Positions 1 to 64,000 of a stretch of 64,000 nt of DNA are shown in pieces (within the stretch, counting starts at the first letter, position 1; every line of letters starts with the position of its first letter). A model generated the notes under the pieces. The model saw only the letters and a list, made by a program, of their open reading frames with translations. It was not told the DNA's origin and did not search any database. The DNA comes from Beroe ovata (taxonomy: Eukaryota > Ctenophora > Nuda > Beroida > Beroidae): contig CAMPET010000080.1 in the NCBI GenBank assembly GCA_946803715.1, positions 160,853 to 224,852 on the forward strand, in the 5' to 3' direction. Both the position numbers and the translations under genes were made by a program.

Positions 1-34
1 TGTGTGTGTGTGTGTGTGTGTGCGTGTGTGTGTA
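1..34 (+). repeat. (TG)n microsatellite at the left edge
   Basis: An alternating TG run begins at base 1 and lies within the innexin gene, just beyond the donor of loop exon b. A shorter TG run occurs near 264-280. Confidence 0.95.
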
Positions 35-70
35 GCGGAGTTTCAGCTCGATACATAGCACATCGCATAC

Positions 71-224
71 CTCGAACTCCCCCAGAAGCAGTACCGTTAC
101 TAAGAGCGTCGCTACACGCGAGTCGCATCCCCTCTTCTGGCACGACGCCAGGATACGGAGCGAACATGGCCGGGAGATTGTACGCGATCTCCAGCGTGTG
201 GATGCCTTGCGAGTAGCAGTAGTC
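71..224 (-). CDS. Innexin alternative loop-1 exon b (DYCYSQGIHTLE type)
   Basis: This 154-nt exon follows a good acceptor (tttgcag) and ends before a gtatgc donor. It encodes 51 residues plus one base. It starts DYCYSQGIHTLEIAYNLP and continues with APYPGVVPEE, which aligns with DYCWTQGLYTVLEGYDQP and IPYPGLLPDE of exon a at 568-691. Both exons are entered in phase 0 and left in phase 1. Exon b is ten residues longer. The extra part contains a cysteine and an N-glycosylation sequon (NGT) in what should be extracellular loop 1. No second TM1 exon lies between the two loop exons, so a separate innexin gene is less likely than mutually exclusive splicing, although a very short separate gene fragment cannot be excluded. 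The donor gtatgc is weaker than that of exon a. Confidence 0.75.
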
Positions 225-3200
225 CTGCAAACACGCGGCAATCCGTCAATATCAGAGTAGAATATGTGTGTGTGTGTGTGGGTTTTGATCGAGAGAGTAC
301 AGATCAGCTGGTTATCGGTCTGGGTAGCTCCAGTAAAATTCTATATTTGTAGACAACAAATTGGTACGATTCCTCTTTCTACGGTCATGTTGTAAATTTT
401 TCTTTGCGATTGTTTACAATCGCTGACCATCCAGAGAGATTTTCTTACAGAATATACGGAGTATATGATTCCATCAAAAAGCACATACACGGGCGCCACG
501 CAGACCAGCTGATATGCCACACACCGATGCACACCCACACACACACACAGTTTTAATCCATACTCACCCTTTAATCTGACTGGAGTACAGGGAGGTGCCT
601 CATCAGGCAGCAGTCCCGGGTACGGGATATTGTATGCGGGTTGGTCGTAACCTTCTAGTACAGTGTAAAGCCCCTGGGTCCAACAGTAATCCTGGGCGTG
701 CGGGAAGGGTGTGGTCGATGCGTGGGGTGGGGGTGAGTGCTAGAGTTTCGTATCCATGGTGATGGTGATTTGTGAGTTATCATGACTGTGGACTGGAGAT
801 GGGGGATGGGCAAATGGCTTGTGAGTTGCGGGGCATGCAGGCAGATGAACATGTGGGGATGAGTATTGATTATCATATGGCCAGAGAGAGTGAGTGATTG
901 GTACTGATGCTGCGGACTTGAGGATGGAAATGGTCGTGAATTCCATCGCATGAATGACGCAGTCTACTCGATGAGGTGAGCCGTGTGATTATGATAACTC
1001 CGAAACTCCGCGGCTCAAGCCCCCAGGAAGCAGTCTTTTCCATGTAGATCCTCCCAAATCCCAGATGACAACAGCGACTATGGCCGGAAGAATACCCGCG
1101 AGTGATATGAACGCTTACCTCTGCGAAAGTTGATCCAAACTTTTTGAAGCCATCACAGCTGATAACACTACCGGTGTACTGCCTAACCGTTACCGTGGTT
1201 CCCATGACAACAAGGAGAACAAACATGAAACTCCGGTTTAGCTGGTCCCAGCCGTCATCGATTGTTATTCCCTGGAGAATGATGCGTTAGACAAACACAA
1301 GGAAATGTTTTATTTGCAATTCTCAACTGGAGCTGCAGACACTTTAGATCTTCTTGTACTCTCTGCTGCAGGCCAAAAAAACCTTTTTTGTGGCGAAATT
1401 TCCGAATTTTACTAACCCATTGGCTGGCACACAGCTCGTTATGGTAGCGAGAGAAGGCTGTTTTTGGTGACATTTCGCAGAGAACTGTTGGACCCAGGGA
1501 CGTTACACGCGACGTATACTACTACAACATAACACGAATAGCTAGGAGGAGTATAAAGAGAGGAGAGCTAGTATACACTGGAGCGAAGGAGGGAGAGAGA
1601 GAGAAAGAGAGAGAGGTAAGTAGAGAAGGAGATTAGCTGGGCGTCTCGCATATAATCGCTCTCCTCCGTCATTGGCCTCAATTACTACTACTTGTTTTCC
1701 CGGTCAGATATATATAATGAACAGCTCTAAACATCGTGTGTTTGTATGTGTGTTTGTGTGTGTGTTTTTGGATTGTTGTAGTCATGGTAACCAGCGATCG
1801 ATTAGGATCACACGGCAGACAAATTATGTACTAGGTGCATCCACCTGGACCACACACAGTTTACATAGACTACCTTGGAGCATCGCAGATAGTATGAGGT
1901 AATGAGGAGATTGAGGATAGAGGAGAGGAATGAGGAAAGGGAGTGAATCGGATTCTAATGAGTCTCTCTTCACAGACAATTCTCCTAGGAAGGGCTGGGA
2001 GTACACATAACAACAAGCATTATTATAGAGAGGGCCGAAGGTGTGAGATATATCATATCTCCTATAATTAGAGGCAGTGATATAATATCAGGGTGTGCGC
2101 ACATCTCCATTGGTTATAATTAGGAGTAGTAATTATACCTGGATCCCGGCTACTTACCCATTGTGTACTGCTCGATCCCACCACCTGGGCCCCGAATAAT
2201 TACCCCGGGTAACAACTCGATGCCCCTTTATAATAACTGTCACAATGTGGGACAGTTTAGTGAAGGGGGTTGTTGGGATGGCAACAGAAAGCGGTTTCTC
2301 TCTCGCAGTGATGCAACGTTTATAGGGCTCTCTGCGGTGCAGAGGCCACAGTATTATTATAGTCAGCGCAGCTCAGTGGGTAATTTCGATGAGCCGCCAT
2401 ATGTGCCAGCCAAGGTTTCTTTTTCTCGGATTGAACGCGCTTAATTTTTCACTACTCGAAAAAATTTATTGACTGGAACCTCGTCCGACCTCAGAACCTG
2501 AGGTCGAGTGAGGTTCCAGATCCCTTCAAAGATCCCTTACCAGAACTGGATGTAAAAGCTGCCTCAGATTATTGTGAGGAATCATAAATTGAACAAAAAA
2601 CCGCCTCGAAAACTCCACTGAAAGAATCAAACCCAACAAAATATTTCCTTGAACAACAATAATTATCGGAAATCGAGAAACTAAAATTTTACTAACCAAA
2701 ATTTTCGGGTTTAACAGCCGTTGGATATGACTGAAGAAGATCATGATTGCAATGATGACGTAGTAATAACCCTAGGAGCTGGAATAGGGATAATCTCGAG
2801 AAAATTTATTCCCTCAAGACACATTATTTTCGATTTACAATCATAACAGACGTTTGAAACGAGGAAGGATCAAAACACAAGATGATCATGATCAACATCA
2901 AACTCAGACATGGTCATAATATATAGCTAAATCATCTGCGAGAAATGTCAGGTATAGCTTGGTAGAAGTAGTAGCTCGCACATCGATCAAGTCACGTGAC
3001 TGGATCACGTGTATGACTTGATATAGATCTATAATAGATGTATCACTATCTCTCTCGTCATTATGGTGTAGAAGTATATAATATCAATCATGCGCTCGCA
3101 CATGGTTAATTGGATTATAACTGATCAATCAGATGTCCAATTAATTATCGCGCGGCACGTACCTTTAATGCACTATAACACTTAACGAATATCACACGTG

Positions 3201-5591
3201 GGATCAGAGCTATGCAAAATGAGGATTTTTCACGAAGATTTTTGACTGAAAATATGTGACGACAAGTATTAAAATACACTCTCTCCTCCAGGCTTGCTCT
3301 ATCTTTTCATAGTACAGTGTAGAGCTGATATTTGTGTTGGGAAGCCAGTATCAGCTCTGAATACTGACGAAACAGCTATTGTTGGTCAGACAATATGTAC
3401 TGTGCGACACACACACTAGTACGTGGTAGCTGTCTGTGTCACGACCAATCAAATTACAGATCGGTGATCACGTGACGGGTCTAATCCAATTAGAATGGTC
3501 AGGGAAGTGGGATGTGTGAGGTACGCACGTTCTGACATTGTTCCGCTTCTGCCTAAAGGTGACATAATCATCATAGTGACCTTTCATGACTCTCGCAATA
3601 CCTTGACACACATATGGTCTTGTTGAAAGAATTTGTTGTCTAAGTACAGACAGGCGCGATGCACGATCTAGGATACTAGGATAAACGTCACACCCGGCCA
3701 CTCCATGGATGGTGAATAGTTACTCGGTATTCCAAAAATGGGCAACTATCCTACATGATGAGTGCACACTCACAGTTTTACTCTGCCATATTGAAATATG
3801 CATAGGAGATAGGCTGTCTTGAACACGACATTTTGAGCAAAAAAGACAGGATGCAGAATAGAAGACATAAAGTCACCTAAAAGAATCTAAACGCAGCGCG
3901 TCTGTCAAAATTGAACGAAACAAAAATTACAAGTTCAGTAAGAGTGTAGAAAATAAAAGATTTCGGTAAATCTGAAAATATTCCTCCAGTTGTAGTAGTG
4001 ATATAGGTATCAGTGAAACTTGCATTCCCGTGTATCATGTTGAAATCTGTGCTCATGGGTGTATGGGAGCAATTACACGGTGTAATCACTGTAACAACTG
4101 GGAGTAGACCGGAAATCCAATAATTGCGGACTATTCATTAGGAGCACCTCCCCTAATCATGATTTTAGTATATTTTGTGACCAAAGTGCATGGAACTTGT
4201 GACCAAAGTTCTCGGATCTTGTGACCTTATCATATGATCCATGGTCGTAGCTCACTGATCATCCGTTGACTACGGTCGGTAGCATGTAGTCATGGAGACC
4301 TTGAGTCTTGATCTTGTTCCAGGGCACATAACTCGATAGATAGGTAGATCAATAAGTATCCATGATAATTTGAGATACAGTATCGTGATGTTGGAAACTT
4401 TACTACTTTAGTGATATCAAAATGGAGTCGACCCTGAGTCTAGCAATATAATTGTCTCCAAATTTAGTCTCCATTTGTCTCAAATATCTAGCAATCTCCC
4501 TGATACAGCTAGCTCAATTTCTATTACATCAATCTTTCGTCACTCCCAATCATACGTCAACCCTAACCTGCACTAGCTATTGATTCTACATAGAGGATGA
4601 TTTCTACCTGTCGTCACCCTCAAATTACAACTTATAATAATACAGCTGCAAATTAATAATTATTGAGCTAGTCAATGATTCCTTGATTAAGTTTTTTCCA
4701 GCAAAACGTACTTACTTTTCTGAAGAAAGCCATCATCATTCATCCCAAAATCGACCACAACAATAACCTTTAACTCCACTGATCAAACAAACAACCATAA
4801 TATAGAAACTACACCGTGTACAACAGCAAGCATATGAACCATTGCTTATATATTAACAAAAGAAAATGAGAGAGAGAGAGTGTGTGAGCGCGGATCTAAT
4901 CTGATCTAAAATCCAATACCATTTCTTCAAGCACTCTCTTTCTCCTGCGCATGTCTAACCCCACTTATGTATGTTGAACATGGGTCAACATGTATAGTCT
5001 CAGTGGGATAGTGATTGTATTGCTGTCCAAGAATCATGCATCTGGTTCTATACCGACACTACCAACAAATTGCCTAGTCCAATAGCAATTATTTCAGACA
5101 AAGGAATCAGCTATCCCGGATTGTGAGGTAGAAAAAATGAGCCAATTGTTAATTGGGCTCTTTTATGACAGTCATAAAGAACAATCGGATCCAAACACAG
5201 ATTTTTACCTGGATCACAAATCACAATGGATCTTAACCAAACTCAATTCAGAAGTTTATCGAACCCTAATTGGTTAAATGAGTCATGAATTAGCATAAGT
5301 AAAGATTAAATCAGTACTTATTGAAGAACAATAAACGGCATGAAACGTAGACACAGATATCAGGGTCTTTATCTGGGTCACTATTGATCCACACCAAGGC
5401 TTAGATAATTAGTTGATTGGTTAGTTATAATCACACCTTAATTGAGTCATGAGTTGAAGTAATAACTTTAAATGATAATTGGTTTTTGAAATGAAAATCA
5501 TTGAATTTATCAGATTCAACTACTCACTTTGAAGGGAGTAACTCCTTTGAATTTTGAGAGTATGTCTAGCATTACGTAACGTGAACCGCTC
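71..5591 (-). CDS. Innexin gap-junction/hemichannel subunit, N-terminal core exons (3' end off the window)
   Basis: Innexins are four-pass membrane channel subunits. Reading leftwards on the minus strand, the exons are 5591-5528 (N-terminus, MLDILSKFKGVTPFK), 1271-1119 (GITIDDGWDQLNRSF, TM1, RQYTG, ISCDGF) and then one of two loop exons, 691-568 or 224-71. Phases fit throughout: exon 5591 is entered with one base and leaves in phase 0, exon 1271-1119 is 51 whole codons, and both loop exons are phase 0 in and phase 1 out. The two cysteines expected in innexin extracellular loop 1 are present (ISC in the TM1 exon, DYC at the start of the loop exons). TM2, loop 2, TM3, TM4 and the C-tail must lie beyond position 1. 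The MLDIL methionine is the canonical innexin start, but the frame stays open upstream of it into several candidate first exons. The family assignment is very likely; the exact transcript set is inferred. Confidence 0.88.
568..691 (-). CDS. Innexin alternative loop-1 exon a (DYCWTQGLYTVLE type)
   Basis: This 124-nt exon has acceptor cgcccag and donor gtgagt. It encodes 41 residues plus one base, from DYCWTQGLYT through IPYPGLLPDE to PVRLK. The pattern DYCW..GLYT followed by PYPG is what innexins show after TM1, in the first extracellular loop. It continues in phase 0 from the TM1 exon (1271-1119). This is probably the default form because its sequence is closer to the family consensus and its donor is stronger. 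It forms the docking surface of the channel, so replacing it with exon b should change docking or gating. Confidence 0.85.
1119..1271 (-). CDS. Innexin TM1 exon
   Basis: The exon is exactly 51 codons, with acceptor ttctccag and donor gtaagc, phase 0 at both ends. It reads GITIDDGWDQLNRSF, then the hydrophobic TM1 segment (MFVLLVVMGTTVTV), then RQYTGSVISCDGFKKF, the start of extracellular loop 1 with its first cysteine. WDQLN just before TM1 and QY.G just after it are innexin hallmarks. It is the common exon that both N-terminal modules (5591-5528 and 1484-1417) can join in frame. Confidence 0.9.
1417..1484 (-). CDS. Possible alternative innexin N-terminal exon (module B)
   Basis: This is a 68-nt candidate exon with acceptor ccaacag and donor gttagt. 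Entered in phase 1 it is open and leaves in phase 0, so it can replace exon 5591-5528 upstream of the TM1 exon. It encodes LCEMSPKTAFSRYHNELC and ends ASQW. Two start exons with a matching phase-1 donor lie upstream on the same strand: ATG at 2161 (ATG G, gtaagt) and ATG at 4743 (28 coding nt, gtaagt). The peptide is not a recognisable innexin N-terminus and the donor is weak, so this rests on phase agreement only. Confidence 0.35.
1591..1616 (+). repeat. (GA)n microsatellite
   Basis: A GA-rich run lies upstream (minus strand) of the module B exon. On the minus strand it gives a long pyrimidine tract before a ctccag. Confidence 0.85.
2158..2161 (-). CDS. Possible minimal start exon for module B
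   Basis: On the minus strand an ATG plus one G is followed directly by a perfect gtaagt donor, giving a start exon with only four coding bases. About 70 bases upstream is a TATA-like ttataaag on the same strand. The phase-1 exit matches the entry of the exon at 1484. Strong donor and phase are the only evidence. On the other strand an unrelated frame stays open from about 2133 to 2444. Confidence 0.3.
4716..4743 (-). CDS. Possible start exon for module B (MNDDGFLQK)
   Basis: ATG on the minus strand opens nine codons (MNDDGFLQK) plus one base before a gtaagt donor. Its phase-1 exit fits the module B exon at 1484 and does not fit the TM1 exon directly. The frame is also open for eight codons upstream of the ATG, so it could instead be an internal exon. 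Nothing in the peptide is recognisable. Confidence 0.28.
5528..5591 (-). CDS. Innexin N-terminal exon (module A)
   Basis: The exon is 64 nt with acceptor cttttcag and donor gtgagt. With one base donated upstream it reads SGSRYVMLDILSKFKG then VTPFK, and runs in phase 0 into GITIDDGWDQLN of the TM1 exon. MLDIL...K is the usual innexin start, normally lying in the pore funnel. The open frame before this methionine (SGSRYV) has no stop, so first exons ending in phase 2 would add an N-terminal extension rather than only a 5' leader. Confidence 0.85.
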
Positions 5592-7996
5592 CTGAAAAGT
5601 GGAAATCAGTTAGTTACTTAATTACATAATTAGTTAATCGGTCATTAATGATTACATTCAATGATAATTTTACGAGAATTTCTAGAAGTACTAGGAATAA
5701 TTATTCTGTGGTCACGTGATTATTTTGTTGATATCGTCATTTTGATGACATGTGCCTGCTTTGACCAAGTCAACAAGTTATAGTAGGAATCAAAGATTAC
5801 TAATTTTGATGATAGAGTTATGATATGGATTATGGAATTTACATGTACAGATTGCAGAATCCATCCCAAGAATTACTACCTTTGACAGTTAGTGATTGTA
5901 TGATTTCGGAATTACTCCTTCAGCATACAGACAATTAGCAGCTACTTATTAAGCGAGGATCAATACAATGATTAATCCTAGCAAAAATTCAGAGAAAAAT
6001 ACGATCTTGATATATATATTTTAAAGAACATATTATGATCTTGATACAATTGCCACTGCGATAGTTACTGTCTAATTCAGTAGCCTCTCTTCCCACCTCA
6101 CTACAGGGTTAGTTGATTAGGCACCTTGTAACCATATTCTACTCAACCAATTGAAGACAACAGCACAAAATTTGATTCAATATAATTTAGTATGCTTGAG
6201 GTGGGCAGCGAAAAGTGTAAGTGTAACGGGATTTTGTTAATTAATTGAAGTTTATTGAAGTGCAGTTTTCATGACGATATGGGTGGTTTTGTTTCTGTGG
6301 GTGAATGAAATTTTCTCCTCGAGAGAGAAAAATTGCGAAACCCCCAGTTCCTTCCAAAAAAAGCTATTCCCTCAGTGGATTCAGGTGTATACCTGCTCTT
6401 TGGAGACCCTCGAGTCATCGTTCATAGAAACACATTTGCAAAATCTTGACATCAGCTAGTCACATAGAACTATGTACTAGAATTAGAAAGCAATGGGCAG
6501 TGATTTGGTTAAGGTAAAGTATTGGGACCAGTTAGGTATTGAGACAAGTTTTTTGCGGATGTCTAAAAACCCCTGGAGACAGGTTTTACTTTTAGGTCAT
6601 GTGGGTCGGTTCAGCCACAAAAGAATCAGCAGAAACTCTATTCAACCACCCAAAACACTGATGTTTATCAAATATGTTGCACGGGTACTAGCAATAAATC
6701 ATCTCCAATTAACCAATTATCTCCAACTAATCAATTACATTAATCAACACGTCATCGACTCGCCGACAGTCAGTACCACTATGGGCACTTAATAGGGCAA
6801 GACAACTAAACAAATTATCTGCCTGGAAGACGACGACAGGGACCAAACAAACATGTTCACTGACAATCATCGTACACAAACAGTGTAAGATCAACAAAAA
6901 ATATAGAAGAGAGGGTAGATGCGAGCTACCGTACCATCAGGCGTGCAGGTTGTGAGCAGCTAGACCAACGAACTTGAGGTTCTCTCCCTTTATCTATATC
7001 GAGCTGAGCTCTATAATCGATCCCAACTGATTTATATATAGATGATAAGTGTACGCAAAATTTGACGTTTGACCAACGCGCCTGCATCTAATATAAATCA
7101 GAGTGCTTTGAAGATGTGCGGGTATACTATACCCTAGGTTTTCGAATAATAATTTGCATTGTAAACTATTTATAAGATTAAGTTTTGTTCATCCTCCGAT
7201 TATCATTACCTGAGTACATGACTGTTTCAAAGCCCCCTCCCCATACAATACAGCATGAGCTGAGCAGCTGACTGATTGAAAAAAACACACACAAGAGAAA
7301 AACCTGTGATGTGAAAAACATATATCTCCCATCTACTGCAATGCCAGATTTTTATTGGAGTGCGCGGTGCGTGTACAGATGCGTGTGCGTGCGTGTATAA
7401 ATGCGTGTGACGCTAAAATATGAGTCGATGTATTTCTCATGACAAGATTCATGATCATGACTGGTGTATATATAGGTATGAGGATTGAATATTAGAGGGA
7501 GAGAAGGGGAGAGCTGATGACCCAGCTGGAAAATACATGGTTGGAGAGAGAATGAGGATGGAGGTAAATAATATAAAAGTGTCCTCTCTGTACGATTCTA
7601 AACCTTTATTTCTGATCACGTGACAAGACTTGACGTTTCTCAGTGGCAGGCAGACACTTGATGGAGAACAAGATGAATTTAAACGAATATATTTGACCAT
7701 CATGCGAGTTTGACATTCATAAATGATGAACGTGATCGTACAGGCATGAAATGGAATGATTGAGTGATTGCACGGAAGGATGTATAATATGATGCTTGAG
7801 CACAGCTTGTTTTTGATGGAGAATGTTCATTAACTGATCAAAAAGATATTTGTAGTCAGAGCAAAACCGTTCATGATCGCATTGAACTGAACAACTGTCT
7901 TACGGCATGTGAAGGGGAAATACTGAATGGGATACATATCACTTCATTTCACAACCATGAAGTATTGAAGTATCTACTTCACAATTATATACTTAC

Positions 7997-8418
7997 GATT
8001 TGGAAGATTCTCCATGGTGACCGTGGTGACCATGGTGATGCGAATGCTCCCTCTCCTCATGCTCAACTGTGATGTCATGATGCTTCGTGAAGGACGGATC
8101 GTGATCCCCGAACTCATCCAACTCTTCGAACCCCTCATCATGATCCCCGTCATCGCTCATCCGAGATCCCGATCTGCTGGACCGGGAGGATTCCCTGCTC
8201 CGGGACCTACTGGACCGGGACCCACTTCGTGAACTGTTCCGTGAGGAGCTACGGGATCGACTGCCTGATCTGCTCCGGGACCGAGATCGGGACCTGGGAC
8301 TCCAACCCCCTCCTCCTCCTCCTACTCCACCGCCCCCATGCGAAGACATCAGGGACATCCGGCTTCCGGATTCGGAGTCCATGTTGTTTGAGTATTCGGG
8401 ATCGTCGTCATCATACAT
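7997..8418 (-). CDS. Candidate alternative first exon of the innexin gene: RS-rich N-terminal extension
   Basis: ATG at 8418 in a good context (gaaccATGt) opens 140 codons plus two bases before a perfect gtaagt donor at 7996. The peptide has an acidic start (MYDDDDPEYSNN), a glycine run, about 20 RS/SR dipeptides, an acidic stretch (DDGDHDEGFEELDEFGDHD) and a histidine-rich tail (HHHGHHGHHG). The phase-2 exit fits the innexin N-terminal exon at 5591, giving ...SSKS-SGSRYVMLDIL. RS domains are typical of splicing factors, so this could instead start an SR-protein gene, but no RRM or other matching downstream exon is visible. Coding status is convincing from composition and donor; linkage to innexin is inferred from phase and order. 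Confidence 0.6.
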
Positions 8419-8444
8419 GGTTCGCAGTCAGAGTCTCCAGGTAG

Positions 8445-11400
8445 GAGTTAGGGCTTCCAGTGGGATGCCTTTGGAGAGCGGAGACAATGTGTGATACGGG
8501 ATTTCAGCTTTCAAAGGTGTCAAGGTGTCCTTCAGGATCTATAGATTTGGGTTGATCCTTTCATGGATGCAAAAAAGTATAGTATAGAGATTAATTCGCG
8601 AGATTGGAGGATATCAATGACTTGAAATTTTTGAAAAAATAGTATAGAAAGACCGTCAAATTTCTTTCAGATAAAGTTGCTTCTTAAGCCACAAGGAGAT
8701 TGGAAGACACAAATGAAAATGTCCGGAACAATCGGAAGACATTACTCTCAGAGGCACACCATGAAACGCAACGATTATCCACTTAAGTCATTAACAATTA
8801 TGACATCTTTGAAAGACGGGATTGGCAGGGTGTGTTTGACATTAATCGTCGACATCAAAGAAATGGGATAATGGCGTGTATGTGTGTAACGGCTAACGGA
8901 AGGCAAGAGTATTATAGTCAAAAAGTTTTCGACTGATTACACCGGATTCATTTCAGTCAAGTAAATGATCTGGCCAGTTCACTAGGAAAGAGAAACAGCT
9001 AATAACCAAATATTTGCCCTAAATTCCGAGATGCTCTGTTCCACCCAAAACATTTGGTAACACAACGTAAATTGGTTACCATGGAAGCAGCAAAACGTGA
9101 ACTACCAAAGAACTGAAGTGACTCAGAGGCAGACAAGCAAACAAAAGTATGCTGCTGTCTATGCACGGTCTAAAATCAATACAGTCTGCTGTTGTCTGTG
9201 CTTCAACAATCAATACATCTAAATGATATAATAGTAAAACAAGCTTTACTAAATCCCTAGTACGACATCATGGATGGAAGGAATAGCGTTGTGGTAGCTA
9301 GAACAATTGATTTCATCCCCAGGTTCATAAGTCAGATCATTGTGTATAATACAGACGTTGATTTCTATATGATATTGAGTTGAAATGGAAAAGCACAAAT
9401 GAGCTACAAAATATGTCCACTCTATATTTTCAACTCGTTTGTTCCATGGAGGACTTGGGTCACTGTACTAGAGATCAATTATGGAAGTTAATGATCAACC
9501 GAACAAGCGTTCAAAAGCAGGAATACTCATTGAAGTAAGGCTCAAATAAATCCAAAGCCCCGCGAAGCGGACTGTGAAGTATTAATCCTGCACACACAAG
9601 TAGGAATTCATCATCTTATCTGCAGTAAACAAATGATGACTGTGTACACATATATGATGCTTGAGTATGCCTTTGTGGGGAACCTAATGATCATAACAAC
9701 AACAGCACTTAGCCATGATGGTATATACGCTAATGAGGTTCTAACACTCAGAAATCCAATGCTCGGAATTCTAATCCATTGAAGTCACTTCTTGGTTTAA
9801 GGAGGGCTGGGTTGTTCAAATTTCTTATAATTCTAAAGTTCTCTAATCTCTTCAAAGTCACTTCATGTTGTGAATGACCAAAATTAGAGCTCATTCTATG
9901 CTTTGGACTTTGATTTTGTTCTGAAAATTCGTTCACGAACTTCTGATGAATGACTGGAGCTGCAATCTGCATATGAATGGAATAGAACAAGACAACAACA
10001 AAACTTAGTTCTCTAGAAAACTGCAGATGCTGGACGCTCTATTCTCTATCAAAGCTAAATTCTATCGAAGCCAGCAGTTCTTGATAAATACGGGCAGAAT
10101 TGCTCTAGCTTGAAGAGTGAAATTGATATGAACTCGTTACAAAAATCACCAATTTCACAATCATTATGCAGTAAATAAGCGCTTGAGGTCTATTACATTG
10201 AGTCTTGGAAAACAGTAACTGCAATACGAGAGGAGAAGACAAAATTCTACGGTCTAACCAGAGAATACCATCTTTCTAAATCATGAAGCATATTCAACCC
10301 ATGAAATAGATGAATCTAACCAATGTTATGATGCTGGAAAAGCATGGTAGAAGCTTCATGAGCAAAACCAATCGCTTTATATCTAGCAAACCACAATCAT
10401 CACAAATAACCTTCTATAATAGGAGAGAGTTTTTATCCAGTTTCTTTGACAACAATCAGAAAACACACAGTATACGCACATGTATACAACATTATATAAA
10501 GCAGGCATATTTGTTGCTGACAAAAATCGATCGTGGTCAAGTGAAGACATGTGTGTCTGAGGAATAACATAGGAATTTTGAGCTTATCGGCGCATCTGTG
10601 ATGAAGATTCGCAGAAGAAGAAAAACGTGTATTGTAGTTGCACAACACACAGTCCTGCAAGACACATTAACTGGTATAACACATGGAAATAAAACAAATT
10701 CTAGTATATAAATTTGACGGTCCAGATCATTTGAGTATTATGAAGCCAAAGAACTTGCCGTTGAAAATTACAAGGTGTATTCTTCACATTTTGGTATGAT
10801 AATTTCGTACATAGAATGATAATCATGCTTCCAATGCTGCATAAGCAATCTACCAACGAAAAGAAATTGGTGCATTTTACCAGCCCAGATTCCATTCACA
10901 CCGAATTTCAAGTACGCATATTTTGAGAAGTTTCACTGAAGACATTTCTTTTACCATACACAAGCCATTCATCATATCTATTAAGTGGCCATACAGTTAG
11001 CTATTCATATAAGATCGTCATAAGCAGTGGAGACCAATAAAAGTCTGGCCCTGGCTTCAAACAAATGAATGACAAGAGATCTTGTTGATCTTGAGAGGTA
11101 TTAGAGTATAAAAGAATCACTTAGGTACCTATATGACCTCGGTAGGAGACCAGCCAATTTACATAAAAACACCCGAACTAGCCTGACAGAAGGATCATTT
11201 GTCTTTAAAACACTCGTATAATGTACTGTTGTATGATCATATACTGTTGATGGTAAATAAGTGGTCATGCTCAATATACTAGGGTCGCTAAAGCAATTAC
11301 ATAGATCAGTTCTTGTTATTAGACTCTGCCCATGTTATAACCAGCTAAGATCATCCAGGAATCAAGACTAAAGATGTTATTCTCAAGCAACAGAGGGAGG

Positions 11401-14400
11401 TAGGCACACCCTGTATGTGATCGATAAAATCATTGAGAAGTTTGGTGGTCCTTCAAAGATAATTGCTCAATATTGGTCACGTTTGATGATCAACTTATTC
11501 ATGCAGAAAAAGCCATTGTTCATTGAGCACACAATTTACCTCAAAGCACACAATGATACCTCAAAATGATGGTTGAAGATATAGGAGATCGGGACAATTT
11601 TATGGCTATCAAGACAAAAATTTCGGTATTAACCAGGTATTTGAGCAGCCGAAAAGCAAAACGGGAGTACACAATTATGCGATGTGGAAAAAACATCCCT
11701 GGATGGGAGCTCTTTTACAGCCAGAGACTCCATCCGTATGGAAACTGTATTACTCCTAATCACCACTCAAGTATAAGGTACAGGGTGGGAGAAGGACTGT
11801 TCATAATACCGACGAAGAAGATACATGGGAGATATAATATGCGAGCCTCTTGTGCCAAGATCGAATATGATTGACAAATTAAAAAGTTATTTTCAGCACT
11901 GCTCTCTTCAATTTTACCCCGTCTTTCTAATTAACAAACTCGTGGCTTATAGTAGGCAATGTATTTGGGAGGAGTATTATAGGAATGTCATCTAACTTCT
12001 ATTTCAGTTAATCATGATTATTAAGCTTATAAATTTGAATAGTAATTTGGCCTCTTAACTGTAACCTTTGAGGGTAGGCAAATTTTTACCGTTCTCCATT
12101 AGAGATTAAGCAAGACCCATTTATTAGAGGACAAGTATTATTGATAGAGATGATGAAAAGAATTAGAATAATCAATTTTTAGATTAGCGGAAATATCTAT
12201 ACAGCCCATCTGGATTTGGCATATCCTGAAATTTGTGTTCTTGGTCATTAATTCGGACACACCCACACCATGTATAATTAAAGTGACTATATATAACCCC
12301 AAGAACCTTCATCACATCTTCGAAACAGAGTATCAAGATCGTGATTCCAATAAATTCCTGATTATTTTACCAAATGATACAATCAACAGGAATTAGAGCC
12401 GATAAGGTTATTGCAGATGTATCACCAAAGCCATCTGTCTTCCTAACAATAATAACTCCACCCGTTTAGAAGAAGGAGCATCAGTTGAAATTCCAGTTGA
12501 AGTATTAGCTTGATTGTGTGTCTAGACTCTAACAGCAAAGTTATAGTTGGTTCGACTTTGTGCCTATATGTACCGGCAATCAGTATATAGGTTACTCGCA
12601 CGTCTATAAGTCACCAAGTGATGAAAAGTGAGTCACTGAATTCAGAAATTTCATCATATTATAAACCTCACCCATCTTGCAATCCATATAGTGATGGACA
12701 AGAATAGCTTGAAAGCATATTTACCTCTGTATCGAACTCCGCCCTCAATCTGTCATCGATCGGGCGATGATGGAAGCATTCAAAAAGAAAAATCTCAAAA
12801 AAAGTGTGTTTTTGTGTGATGGTACTCAGCAGCAACATGGGTATACGTGATTCGAAAATAGATTGAGCTGATGAATGTGTGTTTGAAATTTGCCGCCGAG
12901 AGATTGAATTAGTTATCAATGATTACATGATTAATCACTCAATTAGTAGCGAGCAGCAGCTGCAGTATATAATAACTCTTGTGAATGATTATTTGGGAAG
13001 TGCATCGGAAGTCAAAGAATCTAATTTCAAGTAAAATTTACTGATGGAGTTGATTTTGATCCATAATTTGACTGCTATGTCCAACTGAACCTTATATGAT
13101 CTGAGTTGATGAAATGAAGTGTCAATCCCAAAGCATAGAGAGTAATTTTTTGGGGGGATTCTAAAGTTTTTGCCATTGATATCCTCCACTCGTCAGACAA
13201 CTTGACGACATATTTGTTCATTTCCATGACAACAGGTCTCTGACGATGATGCAACCTTCCCAACTCTTTGCCTCGCATAACGATGACAACTACGAATCAG
13301 CTTGACTGATGTCATCAGCAAGACGTATATCAGACAAAGCTGATGACCACGATGACTGATGACCGCGATGACTGATGACTCTCAATTGATGATCAAACCA
13401 AGCAACAGACCTCTGACCAATTACACAAAGCTTGAACTGACACAGCCATGCAGCTAGTGGCCGGTCAGTGTCAGCTCAGATCCCCATGTGGATATCGAGA
13501 AATATATATCATGGATAAACGACATAAGGCGACGTGCCTGTGACGATACTGCACTTCCTGTTCAGTATAATAACGGGAGGAAACCAGCGCTGGTCCCGAC
13601 GCAATCTCCAGTTCATCACGTGATATAACATGTATCATCATGGTTTTTTTGGGTATAAAGTGATCACTGATCATATATATATATTGAGAATGACGTTGGA
13701 TGAAAATTACAAAATTGCTTCGGAGGTTTTTCCGGTTATATATCGCTATATATACGTACCGCCTAGAAGCTGGCATGTTGTAACATTTAGGTAAGCTGCG
13801 GAGAAAGCAAAAAACTTTACGGTTCCGAAAAAAAAGATGAATAGCGCAATAAAAACGGTTACAGTATCCAAAACGACGTTTAAGGTTGTGAGTTCATATA
13901 AAGAGCACTAGGCAGCAGCTGAAAAGATAATATCGCATCTGATTTTTGTTAAGGTGGTTCATTACAAGCCTTATGTTATAATTAGGTAGTTAGGCGGTGG
14001 AAAGGATTCCCGGAAACTTGGTCAATTGCTGTTCAAACATTTAATACAGACTATATCATGGTTAGACTCAGCCATGAGATTTTACGGATCTTCATTTGGA
14101 CTTAATTAATTTTACAACACGGTTATTATGGAGATATAAATCCAATATGTGACGTATAAGTTAAACTCGGTTCCCCACAATATTGGTCCAAATGATCAAT
14201 ACGATGGTTGTGTGTATTTTCGAATAATGACCATGCAGCGCTTATTCCGGTTGTTCTATATAGAACAGTGAAGAGAGATAGAGCAATCAATATAGAGCAA
14301 TGACATGTGGAATACGCGATGCTTTACTCAAGATCTAACTGAAGCAAAGCAAAGGACAAGACTGGTTCACATTCCAATCTTGCGATGTACTAAGTATCTA

Positions 14401-17250
14401 CAAGCTGCGATCATGAGCGCTTTCATGGTTGGTGAAAAGATCTGGCCAAACGGAAAAACGTCTTTGGGCAAAACAGATGCATAACCGCAATAATTGTAAC
14501 AGCAGAAGTAGGTATATACTATTGTAGATGCCTGGCGTCTTTAAGTTTAAGATAGCTAGGGAATGTACTAGAGTGACCGTTTTGCTTCACCATCATGTCA
14601 AGCAGAAGTACTTTCAATTGTTCTAGATGCCTAAAATTCTTGATGAAGAAGATTATACATATCATATCGATGAAGGAACTCTATTTGAGCACTAATGAAA
14701 AGAAGATATCACAAGATAATCTATATATAGCCCAGTAGCCATAGCAACACCATAGTTACATGCCACTACCAAATCTAATATCGAAACTAAAAATTTCTCA
14801 TGAAATCGCGTTGAAATCATCGACAAAAACGAGACAATTTGTACACATGACAAACCTTTGTTTCCCAGCCGATGATTCTCGTCTCTTCTATATTGTAGTG
14901 TGTGTGTGTGTGGGTGTCAGCTACACACGCAGTCCAGAATTTAGAGGAAACTGTTGATACTCGAGTAATATATATGCAACAAACCAACGCACACACCTCA
15001 AAATTTGAGGACAAAACGTGTTGTGTACGTGTTGTGTACGGATAAAAGAAGACGTGTATAGTAGGTACACGCTAATACGACAGTCACAAAAACCGACAAG
15101 ATTTATAGTCCGCTATGACCAAGTCTGAGCAGGGAAGTAAATAATTTTCAACGCATTCTGGTCTTTCCAAGCATATGTACCACACATGTAAATATATATA
15201 TAGGATACGCATTATCATACGATTTATTATATATTTTCGATGTCAACAACAGACTGACTCTCCTGCAGTAAGATCACAGCGGATTGAGTGTGATTTTATA
15301 CAACAGCCTAGATCTGCCACTTATCAGCTACAATGATATATTGCTATCAGCTGATACTTGCATAGATATGCCGCTGCAGTTGATAGCCACGTTCTTTTTG
15401 ATGTTATCCAGTTTCAACGAGTTTATTTGGCAAAATCACTTCCAATACCTTATATCGATAACAGAGTGATTGATGTATATGTGCAAGTAACTTGTTACCA
15501 CCTGAAAATCATATGACACTTTGAATCAACGGATTTCGTGTGATATATGTGGCGGACAAGTTTCGACAAGTGGCGGACTATGTGGCGGACAAGTTTCGAC
15601 ACCAGAATTCTATTAACAGTGATGATTTTTGCCCTACAAGCATGCTCCATGTAACGTGGCATGAAGTTAGGTGGCATGGAGTCTGAATAGCTGGAATGAT
15701 GATCAGCAATCAACACCTAGTTGATCAGTTTTGAGGACACAATATATGATAGCGTATATATTTCACACGTAACCCTTGAAAATATAGACATAAACGTTGC
15801 TTAAGATTTGCAAAAATTATAAATCAACTTAAAACACAAAAAAAACTTACACTCAAAATCGCAGTAGAAGCCTCTCTAATCCTCCTGTCTCTACCTCCAC
15901 GATAATATATAAAAGGTTGATTATTTCACTCTAAATTTATGACACAAGACACACAATTATAATAGGCTGAACTATGAAATGCCCACTATATAAAACTGCC
16001 TTGAGGATCTGTCAAGTTTTTGGGAGGACAACTTTTTGAGCTTCCCTCCCTGCTAAGCCGAGTATCATACTATATTATAAACCTCGTTTATATCAAATCG
16101 GTCAGATCAGTGGAAAATCAAGCGGTTAATTGACAGTCTTGTACGTGTCATCAGCAACACGTTTTAAATTTGATTTGATCAAAGTTCAGGTCTGGATAGG
16201 AGTTCAAAGGTAACAAGAACCTATGTATGTATATATGTTCCAGGGTAGACTGGTTTTAAAAGTTGTGATATTATTGATGACATACACATGGCCTAACTGA
16301 CTCGAGATGAACATGTTGTACAAGTCGATTCGTTATGAAACTGCGTTCATCTGTGAGCTTGGAAAACACATGGTGACGATGGTAAATTTTGTGATTATGA
16401 TGGATATATTTTGTTTGTCTCTAGCTAATTTCAAATTTGTAGGTGAATGACGAATATGGATATCATGACAACCGACTCACATGTATTCATCTAAGGGTAT
16501 TCGTCACCTAAAACATCCGTAAGTTCCTTCCAAATTTCAATCAGAGTCGATCACCAAGATCACTTCATCCAAACAAACGTATTAATAAAGACTAAAAACC
16601 GAGGAAAAAGAAGCAACCTACTTTGAAATATGTCATCAGTTTAGGTTTGTTAGTCAGGTTATTGTTTCAACGAACTCAATGGGTAACAGGATAAAGATCT
16701 GTTGATCTAGGCAGGCACATTCATATATCAAGCTGTCTGCATAATATATCACAAAGTGGGCTGAGAAAAATGACCAAAATGGTGGCTGAAGAATGCCTGA
16801 TTTGAGCAGGTCGTGCTAGTGTATTATAGATCGAATATACCGGTATGTAGTACGTAGTCTATATAATGAATGTAATGATAACCGTGCACGTATGTAAACC
16901 GAGCTGATTTGCGTCATTGAAGGAACTTACTATTGGTTATTTGGTCGGGAGACTCCAACAAAGTAAACAATATACAGTGCCTGCTGCAGAAGGCATTGTG
17001 TGGTATGAAATATGCTTCATCTCTTTTACAAAAACATAAATGAGAAAAGCATATGCATGATGTATCCTATGGTCTTGCATGAAAGGACCATTTCATAGGT
17101 CCACTAATTCATAGCGACTTCGAGGCGGGTGAAGGGTGTTTTCCAGTGAACGAACAATTGTAACATTGATCGTCTCATATTGTCAAACATGAGTATTGGT
17201 CAGACTCAAAAGTATAAAAAGGTTTTATAGTCCAATGAATGAGACCTACA
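8445..17250. other. Gene-poor stretch, inferred innexin introns
   Basis: Apart from weak donor-like sites I see no coding exon between the RS-rich first exon and the 17.5 kb first exon. Open frames are short and lack flanking splice signals. The sequence is AT-rich and unique to the eye, with scattered TA-rich runs. On the minus strand it would be first-intron sequence for transcripts starting at 17.5 kb or further right. Confidence 0.5.
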
Positions 17251-17258
17251 TTACTTAC

Positions 17259-17527
17259 AAGTCCCATGGACTAGACGAAGAAGACTTGGCACCCTTGCTC
17301 TCCGATTTCCGGCAACTTCTCCTGGATGCCCCCGCGTCAGAACTCTCAGTTGAAAGGGTCACACTCTGAAGCAACTGGACACCAGCACCGCCAAGAACAG
17401 GACTCTTGCTGTTGGGGGCAGGGTCAGGACGTTCAAAGTACGTGGTTTCTATAATCGGTTCGGGCAGATACGACGTCTTGTGCTGGTAGTAGTCGGTGTA
17501 AACTTTCCTCACGTTGAGCTGCTTCAT
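17259..17527 (-). CDS. Candidate alternative first exon of the innexin gene (MKQLNVRKVY)
   Basis: ATG at 17527 opens 89 codons plus two bases, ending at a gtaagt donor. The peptide is not low complexity at first (MKQLNVRKVYTDYYQHKTSY, then a tyrosine- and proline-rich part), then becomes serine/basic (SRRSCRKSESKG, SSSSSPWD). No signal peptide or membrane segment is present, as expected for a cytosolic extension. The phase-2 exit is the same as in the 8.4, 22.7 and 30.9 kb exons and fits the exon at 5591. The intron to 5591 would be about 11.7 kb. I do not recognise the peptide. It might begin an unrelated gene whose later exons I missed. Confidence 0.55.
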
Positions 17528-20500
17528 TTACAGAAGCTAGCAGTTATAGGGGAGGGAGAAGAGGCCTGCGGGTATCCAGACTTCAAACATTTGTGGTGTT
17601 TCGGCTAGAGCTGTCATTGATGATATGGAAATGGAAAGCAGCAAAATATGTCAATCAGAACAATGGAATCAAAGCTAACAAACTAATGAAAACTCATAGG
17701 TAAAGGAAACAGCAGCCATCTAGAAAAATTTTGTCAGATGAATTTTTGATGAGAACCACTGAAACTACCTTAAATCATTGCAATGGCTAAACATGCAAAA
17801 TGCAAACATCAACAGTTTTGATGTCATGGTAACGCAGGGAGTGTGTCATTACTGACCCCTGTCTATATTTATCTGACTTAAATTCTCATGTTGAGGCTAA
17901 CAGTAATGACGGTTATAATCACAGCTGAGTCCATAGGTATGTAGTTGAGACCAAAATCATGTGCGTCCGTCCGGTATCATTGATAATGTATGGCATGTTG
18001 ATTACTGGTGACTGTGTGTTTAGCTTCAAGGGGTACAACAAACCCTTGATGAGTTTCACGTCATCCCTGGATGAAATCCATAAGCGATCTACACAAGTAT
18101 CGAAAGCAAAAAAGCCAAAAGGGTTATTAGGAATTGGTTGACTGCCAAATCGAGATGGACAAAGATCAAATGAGCACTCCCCAATACTCAAAAAATATTT
18201 TAATGAGTCCTTGTAACAAGTCCACCTGCCTTGAATAGTCCATGTCCTTGATGAGCAATAGCACTTCAGGATAATTTGCTGATGCTATGGGGTTCTAAAG
18301 CTATATGATAGGTATTCATTCCTGAATTAAGAACCTCAAATTGATTGAACTTCACTCATCATATCATAATAGAAAGATTTTGAAACCACCATTTTCCATT
18401 GCATTAACTTGTGGTTCTTCCATCCAATAGATTGATCATACCTAACTTAGCCCTATCCCCCTTGACAGGCTTAATAATCAATCATGTGAATCTCAAAGTA
18501 AAAATATTCTTGGATCAGAGCTAATGACTCACGCTATTGACAGCCCTGGCAGCAGATCTTGTATATAGCTAAGAGCAGCCTGGACATGGCGAAGAAGCAT
18601 CAAACTGCCCGTCTGGCAGACTCACACAAGAGAAGGGCACTCTACAGGAAGCAGCAGAATACATCATAATATATAATCTGACGTGGCTCACTTTCATGAA
18701 TCATCATAACATATGTAATTCACTTTAATTCAGAGCTGCAGAGCACGGTTTGGCGTCGTGATCGACTGCTGTTTCCTTTATTACGGCAGATGACACAACG
18801 AACACATGATCAGTCGGGGGCAACGGGGCTCCCCCCTAACTTCACAGGATCTGGTATTTAACATATTGTTTAAGGGCGGTATATATTGCAAGATAGATAG
18901 TACATACATAGAGAATATAGAACCAGATCAGAGAGGTAAGGTTGAATGGGGGTAGAGACTAGAGAATCATGTAGTTTTCATAACTAATGATAGGCAGTAA
19001 TTGCGAAGACTTAATGTCAGTAATTCAGGTAATAAAGCAAGCTAAATCCGGCGGTACAACATGGTTTAGAATGCTTACTCATCGTGAATCTCTGTCTTAT
19101 AATCGCGCGGCTAAAGAGTCCCACTATATTCTCCATTGTCCGGCATATCACATATACTAATCGTACAGAGCTGATGCAGACAGCCGACACACATACGCAC
19201 AAGCAATTGAGACTCATCTCAAGGGGCTAATATAAGCGCCATATTCAGACAAATGTAACAGTGATTTCAAAGCCAAATTTTGGCCTCAATCTTCCGAAAT
19301 CATCACCCATCATCCTGCTTTAGTAATATAATGGTCTCCTCAATTATACAGCATGATTTCGATGCTAATGCTTCTCTCACATGAAATGGAGCATGAGATT
19401 TACTGTGGGAGATTTACATATTTCATAATATATACCTCCACAGTATATACGAAATGAGGAGGTACTAGAGTACTTCATGGATAGGATCCAGAAAATTAGT
19501 CTCAGTCCATCATTCATGACGCCGGTTATGGTAAGACTACCCCTCTCTGTTAGTGTGACATAATGCTTTTACTGAATTTATTGGTTTTTGGTGCACAGAA
19601 CTGAGAACCGATGCGACACAGGCTAAATGATAAAACCAGGACAGGAAATTTAGTCTTGAGCTATTTTGAAAATGGGCTCTCCATGATGATTTGTAAATTT
19701 GGAGTTACTGCAGTGTATGATAGGTTAAATTGTAGCCGAAATATGGGAATGTACAACTTTGCAGACAAAAGCTTGCATTGCTGAGCAGTGAACCTGAGAA
19801 CTTTGGAGAACTTGATAACTTCATTCCATTCAACTGTCTTGGGATAGTATCCGCAAATGGTGGAAAGAAGTCTGCACTGTGAATACCCTTGAATTTCATA
19901 TAAATGACACATAAATTGTCAAATAACTAAACTTTAAGCATAGGTACTAAATAGGGATCTACCTAGAGCCATTTCATGATGTTTAGGAACTTAATCGATC
20001 ATTATAACAGGAAAAGTTTTCCAATCTCCTAAATATTTAGGCCGAAAAACGACTAAAGGTGTGTGGCACTGACTGGCAGAGTGGCAGAGGACTGGGTGCC
20101 TAAAGAGCTGTTGCTTCCAGTCAGACTTTCTGGAGATAATATATATTGGAACAAAATCCCCAATTCACTATTCTTTAGTCTAAGTTAGTAGGTTGATAAT
20201 AGCCACTGGATATGAAGATTGAAGAATGGGGAAAGAAGCAAAGCGGTATTTGAAGTACAGCTCTTCTGGCTGGTTCATTGGTATAAATATGGAGAGAGAA
20301 TGATATGTATGAAAGGTGCTTGAATGACACACAAAAGGAGTTCAATCAGTAACTTCCATACTCATAGGAAAATTTCCCCGGGTTATCAGGAAATAGGTTT
20401 TTGTTTTTGTTAATGAAACAGCAGGATTACTCACCTAGTCATGTTACCAGCAGATAGGCTCCACTCTTGGCATGACAACAAAAACAAGCAAAATGAATAT

Positions 20501-22662
20501 ATTATAGTGGCTGACAGGACAGAGTACACAACCAATCTTTCATCTGTCGCTTGCCCGATGGAAAGTTAACCAAGAGTTAGCAAAGCTAAAGAAGATGGGA
20601 AATCAATACTAAGAAAGCGGAGTATAAAGCAAAAGGGAGTAGTAGAAAGAGTAAAATATCAAAAATACGATTGGTACTTATAATTGTACACACGGTTTTC
20701 CTTTATGTATGCCATAGGATTTTTCAATATATATATTTTGGTGAACGATTCCATCACATCTTATTATACCTCTGCATGTATTTCCATCGGATGATGATGA
20801 ATTTGTGATCAGAAAATAGCTATAATACCGTTATTATGCCAAGACGAAAATGTACATCATGGAACATTTTCCGATTGGAAACTAGCAATATTGGTGAGCT
20901 CTTTGCTGGCAAATGAAATTGAGTAGCGCTAGGCAGATATAATTGCAGCTTCCGTGGGCTAATCAATTCACAGTATACTTGTTGCGTAGGGGAAGCATAG
21001 AGACAGTTGAAATGATACTATGATATAGTCTGCTGAGAAGCCAGTGGGAATTGATCCACCATTTAGAATATAACAAACAAATTTGTTGAAATTGAGATTG
21101 AAATTTTTCAGTTCCTTCTATCACACAATTCCCACATACCATATGTAGAGCAGGCCCATGAAGAAGACTAGAATGAGAAGATCCAGTGTTGAATCGAGGA
21201 AGAAATCAGAACGGTGCAGGCAAAGGGGAATGAAACTTCCGATCAAAATTTTGCACTCGAAATGGACGAAATTGACGAAATTGTTGACTCACAAATTGAC
21301 AACTCATTCGTTACTCACTTGCTGATTAATTAGAGAACAATTATAGTTACAAAAGAGTATTTACACCTTCCCAAAGTTGCTTTGTTTGAACTCACGCCTC
21401 AATAATAAGGAAATGGTCGACAGTAAATATTGTCGTCCGTCAATAATATATTGTCGGTGATATACAGCTTGAGTTTGGCCTTATGATTTAGATGGACACT
21501 TTGATGGTCCTGTTGGTTTGTTTGCGACATCTTCATTGCTACAGTGTATTCCTATAAATCATACAAACTGGTTAAGATAAGCATCCAAAAGCAATTTTTC
21601 TAGGCCCTATAGTCAAGAAAAATATAATCGAAAAATTTGAACACCCTCAAAATCGGAATCAATATGAACCTGGCGAAGTCGGTTTTCATGGAGTGATCTC
21701 TCACCTGAAGCCCTGATGAATGATACAGGTGTTGGGCTGCGCAGTTACCATATCACCTCTTCATCGATATAATGTGAAGTTGGGAGAAAACAGCTCTGGT
21801 ACAGGATTATTATCAACCCACCTCAAACATAGGGCAGAATACTGCAGGCAAGATTAGTGCTCAACTTATTGGGGAATTTTCACCAAAATTTAGGAATTGG
21901 GTACTATAAACGATGACTATGATAGTGCAGGCAAGATTAATATTATCACACACCGTATTATGGGAATGAAGTGAAGGAGAGGAAACACTGCTAAAATCAC
22001 ACTACAGAGTGTGGGGGTGGTCAACAACAATAATGGTGATCCTGGTTATCACGTGACAGTGTCACCAAGCATCTTGTTGTCATGGGAACACGTCACACCG
22101 GCATGTCACGTGACTTTGATTGCAATTGATTGGTTATCAAGATCATTTGTCAGTATGACTGCCTCGTGACACACATAAATACAACTACCGATACTATTGT
22201 GGATTGGGGTTGGTGTGTAATAGATTTATTAGATAAATTGGCACTCTTAGTTGAGAACATCAGACCGTACACATCTTGATTATGATGACAACAATCATAA
22301 ATTAGAGACTATATAAATGCACATGCCAATTATATGTAAAGTTCCAATTTGCCCGTGCTATTAGGGCGCAGCCATTGTACACGGGGAACCTATGTATAAG
22401 CTGTAATGTATTGTCAGGTTGTACCTCGATCACCCATGCAGAAAATTTGCATGATTTTAATCACCTGATTCGTGATCAATACATGGACTTTGATATGTTT
22501 GTTACGCTCATGACAATTCATGAACTGTGACTATGAAGTTTCGCCATACAATAATTTCATGGGTCATCTCAAGATAGACGAACCCCTAAATAAAAGGTGT
22601 CTTTAATACCCTGCAAACTAGGATTACCACCTACCTACTGCATTACTGAAGCGATAACTCAC

Positions 22663-23207
22663 CGCATCACTTTCAGAGCAAATTCAACTTCTTCTTTCCT
22701 CTTTCTCCCCCTGTCCCAATCAATCTCCTCATCATTGTCGATTGAATGCTCCACACCAGGAGTCACGCCCCAATCACCCGCCCTGTAACTGCCTGCCAGT
22801 TCCCCTGCTAGCTCACTAATTGCCAGTAGTCTCTTACTATGAACTCCCAGTCTGAACCTCCGGCCCTCCTCGGCCACCATGAAACACGAGTTTATCATCT
22901 GAGCTCGACGCTGGAAGGACCAATAGGAATGTCCATCCTCGTTACTCGTGCCGGTGCCCTTCTGATCGTATCTCCGATAAAAACTCGACATTATCATGAA
23001 ATTCTCCTTCTTATTCGATGTGCAGTACGTGGTGCTGAGTGCTAGTCTCCGGACAGTCGCACTTGCGCTCATGTTCTGAACCCGTGCGCGTCTTTGGATT
23101 CGGTTACCATGGCGATGTTGCCGCACGTGGAGTTTGTTTCCACGGTGGAGTTCAGCGCGGCGTGTTCCGTGCCGCGCAGCACGATATCGACGAGAAATCC
23201 GTGGCAT
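22663..23207 (-). CDS. Candidate alternative first exon of the innexin gene (longest N-terminal extension)
   Basis: The frame is open from an ATG at 23207 to a gtgagt donor at 22662: 181 codons plus two bases. A second ATG at 23072 (MSASATVRRLALSTTYC) is an equally good start and gives 136 codons. The first 45 residues are arginine/histidine rich. The later part (EEGRRFRLGVHSKRLLAISE, DNDEEIDWDRGRKRKEEVEF) looks like ordinary soluble, charged protein. The 5' part lies in a locally GC- and CpG-richer patch, suggestive of a promoter-proximal exon. Phase 2 fits the exon at 5591. The peptide is unrecognised; coding status is likely, linkage inferred. Confidence 0.5.
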
Positions 23208-26200
23208 TTTGCAGAGAGGGAGATCAGAGTTGGCAACAGTTCGATACCACGATTCGTAAGAGATAAGTGAAAGAGGAGAGAAAGAGGCTATAAAATTCTC
23301 TTGGTGTTATTCCTGCATAATTACTTGTTCATGTTAGACGATTAATTGCCGGCTAATTAAATTGCTTGATCAGTTAATCAATCGTCAACAAACAATATGT
23401 CGATGTATCGAGATATAATGATCATTGCATTAGTATTGGAGTCTAGACGGATCACATGATTTGAGAATTCTCATCTTATCCTTCGTGATGAGAGATATCT
23501 ATGATATTCATGATGAAAATTACTCTTTTTGGAGATCATAAGGAACATGAATATTCAGACTTCATTCATCTGGTGATCATTTGGCAGTTACTTGGCCATC
23601 TATGATCCGCTTCTGAGTATAAGAATCTAACCTTTATTTTACTCGAGTCCAATTCCAGTGAGCTATGATTTCAGCCATCATCAAACCAATTGAAGAGAAG
23701 ATTCTCGAGAAACAGAAGTAATTAATTCTATTATTGGAATTCCACAGAACACTCTTGAATCACGCCCATTATCTGGAAGTCAGGCTAAAGGATCCTTCTA
23801 ATGATGTATTGTAACGTATCTATATAATGATCTAGATCACATGACAATATTATCACATGATCCATTGTACTACTCCACTCATGATGATACTGGATAAGAG
23901 TGCTGACTAAATATATAAATTTCACCATGTCATAGTCTGTATAAATCAAACAATCCCTGAAGTCGATAGATTCACAAGGGATGGATACATGGTCGATGAT
24001 CTCATCATTTCCAAGGAATTATAATATGTCCTTATCCAGCAAGAGCCTCGCCCGAAGTTCTGAATCAGAGTTCCAGAATGGTTAAATTTGCAAGGAAATA
24101 GAGAAACTTGGAACGGATTTTGCACGTATATTGCTACTATACAACATGCAGAATGTAAATCTCATACCACTAGAGTGCAAGTTGTGCAATAATTCTGCAA
24201 AAATTGTCTTTTCTCTGCTATATCACAGGGCGCTACTAAATATTTCCTTGTGGCTGATATGATATGACCACATGTGAGATACACCTCTCCTACCCTTATG
24301 TCATGAGTCATCATAATGAGCCTGATTAACTGTTTTTCGATTAATCCATACTTAGAAAAAGTCGGGAGAAAAATGATGTAACGTTTATGACGTGCTATGA
24401 CGCTTCTAGAGGAAATCCTTGGGATGGTTTTTCCCGCCCAGTTTCACGAAAATTCCTCGCATTTTCGGCAAAATAATACGTCCACTGAAGACATGAGCAT
24501 GTTAGGTCGACATGGTCATATCTCGAAAGATGTCATATTTTATGAAGGAGACTTTCTCGTTTACAATGTCTAGAATATCCACTCAGTCGTTCTGAAATGA
24601 TTGGTGGTCCAGCGATTTAGTGTGGATCATAAGAAACTTTTACTTTATTTCAAAGTCCGCTGAAGTCTGGGTGACGTATGCATAAAAATATATATTGGCG
24701 AAAAAAATATTTCGCGAAAAAATGATGATATGATGAGGAGTTAGGAATCGATAACCAGCTCGTAATATTCAACATTGTACGACAATCAAAGTTTGGAGTT
24801 CTGATCACAAATCTTTGCTGCCGATTTGGGGATGACATTTCTCCATTATGACAACCAGCTAATTCGATGAAAGTGCCACCTTTTCCAATATGATGACCGA
24901 TGCTCTGAACATTTTGTCCCGTATTCTAGAGTGAGAGATAGAGCTTCAAGTTGCAACCATCTTCTGTTATGGGCGATCCACCAATGCAAATGAAACATTG
25001 AAACCCTTCCCAAATTGAAGCATATCTATATCCTTAGGTTCATTCCGTATACATGTTCATTACCCTTTCTAAGATACAGACAGCCAATATGATACAGACA
25101 GCCAATATGTAGAGGATCCGAGACCTGGATCAAACATAGAATTACCTCCGCAGCAGTTCGACTCGGATATATACTGCTGGCTGTTCTCGCGATTCGTCCT
25201 CCAACAATAGCTGGTACTCAGCTGCCGCAACTATTTGCTGTGTGCATCATAGTTAGTCAGAGTTGCTACGACCATGCACATATGCATAATATATTGCAAG
25301 AAGGAACAAATTTTGGAAGAGCCAACTGAAGCATGGGAATAGTCGCCATATATTGTAATGATTTTATGACAGTCGTGACTGTCTTATGGCAGTGTTAACA
25401 TCTGTGTTGACGTCTACACGAGAATCTATAACATGATCATACTAGCAGGTATATTACTGGTATCAGGTTGGTGTGATGGAATTAATCTCATCAGAATTCT
25501 AGATAGTATAATATTGAGAGATGTCACCTCTCGTAATCATGATTTTACTGATTGGGGATCGATGAAGAGTTGTACATACCTACATGAAGTGTGGATGATG
25601 GAAAGATGGAGAGGAAGACAGAAAGTGACCTGAGATCTTGTTTTCCTTACACTTTTTGATCATACTTAGTCAAATGGGTTAGCTCACATTCAGATGAGAA
25701 ATTCATCAAAGTTTTCGTTTAGTGGTCACTCATATCTCCTAATTAACTGTTAACTCTACTTACTAGTTCATACATCATACCGTTACACCTATATATATGT
25801 CATTAAGCTAATCACATATGTCATTGAAAATGACAGGACAAATGGAAGAATGTGGATCCTCAATTCACATCAGATATACTCACCCTCAAAAATTCGAGAT
25901 AAGGTCCTCCCTCTCTTCGCTCCGGCTATAGGCCACTGACCACAGGAAAAACCAGCAAGTTATAACAGCATCGTACGCGGGAACCCGAAAGCTCGTATGT
26001 ATAAATAAATTTTAATAAAATGATCCAGGGCAGTGGGGCACCGATGCTCCGACTGATTTGACCATATAAGCGTGGAGCACAGTGGAGTCTTATATATTCC
26101 GATATCGGAGCATGGTCCTGATTGGCAGGTGCATTCAGACCTCGTGATCTGATTGGATGGTGACGTGCTTCTCTTCGGCTTGTGATTGGTCAGTGTTTGC

Positions 26201-28705
26201 GTCACGTGATATGTGTGCGACATCACGGTAGAAGCAAACACAGATTCCATTTGTGTGATCTTAAGGAGTGTCTCTGGATAATAAAAAGTTCCATAACTTT
26301 ACATTAAGTAACAAAAGATAGATTTTATCGGTGGATTTATTGAACAAAGGAGGAATTCGGCGTGATATCATGATGGCACATCACTTCATCATGAGCTTTG
26401 TTCAGTCATGCATAAGTTTTAATAAAAGTAAAAGTTTGCGATTGTCAATAAATTCAATAAAACATGAGACACATGCGATCCATTATGTTCACTCAATACT
26501 TTTATGCGATGGATTTTATGCGATGGATATTGGAACTTATTACTATAACTAGCATGGTTTCGTCATTGCAGGATAGGGGTATTTGTGGATTAAAGAGAAA
26601 TTTCTACTTATTCAGATTCCTCGAATCAAGTTTAGAGTTTAATAAATCAGCAGATTTTTCAGCACTTCTTTGGCAATTGTCCAATTCCATCATCTCAATA
26701 TCGACAGCAAACATTGACATCCCCTTTTAAGTCCGAGAAATGGATATGTTTAGCCACAAAAAGAAGCAGCACTACGAATAGCAGGACGAAGAAAACACGT
26801 AGCCTTGCAGATTCCAGGAAAACTCACGCTCTTATCGGCTGTTATGTAAATTGAGATACGAGATACAATATATGTCTGAGAGTTGGTTACCGCCGCGCGT
26901 CACATTATCATAGATACATGGCAACTGCACTGGGAATTATGGTGAAAATCAAAGATATGAATCGATAACGAAGTTATTTTGCGGTGATAATTGTTATAGG
27001 CAGGAAATTATTGGTGGAGAAGTAGATACACTTTAGTACCGAGAACGTAATGAGAGGATATAGCATCAGAACGTATATAAGGTCGCATGCGAATGATGAC
27101 TTAAACCCTCTGGTTTATGACCTCCTTTATAATATAGATTGATGATGTCCATTAGAGAATATAAGGTCAGTACATCAAACAGACGTCGGCAAACTGTTTG
27201 ACTGGAGGCATGGGATCACGAAAGTCTGCATGCAGGATGTCACAAAAAAGTGAGTATGTATGACAAGAGATATGGCCGCGCGGGCGTACTCAACGTATAT
27301 ATTTCACATCGTCATAAATCATATCGAGTTAATTAATAAGGGATATAACAATGGTGGGAGGGATTAAAATTATATAATCAACATTGAGATATGAGAAGAT
27401 ATTATGTGATTCTTATTGTCATAATACTACACGTGGTCGAGATGTAAAATATACATGAACGGGATGCTTCTTTTGAAGAGGAAGAGGTCATATAAATGTG
27501 GCGGTTTATAGTCAATCCGCCATCGCTCGCAAACCCCTCGTTTCGATATTTGGGAGCTTTCGTGGTTTCAAGAAGAAGATATACACATAAATGACGAGTC
27601 TGACCTAGAGCAAGAAAACCATTTCAAAACCGATGAAATGCCAGATATGTCGAAAACAGAGCTGGGATAGAGCTACTAGATGCCATGTGATCGGTGACGT
27701 ACCAGCTAGACTGCATACATATATAGCTACTTCATTTAGTCAACTCATACTTCCATTAAATGGAATTGTGGCTGTATCAGGATACGCGGTTAACAAGGTT
27801 AACTAACGAACTTGATATCTATCTACAGGATAGATAATATCTAGATATATGATCATGCAGCGACTCAAGAGAGATGTGATTCAAAATGAATTTGGGAGAT
27901 CAAATATATTATCTCCTGTCATTGATTTAAATAAGTTGTAAAATCTAGTTAAAATAGACTAAGTAATGACTACACATATCCGGCTGCTAAAACATATATA
28001 GTCGACTCACAACCAGCTGTCGGTATAGAGCTGAAAAGACATAAAACGTGATTACCAAACAACAAACATTTAAATATATTTAATAGCACATAAAATATAA
28101 TAATTAACCTTCTCCTATATATATAACGAGATGATCGGTCTCTCCAAACAAAATCACGTGTCTTGGCACGTGTTTACGTCATCGAGGCACGTGATACACG
28201 GTTACTAGGACACGAAAAACTGTGATTATATCGAGCTACACGTATGTATCTATATCGGCTACAATGTCGCGTCTGTATATCCCGTAATCCGAGCACGTCT
28301 TTAGTACGGACTAGCTTTAATTGCTCCATCAGTAGATATAATCGGTTTAGTTTTTCTCGTGAGGTGAGTTTTTAGGGAGGAAGAGGTCTTTTTCAAAGCT
28401 CGAAAAATGGCCGGAATGCTCAGTTTTATGAGGTTTTTGTACGAGAATTCAGCATTTATAATCCGAGAATGAAGAACGTGATTACGCATTTAATAGGCCT
28501 GGTTAATCAACGTTTTTTCATGGATGAAGCAAATATTCAACTCATGACTAAAATAAAACTTGATTTAAATTTTCAGTCCTGCACTCGGTCTTCATATCTA
28601 GAGCAAACACGCACATCCAGAGTCAAGCTTAGACCAGATGTGTGTGCTCGACAGAATCCTCAATCTCAGATTGTTATAACAGACGCGAAACTCAGCGAAA
28701 TATAT

Positions 28706-28764
28706 CAAAATTAAGTGAATCAAATTAAGTGAATCAAAATTAAGTGAATCAAAATTAAGTGAAT
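28706..28764 (+). repeat. 15-16-bp tandem repeat
   Basis: Four units of aaattaagtgaatca lie in otherwise unique sequence. Confidence 0.9.
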
Positions 28765-29195
28765 CCTCAGTGGGTTACCTATATATTACAAGAGACAGTT
28801 ACATATGACGAGACTGATTCAAATGGAGATGGAGGGGGTGAGTTATACTACTCAAGAAGGTCGGGTTTGAGACAGTAGTCTCACTAGCCGAACTCAGATG
28901 AAAACAGTGGTTTGAGAATGAGTGATGAATGATTCTCAATGATATTCTCTCATTGAGAGGGTATGGATTTTTGAGAATCACATATTGTTATCTCTTGTAG
29001 TTGAAGAAATTTTGCTAAAAGTTTCGAAGCTGGAATTAAAATGAGCTGAGCATCCAGCACTTCGGCATTCAAACAAACTGAAGAGCAAAGTCCTAAAGTG
29101 GTCGCGGCGTCTGTTGACTATAGTTATAGTTTGGTAAAAACCACGGTCTTATGCGGTGCCGGCAGCTCATACAGTATTGGGATAACCCTTCATTG

Positions 29196-29230
29196 CACAC
29201 ACACACACANCACACACACACACACACACA
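29196..29230 (+). repeat. (CA)n microsatellite with an ambiguous base
   Basis: A CA run is interrupted by an n at 29210. Here the n probably reflects an unresolved repeat rather than a contig join, because no flanking duplication is visible. Confidence 0.9.
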
Positions 29231-29833
29231 TCGACTGCCATTGACCAAACGTTAGTGCAATATATGTAATGAATTAGTTTGATTAGCAGCCCTGTAAACC
29301 ATGGTTATCATAAAATGCAAATATATCCGACTCGGTCATCGTACAAACAAACATATAAAATAGTGCTGACCATGACACAAAAGGTTTTAGGTATATATAT
29401 GGTGCATGAAAATAAGGATGGGTATAAAAGGAGGATTGAACGTCGTGTGTATTGACCATGCTGTACACAAGCCAAGTACACATACGGCTATTCAATTATA
29501 CTGATGGATCATCATCGAGTATATAATAAGATATATTAAATCCTGGGATTAAATGGTGGAATAATGGGAGCTGAATTTAATAATGAAGTTCACTACCAGT
29601 ATCATCAGCATCAGCAGCTGCAGGGATAGATGATGGTTGAGGTGGGTGTGATGGAATGCAATCTATGGAAAAGTAAGCAATTGTTGTCGCAAATGTTGAG
29701 AGCGCTCTTCAAAAGCTCATCGGATAACAGTAATAACTGGAATTGTAAAAAATTCTCACGACCATAAATCGTCCTTAGGAAGCCCTGAACACCTGTAGAA
29801 TCAGTTTGCTCTTGAAAACGAGAAAGTGCTTAC

Positions 29834-30081
29834 TCTGACACTGACCATGACATAATATGAACCGTGAATATGACGAAGAACAAAGCTTCCTTCAGATGAA
29901 AGATGGAGAAATTCGCTGTGCGGTCCGCAAGCACAATCTCTACTTTAATCGGACATGAAAATGGCAGTCTAATCCCGAGCGGAACAATAGAATGTGGAGC
30001 CAGCTGGAGCATATTCCAGGTCGAGCTCGGAGAATTAATCCGAGATTCAAAATTACAGTGCTTGTCTGACGTGTGTACCAT
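29834..30081 (-). CDS. Weak candidate first exon (MVHTSDKHCN)
   Basis: From ATG at 30081 the minus frame is open for 82 codons plus two bases to a gtaagc donor. This is again phase 2, so it could join the innexin exon at 5591. The peptide has a hydrophobic end (EALFFVIFTVHIMSW), unlike the other candidates. All three minus frames and one plus frame are largely open here, so the open frame is weak evidence. Confidence 0.2.
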
Positions 30082-30886
30082 CTCTTCAAACACAAGGAAA
30101 TATCTTCAAACAAACCGAGGTTAATATCAAAATTCGCGTAACAAACGCGCGAGGATAAGCAAATATATATCATTCACCAATCGATAAGAGTAACCAAAGA
30201 TAGCCCAAAATTATCATTATAAATTGTTAACATATATATATACCTGAAGTAACCTTCTGACAGCAAAATGAGTTATTAAGTGCTTTAAGGAATTACTAAC
30301 TTCCTTGATGATAGACCAGATACTATATATTTATACGAGAGGAATCATCATTATACAACTCCAACCATCCCATGTAATACACACAGGATTCCTTTATTTT
30401 CCATTATCATAGAGCAACGTGAAGACAGATTGTACCTAGACAACTGTCTGTACTACATCCAGGATCATACATGTAGATCATGTAATCCATTAGGGAGAAC
30501 CGTTTAGGAATCGATTCAGCATCCAAAAATACATGGAGGAATCAACATGGTCTTTTGTACAAAATCGGACAGAAAATTTTCCTTCGTCGTTTTCTCAGCA
30601 TACACCTAGAGTCGAGTGATGGTGTAGTGAGTGAAGTACCACACTTCACTGCCTCGATTCACGGGTCATGGAGACTATAGAAGTATAGAGCCTAGACGTT
30701 TATTGTGGAGACTATAGGAATGACCATTGAGGATGACTATATTAGAGGATGACATCGAGGATGGTACTATTGAGGATGCAAATTTACTTCTTTCCAACTC
30801 TCATACTATCAAAAACTAATCGGTCTACGATCATCACCTCGAGTACATACTACAATTGATAATTTCTAGCTAACTAATCGACTTAC

Positions 30887-30951
30887 TCATCGTTCAGATC
30901 GTCTATGAACTGCTCCAGCATGTTGAGCTGGAACTGTTGTCCACCGGGCAT
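30887..30951 (-). CDS. Candidate distal first exon of the innexin gene (MPGGQQFQLN)
   Basis: ATG at 30951 opens 21 codons plus two bases (MPGGQQFQLNMLEQFIDDLN, then D) before a perfect gtaagt donor. Without splicing the frame ends at once (GAG TAA). With splicing it leaves in phase 2 and joins the exon at 5591 as ...NDE-SGSRYVMLDIL. A possible acceptor (ttccctag) just upstream of the ATG means it could also be an internal exon entered with one base. The intron to 5591 would be 25 kb and would pass over three other candidate first exons. Confidence 0.42.
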
Positions 30952-31421
30952 CGTGTAACCTAGGGAATACCATGGTTACCATGCGGTTACCACAGTTACA
31001 GGATTACGATATAGATCCACGATTATCCTAGCTGCAGTCGTTTAAAATCGGCTAACAATCATTACAAGATGAAATGGAAATAAGACTCAGATTGTGTCAA
31101 ATATTAAAGAGTTAATTGGAAGGAAGCAAGAGGTTACGTTCACAAAAAGTAAATGTATGTCAATGTTCTTAAATACAAGTTTCTTAAGGAGCATGAGCAC
31201 TCATTAACACAATCGAAAGTTCAGAATGGTGTGCTTGTTTTCGTGCGATTTTGCTTGTTAGCTTATCGCATTACGCGTCAATTGTACTTTTGTAATTGTG
31301 TTGCTCATGATGTAGGCAATTATTCAAATTTCAAGTTGCATCAGTCACTTCATACATGTTGAACTGTGGTGGGAATTGAGAATTCAATCGGTATTAAGTT
31401 AATACCGATTGCAGTTAATAC

Positions 31422-31502
31422 CAATTGCAGTTACTCAGTTAGTAAGTTAATACTATTAATACTATTAATACTACTAACTTTCTAACTGAGTAACTGCAAT
31501 TG
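31422..31502. repeat. Inverted repeat, 21-bp perfect arms
   Basis: The arm caattgcagttactcagtta(g) at 31422-31442 and its exact reverse complement at 31482-31502 flank a loop of repeated ttaatacta units. A partial extra copy of the arm (gattgcagttaatacc) precedes it. Confidence 0.9.
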
Positions 31503-32126
31503 TTTAGTGTTTACCTTATCCCTTATCAGAAGAAGCGCAATCTGCACTCCTATTCGAGCACGGATTTTCACTCCTGCGTTTCTTGGTATTTCCAATTCCA
31601 TGAAGTATGTTTTTACCCAATGAAATTCTTCCGAGCTGAAAACATTCGGTTATGATCTTTCTCAGTTTTCTGGGCAATATTGAAAAAAAACACTAAAAAA
31701 GGTTTAAATAATCATCAACCAGTTCGCCGGGTAAATCAGTATTTGATTTCGAGAACCCAAGGTGTATTTTTTGCCACCCACCTCACAGCAGATTGTGATA
31801 AATTTCAATTTAGGGAAGGTCTCAGGCACCATGATTGAAAATCAGTATTTAAAAGAAGTTAAAAATAAATTGATAATTTGTGTTTCAATTAAAAAGGACA
31901 GCTTATGCACCCGCCCAGCTAAGCTGCCCCCAATATGACACGAGTTGAAGCCACGGATGATGAGAGTTTAAAAGGGGGCGATTTCTCGACAAAATCGGCA
32001 TTCTCCAAATCTGCTCCACTCCAACGATAGCTAGAGTGTTCCGAACAAGCATGAACCAATAACTGTGAAGGGTAAGGATCCATCCTCTTGCCAAAAAATC
32101 ATATCTTTCCATATCAATATTGAAGA

Positions 32127-32417
32127 ATGAAGTCTATTCTGCCTTCTCGGATGGTTTTTTCAGAGATGACTTCCCTCCTCCCAGATTTGAAGTTCGAAGA
32201 GCAGTCAATCAATCACGTGATGGCTCTCTTTGTGGTTTTCTGGGGACTTCTACAACTGTTCGCCAGTTTGTACCTAATGGTGGAGGGGAGTCCAGCTTCG
32301 TCCCCAACCATGATCCAGGTTTGTACTCCTCGACTCAATACTCAGTATATATCTTGCGAATGGGCCGACTCTTTGATGGGAGCCAGCTTATCAAAAACCT
32401 CACTCCTCGATGCTTAG
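32127..32417 (+). CDS. Possible small membrane protein
   Basis: This is a 96-codon frame with two early ATGs. It encodes a soluble N-terminus (MTSLLPDLKFEEQSINH), one clear hydrophobic segment (VMALFVVFWGLLQLFASLYL) and a polar serine-rich tail. A pyrimidine-rich acceptor (ttttttcag) at 32153-32161 precedes the inner ATG and a gtttgt donor follows SPTMIQ, so it may be an exon of a larger plus-strand gene. A divergent minus frame starts at 32112. I do not recognise it. Membrane-segment composition is the main support. Confidence 0.35.
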   Translation: MKSILPSRMVFSEMTSLLPDLKFEEQSINHVMALFVVFWGLLQLFASLYLMVEGSPASSPTMIQVCTPRLNTQYISCEWADSLMGASLSKTSLLDA

Positions 32418-32613
32418 GTGCACCGTGCAAGTCGACTTAAGATTTACCCAGGCTACTCTATTTACTAACTTATTAATAACTAATTAATTACTATTAATGT
32501 ACTAATTTACTAAATCTTCTGCTTCCAGAGCTGCCCGAAAACAGTTAAGCCTCTCAAGTTATCAGTTCTACAGGGGTGGCAGCGATGTAACGATGTCAGA
32601 CAGGAGGTGATCA

Positions 32614-32739
32614 GGGGGTCCTTTCCGAAACTGACTTAAGTCGAGAAACAAACTGAAATCGAATTTTAATTGCAAATTTACACTAAAATTTTGACTTTAT
32701 TTTATGCTTAGACTTAAGTCTGCTTCGGAAAGGACCCCC
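32614..32739. mobile_element. MITE-like element with 29-bp terminal inverted repeats
   Basis: The ends gggggtcctttccgaa...gacttaagtc and its near-perfect reverse complement (about three mismatches in 29 bp) bound a 126-bp AT-rich element. It has no coding capacity. Both flanks contain gatca, a possible target-site duplication. Confidence 0.7.
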
Positions 32740-33033
32740 AGATCATCATCAGTTCAATGAGATCATCAGTTCATCAGCAAGAAAACGTCTTGATCTGAGT
32801 CAAATAATTTATTTAAATGACTCTGGAGAGATAAGCTCGGTTCTTGACAATATCTGTTTATTTCAGTTGATGGTGAAACTGAAGTCATCGGATTGTCCAC
32901 TAACTTGTTCAAACATCGATCCTGGCTTAGTAAGACATGATAACTATAATTCAATATTGACGCCATCACTTGAAACATGGTGGAAATTTTACAGTAGCTC
33001 ACTACCTCCTAACACCTTATACTATCACAGTCA

Positions 33034-33741
33034 ATGAGCGAGATTGGAGTGAAACTGGGCAACATTGTCAATAAACTACGGTGTCTCTACGACCTGCAAA
33101 CCCTTGAGAACGTGGCATCGGATGAACTTTACACCACCGTCGACAACATGAATGAAATCTTTTTTGTGATAAGCGAGATTGTAAGTTACATAATCTATGA
33201 GATATCATGGATTTGAATGAGATATTAAACTTGCACTGCACTCATATGATATGATCCTCGATATTATTCTGATAACTTCAGACACTTCGACGTGAGATCT
33301 GTTCCCCGATGACTATCACCCCCACTAACGAGTGTTTCTCACTTCTCAAGGGCACTGTGGTGAGTTAAATAATCAAATACTGAAACAGACTATGGCTATC
33401 TTTTTCATCAAAGATTAGGGCTTCATTAATAATTTGAACTTTCAAATTCATTGCATGGTTCTAGTACGTTCCAAACTGGTTATCGATACCAGAGATTACA
33501 TCTTGTTTCACTTCAATACATTGCTGATCCCCCTTCAAATTACAGGACTCCGTGACACCTAACCATAATCCTGATTCCCCTTACAGGACTCAGTGACACC
33601 TAACCATAATCCTGATTCCCCTTACAGGACTCCGTGACAATCAAGAACAAGGACCGTGTTTACGTCATCGGATACCAGTTTACATCCGAGCTCCAGACCT
33701 ACCTCGAGAAGTTATACATGGAGGAAAGCAGCAGGACGTAA
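33034..33741 (+). CDS. Unrecognised three-exon, 112-residue protein
   Basis: Exons are 33034-33180 (49 codons, donor gtaagt), 33282-33359 (26 codons, acceptor aacttcag, donor gtgagt) and 33628-33741 (37 codons plus TAA, acceptor cttacag). All junctions are phase 0. The product is small, soluble and probably helical: MSEIGVKLGNIVNKLRCLYD at the start, a middle part with two cysteines, and an end reading FTSELQTYLEKLYMEESSRT. There is no signal peptide or membrane segment. Consistent phases and good splice sites make it a real gene, but I cannot name its family. The last acceptor is the third of three near-identical copies 41 bp apart; use of either upstream copy would soon hit a stop. Confidence 0.7.
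33544..33640 (+). repeat. Triplicated 3' splice site, 41-bp tandem repeat
   Basis: Intron 2 of the 112-residue gene ends in a 41-bp unit containing the pyrimidine tract, the cag and the first bases of the exon. Potential exon starts fall at 33546, 33587 and 33628. Only the last keeps the frame. The first two read into TGA after about 16 codons. Confidence 0.85.
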
Positions 33742-33759
33742 GGAGAAATGTGACATTTC

Positions 33760-36050
33760 CGTTGAGAGAGACAGATGGATGTCAGAAACGAGTGGTTCAA
33801 TTGAGGGTCGTTTACGATAAACGGAGATAATACATCTTGGGAGAGTTTTTTTTTGAAGAATCGACCCTTGAAAGATTGAGATTGATTGGATTTTGTGCTT
33901 TTTTATTCAAGCGGTACGATCATAGCACTAGAGTTTACACATGTATAGCTTTGGGTGGTAGTGAGTGTGATGGTTATCCTTCATTTTACCAATGCATTTT
34001 GAAATTTCGACTTTTATTTGTTCACTCCGGGGTTCAATTTGATACGTTGTCTGAAGCCGATGTTCGTGGCGAGAAATAACAATGGACTTGCTCGAAATCA
34101 GAGAGTCTTCTTATAATTATAGCTCCGAGCGAGTTCAACAAAGAAGAACAAGCAGCCCCCAGAAGCATTGTATATAATTATTGAGGTAGGCAATTGTACT
34201 TCACAAATTTTAATTGAGATATAGATTATCGTAGAAAACTGTTCCTCTCCTTCACAATACCCCAGAAGTATACATCCAAGATGGCGTGTAAATCATACAT
34301 TTTCTATATTATATATCTCACACACTCACAGAGGTTCAATGTTATAATAGTCACAACTCACGAGAGAGAGTCCAGTGAGAGGGGGGGGCTGAGATTTCAA
34401 TTGTTATGCTGAATTCATCTCAGTGTGTGTGAGAGAGAGAGAGAGAGACTAGTCCTGGGGTAGGCTGTATTTGTAAGGGCTAGCAAGAGAGAAGGTGTGA
34501 CTTTATTATACTTCTCCATGAAATATGCTCATATATTTAACTCCTCCTTGCTCCATTCATCTTGTTAAAGCTGAGTTGAAATGCATATATTTTACCCCAC
34601 CGCGTGTCTCTTGAAGGCAGTGTGTGCTCGGCGTGACCAGATGCACTCCATATTATAATGAGGTTTTCATATTAGATGAGGAATTCCCCTGTCATCCCTT
34701 ATGTTCACTGTTCATCCTTTTCTGTCATCTCTTTCATAATTTCCCCTTTTCTTGTTTTGAATGTGCCGAAGTTGACTTGCAAATTTCCATGTCAATGTCA
34801 TCTACCAAAGTTGTTGCTATTGTTGTGAATAACCATTAACCAGTTGAAAGAATGCATCGAAGTTCCTAATTTTCATTTGGTATAGACAAGTGAAAGGCTT
34901 GGCTGAAGTCCGCAAAACTTAAGATTGCGCATAGGTTACTAATGCTAGTATCAAAAGTATAATATAGAGTTCAAGGTCACAACTATATAATATAGAGTTT
35001 ATGGTCCTAACTGTGGTTTCTAACCACCCTTAATACTTACTTGGAGGCCACTATCTTAGTATACTACAACTGTTTAATATGCATAAGTATCTATACCTAC
35101 CGAACTTTCCCCATGGAAAAACTCCAGATAATATGGGATAATTATGCGGAAAGTGGGAGTAGAGGGGTCAAATGTCCATGTATAATGAGCTAATTGCACA
35201 CATGTGTACCAATGTACTTTGGAGTTCCAACTACACGTTTCAGCCTATATATCATGTTGTTTGGCTCGGTTTTGCGTAGATGTATCTTGATATTTACAGT
35301 TTTATCTATACCTAGCTATAAATAACTTCTGCGATCTTAGCATCGTTGAAGCAAGGTGTATCGGATTGAAAATTCAACTTTTATAATGGGATTGTATCAA
35401 CTATGATGTTTGGAGATGGTCTTAAACAATATGCACTTTCTGGACTGATAACTGATAGATATATCAGTACCGCGGTACTGATAAATCAGTACCGCCGTAA
35501 GAAAACTTGTATACAGTTCTGAAAAACGCATGGCGTTATTGCCAGCTATATACAATCCATACACAATGTAGGTCGTAATCTCACATCATGATTCAGCTTA
35601 TGGTATATTCTTTAGTTTGTACACTGACAAATGGTTTATTATAGGCAGTGGGTGCCTCTTTTGTGCACCCTTCCACCCTTTTCTCTACCGACATGATATT
35701 ACGTATAGCGCTTTTCTATTATTCGATTCGTTCAGTTGGATCTAATTTAATACCTCTATAATACAGTGCTGATTTTGGTCTTTGAACTTTTCAACTTATT
35801 TGTAGATTGGATGTCAAGTGTTATGAGAGAATAGATCTTGCTTCAAGAAGAAAGAAAGAACTGCAAGATAGACCAGGACAAACATTGCTCAGTGGAGCAT
35901 GAAATTTGTCACTCACCTATAAATCCACTCGCTCTAATCTTTGTCAAAGAAAGATCACAATATAGGGTAGCTATATTGGCAGCAGAATCTCCCAATGACA
36001 GATCTGCAAAAACTGCACCACTTCTGAAGTTTTTCCGGACATACCTGCAT
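33760..36050. other. Intergenic region upstream of the GPCR-like gene
   Basis: I see no exon with splice support here. It holds a GA/GT microsatellite (about 34423-34449) and the left edge of the 6.6 kb duplication (34503). Short frames at 34624 and 35838 recur in the second copy only because the DNA is duplicated; the 35838 frame overlaps the GPCR start in another frame. Confidence 0.6.
34423..34449 (+). repeat. (GT)n(GA)n microsatellite
   Basis: A short GT run passes into a GA run close to the left edge of the 6.6-kb duplication. Confidence 0.9.
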
Positions 36051-36061
36051 CTGATTGACTT

Positions 36062-39000
36062 ATGGATAACACGTGGTACAATGTGACCATCATATGCTTG
36101 TTCTTGGTCGTTGGATCTGTCCTCAACTTACTACTCCTGCTTGTGATCACCTTCACAAGAAGCCTGCAAACCATCCACAATAAATTTGTATGTCATGTCA
36201 CTGCCATCTCTTTTCTTGGTGAGTTGGCAGGACTCTGTGGCAATATCTCGATACTTTTGCACATCCAAACTAATTTCCATATTGATGCATACCTACGTTC
36301 TTATGAACATCAATACTCAGGTTCATCAGCTCTATTCAGCATATCTCTGGCAGAGCTAGCAACAACCACAGCTGAACCCCTAGACTACCTCTGTCAAACA
36401 CAGCAATTCATCGGTCAGCTGTGTCTCTCAATAACCTCGTTGCTGCTGCTACTCTTCGGTTTTTACAGGTGAACATCATATGATATGTCCTGTGAGACTT
36501 CCATCCTGCCATGCGACTGTTTCAGATCAAACTTGAAACAGGGGGTGAATCAACAGAAGGTGCTTTTCATAACATAACTTTTCATCAGGCTCATGTCCAC
36601 TATTCGTCCGCTCACAATATTGGTTCATGTCCGAGTGAAGACTGTGAACCTGACCCTGATTATACCCTGGATAATTGCAATCATACTCACAATCCTTGTT
36701 AATTTCACCGGGGAGCAGAGTTCTTGTGTTAGTAAAGACTGGACTGATAGTGCAAGTGAGTATCAACTTATCAAGTCGGCATTGAGAGTAATTCAATGTG
36801 AATTGATTATGACTTATCAGCGGTATTTGTAATTATGACTTATCAGCGGTGTTTGTTACCACACTTAGGATTCAATTTTCATGTTTCAGGGGTTAATTTC
36901 ATCGTATACTTCGTTCTTATTGGGGTCCTGCCTGCGCTGTGCCATTTAGGATTCTTCATTACCATTCTAGTTACGAATTTGAGGAAGAAGAGAAAAGCTT
37001 TGGAGGTAAGTGAGCTCCTGAAATTAATAAAACCATTTTGTACGAAATAACCTCAAATCAACCGAAGCAAATATGAGCTCTGTCAGCAGCACAATTCAGC
37101 ACAGTTGTAACAAATTCAGCAGATTTAATTCATTTCAAGACTGTTGTGATAGTGACAGCAATGTTTCAGATGCAAAAGTACCATGAGTCGAATGGCAGAA
37201 GGGGTAACGACAGTCTGGAAAGGGAGGAGAATGGATTGGTCCTGGATAATCCAAACGTTCATCTTGAAAAACCAAGGTAAAAAATTAGCTCTGAATCGCA
37301 AATATCTGGACGCTGAATCAATTTCCGTTGGAATTTTGGCCCTATTTCGCTTTCCTGAGGAGCTGTATGTCATGTGACTTCGAACCTCATGTCCGAGAAG
37401 AAATTGGAATTTATCCAAGTTTCCTGATGAGCAAGCTCGAAAATTCCCTCTAATTCGGATTCTACGTCAAAAAATAGGTTAGAAACACTGATTACCAGTC
37501 ATCGTCCCGCGAAAAATTTTTTACTGATTTTGGTGTGTCCCATTGATTTTCGTGTTTTTGCACGCAATTTTCCCACAGGTTCGAAATCGTGATTTGGGCG
37601 TGGTTTCACGGCAAGTATGAACTCTTCATGATCGTGAAGAGGGTTGCTATTTGTAGTGTGATAGTAGGAAAAATGATTTGGTGGACGATTGGTGTCGTAA
37701 GTGCCGGAGAGACGTCATGAGAGACCGTTAAAAACGGAGTAAAAAAGTGTGAGATCAATCACTTCATTTTCTACCGATACTCAGATCAGAAAATCGTATA
37801 AAATTTTTTGTCCCATTTTCATGCAAGAACTACGCATTCCTATGTATTTTTGGACGCTGAATCGATTCCCGGTCGAATTTTGGCCCTATCTCGCTTTCCT
37901 GAGGAGCTGTATGTCATGTGACTTCGAACCTCATGTCCAAGAAGAAATTGGAATTTATCCAAGTTTCTCGATGAGCAAGCTCGAAAATTCCTTCAGATTC
38001 GGATTCTACGTCAAAAAATAGGTTAGAAACACTTATTACCAGTCATCGCCCCACGAAAATGTTTTTCACTGATTTTGGTGTGTCCCATTGATTTTCGTGT
38101 TTTTGCACGCAATTTTCCCACAGGTTCGAAATCGTGATTTGGGCGTGGTTTCACGGCAAGTATGAACTCTTCATGATCGTGACGAGGGTTGCTATTTGTA
38201 GTGTGATAGTAGGAAAAATGATTTGGTGGACGATTGGTGTCGTAAGTGCCGGAGAGACGTCATGAGAGACCGTTAAAAACGGAGTAAAAAAGTGTGAGAT
38301 CAATCACTTCATTTTCTACCGATACTCAGATCAGAAAATCGTATAAAATTTTTTGTCCCATTTTCATGCAAGAACTACGCATTCCTATGTATTTTTGGAC
38401 GCTGAATCGATTCCCGGTCGAATTTTGGCCCTATCTCGCTTTCCTGAGGAGCTGTATGTCATGTGACTTCGAACCTCATGTCCAAGAAGAAATTGGAATT
38501 TATCCAAGTTTCTCGACGAGCAAGCTCGAAAATTCCTTCAGATTCGGATTCTACGTCAAAAAATAGGTTAGAAACACTTATTACCAGTCATCGCCCCGCG
38601 AAAATGTTTTTCACTGATTTTGGTGTGTCCCATTGATTTTCGTGTTTTTGCACGCAATTTTCCCACAGGTTCGAAATCGTGATTTGGGCGTGGTTTCACG
38701 GCAAGTATGAACTCTTCATGATCGTGACGAGGGTTGATATTTGTAGTGTGGTAGTAGGAAAGATGATTTGGTGGAAAATTGGTGTCGTAAGTGCCGGAGA
38801 GACTTCATAAGAGACTGTTAAAAATGGAGTAAAAAAGTGCGAGATCAGTCACTTCATTTTCTACCGATACTCGGATCAGAAAATCGTATAAAATTTTTTG
38901 TCCCATTTTCATGCAAGTACTGTGCATTCCTATATAATTTTGGACGCTGAATCGATTCCTGGTCGAATTTTGGCCCTGTCTCGCCTCCCTGAGGAGTTGT

Positions 39001-40693
39001 TCGTCAAATGACTTCTAACCTAACATCTTTGTAGTGCTTGCTTCCCATAGGTTCGAAATGGTAGAAATTAGCTCAAACTGAACTTCCTATCCCCATATAG
39101 CAACACATACGCCGTTTCGTACAAAATAATAGAGATAACGCCAAATTATCAGATAGAAGACATGCAATTATATTTCAGCACAGCTAAACGGTGGAAGGCA
39201 CAATCAAATCTCGCAACTCCTGACTCTGACGAAGATGCCGGCGTTTCATACGATGATCACGGCGATGGACCCGCTGAATCCATCCCGGAAAACACTGAGG
39301 ATTTCGATAGGACGTCCTCGGTCACCAGGAGGAGTAATGAAGAGAAGAGAAGTATCGATGATGTTCAGTTTGTTGACACCAATGACATCATGACACTGGA
39401 TGGTTCCTCTACGAGGGATGTTGATGAGATAAGGTCGGAGTTGTCGTATGATCCAATGGGATCAGAGAAGGATGGTGATGTGGACTTCATAATGCCGCAG
39501 GATGGAGACTTTTTTCAAGTAATTTTGTCCGAAATTTACAGAAAATTTGGAATTAAAAGTTAGATTAGTGAGCACTCGAACTTTCGCATTTAAAACAAAA
39601 GTTGAATTTTCCATTCAGGACATGATGAATGTGCTACATAAGTCATTCCGTGGATCAAAAGACAAGAAGCCAGGATCAATCTCATCCAAATCAGACACTG
39701 AACTTCAACCAAAACCAGAGTTGATGGGGATTGGAATGGCGAATGTGATCGGTAATTGTTGTCGTGTGACTCATAATATACACCAAGCAAACAAGATTTG
39801 CATAATTTCTTGTTCAAAATAAAATTGCTGACCATTATATTATGCGTCATTCCAGGTTCTGACGAGGACAAGTCATTCGATTTCGACCCTCCTTCAGCAG
39901 ACTACTGCAATGCTTCGCTTTTTGCAAGGAGTGCTGGAGCAAGTACTCAGCCCGAGGATGAGGATTCCTCACTTCCTTCTACACCCGAGTTCAGTCCTGA
40001 CACCCCACCCCTGAGGTATGGTTGACCCATTTTACTGAATTATAATTGCAGAACAATATATCAGGAATAAGAACTTCGGAGTCAAAGAATGATCTTTGAC
40101 TGATTTCCTCTCACAAACTCACTACTTATTTCCAGGAATTTATCAAGAAGTAATTCATCACGTTCATCAAATGAGGAGTCTGACAAATATCAAAACTCAT
40201 CTGATAACTTCTCACACGATGAAAATCATGACTATGCAGATTTTGAGTGTGACAAACGTTCACAGTCACACGAAAATGAGCAGAAGTACAATGATTGCCA
40301 GAAGACACCTGAAACAGAAAACCCCATCACGGACAAATGGCTGCTTGATAAAATCCTGAGCATTGAAAAGGACCAGCTGAATGCTGAGGAGATCTCCAAT
40401 GGGAATGCTGCTTTCAACCACTCTGAAACCACGGAAACATCCATCCCTCCGTCGCCTCCCATTCCAAACCTGACATCAACACCGAGACAGCCGTCTTCTG
40501 CCCCGATACATCCATCAACACCCCCTGCCCTCCCTACAAGACCTCCTCCTCCAGCCACGCCTCCCACCGGGAGAGCACACCCTGCCCCACCTCCGCTGTC
40601 CACTTTGGCTTCACTCCAGCGAAAGCACACCTCAGAGGGGTACCCAACCACACTTCTTCTCCTCTTCTACACTGGTGGTTTCCTCCTACTCCA
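36062..40693 (+). CDS. GPCR-like seven-pass receptor, copy 1 (3' end lost at an assembly join)
   Basis: Exons are 36062-36468 (TM1-TM3), 36589-36755 (TM4), 36890-37005 (TM5), 37170-37276, 39179-39518, 39619-39751 and 39856-40015 (third loop), and 40136 onward (third loop into TM6), broken by the n at 40694. Phases agree at every junction. TM3 ends LLLLFGFYR-LMSTIRPLTI, in the position and style of DRY..I.RPL but without D. TM5 ends VTNLRKKRK, a typical basic loop-3 start. The third loop is about 400 residues, acidic and serine-rich (TPDSDEDAG, SDEDKSFDFDPP), then proline-rich (LPTRPPPPATPPTGRAHP). It is class A-like but divergent; the ligand is unknown. Exon 1 here is intact, unlike copy 2. 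The TM7 exon is found only in copy 2. Confidence 0.75.
37309..39030 (+). repeat. 545-bp tandem repeat in GPCR intron 4, copy 1
   Basis: The marker ggacgctgaatc occurs at 37309, 37852, 38397 and 38942, spacing 543, 545 and 545. There are two near-identical full units and diverged first and last units. Each full unit holds the same 90-codon open frame (37749 and 38294), with no splice context, which I regard as chance. Confidence 0.92.
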
Positions 40694-40694
40694 N

Positions 40695-41110
40695 TGCCGC
40701 AGGATGGAGACTTTTTTCAAGTAATTTTGTCCGAAATTTACAGAAAATTTGGAATTAAAAGTTAGATTAGTGAGCACTCGAACTTTCGCATTTAAAACAA
40801 AAGTTGAATTTTCCATTCAGGACATGATGAATGTGCTACATAAGTCATTCCGTGGATCAAAAGACAAGAAGCCAGGATCAATCTCATCCAAATCAGACAC
40901 TGAACTTCAACCAAAACCAGAGTTGATGGGGATTGGAATGGCGAATGTGATCGGTAATTGTTGTCGTGTGACTCATAATATACACCAAGCAAACAAGATT
41001 TGCATAATTTCTTGTTCAAAATAAAATTGCTGACCATTATATTATGCGTCATTCCAGGTTCTGACGAGGACAAGTCATTCGATTTCGACCCTCCTTCAGC
41101 AGACTACTGC
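40695..41110. repeat. 416-bp segment between two n characters, copy of 39493-39908
   Basis: The stretch between the n at 40694 and the n at 41111 looks identical to the end of GPCR exon 39179-39518, exon 39619-39751 and part of the next exon. It is out of order in the gene and ends in mid-exon, so it is best read as a redundant contig inserted during scaffolding. Confidence 0.9.
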
Positions 41111-41111
41111 N

Positions 41112-44100
41112 TTATTATACTTCTCCATGAAATATGCTCATATATTTCTCCTCCTTGCTCCATTCATCTTGTTAAAGCTGATTTGAAATGCATATATTTC
41201 ACGCCGCCGCGTGTCTCTTGAAGGTAGTGTGTGCTCGACGTGACCAGATGCACTCCATATTATAATGAGGTTTTCATATTAGATGAGGAATTCCCCTGGC
41301 TTCCCTTGTGTTCACTGTTCATCCTTTTCTGTCATCTCTTTCATAACGTCCTCTTTTCTTGTCATGAATGTGCCGAAGTTGACTTGCAAATTTCCATGTC
41401 AATGTCATCTACCAAAGTTGTTATTATTGTTGTGAATAACCAGTTGAAAGAATGCATCGAAGTTCCTAATTTTCATTTGGTATAGACTTAAGTGAAAGGT
41501 TTGACTGAAGTCCGCAAAACTACTAATGCTAGTATCAAAAGTGTAATATAGAGTTCAAGGTCCTAACTATATAATATAGAGGTTTTGGTCCTAACTGTGG
41601 TTTCTAACCACCCGTAATACTTACTTGGAGGCCACTATCTTAGTATACAACAACTGTTTAATATGCATAAGTATCTATACTACCGAACTATCCCCATGGA
41701 AAAAAAAGTAGAAAAAAAGTAGATAATATGGGATAATTATGCGAAAAGTGGGAGGAGTGGGGTCAAATGTCCATGTATAATGAGCTAATTGCACACATGT
41801 GTACTTTGGAGTTCCAACTACACGTTTCAGCCTATATATATATCATGTTGTTTGGCTCGGTTTTGCGTGGGTGTATCTTGATATTTGCAGTTTGTATCTA
41901 TAGCTAAAAATAACTTCTGCGATCTTAGCATCTTTGAAGCAAGGTGTATCGGGTTGAAAAATTCAACTTTTATAATGGGATTGTATTAACTATCATGTTT
42001 GAAGAGTGGTCTTAAACAATATGCACTTTCTGGACTGATAACTTACAGATATCAGTACCGCCGTAAGAAAACTTGTATACAGTTCTGAAAAACGCATGGC
42101 GTTATTGCCAGCTATATACAATCCATACACAATGTAGGTCGTAATCTCACATCATGATTCAGCTTATGGTATATTCTTTAGTTTGTACACTGACAAATGG
42201 TTTATTATAGGCAGTGGGTGCCTCTTTTGTGCACCCTTCCACCCTTTTCTCTACCGACATGATATTACGTATAGCGCTTTTCTATTATTCGATTCGTTCA
42301 GTTGGATCTAATTTAATACCTCTATAATACAGTGCTGATTTTGGTCTTTGAACTTTTCAACTTATTTGTAGATTGGATGTCAAGTGTTATGAGAGAATAG
42401 ATCTTGCTTCAAGAAGAAAGAAAGAACTGCAAGATAGACCAGGACAAACATTGCTCAGTGGAGCATGAAATTTGTCACTCACCTATAAATCCACTCGCTC
42501 TAATCTTTGTCAAAGAAAGATCACAATATAGGGTAGCTATATTGGCAGCAGAATCTCCCAATGACAGATCTGCAAAAACTGCACCACTTCTGAAGTTTTT
42601 CCGGACATACCTGCATCTGATTGACTTATGGATAACACGTGGTACAATGTGACCATCATATGCTTGTTCTTGGTCGTTGGATCTGTCCTCAACTTACTAC
42701 TCCTGCTTGTGATCACCTTCACAAGAAGCCTGCAAACCATCCACAATAAATTTGTATGTCATGTCACTGCCATCTCTTTTCTTGGTGAGTTGGTAGGACT
42801 CTGTGACAATAACTCGATACTTTTGCACATCCGAAAGGAATCCATTTTCATATTAATGAACTCGTTTTAATGATCAACATCAATACTCAGGCTCATCAGC
42901 TCTATTCAGCATATCTCTGGCAGAGCTAGCAACAACCACGGTTGAACCTCTGGACTACCTCTGTCAAACACAGCAATTCATCGGTCAGCTGTGTCTCTCA
43001 ATAACCTCATTGCTGCTGCTACTCTTCGGTTTTTACAGGTGAACAACATGCACAATATAATATGTCTTATGAGACTTCCATCTTGACATGCGACTATTTC
43101 AGATCAAACTTGAAACAGGGGGTGAATCAATAGCAAGTGCTTTTCATAACATAACTTTTCATCAGGCTCATGTCCACTATTCGTCCGCTCACAATACTGG
43201 TTCATGTCCGTGTGAAGACTGTGAACCTGACCCTGATAATACCCTGGCTAATTGCAATCATACTTACAATCCTTGTAAACTTCACTGGGGAGCAGAGTTC
43301 TTGTGTTAGTAAAGACTGGACTGATAGTGCAAGTGAGTATCAACTTATCAAGTCGGCATTTAATTGAGAGTAATTGAGAGTAATTGAGAGTAATTCAATG
43401 TGAATTAATTATGACTTATCAGCGGTGTTTGTGACCACACTTAGGATTCAATTTTCATGTTTCAGGGGTTAATTTCATCGTATACTTCGTTCTTATTGGG
43501 GTCCTGCCTGCGCTGTGCCATTTAGGATTCTTCATTACCATTCTAGTTACAAATTTGAGGAAGAAGAGAAAAACTTTGGAGGTAATAGTGAGCTCCTGAA
43601 ATTAATAAAACCATTTTGCACCAAATCAACCGAAGCAAATATGAGCTCTGTCAGCAGCACAATTCAGCACAGTTGAAACGAATCTAGCAGATTTCATTCA
43701 TTTCAAGACTGTTGTGATAGTGACAGCAATGTTTCAGATGCAAAAGTATCATGAGTCGAATGGCAGAAGGGGTAACGACAGTCTGGAAAGGGAGGAGAAT
43801 GGATTGGTGTTGGATAATCCAAACGCTCATCTTGAAAAACCAAGGTAAAAAATTAGCTCTGAATCGCAAGTAGTTGATATCTGGACGCTGAATCAATTTC
43901 TGTGGGAATTTTGGCCCTATCTCGCTTTCCTGAGGAGCTGTATGTCATGTGACTTCGAACCTCATGTCCGAGAAGAAATTGGAATCTATCCAAGTTTCCC
44001 GATGAGCAAGCTCGAAAATTCCCTCAAATTCGGATTCTACGTCGAAAAATAGGTTAGAAACACTGATTACCAGTCATCGTCCCGCGAAAATTTTTTTTAC

Positions 44101-47100
44101 TGATTTTGGTGTGTCCCATTGATTTTCGTGTTTTTGCACGCAATTTTCCCACAGGTTCGAAATCGTGATTTGGGCGTGGTTTCACGGCAAGTATGAACTC
44201 TTCATGATCGTAACGAGTGTTGCTATTTGTAGTGTGATAGTAGGAAAAATGATTTGGTGGACGATTGGTGTCGTAAGTGCCGGAGAGACGTCATGAGAGA
44301 CCGTTAAAAACGGAGTAAAAAAGTGTGAGATCAATCACTTCATTTTCTACCGATACTCAGATCAGAAAATCGTATAAAATTTTTTGTCCCATTTTCATGC
44401 AAGAACTACGCATTCCTATGTATTTTTGGACGCTGAATCGATTCCCGGTCGAATTTTGGCCCTATCTCGCTTTCCTGAGGAGCTGTATGTCATGTGACTT
44501 CGAACCTCATGTCCAAGAAGAAATTGGAATTTATCCAAGTTTCTCGATGAGCAAGCTCGAAAATTCCTTCAGATTCGGATTCTACGTCAAAAAATAGGTT
44601 AGAAACACTTATTACCAGTCATCGCCCCACGAAAATGTTTTTCACTGATTTTGGTGTGTCCCATTGATTTTCGTGTTTTTGCACGCAATTTTCCCACAGG
44701 TTCGAAATCGTGATTTGGGCGTGGTTTCACGGCAAGTATGAACTCTTCATGATCGTGACGAGGGTTGCTATTTGTAGTGTGATAGTAGGAAAAATGATTT
44801 GGTGGACGATTGGTGTCGTAAGTGCCGGAGAGACGTCATGAGAGACCGTTAAAAACGGAGTAAAAAAGTGTGAGATCAATCACTTCATTTTCTACCGATA
44901 CTCAGATCAGAAAATCGTATAAAATTTTTTGTCCCATTTTCATGCAAGAACTACGCATTCCTATGTATTTTTGGACGCTGAATCGATTCCCGGTCGAATT
45001 TTGGCCCTATCTCGCTTTCCTGAGGAGCTGTATGTCATGTGACTTCGAACCTCATGTCCAAGAAGAAATTGGAATTTATCCAAGTTTCTCGATGAGCAAG
45101 CTCGAAAATTCCTTCAGATTCGGATTCTACGTCAAAAAATAGGTTAGAAACACTTATTACCAGTCATCGCCCCACGAAAATGTTTTTCACTGATTTTGGT
45201 GTGTCCCATTGATTTTCGTGTTTTTGCACGCAATTTTCCCACAGGTTCGAAATCGTGATTTGGGCGTGGTTTCACGGCAAGTATGAACTCTTCATGATCG
45301 TGACGAGGGTTGATATTTGTAGTGTGGTAGTAGGAAAGATGATTTGGTGGAAAATTGGTGTCGTAAGTGCCGGAGAGACTTCATAAGAGACTGTTAAAAA
45401 TGGAGTAAAAAAGTGCGAGATCAGTCACTTCATTTTCTACCGATACTCGGATCAGAAAATCGTATAAAATTTTTTGTCCCATTTTCATGCAAGTACTGTG
45501 CATTCCTATATAATTTTGGACGCTGAATCGATTCCTGGTCGAATTTTGGCCCTGTCTCGCCTCCCTGAGGAGTTGTTCGTCAAATGACTTCTAACCTAAC
45601 ATCTTTGTAGTGCTTGCTTCCCATAGGTTCGAAATGGTAGAAATTAGCTCAAACTGAACTTCCTATCCCCATATAGCAACACATACGCCGTTTCGTACAA
45701 AATAATAGAGATAACGCCAAATTATCAGATAGAAGACATGCAATTATATTTCAGCACAGCTAAACGGTGGAAGGCACAATCAAATCTCGCAACTCCTGAC
45801 TCTGACGAAGATGCCGGCGTCTCATACGATGATCACGGCGTTGGACCCGCTGAATCCATCCCGGAAAACACTGAGGATTTCGATAGGACGTCCTCAGTCA
45901 CCAGGAGGAGTAATGAAGAGAAGAAAAGTATCGATGATGTTCAGTTTGTTGACACCAATGACATCATGACACTGGACAATTCATCTACGAGGGATGTTGA
46001 TGAGATAAGGTCGGAGTTGTCGTCGTCTGATCCAATGGGATCAGAGAAGGATGGTGATGTGGACTTCATAATGCCGCAGGATGGAGACTTTTTTCAAGTA
46101 ATTTGGTCCGAAATTGACAGAAAATTTGGAATTAAAAGTTAGATTAGTGAGCACTCACTCTCGCATTTAAAACAAAAGTTGAATTTTCCTTTCAGGACAT
46201 GATGAATGTGCTACATAAGTCATTCCGTGGATCAAAACACAAGAAGCCAGGATCAATCTCGTCCAAATCAGACACTGAACTTCAACCAAAACCAGAGTTA
46301 ATGGGAATGGGAACGGATAATGGGATCGGTAATTGTTGTCGTGTGACCCATAATATACACCAAGCAAACAAGATTTGCATAATTCGTTGTTCAATATAAA
46401 ATTGCTGACCATTATTATGCGTGATATTAATATTATCGGTGGAATTATGCCGTTGTTTCATACGATGATCACGGCGTTGGACCCGCTGAATCCATCCCGG
46501 ATTATTATTATACGTGATTCCAGGTTCTGACGAGGACAAATCATTCGATTTCGACCCTCCTTCAGCAGACTACTGCAATGCTTCGCTTTTTGCAAGGAGT
46601 GCTGGAGCAAGCACTCAGCCCGAGGATGAGGATTCCTCACTTCCATCTACACCCGAGTTCAGTCCTGATACCCCACCCCTGAGGTATGATTGACCCTATC
46701 TGACTGAATTATAATTGTTGACCAATTTATCAGTGAATATAAGAACTTCGGAGTCAAAAAAACGATTTTTGACTGATTTCCTCTCACAAACTCACTACCT
46801 ATTTCCAGGAATTTATCAAGAAGTAATTCATCACGTTCATCAAATGAGGAGTCTGACAAATATCAAAACTCATCTGATAACTTCTCACACGATGAAGATC
46901 ATGACTATGCAGATTTTGAGTGTGACAAACGTTCACAGTCACACGAAAATGAACGGAAGTACAATGGTTGCCAGAAGACACCTGAAACAGAATACCCCAT
47001 CACGGACAAATGGCTGCTTGATAAAATCCTGAGCATTGAAAAGGGCCAGCTGAATGCTGAGGAGATCTCCAATGGGAATGCTGCTTTCAACCACTCTGAA

Positions 47101-47367
47101 ACCACGGAAACATCCATCCCTCCGTCGCCTCCCATTCCAAACCTGACATCAACACCGAGACAGCCGTCTTCTGCCCCGATACATCCATCAACACCCCCTG
47201 CCCTCCCTACAAGACCTCCTCCTCCAGCCACGCCTCCCACCGGGAGAGCACACCCTGCCCCACCTCCGCTGTCCACTTTGGCTTCACTCCAGCGAAAGCA
47301 CACCTCAGAGGGGTACCCAACCACACTTCTTCTCCTCTTCTACACTGGTGGTTTCCTCCTACTCCAA
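41112..47367. repeat. 6.6-kb duplication, right copy
   Basis: This copy begins directly after the n at 41111, at the same sequence as 34503. It matches the left copy through the eighth GPCR exon and then continues into unique sequence with the TM7 exon. The abrupt start at a gap character suggests that two haplotype or overlapping contigs were placed in series. Confidence 0.9.
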
Positions 47368-47702
47368 GTAAGGAATCCAACCAACTCATCAGCCAATAGT
47401 ACCATCCTGATGCTAAATATACCACCCTGATGCTAAATATACCATCCTGATGCTAAATATACCACCCTGAGGCTAAGTATACCACCCTGTTTCAGGTCCA
47501 GTATCTCATTGTGCTCTTCCACAACTCAGTTTCCGACAAGCACACCCTCAAGGAGCCACGATCATCCTCTGTCACAGAAGTCAGCTACACGGTTCACTCC
47601 ATCTTCTATGTTATATCACCGTGGATAACTCTTGCTATATGCAAGCCAGTGAGGGAGGAATTGGCTAGATATTTGTTCAGGACTCTTAAAATATGTGGTT
47701 GA
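42628..47702 (+). CDS. GPCR-like seven-pass receptor, copy 2 (full exon set, frameshift in exon 1)
   Basis: Exons are 42628-43038, 43166-43332, 43466-43581, 43738-43844, 45755-46097, 46196-46328, 46524-46683, 46809-47367 and 47496-47702. Exon 1 is 4 nt longer than in copy 1. The change lies around 42830-42875, between TM2 and TM3, and leads to a stop at 42868-42870. All later exons are open and phase-consistent. TM6 spans the 47367/47496 junction (YPTTLLLLFYTGGFLLLQ then VQYLIVLF). TM7 reads HSIFYVISPWITLAICKP, where SPWITLAI replaces the usual NPxxY. An intact version would be about 730 residues. It may be a pseudogene, an allele, or an assembly or sequencing error. Confidence 0.75.
43883..45610 (+). 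repeat. 545-bp tandem repeat in GPCR intron 4, copy 2
   Basis: The same array in the right-hand copy has markers at 43883, 44428 and 44973 and a diverged last unit near 45518. The last-unit variants (agtgtggtagtagg, gaaaattggtg) are shared with copy 1, so the array expanded before the two copies separated. Confidence 0.9.
47401..47489 (+). repeat. 20-bp minisatellite in the last GPCR intron
   Basis: About four and a half units of accaccctgatgctaaatat lie directly before the acceptor of the TM7 exon (47495). They fill most of this short intron. Confidence 0.9.
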
Positions 47703-48021
47703 ACGAATTTTAGTCTTAGTGCACTCGACAAGCTAACTGGGTAACACAAAAGATCCAATCGCTGTATAGTAGCCGGCTAGCCACTTTTTACTTTTCGGAA
47801 TATCTAACTCTTAGGTTTATGAATCTTTTTGCTATGAGGATGTGAATTTTGACTTCAATTCTAGGAATTTCTGTTGAAAATTTGGAAAGTCAAAGTAAAT
47901 TTCTCACGCGTATTTGTTATGACACCAAAATATAAGAGGATCTTTCCGTCAAAGTCTTGAACAAGTTTTTTTTGTATTCTTGCACAATTTCGAAAAAAAC
48001 AGACGTTCAATGCTGAGTCCA

Positions 48022-51000
48022 TCAAGGAATTTTTGCAACAGTTTTCACTGAGTGAGCAGAGAGATAGGGAAGGATTAGTTGCATGCCTCATCTGAAGATA
48101 AAAGAGGAGGGGTCAAAGAATCCCATAGTAGGTAACGCATCAATGATCATCGACCTTGGTAAATCAGCCTTTTTTTCTTCATCAATTACGATTATATATA
48201 TATATATATAGTCCATCAAGGGTCAAGGTGATAACTTATTGATGAAAAACTGAACTATGATCGAACAGGACTCACTCACCTATGAGGGCGTTACACTTGA
48301 CAAGGGATTGCTGAGCCACAATTCCTGATACAGAAAGTCCAGCCGCACCGGGAAGAGGCATCAACTGGGATTTATACAGATCTTTGCAAACCTGCACAAT
48401 ATGAAGTGATGTCAAGCTGTGAAGTGGTGTCAAGCAGTGAAGTGGTGTCAAGCTGTGAAGTGGTGTCAAGCAATGAAGTGGTGNATAAAAGAGGAGGGGT
48501 CAAAGAATCCCATAGTAACGCATCAATGATCATCGACCTTGGTAAATCAGCCTTGAAAACCTTTTTTTTCTTCATCAATTACGATTAGTCCACCAAGGGT
48601 CAAGGTGATAAGTTAGTGATGAAAAACTGAAGTATGATCGAACAGGACTGACTAACCTATGAGGGCGTTACACTTGACAAGGGATTGCTGAGCTACAATT
48701 CCTGATACAGAGAGCCCAGCCGCACCGGGAAGAGGCATCAACTGGGATTTGTACAGATCTTTGCAAACCTGCACAATATGAAGTGGTGTCAAGCTATGAA
48801 GTGGTGTCAAGCTGTACAGTGGTGTCAAGCTTTGAAGTGGTGTCAAGCTATGAAGTGGTGTCAAGTTAGACTTGAATGTGGTGTCAANGAAGTGGTGTCA
48901 AGCTATAAAGTGGTGTCAAGGATATCGGTAGTGGTGTCAGGGCGAAACTATACAATGGTGTCAATCTTGACTCACGTTGATAGCACGGATAAGTCGGTCG
49001 GAATTCCACCCAAAGTTCTCGTGCAGCTTCTTCTCGTTACAGTACACTCTCACAGTAGGGACACACGCAATACTGTACGTGTTAGCCGTCTCCAGGTTCT
49101 CATCGACATCAATCTGGGGGAATTCATGTCCTTATTTGGGCAATGGAATTCCCTTATTTGGGCATGAAATAAACCCATATTTCTATGTTGCTACCTACTA
49201 GCAGTCAATAGGCCATGATTATTCACTATAATTATACCTACAGCTTTAAAAGCATTGACCGCCAGTTTATTAGATTGGTGTATGTGACATAGGTACAGGT
49301 AACAATGATTCTCAAAGACATCGACAAGGAACGTACCGAAAGCACTCAGCAGCTAATATAGCACTCACATATTGGAGTACGCTATAGCCCATGCACAATT
49401 TTTCATTTATTGAAATATTGCTCTCATTCAGTCACTCTCTCTAAGACCATGAAAAATTTCGATAACGTCATCTTTTACTTTGATCTTCTGATAACTCTCA
49501 CAGTTATTAAGTACAGTTTCATGAGTGCAGATTCGTATAACTGTCGCTGCCTATTGAGATGATTCCTTCAATGCAGTCGCTTTTTTCGAGTTCATAAAAC
49601 TTTAACTTTCCTTTGTCACACTTACCTATTATAGACTATAGAGTGATGTCAGCAAATTTTGACGAACCGATATTTGTTGGCAAACTGGTGTCAACGAAAT
49701 TCATCGTCAGCATGCCTATGTCACAGTTATGAAGTGGTGTCAAGATATGCGACGAAATAGCATCACAATTAAGTCTACAATCCAATAAAAATCGCAATAC
49801 CAAATATGACAATGCTAACCAGTGTCTGACTGATTAGATTGAAGACAGAACATATTTGTGTCGGTGCAATTTTGGGTCAAATATATGTCGAAATTACAAT
49901 TCAATCAAGTTGATCAGCTATCTAGATATTCTCGTGGTGATAACGACTATAGAATTCAGGATATTTGATGCTGACCACTTGGGTCTCTTCTCATTACTTT
50001 TCCAAACGGGATGAACTGCAATCGCCGAGATTCGAGACTCACGCACATAATCTATAAACATATTTTTAAAAGGGCATTTATGTCGTAGGACCATTATTCC
50101 TTAGAAGGAAACCGATATGGTTGCTGGCTTTTTAACTGGTCATACTCGATGTATACATTTTGAGCGGTGGAGCGGAGGTATATTTTGTAAGTTGAACGTG
50201 AATTGATCAATATAATAACCTGCAAAAATAATGTGTCATATCGATTGTGCACACTCACACACAGCTCACGCTCATTTTCAGTTTTCCATACCGGCTTTTT
50301 CTTTTATAATAATATCAAATTGTCATAACCCCTTGCTTCTTCCGAATATAGTTACGAAAAATCATAGGTCCCCGGCAAAAAGCATAATAGCTGAACAGTC
50401 GCCTTCTCGTCCATAATTTCCGCTATATTTGTCGCATTATTATTCTCCTCCAAACAGAATAAAGTACAGCTATTGCACAACGGCAGTGTATTATACCCGA
50501 TATAAGCACAGCTTGCACAATGCACACACTATAGTATAATGCAATCTATACTTTATTCAAACACCCATCCAATCTCTCATACTACGTACAGTACATATTA
50601 TACATTCTCACTTACATTCTCGGATTCAAGTTTTTGCAGTTCATATAATTTCAATTATTGCATTCGCGTTTTGAATCATAACGCCAATTGATTTGTGCAG
50701 TATATATCAGGTGTGATGTTATCATGATGCAAGCTGGAGTCCTTGTAACGTTTGGACAGTTTTTCAGTCCATAAGTTATAGCACCACGCAAAGACAACAC
50801 CTCAGCTAACTGCGCATCGACAGATAAATCCAGGCTACTAAGTACCGGGCACATCAATTATTCAGTAACATATTGTTGGACTGCCCCGGACCACCCCTCC
50901 CCACATCTCGTCGCGAAAACCATGGGATGTGTCCACTCTCGTTCCAAGACATTCGTCACATTTTCCTATCAGAACAGCGAGGACGGACTCTCCACAAATA

Positions 51001-53870
51001 ACCGCAGCTCAACCACCATCGGTCTGAATAACGACATCACGGCCCATGGGATGGACTTCACCGAGCTTCCTACCGGCCACCGGTGTCAAGCTGGTGTCAA
51101 GCGTTCTGCTCCGGAAAACCAATCATCCGCAGGCTTTCTAAACTCATCGCAAGTTATCATGGAATTCAAGAGCCATGCAAGTGTCAGTAAGAGACTATCC
51201 GGGGCGGGAGAAGCAATTTTCAAAGCAGCCAGTACGGTCAGTAATTCCTCTGATTCGGGGAACTGTCACAACGTCGTTGCTAAGAAACGGAAGGAGTTTT
51301 TCTACCGATCCAAATCGGAGGATCAGAGGAAGTTTAATGAGATAGTGAGTGGGGTGAATAACAGTGAGCATCATCATCATAAGCAATCCGCGGTGGGGGG
51401 TCCATATGGTGTCCAGGCTCACAGCAAATATACAGAACACCACAGATCCGATAATCAGTTACAGACAGTTAATTCAGTCTCCGCGGGGAATAAGTCAAGG
51501 AGGCAGTCGTTTATATGAAAAGTGGTGTCATCAATGACAGTTAACTGTCATAATTATACCTGTCGTTGATACCAATTATGATGGTGTCATAGTTCATACA
51601 GTATGGATTTTGTTTTCGCCAAGCGGTGTCAGTAAGTTAAACGGTAAAAATTGATTGAATACTGTGTGTCAAATTCTAATTGCCATGCGGGATGCTTGTG
51701 TTATTGATTGACAAATGATCTGGTTCCTCAACTGTCCACAAATTGATTTTGGACTCAAAACTCGCTGGTTTTACTTCTCCAATGACTATTATTGTTGTGT
51801 AACTTATAAATTGTGTGTGCGTGTGTGTGCGTGTGTGTAACTAGTTGAAGGAGAGAAAAACGCTAGATTAAGGACTGTATATCATTTGTCACAATCCGAG
51901 ATGAATTTCTCCTCACATAGCGCTCTGAGTCAAAGACCTATCGATCATTTGGAGTAATTTTGAGAGACGAAAATCAAAATAATTTGCCACATGGAATAGA
52001 TTTCACGCAATCTCGTCTGCAATTCGTCGAGGAGCTCGTCTGATATATTTCTATTGTAGCCGAAAATCGGAATATCGGATGAAAATTGATTCAAATTCCC
52101 TGTATTAGTATACGGATTAGGGAGAGCGTTTTTTACTGTTAGGATATTAGGAAATTAAAAACAAAATCACTAATGACGCAGAATCAGTCGAGTGGAATTT
52201 TCATATACCTACGACAAACTCACCTTGTAAAACAGAACTTCGGGGAACATCTGAATTACAGTTGGCAGGGCAAAATTCATCTGAAATTTGTCCGTCAGAG
52301 TAGCAGTCGTAACAAGAGTCAATCCGAGGGGGGGAAGAAATCAATTCTCGGTTAGGTTGGTCAGATCAAGTCAGATTTTCTTTCTTTTTACCTTATTACC
52401 CACTAATTACCCACTAATTACCCACTAATTACCAACTAATTACTCCCTAATTCTACCTAATTTCTACCTGGTGACAAGGTCTGCACCACTCCGCAGTAAA
52501 TATGACAATGAGAAGCGTGTGCTTGTTTTCCTTGAGGATTCCCTTAAACTCAGCCAGGGTTTTGATCGTTTTCCAGTCCTTGAGCGAGACTGTGTGTTCC
52601 TGAAAACATGAACAGAAGCTATAAAGAGAGGACAAATAGGAATCGGAAATGGGAAATCAAAAACTCATGAAATGAAACCCAGAAATGTCGATTTCTTACT
52701 TGGTTGGGCTTGCTAGAGTCAGAGTTGTTGCTTTGGATTTTGGAGGAGTCTGATGTCATTTCTGGAGTTGATTTCTTGACTTCCGACTGGGGCTGAATTT
52801 AGGGAACCTATTACACGCTTTAATTATCCGCTATAGAACAACATATAGATCATCCGTCACGTGCCGACTATAGCAATACTTCCTACAGGTAATAGCAACA
52901 ATTCTTACACAAATTTACCATTTATTCTATTGAGTTTTTCTATAGAAGGTGGTCTGTGACCAAAAACTTCACGGGGACCTATCGAGAGATGCAAGATTCA
53001 GAAATCAGGGTGATCCACAAATTTCTAGTTGAAAAATGAAATATGGTTAAGTTGTTGTCATTCCAAGACAAGAGTGCTCAATTGTGGGATCACAAGAGCG
53101 AAGTATAAACGAAGTCAATTTGACTTCGTTTATAATAATTGCTTTTTGCCTTAGTCAAACAGCAATTATTGGGCAAACATAATGTTCCATAGTGTCAAAC
53201 CAATCTACAGTGCATTGAAAATTGGTTTGACAACATGGAATGTTTGCCCTACAATCGTTGTTTGACATTAAAGTTGAAAAATGAGTAGTAAAATGCAGTT
53301 TTTATGAGCAAAGTGATGCTGCCTATAAAATTCGAAAGACCAAAAACGTGCCACGCAGATCAAAATAAATTCGATCGGCTACCTACATGTAACACTATGA
53401 GGTGAAGTAATGGTAGTAGCACCACAATATGTCAAAAATTGCAATAAAGCTGTCAAATTTTGTCGCTTATTACAACAATAATGCTGGCAGAGCCATATGA
53501 AGTCAGGTGAGTAGGTCATTGAAGTTTCCAAATAAAACACATTGGATGCATGTTATGAAGATCTGATTTGGAGAGTTGTCCATGATTCTGATGACGATTT
53601 GCGAAATTAGCATGATAAGGCTATAATCGAGCATGTCACCAGAATGCTATCCTTTTCCAGTCTCATATGAGGGTACAATTGAAGGCAAATGGAAAGGAAA
53701 GTATAAATGCTATAAGTCAACCCTGAGTCTTGAATCATTGTGACAGTGTTTCCCATCTTCAATGTTAATCTACTCATGGTAAAGTATATGGGGGTTAGGG
53801 GACAAGCTTTACAGCGATCAGCACACTCCTGCATTACAGATACCACATTCTCTGATCCAGATTCACTCAT
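48022..53870 (-). CDS. Thioredoxin-fold protein with a WCRPC motif
   Basis: Exons on the minus strand are 53870-53844 (MSESGSENV, tentative start), 52792-52700 (polar linker), 52599-52468, 52280-52224, 49113-48976, 48768-48657 and 48047-48022 (tentative end, VKTVAKIP). All junctions agree in phase, giving about 194 residues. The thioredoxin fold is clear: the beta strand LLIVIFTAEW with redox motif WCRPCHQ, then MNFALPTVIQMFPEVLFYK, IDVDENLETANTYSIACVPT with the cis-proline, and VRVYCNEKKLHENFGWNSDR. Classical thioredoxins have WCGPC; arginine in place of glycine should alter redox potential or partner choice. The exon at 48768 is repeated at 48391-48280 because of an assembly join. A longer start at 54167 is possible. 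The core fold is certain, both ends less so. Confidence 0.8.
48193..48210 (+). repeat. (TA)n microsatellite
   Basis: An 18-bp TA run occurs near the 3' end of the thioredoxin gene. It is absent from the redundant copy after the n at 48484. Confidence 0.9.
48280..48391 (-). CDS. Second copy of the thioredoxin-gene exon (VCKDLYKSQLMPLPG)
   Basis: These 112 nt are almost identical to 48657-48768, encode the same peptide and leave in the same phase 1, but with donor gtgagt instead of gttagt. Each copy sits beside the same 18-bp minisatellite and an n (48484, 48888). It is either an allelic contig placed in tandem or a true exon duplication; the first is more likely. Confidence 0.75.
48408..48483 (+). 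repeat. 18-bp minisatellite, left array
   Basis: Units of gaagtggtgtcaagctgt and close variants run up to the n at 48484, just upstream (minus strand) of the duplicated thioredoxin exon. Confidence 0.9.
48779..48960 (+). repeat. 18-bp minisatellite, right array
   Basis: The same unit (gaagtggtgtcaagctat) occurs five times before the n at 48888, then in decayed form to about 48960, ending at the donor of the 49113-48976 thioredoxin exon. The array fills the short intron between two exons. Confidence 0.88.
49200..50900. other. Non-coding part of a thioredoxin-gene intron
   Basis: There is no supported exon. The AT-rich sequence contains an isolated gaagtggtgtcaag motif at about 49734, like the minisatellite unit. 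Presumably it includes the promoter of the acylated-protein gene at 50922. Confidence 0.5.
50922..51518 (+). CDS. Intronless gene for a predicted dually acylated protein with a C-terminal PDZ ligand
   Basis: This is an uninterrupted 198-codon frame with an excellent start context (aaaaccATGGG). The N-terminus MGCVHSRSK fits the N-myristoylation consensus (Gly2, Ser6), with Cys3 available for palmitoylation, so the protein should sit on the inner face of the plasma membrane. The body is serine/asparagine-rich and probably disordered, with basic patches (KKRKEFFYRSKSEDQRKF) and a histidine run (EHHHHK). The last residues, KSRRQSFI, form a class I PDZ ligand (S-x-I), and RRQSF is a PKA-type site on the same serine. 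I do not recognise a family. It lies inside the 3.1-kb thioredoxin-gene intron, on the opposite strand. Length, start context and terminal motifs argue that it is real. Confidence 0.75.
   Translation: MGCVHSRSKTFVTFSYQNSEDGLSTNNRSSTTIGLNNDITAHGMDFTELPTGHRCQAGVKRSAPENQSSAGFLNSSQVIMEFKSHASVSKRLSGAGEAIFKAASTVSNSSDSGNCHNVVAKKRKEFFYRSKSEDQRKFNEIVSGVNNSEHHHHKQSAVGGPYGVQAHSKYTEHHRSDNQLQTVNSVSAGNKSRRQSFI
52395..52442 (+). repeat. 11-bp tandem repeat in a thioredoxin-gene intron
   Basis: Four to five units of attacccacta fill part of the short intron between the WCRPC exon and the exon at 52280. Confidence 0.9.
53104..53134. repeat. Perfect 31-bp palindrome
   Basis: Two 15-bp arms (tataaacgaagtcaa and its reverse complement) flank a single t. 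It lies about 20 bp from a larger imperfect hairpin. Confidence 0.9.
53154..53266. repeat. Large imperfect hairpin, MITE-like
   Basis: The left arm 53154-53204 (gtcaaacagcaatta... to ...gtcaaaccaat) and right arm 53221-53266 (attggtttgac... to ...gttgtttgac) are imperfect reverse complements of about 46-51 bp around a 16-bp loop. It lies in a thioredoxin-gene intron. A small non-autonomous inverted-repeat element is the simplest reading. Confidence 0.75.
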
Positions 53871-54167
53871 TTTTCGAGGCGTGGTCGCCTCACCACCTCA
53901 ATAATTTGTTATAATCGGTCAAACTCATTAGTTAGAACGTCTTGTCTTCGTCTCCACATGGAATCCCCCACAAATTGAAAATCGATGATCCTCACGTGGT
54001 GAGAAGGAGCTCTTGCCCCTCTCCTCGGCACTGGACCACGTTGCAGTCTTTATAAAATGAAGAGCACCACAAAATAGAACCGCATATTCTCCCGGCAGTT
54101 TTTGCACTATGCTTATCTCACTTGATTGAGTTATCAAAAAGAGTTCTTTAATTTCCTCTGAAGACAT
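53844..54167 (-). CDS. Possible upstream exons of the thioredoxin gene, or a separate small gene
   Basis: ATG at 54167 opens MSSEEIKELFLITQSSE and runs 57 codons plus one base to a gtgagg donor at 53995. A phase-compatible acceptor (ttattgag) at 53897 leads into GEATTPRK-MSESGSENV, the tentative thioredoxin start exon. The 99-bp intron and matching phase suggest an N-terminal extension of about 65 residues. Without splicing, the two parts are separate frames of 79 and 87 codons. The gene is divergent from the secreted protein at 54243. The peptide is unrecognised. Confidence 0.35.
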
Positions 54168-54242
54168 TGCGCATCTTAGACGGTCAATATCTATTTTGCT
54201 ATCATAAAACTCAATAGTGGAACTCTATGCATCTCAGGTAAA

Positions 54243-57200
54243 ATGATACGCCTCCCTGGGGCCCTCATCGGGCTCCTCTTGCTCATTCAGCCCGGTTTAA
54301 CTGATGACTGTGGGAGTATTGGCTACACCCTGGAGTGTAACAAGAACCTGGACCCTTGGAGCAAGACCAGGGACACCCTGGACATCCTAGAAGCAGGCTC
54401 GGAGAGCGCTTGTGGGAGAGATCTACCAGTGGATCCAATGAGGGGGAAGGGAGATGAAGGAGGATGTGTTTCTAAAGAGTATGAAGAGGAGGACTCCCTG
54501 TGGGACAGAGCTCTTGATGGGTACGAGAAAGCAGCAACGGTTTACGATAGCGTTGGTTCTGTACTTGAAATTGCGGGCGCAGTGCAGGAAGGTATTGAAG
54601 AAATGCAGAAAATTGGAGAGGTAGTTGATAAAACCACGGAGGCTGTTCAGGAGGTTGCTGAAGTAGTTGTCGGGGCAACCAAAATGCTTCAGAAAGGACT
54701 TGCTTTGATAGGTGCCCTGGCAACGGCATTCCAGTTTGTTGGTCCCATACTGGATATCGTCATGATGTTCATGCCCCAAGAGAAGTCGGCTGAGCTGAAG
54801 GCAATCGAGTCTGGTTTCGCTAAGTTGAATGCGAGGATGGATGCAATGTCATATAAACTTGATGTAATTGAAGGAGCAGTCGAGTGGAATGCAATTCTGG
54901 ATGATTTAATAGCATTTGAGAGCAAGGTCGGCTACTTCATGTCTGAGTACAAAAAACTGGGGGAGGAGATCAACGCACTAGACAATTCACAACCAATGCC
55001 GTCCAAGGTAATGAGCATGCTCGAAAACTTGGTTAATGGGATACGGGACGGAGGAAACTTAGGTTCAGACATGAGCACCGTAGTCAGACTTTTCATGGGT
55101 GAATCAACACTGAACGACAACAAGAAAATCCTTGAAATACTCATGGACGCAAAGAGCAACGACTGCAGTCAAATTCTGCCCGTTTCCAACGCGATTATAA
55201 AGATGGTAATGGATGGGCAGAAATTGATACATCTCTATGAAGTAAATCAGGAGATCACAGATCCAAATGATGACAAGGGCTACCCGAGGATTATCTATGA
55301 TATGTACAGGATCTCGGCGGAAATGTATAAAGACTGTCTCCTAGATGCCCCCCTAACAGCAGCAGAGGTATCGAAATATATAATTTAGTGCACTCTGAAC
55401 TACCTACATTTTCACAATTCTGTTTCTCCGAAAGAATTTCTAACCATATAAAATATCTTTCAGGAGATGGAGAGAAGGGTAGGAGATGGTGACGAAATAA
55501 CTGACATCATCGATGACCTTGAAGAAAAGTTCATGGTTTATACCTGGGCTACAGTGAAGGAGGGCAAAATCAATGACGAAAAGATGGCAATCTTGAACAG
55601 CGCAGGGGCAGATGATGAAATTTCTCTCAACGCAGAGTCTGAAGACGATCAAGAGGATCAGAGACTGACCTTGTATTCGGTCACAAAGTCATCGGTGAAA
55701 ATGATCAATGATGTGAACGATAGAATCTTCGAGGTTGCTAAGAAGAGGTGTGCCGAAATCGAAAAATATCTCAATGATGGCGGTAGCTATGACTACACCA
55801 CCCGGGATGGGACAATAACAGGCTATAAAGACCAAGTTATAACCCTGCTTTCCAAATACGATGATAGATTGAAACAACTATTCCAAGATAAGAGTATCAC
55901 AATGATAGTCACTAACAATCCACAAACGCAAATGACGGGATTCCACTACCAGATCGAATTTCCCGTCATTAAGAAAACACTGAACCTCTACTCTGGTAGC
56001 TATGGAGCGTATGGAACTAGCACAGCTTCCACACTATACATCTACTCCAACCACACAGTCACAGTAGGTTTCCTCTACACATTCCCACAGGCGGCGGATG
56101 CATTCAAATGTGATGAAGATCAGGGCACAAGATATTCCCTGACCATGGATCTAGCTCTGCCGTACTGTCTCTGTGACATGGGCTACGGAGGTGACGCCTG
56201 TGACATACCTCTCAAAAGTGCGGTTCAAGAAACCGATGAGGTGTCCGAACTGATGAGGAAATACAAAGTTCCGGGCATGTTCGATATCGAGGCTCAGATC
56301 AATGAGAACACGGATAAAGTGCTCGAGCAGATGGAGGAGAACAAAAAACAGATTTTCAGGGCAGTGTCAAGCTCCAGACTAGATATGACGAATAATAAGA
56401 ATGAGATTTTAACTGCCCAATCGCTGATGATCAATCAGGCAAAAGCAAATGCCGACCAGTTTTTGAACGAGTTCAAGGGCCTGAAATCAGCCATGGATAC
56501 GGCATTCAACAAGGAACGGAATGAAAGGACATTCCAGACGAATGAGGGCAATCGTCTCTTGGTCGGTACTATCACTGAAGCAAACACAAAGGTCATGAAT
56601 CAGATGACTAATCTGAAGGGAACAGTAGTGAAAAACCAATACTTTGGACCCATCAAGCTAACTGTCCCAGTTTTCCAAGAAAGGTTCAAACTGGCGAAAG
56701 AATATGATTCGGATGTTGCAATGGAGGAGTTTATGGAGTACTTTGATAAAAATAAACAAGACTTTAACGAGGGGAAAGCTGCCGTCGAGAGTGCAATTCT
56801 TGCCGAACAAGATTCCTTTATCTCAGCGATAATGGATGAAAGCATGGTAGAAGGGTGCACAGAATCATACAACAAGAACATCCTGGCAAAGTGGCAAGAA
56901 CTATTCCAGATACATCTGTCCCTAACTACAATTGAGGGAACTGTTCTAGCCTTTGAATACAAGTTGGAAGAAAATGAAGCCATGAAAAAATACCTCCGCT
57001 TCCAGATGGACAAGCTAAACGAGAACACCGAAAAGACAACCCGTGATTTCAAAAAGATATACAAGAAAAGGAGTTGCCCTAAATTCGGACACAGTGAGCT
57101 GCTGGGTGGGGGCTGCAAAGCCCACACCACACACGGCGGCCAGAATGTTATTGTCCGTTGCAGTGATGCGGGCCAAATTCCTGTGTTGAGTTCAGCGGAA

Positions 57201-60163
57201 ACATCCAAAGTCGACTCACTCACCTGCGGATACGACAGCAAGTGGGTAGAAGATGTCTCGAAAATTCAATGTGTCTCCAAGTGCTCTCACGAGGGCAAAG
57301 AGTATGATATTGGGGCCAGTCGACTGCTCCCGGAGCCAAAGAAGGGGTATCAGTGGGCAAACGGGGCCACACAAACCATGTGCAAAGCAGTGTTTTCTGA
57401 CTCAGGAGGTTTGCTATCTGTTTTTTGTTGTTTTTTGTTGTTTTTTGTTGTTTTTGGTGTTTCTTTATTGATGTTGTTGTTTTTTTGCTGTTCTTACGAA
57501 ACTTTTCGTTTCAGCAACATCGCAGTGGGATGTATCGGCAGAACAAGAGGACGTGAACGAGTGTGAGGATGCCTCCTTCTGTGGGGACGGATCATTGAAG
57601 TGTGAGAACAAGATCGGTGGTTTTGTTTGCACTTGTAAGCCAGGGTGAGTCGAAAACAGGCGGAATTATGAGAGGAAAACCGGTTAGATCGAAAATAAAA
57701 CCGGTCATATATTGACAATGACATAGAGCAAAGAAATAACTTCCCCCCCCCCAGTTTCTGATTCAACAAAATCTTTCAGTTATAACTTGGACGAGGAAAC
57801 AGGTACTTGCAAAGACGTTGATGAGTGCAAAGTGGGCGGAGTCGGCTATAAAAAGTAAGAATCACAAATATGCAGATTCGATCATATAGCTCCATAATAG
57901 TTATTGATATCTCTTCCCTAGTTTCGCTTTTCGTGTATAAATACAGTAAGACTTTATTCCCTCCTCCTCCCTCCTAGATGTCTGGTCGGACAAAACCTGG
58001 GAACATGTCTGAACTCCAAGAGCAGTTATGAATGCACGGCGTGCCACACCGGAGCCTACGCCGTGGCGGGAAGTCCTACCAAAGAGTGCAGAGCATGTAC
58101 TTGTCAGAAAATGGGTACAACAGCCAAGGTATTCATTGTGCACCATGTCCACCATGTGCACGATGTGCAACCATGTGCACCATGTGGATACATATGCAAA
58201 TTAGCATGAATTACCGCCAAGTATCCCTAAATGCATCAGCGTTTTTCCTGTCCACTGATATTCATGTATATATCGAGTCATGGACTTGGCCCACAATTCC
58301 AGATATGCGATGGGACAGGCGCGTGCAAATGCAAAACCAACGTTGGCGGAGCACAGTGTGAGGCGTGCATCGAAGGTTACTCTGGTTACCCAGAATGCGA
58401 ATCATGTGCCCGGGGTTACTATAACAACAAGTCAAACGGAGGGAAATGCACGAAATGCACGTGCTCTAACGACGGTGTGGAAGACGATATCTGCGCCGTA
58501 ACAACGGGCCAGTGCAAGTGTAAAGAGGGCGTGGTCGGAAGCACGTGTGATAAGTGTGGCGCAGATCGGGCGAATTATCCCACGTGCTCCCCTGTCCCAA
58601 AGGATGGAACGTTGTCACCGTGGTCACAATGGTCGAGTTGGGATGATCTAACTAAATGCGGCAATCCAAGCACTTCAGAGTAAGTCAAGTGACCACAAAT
58701 CCATTATCAAACCGCTATGTGAACAGCATATCAGTATAAATGGTAAAGGGGAATGAAAGAGACGTACAATATTAATTGAGTTGTCTTTTATCAGTGATTT
58801 TGCCCCCTTCCACACCGTTAAAGTACACATCGGTTATTGTGTACACAACACCACTCCCCCAAACTATAGACTCCCCCTAACACTCTAACAGTCTAACACT
58901 CCCCCATCTCCCCAGTGTCGTTTCAGAGAGAAAAAGACGTCGTAATTGCGACGATACCACTAAAAACGCATTTGGAACCTCTTGTTCGAAAGCCAGATTG
59001 GAAGACACGGAAACTAAAACATTTAAAGACACGTGCAGGTAGGTTTTTTTAAATGTTAGAATTTTTCGGTAATTAGTTGATAATTTCCATTTTGGACAAA
59101 AATCATAATACATCAACATGAGCACGTTTGATTTTATAACGTTGCAATTCACCAGTCGCCACTCTCCACTTATAACCTTGTTTTCCAGTTCTTCTTAAGT
59201 ATAATCAAATGAAAAATGGACTTACCTCGATGCTCGGTGTGTCTTGAAACCTTTCATCTCCTAGAAAATTATAGAGGCTAAAGCTCGAGATATGGCATTA
59301 TTGTTCCCAACAACCGTATCCTGTCTTTTACAGGAGAGTTTCAAGCTTGTTGATAAGAATAGCAAAAGGAAGAAGTGACGGGACATCGGGAAAATTATCA
59401 GTCAAACTCATGCAGGTACAATTATTGTAGAGAATGGTATTATTTGTCCCGTCACGTGACAGCTATTGACCAATGAGAGCACTGATACAAACTATTAAAA
59501 TCAAGAAACGCTGTCACGTGATCAAAATCATTTGGGACCCCTCCCCAATAACGCCATTCTCTATGAATATGAGATCATCAGCTCGAAAAACTAGGGTAGC
59601 AAGTCCGACCCTCATTACGTGAACGGGACATGACGGTCAAAAGTGGACGACTGCTTATTCCATGGGCATGTAGACATATGGTGATGACTACATGACTGCT
59701 TTTGTCTGTTTGTGAAGCAGAGTCCACTCTTGAGAGCCAACATTCCACTTTAAGGGCCGAACTTCTTTGAAATCGTAGTACTCAAACTAACAATTTCGCT
59801 CAAACTAGTACTCAAACTAAAAACGTAGTACTCAAACTAAAAACGTAGTACTCAAACTAACAATTCCGCCAGTATGAAAACGGGGCGAGTTGTACGACAC
59901 CAAGAAAGACATTCGATGGACCCAACAGCAACAAAGCTTACGAACGGAGTGCCAGCCAGTACAGCTGTACATCTACATTCGATTTAAGATATGACATCCA
60001 CATGGACCTAATATCGGATTCCGGCGACAAGATTTCGATCAGCTACATGGGAATAAAGCTGGCTAACGGTGAGTACAGGTTTTGGCGGGACACAAGGTAT
60101 GCTAGCATCGGCAAGAGTGATCTGTTGGGGTACAAGAAGCTCGACGTGATAGGAAGACTGTAA
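54243..60163 (+). CDS. Secreted cephalotoxin-like multidomain protein (coiled-coil, EGF, sushi-like, laminin-EGF, TSP1)
   Basis: Nine phase-consistent exons (54243-55367, 55464-57408, 57515-57644, 57780-57854, 57978-58128, 58303-58679, 58916-59038, 59334-59415, 59873-60163) give about 1,430 residues. A signal peptide (MIRLPGALIGLLLLIQPG) is followed by a large helical region with a hydrophobic stretch (LALIGALATAFQFVGPILDI). This arrangement resembles cuttlefish SE-cephalotoxin and its animal homologues, recalled from family knowledge. Exon 2 adds an EGF-like piece (CLCDMGYGGDAC) and a sushi-like module. Exons 3-5 carry a calcium-binding EGF (DVNECED) and a second DVDEC module. Exon 6 has laminin-type EGF repeats and the start of TSP1 (SPWSQWSSWDD), completed in exon 7. 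Exons 8-9 form a C-terminal domain opening RSDGTSGKLSVKL. There is no membrane anchor. Toxicity is not implied: many such homologues are extracellular matrix or secretory-cell proteins. The reading frame looks intact. Confidence 0.82.
57419..57456 (+). repeat. 10-bp T/G repeat in intron 2 of the secreted-protein gene
   Basis: The unit ttttttgttg is repeated nearly four times just after the gtttgc donor at 57409. It keeps the upstream frame open, so a retained intron would add a run of phenylalanine, valine and cysteine and mimic a membrane segment. Confidence 0.9.
59774..59862 (+). repeat. 20-bp tandem repeat before the last exon of the secreted-protein gene
   Basis: Four imperfect units of gtagtactcaaactaaaaac occupy the end of intron 8, immediately upstream of the acceptor at 59872. 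Confidence 0.88.
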
Positions 60164-60305
60164 TTCCAGTTGACAGTGATCGACAAATATACTACTGGGA
60201 AATAGAAGATCATTAACTTACGATTGATTTATTTTAGTTAGTTTTATCCGAACAAAAACTGAAGTTTCATTTGTAGGAGAAGGAAACACGTTTTCAGCGT
60301 AAGAA

Positions 60306-60311
60306 AATAAA
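60306..60311 (+). promoter_or_regulatory. Possible polyadenylation signal
   Basis: An AATAAA hexamer lies about 143 bp after the TAA of the secreted-protein gene, the first canonical signal downstream. Confidence 0.45.
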
Positions 60312-60319
60312 AATTCACA

Positions 60320-61370
60320 AATCATCATCCCCCATTCTTTATTATGCAAACTGGTCACTGTAAACTATATATGAGAATCAGAGCTCAAATTATTATGAAA
60401 ATATGCACTCCCCAACCTATCCAGCAAGTTGTGGGTTGTAACGATCATCCCAGTAATACCCGACGCATCCTTGTGTCTGTGTTGAGAGATGTCGTCGGTT
60501 TCTCGACAATTGGATGAGGAGAGCAGATGTACTGAAACCAAGATCGGTCGCTATAGTATTGTGATATAGAGGGGATAGCGAGATGACATTGAAATGGGAT
60601 GAAGTCGATTGAAAATGAGAACACGACGTCTATAAGTGGGATGAGGAATCTGGAGATTCATTAGGAGAAAGAAATCAGAAATGAACTATTAACGAGCTGA
60701 GGAATGGGACAACGAAACAAGGTGAACGTACGAAACGCAGATGCATGTGGAAGAAATGGCAGCTCATGTGTGTCTGCGCGCGTTTCAATTCTATAAAAAG
60801 TTCTCGACAAAATGCCGACGATATGGTAAACTTTCTGATTAAGGACTTTCGAGATTTTCGATGATTAAGCACATTCCTATTTCTGCGTGAAACTTCAATG
60901 AGACTTCCTCCGACTGCAACATTCAGGCCAACATGCTGTATGGCTACGATTGCTCTTTGTGGTACGTGTGTAGACGTCCGTATGTACGTTTTTATCCTGC
61001 ATGATGGACATACGTGCGCGCGCGCAAACAGTCGAGCCGCGCATCCTTAATTACAGTTTACGCGCTGCGCTAAGCAAAAAAACGACATACTAAGTTCGCG
61101 CCTTCCATAAAGTCTAATCTTGAGCAAAAGTATCACGCTTTTCAGAACAGAAAGTGCCATAGGATTAGGATACCTCACTCTGTCATGAAATATGATACGG
61201 CACAAAATATGCTATGAAGATGTGATTGTCATCTGTGTACATCATCAGTGTACATGTCACAACACTAAATATAGAAAGACAAACATGACAATTTGCCCTG
61301 ATAAATGACTGTTAGGATGACTGTGTGAGTGATCCGATTTTGAAAACATATCCTTAAGAATCTAGCACGA
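60320..61370. other. Intergenic region between convergent genes
   Basis: There is no supported exon. It separates the plus-strand secreted-protein gene from the minus-strand LRRC58-like gene and includes a short CG-alternating run (cgcgcgcgc) near 61017. A missing last exon of the LRRC58-like gene could be here, but I could not find one. Confidence 0.5.
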
Positions 61371-61375
61371 TCTAA

Positions 61376-63117
61376 TTAGATATATAAATCACGGGGCAAT
61401 TGAAATACGATACTCACATGATGGAGAGGCACTCGGTACAGACCACAAAAGTCGACGAATTCGACGTCTTGGACCCTTGTGTCGAAGTACACGCAGTCAC
61501 AAAGTGGGTTAACACACCGCTTAGCTGAATCGAGGTAGTCGACAAGAGGGCCCGGTAGTATGTCACGAGAATAGTAGATGTCTGGGAATGAACTGGTGTC
61601 AATCATTTGTGAGATAATGGTGTCGAGGGACTAGATAAACAGATGATAGGGTCAGAAAATGGCGGGAAGAAAATGGCGTCCAGAAAAATGAACAGTTGGG
61701 AAAGTGGTGTTGTCAATGTACTGGATACCGGAAAAAAGTCACAACTCAGAGTCAACCTCACCGTTCTTTTTGATGGCCCTGCCGGCGACTTCTTGTAAAG
61801 ATGGCGGTCCAACAGGCAGCTTTCTGACGAAATCCTGGACCAGAGGATTCTGCCTGGAAATAGAAAAAACTGAGCCTAGAATTATGAGGTCCTTTAAGTA
61901 GGTTGATTCCAGAAAAATTCTGCAACAGCCGCAATATGGAATACCGAGTTCTTGCATTGGAAGGCATGAAATAAAAATAGCTATCTATTCCTTTTTGCTT
62001 CTAGAGACAAAATTACATACGTGTTGTGATATATGACCCCCAATCTCGTGCTGGGGGCACTATAGCAGCTTTCCGCCGTCTATCTATCCTACATATTGTG
62101 AATACCTGATGGTCAGTGACTCGAGATTCTTCAAATTGAGAAGCCCTCTCGGGAGAGAAGACAGATTATTCCGATGTAGTGTAAGGGTCTTTAATCTTCT
62201 CAAATATCTGCCATAGAATTCGGTTAAGCGCAGGCTAAATAGGCAATGAAATATTTGGGCAGGGGCAAACTATTCCTGTCACCTGAATGTAACCATAGGT
62301 GCGTGAATAATGAAAATATTTGGGAGGGGGTTTATTTTCTATCAACCTAAATGTCGTTGGTATATTGTGGAGATGGTTATTGTGCAGATATAGAGCTGAA
62401 AGTCGCGGGAGGTAGCCCATTTCCTCTGGCAGGTTCGTCAATCTGTTTCCACCAACATACAGGTATTCCAAACTGCAAGACAGAAAGAAAAATGATAGGT
62501 AAGTTTTAAACTCCTAACAGAAATTATGCCAGGAATTCTGTTGAAGGAAACTGATGGATATGTTTCATTCATTCTTAATGTATAGAAGTTTACTGCTGTT
62601 GAAATCTAAGTGTCTATTAACCTCATAAGGTATGAAATTGTCTTTGGTATTACTGAAATACAATTGGATCCTAGGTTCAAGTGTACAAGTCTGGTTAACA
62701 ACGTGAATTGGATTGGTATCTCTGGTAGTAAGTTTCCTGAAAGGTAGAATTGTGCTTGAAAAATATCAAATATCTAGTCAATCGTGAAACTTCCTTAGAT
62801 TTATCAGCAGACTCATCACTCCTACCTGCAACATTCAGTTTTTCGATCGACTGTGACCTCCCAAAATCAAGAGCAACACTCTTTATAAGATTTTTCTTAA
62901 TGATAAGTGTCTTTAAAAACTTTAAACATTTCATTTCTGATGATAAAAAAGTGATCTGGTTCTCTGAAATATCTAGGTGCTCCAGGCGTTTCAATTTCCT
63001 GAACACATCTGACAATTCAGTAAGCTCATTTTTGGAAAGATCAAGTGACCTCACAGATGCAAGGATATCTGTGAAGGTAAGGTGTTTGAGTTGTCTCCCA
63101 CTTAGAGCTATGTCCAT
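61376..63117 (-). CDS. LRRC58: LRRC58-like leucine-rich-repeat protein
   Basis: Exons on the minus strand are 63117-62826, 62652-62622, 62472-62347, 62234-62106, 61853-61757 and 61630-61418 (or read through to a stop at 61376). All phases agree, giving about 296-309 residues; the human protein is roughly 370. Leucine-rich repeats are plain: VRSLDLSKNELTELSDVF, LEHLDISENQITFLSSEM, LEYLYVGGNRLTNLPEEM, LSALYLHNNHLHNIPTTF and LKTLTLHRNNLSSLPRGL. The tail is diagnostic of LRRC58: NPLVQDFV, GPPSLQEVAGRAIKK, LVDYLDSAKRCVNPLC, VYFDTRV and FVDFCGLYRVPL. Vertebrate LRRC58 has been linked to cullin-RING ubiquitin ligases as a substrate receptor (family knowledge). Several donors are weak (gttaat, gttgat, gtattc, gttgac). 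The C-terminus after PLHH is uncertain. Confidence 0.85.
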
Positions 63118-63338
63118 CACTACCTATGTGATAAGCGTAAAAGTGAAAAATAACAATTATTGACTCCTTCTCATGAATGCATTGGTATTTTGTAAGCTGA
63201 AATTGAACAATTGCTTGGCTTTTTTGATAATTAGCTATGAATAAAAGATGGAACATCAAATTCGTAAAAAATGTTCCAACTTGCCTCAACATATAATGCT
63301 GAAATATCACAATAACTTTTTGCAAAAACTCATAGCAC

Positions 63339-63557
63339 CTCCCTCACTGACTGATGGTTCAAAAGCAGAAATAGTACATAATCAAGGCACTGATCACTAA
63401 CCCACTCAGCAGGCAATTTGTCTTGCAATGCTGTCTGTTTAAAGCCCATGGATGTTATTAATCGACTGTTGATATCAGAAAATGTTGTATACAGCCACTG
63501 GGAATGAGCATGCCACCATATATGGAGAAGCTTCCAGGCTTTAGTGTGACTGCAACC
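63339..63557 (-). CDS. Possible terminal exon of a gene entering from the right
   Basis: A minus-strand frame, open after a ttgcag acceptor, encodes SHTKAWKLLHIWWHAHSQWL and later DKLPAEWVSDQCLDYVLFLL and ends VREVL before TGA. The tryptophan-rich, non-repetitive composition looks coding. It could also be a 5' exon of the LRRC58-like gene using the gtgagg near its end. I do not recognise it. Confidence 0.3.
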
Positions 63558-64000
63558 CAGAGTGTATGATTTAAGGGTCGTAAGAAAATAAATCAATGAC
63601 CCCCTGCTGACCCCCTACTGACCCCCTTCAAAGACCAAGAGTGCAAAATTCAGTGATGGTTTGCATGCACTGAGCAGCTCCTTTCATCAGATATCATTGG
63701 TCCAAAAGTTTGCATTTTTGCAAGAGGAGAGTCAAAATTGGATTAGAAAACCCATCAATTGGTCATGACTTAACTGGTGACATAACTGGTGATGTCACAA
63801 CCCATTGGATTCATCAACAAGACCTACAATTTAAAAGATTCAGTTTCATTGTCACAGGACATATATTGTTAATTCAATCTGAATCAATTCTTACTTCATA
63901 CTTATCCAGATTCTGGAACAAAAGATCGCTTGTAAAGGAGTCACTAATTGAGTATCCATGTTATTCTTTGATAAATATAAATAGAATAAATTATATTGCC

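Follow-up and report, generated by a model that had tools for sequence, protein, structure and literature searches.

In a window of 64,000 nucleotides from the ctenophore Beroe ovata, the minus-strand gene at the left end is, judged by its sequence, an innexin, and the best single reading of the four candidate start exons found upstream of it (A to D, Table 1), which is put forward tentatively, is that they are spliced to this gene as alternative beginnings. According to this model, a single minus-strand innexin transcription unit would possess up to four alternative 5' coding exons across 23 kb, and A, B, C and perhaps D would each be joined to the phase-2 acceptor at 5591; these junctions, and the promoters that they imply, are what we infer from the DNA. 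The resulting proteins would carry 28 (A), 188 (B), 96 (C) or 147 (D) residues before the start of MLDIL, including the junction codon and SGSRYV, while a short canonical protein would be made from an mRNA reaching 5591 through spliced-leader trans-splicing or a non-coding leader exon.

The innexin gene and its core exons

The joined exons 1-3 match the Pfam Innexin family (PF00876) with an E-value of 5.3e-11 and 42.7 bits against a cut-off of 25. Exon 2 together with exon 3 or 3b encodes TM1 followed by SC...DYC, a pattern that is also present at 11 other loci of the genome. Ctenophore innexins have been described as families INXA-INXR, with 12 innexins in M. leidyi and 12 in B. ovata (PMC9949713), and the gene reported here belongs by sequence type to the same family, in a similar number. 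The words exon, intron, splic and N-termin are absent from the main text of that paper, so gene structure is not treated there. The gene continues past the left edge of the window, and no C-terminal innexin exon was found on the contig.

The N-terminal exon has homologous N-termini in the paralogues of the genome and in P0002, which begins at the Met of MVLDIL. A sequence-only reading of the window had stated that this exon is entered with one base and has no stop before MLDIL, and the letters at 5591-5572 agree: one base is followed by AGC GGT TCA CGT TAC GTA and then by the ATG at 5572, the acceptor standing 19 nt before this ATG. Such a six-codon open frame is too short to be informative. 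The score of the acceptor is matched or beaten by 3 of 1300 upstream AG in the region, and in 9 of 10 paralogous loci the Met lies inside the N-terminal exon itself.

Table 1. Exons of the innexin gene and candidate start exons, with positions in the window and scores of splice sites and coding islands in bits.
Feature	Position	Strand	Phase	Acceptor	Donor	Coding island	Description
Start exon A	30887..30951	-	2		5.1 (GA/GTAAGT)	11.5	MPGGQQFQLNMLEQFIDDLND + 2 nt
Start exon B	22663..23207	-	2		10.3 (CG/GTGAGT)	31.7	181 codons + 2 nt
Start exon C	17259..17527	-	2		6.7 (TT/GTAAGT)	19.2	89 codons + 2 nt
Start exon D	7997..8418	-	2		5.9 (TC/GTAAGT)	25.4	140 codons + 2 nt; Ser/Arg-, Asp- and His-rich
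Innexin N-terminal exon	5528..5591	-		9.8 (at 5591)	8.5 (GTGAGT)		G + SGSRYV + MLDILSKFKGVTPFK
Innexin exon 2	1119..1271	-	0 to 0				153 nt; GITIDDGW...FAE; TM1 and start of extracellular loop 1
Innexin exon 3	568..691	-	0 to 1	9.1	10.6		124 nt; alternative loop-1 exon without N-glycosylation motif
Innexin exon 3b	71..224	-	0 to 1	8.2	7.8		154 nt; alternative loop-1 exon with NGT motif

Exons 3 and 3b are arranged in tandem, are homologous (47% identity over 32 aa) and have the same phases, and an in-frame joining of one to the other is impossible; by their sequence they could be interchangeable (mutually exclusive) in the part of the protein facing the neighbouring cell. Exon 3 has a near-identical counterpart in P0003 and P0005, and exon 3b aligns without gaps to the second exon of P0005, its NGT falling on NSS, so that P0005, from a relative, contains counterparts of both.

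Coding signal and phase of the start exons

The four ATG exons, each ending at a GT donor in phase 2, are present as the sequence-only reading had described them, and all can be joined in frame to 5591. Their donors had been called strong, which is true of B, one of just 5 among 1484 GT to reach 10 bits, and not of A, C and D, which are moderate (86 of the 1484 reach 5 bits); since the splice-site matrices are approximate, the scores are used as ranks. The weaker sites of the same phase proposed at 30081-29834 and 12838-12672 did not hold up, their coding scores being negative, and the one at 20442-20435 has a donor of 10.8 bits and an exon too short to judge.

Coding composition was scored with a codon-usage model whose training set of 2509 codons came from two innexin and three kinase frames of the same genome, all five long and open. 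In the main scan (5592-31400), all 15 frames of at least 9 bits sit at the A-D loci, shadow frames included, and neither strand showed a further coding island from 5.6 to 31.4 kb. Of these 15 coding-like frames, 4 run into an in-frame stop that is part of a GTRAGT, as against 9 of the 548 ATG ORFs of at least 22 codons in the window, where the background rate of such stops is 1.2-1.6%; the binomial chance of this excess is 9e-5, for frames that are not independent. When trained on the innexins only, the model returned 25 frames, with 4 ending in a GTRAGT stop and 7 lying elsewhere in the region; when trained on the kinases only, it returned 11, with 3 ending in a GTRAGT stop and exon A lost. 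A reversed-window control gave 42 segments of at least 9 bits, 23 of at least 11 and 4 of at least 20, compared with 71, 45 and 18 in the real window, which makes A, whose island has just 11.5 bits, weak evidence by itself. Its in-frame value of 0.43 bits per codon is the top of the set. The values for B, C and D are 0.13, 0.19 and 0.14 bits per codon, comparable with those of three frames of the window that were kept out of the training (0.16, 0.11 and 0.05) and near the 99th percentile (0.17) of random 420-nt stretches drawn from the region with the B-D exons included.

The earlier caution that agreement in phase 2 may be a detection bias is right in kind, because a phase-2 GTRAG always creates an in-frame stop; the codon scan, however, ignores both donors and phase. 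Among the 13 frames of the region that are open from an ATG over at least 60 nt and run up to a GTRAG, phases 0, 1 and 2 are represented by 1, 4 and 8 frames, respectively.

Exon B has a homologue in P0001; the two are 49% identical over 88% of B, and their start Met residues align. This protein has its own start and its own stop and looks complete and small; having its own start, P0001 is compatible with B being either a first exon or a separate gene. P0001 is located on a contig of 218,724 bases and P0003 on one of 1,435,830 bases, so that, if a single assembly contains both, the counterparts of B and of the innexin lie apart in it. No second copy of B was found in its own genome at E <= 10, Pfam searches with P0001 and with nine further ORFs from the window gave nothing above the cut-off, and the predicted structure of B (AlphaFold2, two sequences) is uninformative, with a mean pLDDT of 39.4. 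A second, overlapping frame in the first part of B (23248-23078, 16.3 bits) is unexplained. For exon C, the sole other match in its own genome has an E-value of 2.4. The coding strand of D is ambiguous, since the opposite-strand frame outscores it with 33.3 bits; a protein database search with D scored 7988 candidates, of which not one reached E <= 0.001, and no second copy was found in its own genome at E <= 1. Pfam searches with A-D gave a sub-threshold match only, and Rfam and tRNA scans of the window gave no match.

The spliced leader and the acceptor at 5591

Leader-like copies are abundant in the genome, with 72+71 matches against 1+3 for the reversed pattern and, at no more than two mismatches, 59+50 against 0 in the control; 19 exact copies with GT are present among the matches listed. 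Copies are found in tandem on one contig, and in one leader gene inspected a GTAAG donor follows the leader. The leader ends in ...ACTACTTTATACAATCAAATTTGAG and is near the printed leader of H. californensis, a species in which the leader is reported on 56% of Iso-Seq reads (PMC8527503); spliced-leader trans-splicing in ctenophores goes back to Derelle 2010, as cited in PMC8527503. The likeness to the ctenophore system covers the leader and the donor that follows it, while its use on this innexin is something that we infer. Because the genome has leader genes, the acceptor at 5591 needs neither a cis first exon nor a coding partner, and the short innexin form may use the spliced leader at this site. 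Compared with random ATGs, the best acceptor-like site within 60 nt of the ATG is above the 75th percentile in 5 of 9 paralogues and above the 90th in 3 of the 9.

Alternative readings

The same leader genes sustain an alternative that has to be considered quite possible, namely that A-D belong to one or more other small minus-strand genes, as their 5' exons or as the bulk of their coding sequence, that the remaining exons of these genes are short, AT-rich or hidden in the part to the left of the window that could not be read, and that the innexin mRNA starts at 5591 by means of the spliced leader. The plentiful leader-like copies, the use of the leader together with the 2357 nested genes reported in H. 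californensis (PMC8527503), the acceptor-like sites near the ATG of some paralogues and the complete appearance of P0001 all speak for it. On the other side, it leaves unexplained the phase common to all four exons and the innexin, and partner exons for A-D were not seen in a search for internal exons: with phase-2 entry, an acceptor of at least 8 bits and a donor of at least 7, only two other candidates of 36 and 94 nt were found, while 17 of the 1300 AG reach 8 bits and each could open a terminal exon. Nor does the readable left flank hold a clear minus-strand gene. Each coding island on the minus strand of the 7.6 kb that could be read there overlaps one on the plus strand, and the plus-strand islands score higher, except at 150149-150307 (10.8 against 9.8), which argues against a minus-strand host gene continuing leftward. 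A single gene A-B-C-D, with B, C and D as internal exons, was rejected by hand reading of the sequence, since no phase-2 acceptor precedes the ATG of B or D and that of C is implausible.

It is improbable that B, C and D are independent genes without introns whose stops coincide with GTRAGT by accident, and that A is an open frame that arose by chance. Long unbroken coding frames are common, many kinase domains being whole in one frame, the homologue of B has its own stop and A is close to the noise of the scan, but four coincident GTRAGT stops are to be set against the low background rate, and the donor of B against its rank among the GT. Lower still is the probability that the alternative starts are in truth provided by short phase-0 ORFs of intron 1, which would replace MLDILSKFKGVTPFK in the manner of shakB. 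MMAFFRK, ending at 4716, has a donor of 8.4 bits and its phase 0 fits exon 2; however, an ATG-open phase-0 frame precedes 4 of the 13 intron-1 donors of at least 6 bits, no different from the baseline of 29% (146 donors), and the scores of such short frames are inseparable from noise. MMAFFRK and two other phase-0 start exons of intron 1 were, at this baseline frequency, discarded as unsupported.

Comparison with known innexins and biological meaning

Splicing of A-D to the innexin, the preferred reading, has its closest parallels in the nematode and the fly. The view that innexin N-termini are normally short, from which the sequence-only reading started, has a published exception in UNC-7L: the UNC-7 isoforms (UNC-7L, UNC-7S and UNC-7SR) differ in N-terminal length (PMC2694797, PMC7010410), and the long form is reported to serve touch sensing without gap junctions and the short forms to make gap junctions (PMC7010410). 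Findings on UNC-7L are mixed: a version lacking the internal start produced no currents in oocytes but, driven by the Punc-7S promoter, restored forward locomotion (PMC2694797). For C. elegans unc-7, transcripts and two protein forms have been demonstrated, whereas the extensions considered here, up to four in number, unrelated to one another and 28-188 residues long, are predictions from DNA alone. In Drosophila, the single innexin locus shakB gives variant transcripts (ShakBL, ShakBN, ShakBN16) with different N-termini, which affect rectification (PMC5412853); the difference between ShakBL and ShakBN16 lies in the first third of the protein, while in the present model the canonical N-terminus would be kept and extended. 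The extensions would be placed in the cytosol, preceding the N-terminus that lines the pore; their most likely effect would be changed trafficking, or impaired gap-junction function with hemichannels still permitted, as proposed for UNC-7L. In the alternative-start reading as originally made, the exons look real and their phase fits 5591; the leader route and the loop-1 exons had been missed.

How cells are coupled in ctenophores, which may be the sister group of the rest of the animals, is an open question. A more far-reaching and rather unlikely proposal is that this one gene gives combinatorial channels, with up to five N-termini (the canonical one and A-D) and two loop-1 exons: the form without the motif in exon 3 would be able to dock with a neighbouring cell, the form with the conserved motif (NGT; NSS in the relative) would be glycosylated and act as a hemichannel, as in pannexins, and trafficking or gating would be determined separately by the N-terminal extension. 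If this is true, few genes can yield many types of channel, through N-terminal extensions and a switch between docking and glycosylated loop 1, and the idea derived from UNC-7L, that lengthening the N-terminus converts a gap junction into a hemichannel, would become testable far from the nematodes.

Features of the window. Bits are codon-usage scores for coding and approximate-matrix scores, to be read as ranks, for splice sites
Feature	Position	Strand	Coding (bits)	Splice sites	Remarks
Start exon A	30951-30887	minus	11.5	donor 5.1 bits	no better rival frame
Start exon B	23207-22663	minus	31.7	donor at least 10 bits	
Open frame over first part of B	23248-23078	minus	16.3		coding-like codon use
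Start exon C	17527-17259	minus	19.2	donor 6.7 bits	no better rival frame
Start exon D	8418-7997	minus	25.4	donor 5.9 bits	Ser/Arg- and His-rich; opposite-strand frame 33.3 bits
Innexin N-terminal exon	5591-5528	minus		acceptor 9.8 bits, phase 2	likely start at 5572
Second innexin exon	1271-1119	minus			
Exon 3	691-568	minus		good, phase 0 to 1	loop 1
Exon 3b	224-71	minus		good, phase 0 to 1	loop 1
Repeated ORFs	39072-41103	plus and minus			near-identical copies
Repeated ORFs	45648-47430	plus and minus			near-identical copies
Long ORFs	54180-57566	plus			402 and 704 aa

Candidate Start Exons

The four candidate start exons, A to D, lie at the positions upstream of the innexin given by the sequence-only reading, each an open frame ending at a phase-2 donor. 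Since a phase-2 GTRAG donor always makes an in-frame stop, an ORF scan favours these positions, and codon usage was therefore scanned on both strands ignoring donors, after training on 2509 codons from five long, motif-checked open frames (two of innexins, three of kinases) of this genome. Many protein kinase domains of this genome lie whole in one uninterrupted frame. Between 5592 and 31400 (the region), all 15 frames of at least 9 bits fall at loci A, B, C and D, as the exon itself or a shadow frame. An in-frame GTRAGT terminates four of these 15 frames, compared with 9 of the 548 ATG ORFs of at least 22 codons in the whole window, and GTRAGT is in frame at 17 of the 1463 stops in the region; the binomial chance of four or more such ends is 9e-5, a rough value since the frames are not independent. 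Training on innexins only gave 25 frames, of which four have a GTRAGT end and seven lie at other places in the region; training on kinases only gave 11, of which three have that end, and lost A. The chance is 7e-4 in either case. At thresholds of 9, 11, 15 and 20 bits, the reversed window, a noise control devoid of real genes, yielded 42, 23, 10 and 4 segments, and the real one 71, 45, 27 and 18. These controls lower the weight of the coding signal; by the reversed-window counts, the scores of B and D are far above noise, that of C moderately and that of A weakly so.

The best-supported start exon is B, whose donor is among the five of 1484 GT in the region that reach 10 bits and which has a homologue, P0001 (164 residues, 49% identity, start methionine aligned). 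A second coding-like frame overlaps its first part. The coding strand of D is ambiguous because the opposite-strand frame scores higher, and in a protein database search none of the 7988 candidates scored for D reached E 0.001. The donors of A, C and D have no G before GT, and 86 of the 1484 GT reach 5 bits; thus, the description of all four donors as strong holds for B and fails for the others. Moreover, two of the three weaker sites of the same phase have negative coding scores, the third being too short for scoring, and these were not sustained. On the whole, the observation of A to D largely holds and exceeds what chance would give, most clearly for B.

Elsewhere in the window, some ORFs have near-identical copies at a distance of about 6.6 kb and, inside the 39072-41103 block, of 1.2 kb, which suggests a recent segmental duplication. 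The long plus-strand ORFs include a possible signal peptide, recognised by eye, and Pfam gave no family over the cut-off for the 54180-57566 protein.

The Innexin and Its Likely Canonical Start

The start of the innexin is encoded by the N-terminal exon, the second exon and exon 3 (Pfam E 5.3e-11), and the gene continues past the left end of the window into a stretch read as N; an innexin search of the contig found no C-terminal exon. In the 77.8 Mb genome, innexin-like matches lie on 11 contigs, with three match groups on one of them. A published survey reported 12 innexins for M. leidyi and 12 for B. ovata (PMC9949713). The innexin sequences are of the ctenophore type and, with the leader described below, make a ctenophore the probable source. 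Two loci (C164:152154-152312 and C473:11768-11926) align over the same range at almost equal scores and are possibly two haplotypes of one gene. N-terminal exons were read at ten paralogous loci. In nine of them, the open frame that holds the DD motif, found just after the N-terminus, also has a methionine a short way upstream of the motif; L024, the locus without it, probably has another exon. Because of this methionine, and of the N-terminus MVLDILSGFKGITPFKGITLDDGW of the innexin-like protein P0002 from another source, the canonical start is likely MLDILSKFKGVTPFK.

Proposed Joining of the Start Exons and a Possible Spliced-Leader Route

The acceptor at 5591 is equalled or surpassed by only 3 of the 1300 upstream AG in the region, and a search for further internal exons with a phase-2 entry (acceptor at least 8, donor at least 7 bits) yielded two candidates, 36 and 94 nt long. 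A terminal exon needs an acceptor alone, and 17 of the 1300 AG reach 8 bits. The readable 7.6 kb further left holds protein-like coding islands on the plus strand, among them one in which a P-loop-like GLPGAGKTT was noted by eye; every minus-strand island there overlaps a plus-strand one, and with a single exception the plus-strand island has the higher score. Given this strong phase-2 acceptor, the scarcity of rival internal candidates and the plus-strand left flank, the simplest home for A to D is a predicted in-frame join to the innexin, which would add 28-188 residues before MLDIL. The contigs of P0001 and of the innexin-like protein P0003 are of unequal length, which would speak against adjacency of B and innexin there if both came from one assembly. 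The claim of alternative start exons spliced to the innexin is favoured by phase fit, acceptor and B, while its junctions stay predicted; it is plausible and the best single reading, to be held tentatively.

The same acceptor may also be served by spliced-leader trans-splicing, which is predicted to give a short form of this innexin. In H. californensis, where nested genes are common, a trans-spliced leader was reported on 56% of Iso-Seq reads, the authors' lower bound (PMC8527503), and a leader close to it is present in this genome, with 72+71 copies of the 22-base form (at most 3 mismatches) against 1+3 for the reversed pattern. With 2 mismatches allowed, the longer leader ACTACTTTATACAATCAAATTTGAG followed by GT has 59+50 matches and its control none; at least 19 are exact among the matches listed. 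Five copies lie about 0.9-1.1 kb apart on one contig as a tandem array (e.g., C127:168108-172035), and a GTAAG donor follows the leader in the one copy read. Other listed matches are without GT and have differing sequence behind, in one case CCATG, which is what retrocopied trans-spliced mRNAs would look like. The leader-like family has more than 100 copies, some of which form close inverted pairs. No leader copy was found within the window. An acceptor 19 nt before the ATG suits a leader-trans-spliced gene. For acceptor-like sites within 60 nt of an ATG, the top score at 2741 random ATGs has its 75th percentile at 4.9 bits and its 90th at 6.7 bits; 5 of 9 paralogues pass the former and 3 of 9 the latter. 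Since leader genes are abundant and the acceptor is near the ATG, the short form probably exists, whatever A to D do.

Alternative Loop-1 Exons

Exons 3 and 3b, whose direct joining would break the frame, are putative alternative exons for half of extracellular loop 1, with 47% identity over 32 residues. In P0005, an innexin-like protein from another source, both lie in one open frame with 14 codons between; the second of them matches 3b ungapped over 51 residues, with NGT on NSS. Here, an N-glycosylation motif is found in 3b only, in the same aligned column as in P0005, and none occurs in exon 3 of this gene, P0003 or P0005. N-glycosylation of extracellular loops is reported to block docking in pannexins, and such motifs to occur in 67% of ctenophore innexins (PMC8769644); for these reasons, exon choice could decide whether the channel serves as a junction or as a hemichannel. 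However, innexins with such motifs that do form gap junctions are listed as well (PMC8769644), and the remainder of this innexin beyond the window could hold other motifs. No publication on an innexin with mutually exclusive exons was found among the matches listed, which is not proof of absence.

Possible Meaning of the Predicted N-Terminal Extensions

The predicted extensions are of the sort known from shakB (PMC5412853) and unc-7 (PMC2694797; PMC7010410), single innexins reported with isoforms differing at the N-terminus, and most plausibly they would act like UNC-7L. UNC-7L with its internal start removed is described as giving no currents in oocytes (PMC2694797), and a touch response called gap-junction independent as rescued by UNC-7L and not by UNC-7SR (PMC7010410). 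Forward locomotion was rescued by the same mutated UNC-7L under the Punc-7S promoter, which speaks against a simple split (PMC2694797). Worms and flies already offer innexin isoforms of this kind; as many as four extensions plus alternative loop-1 exons in one innexin of a probable ctenophore would be new.
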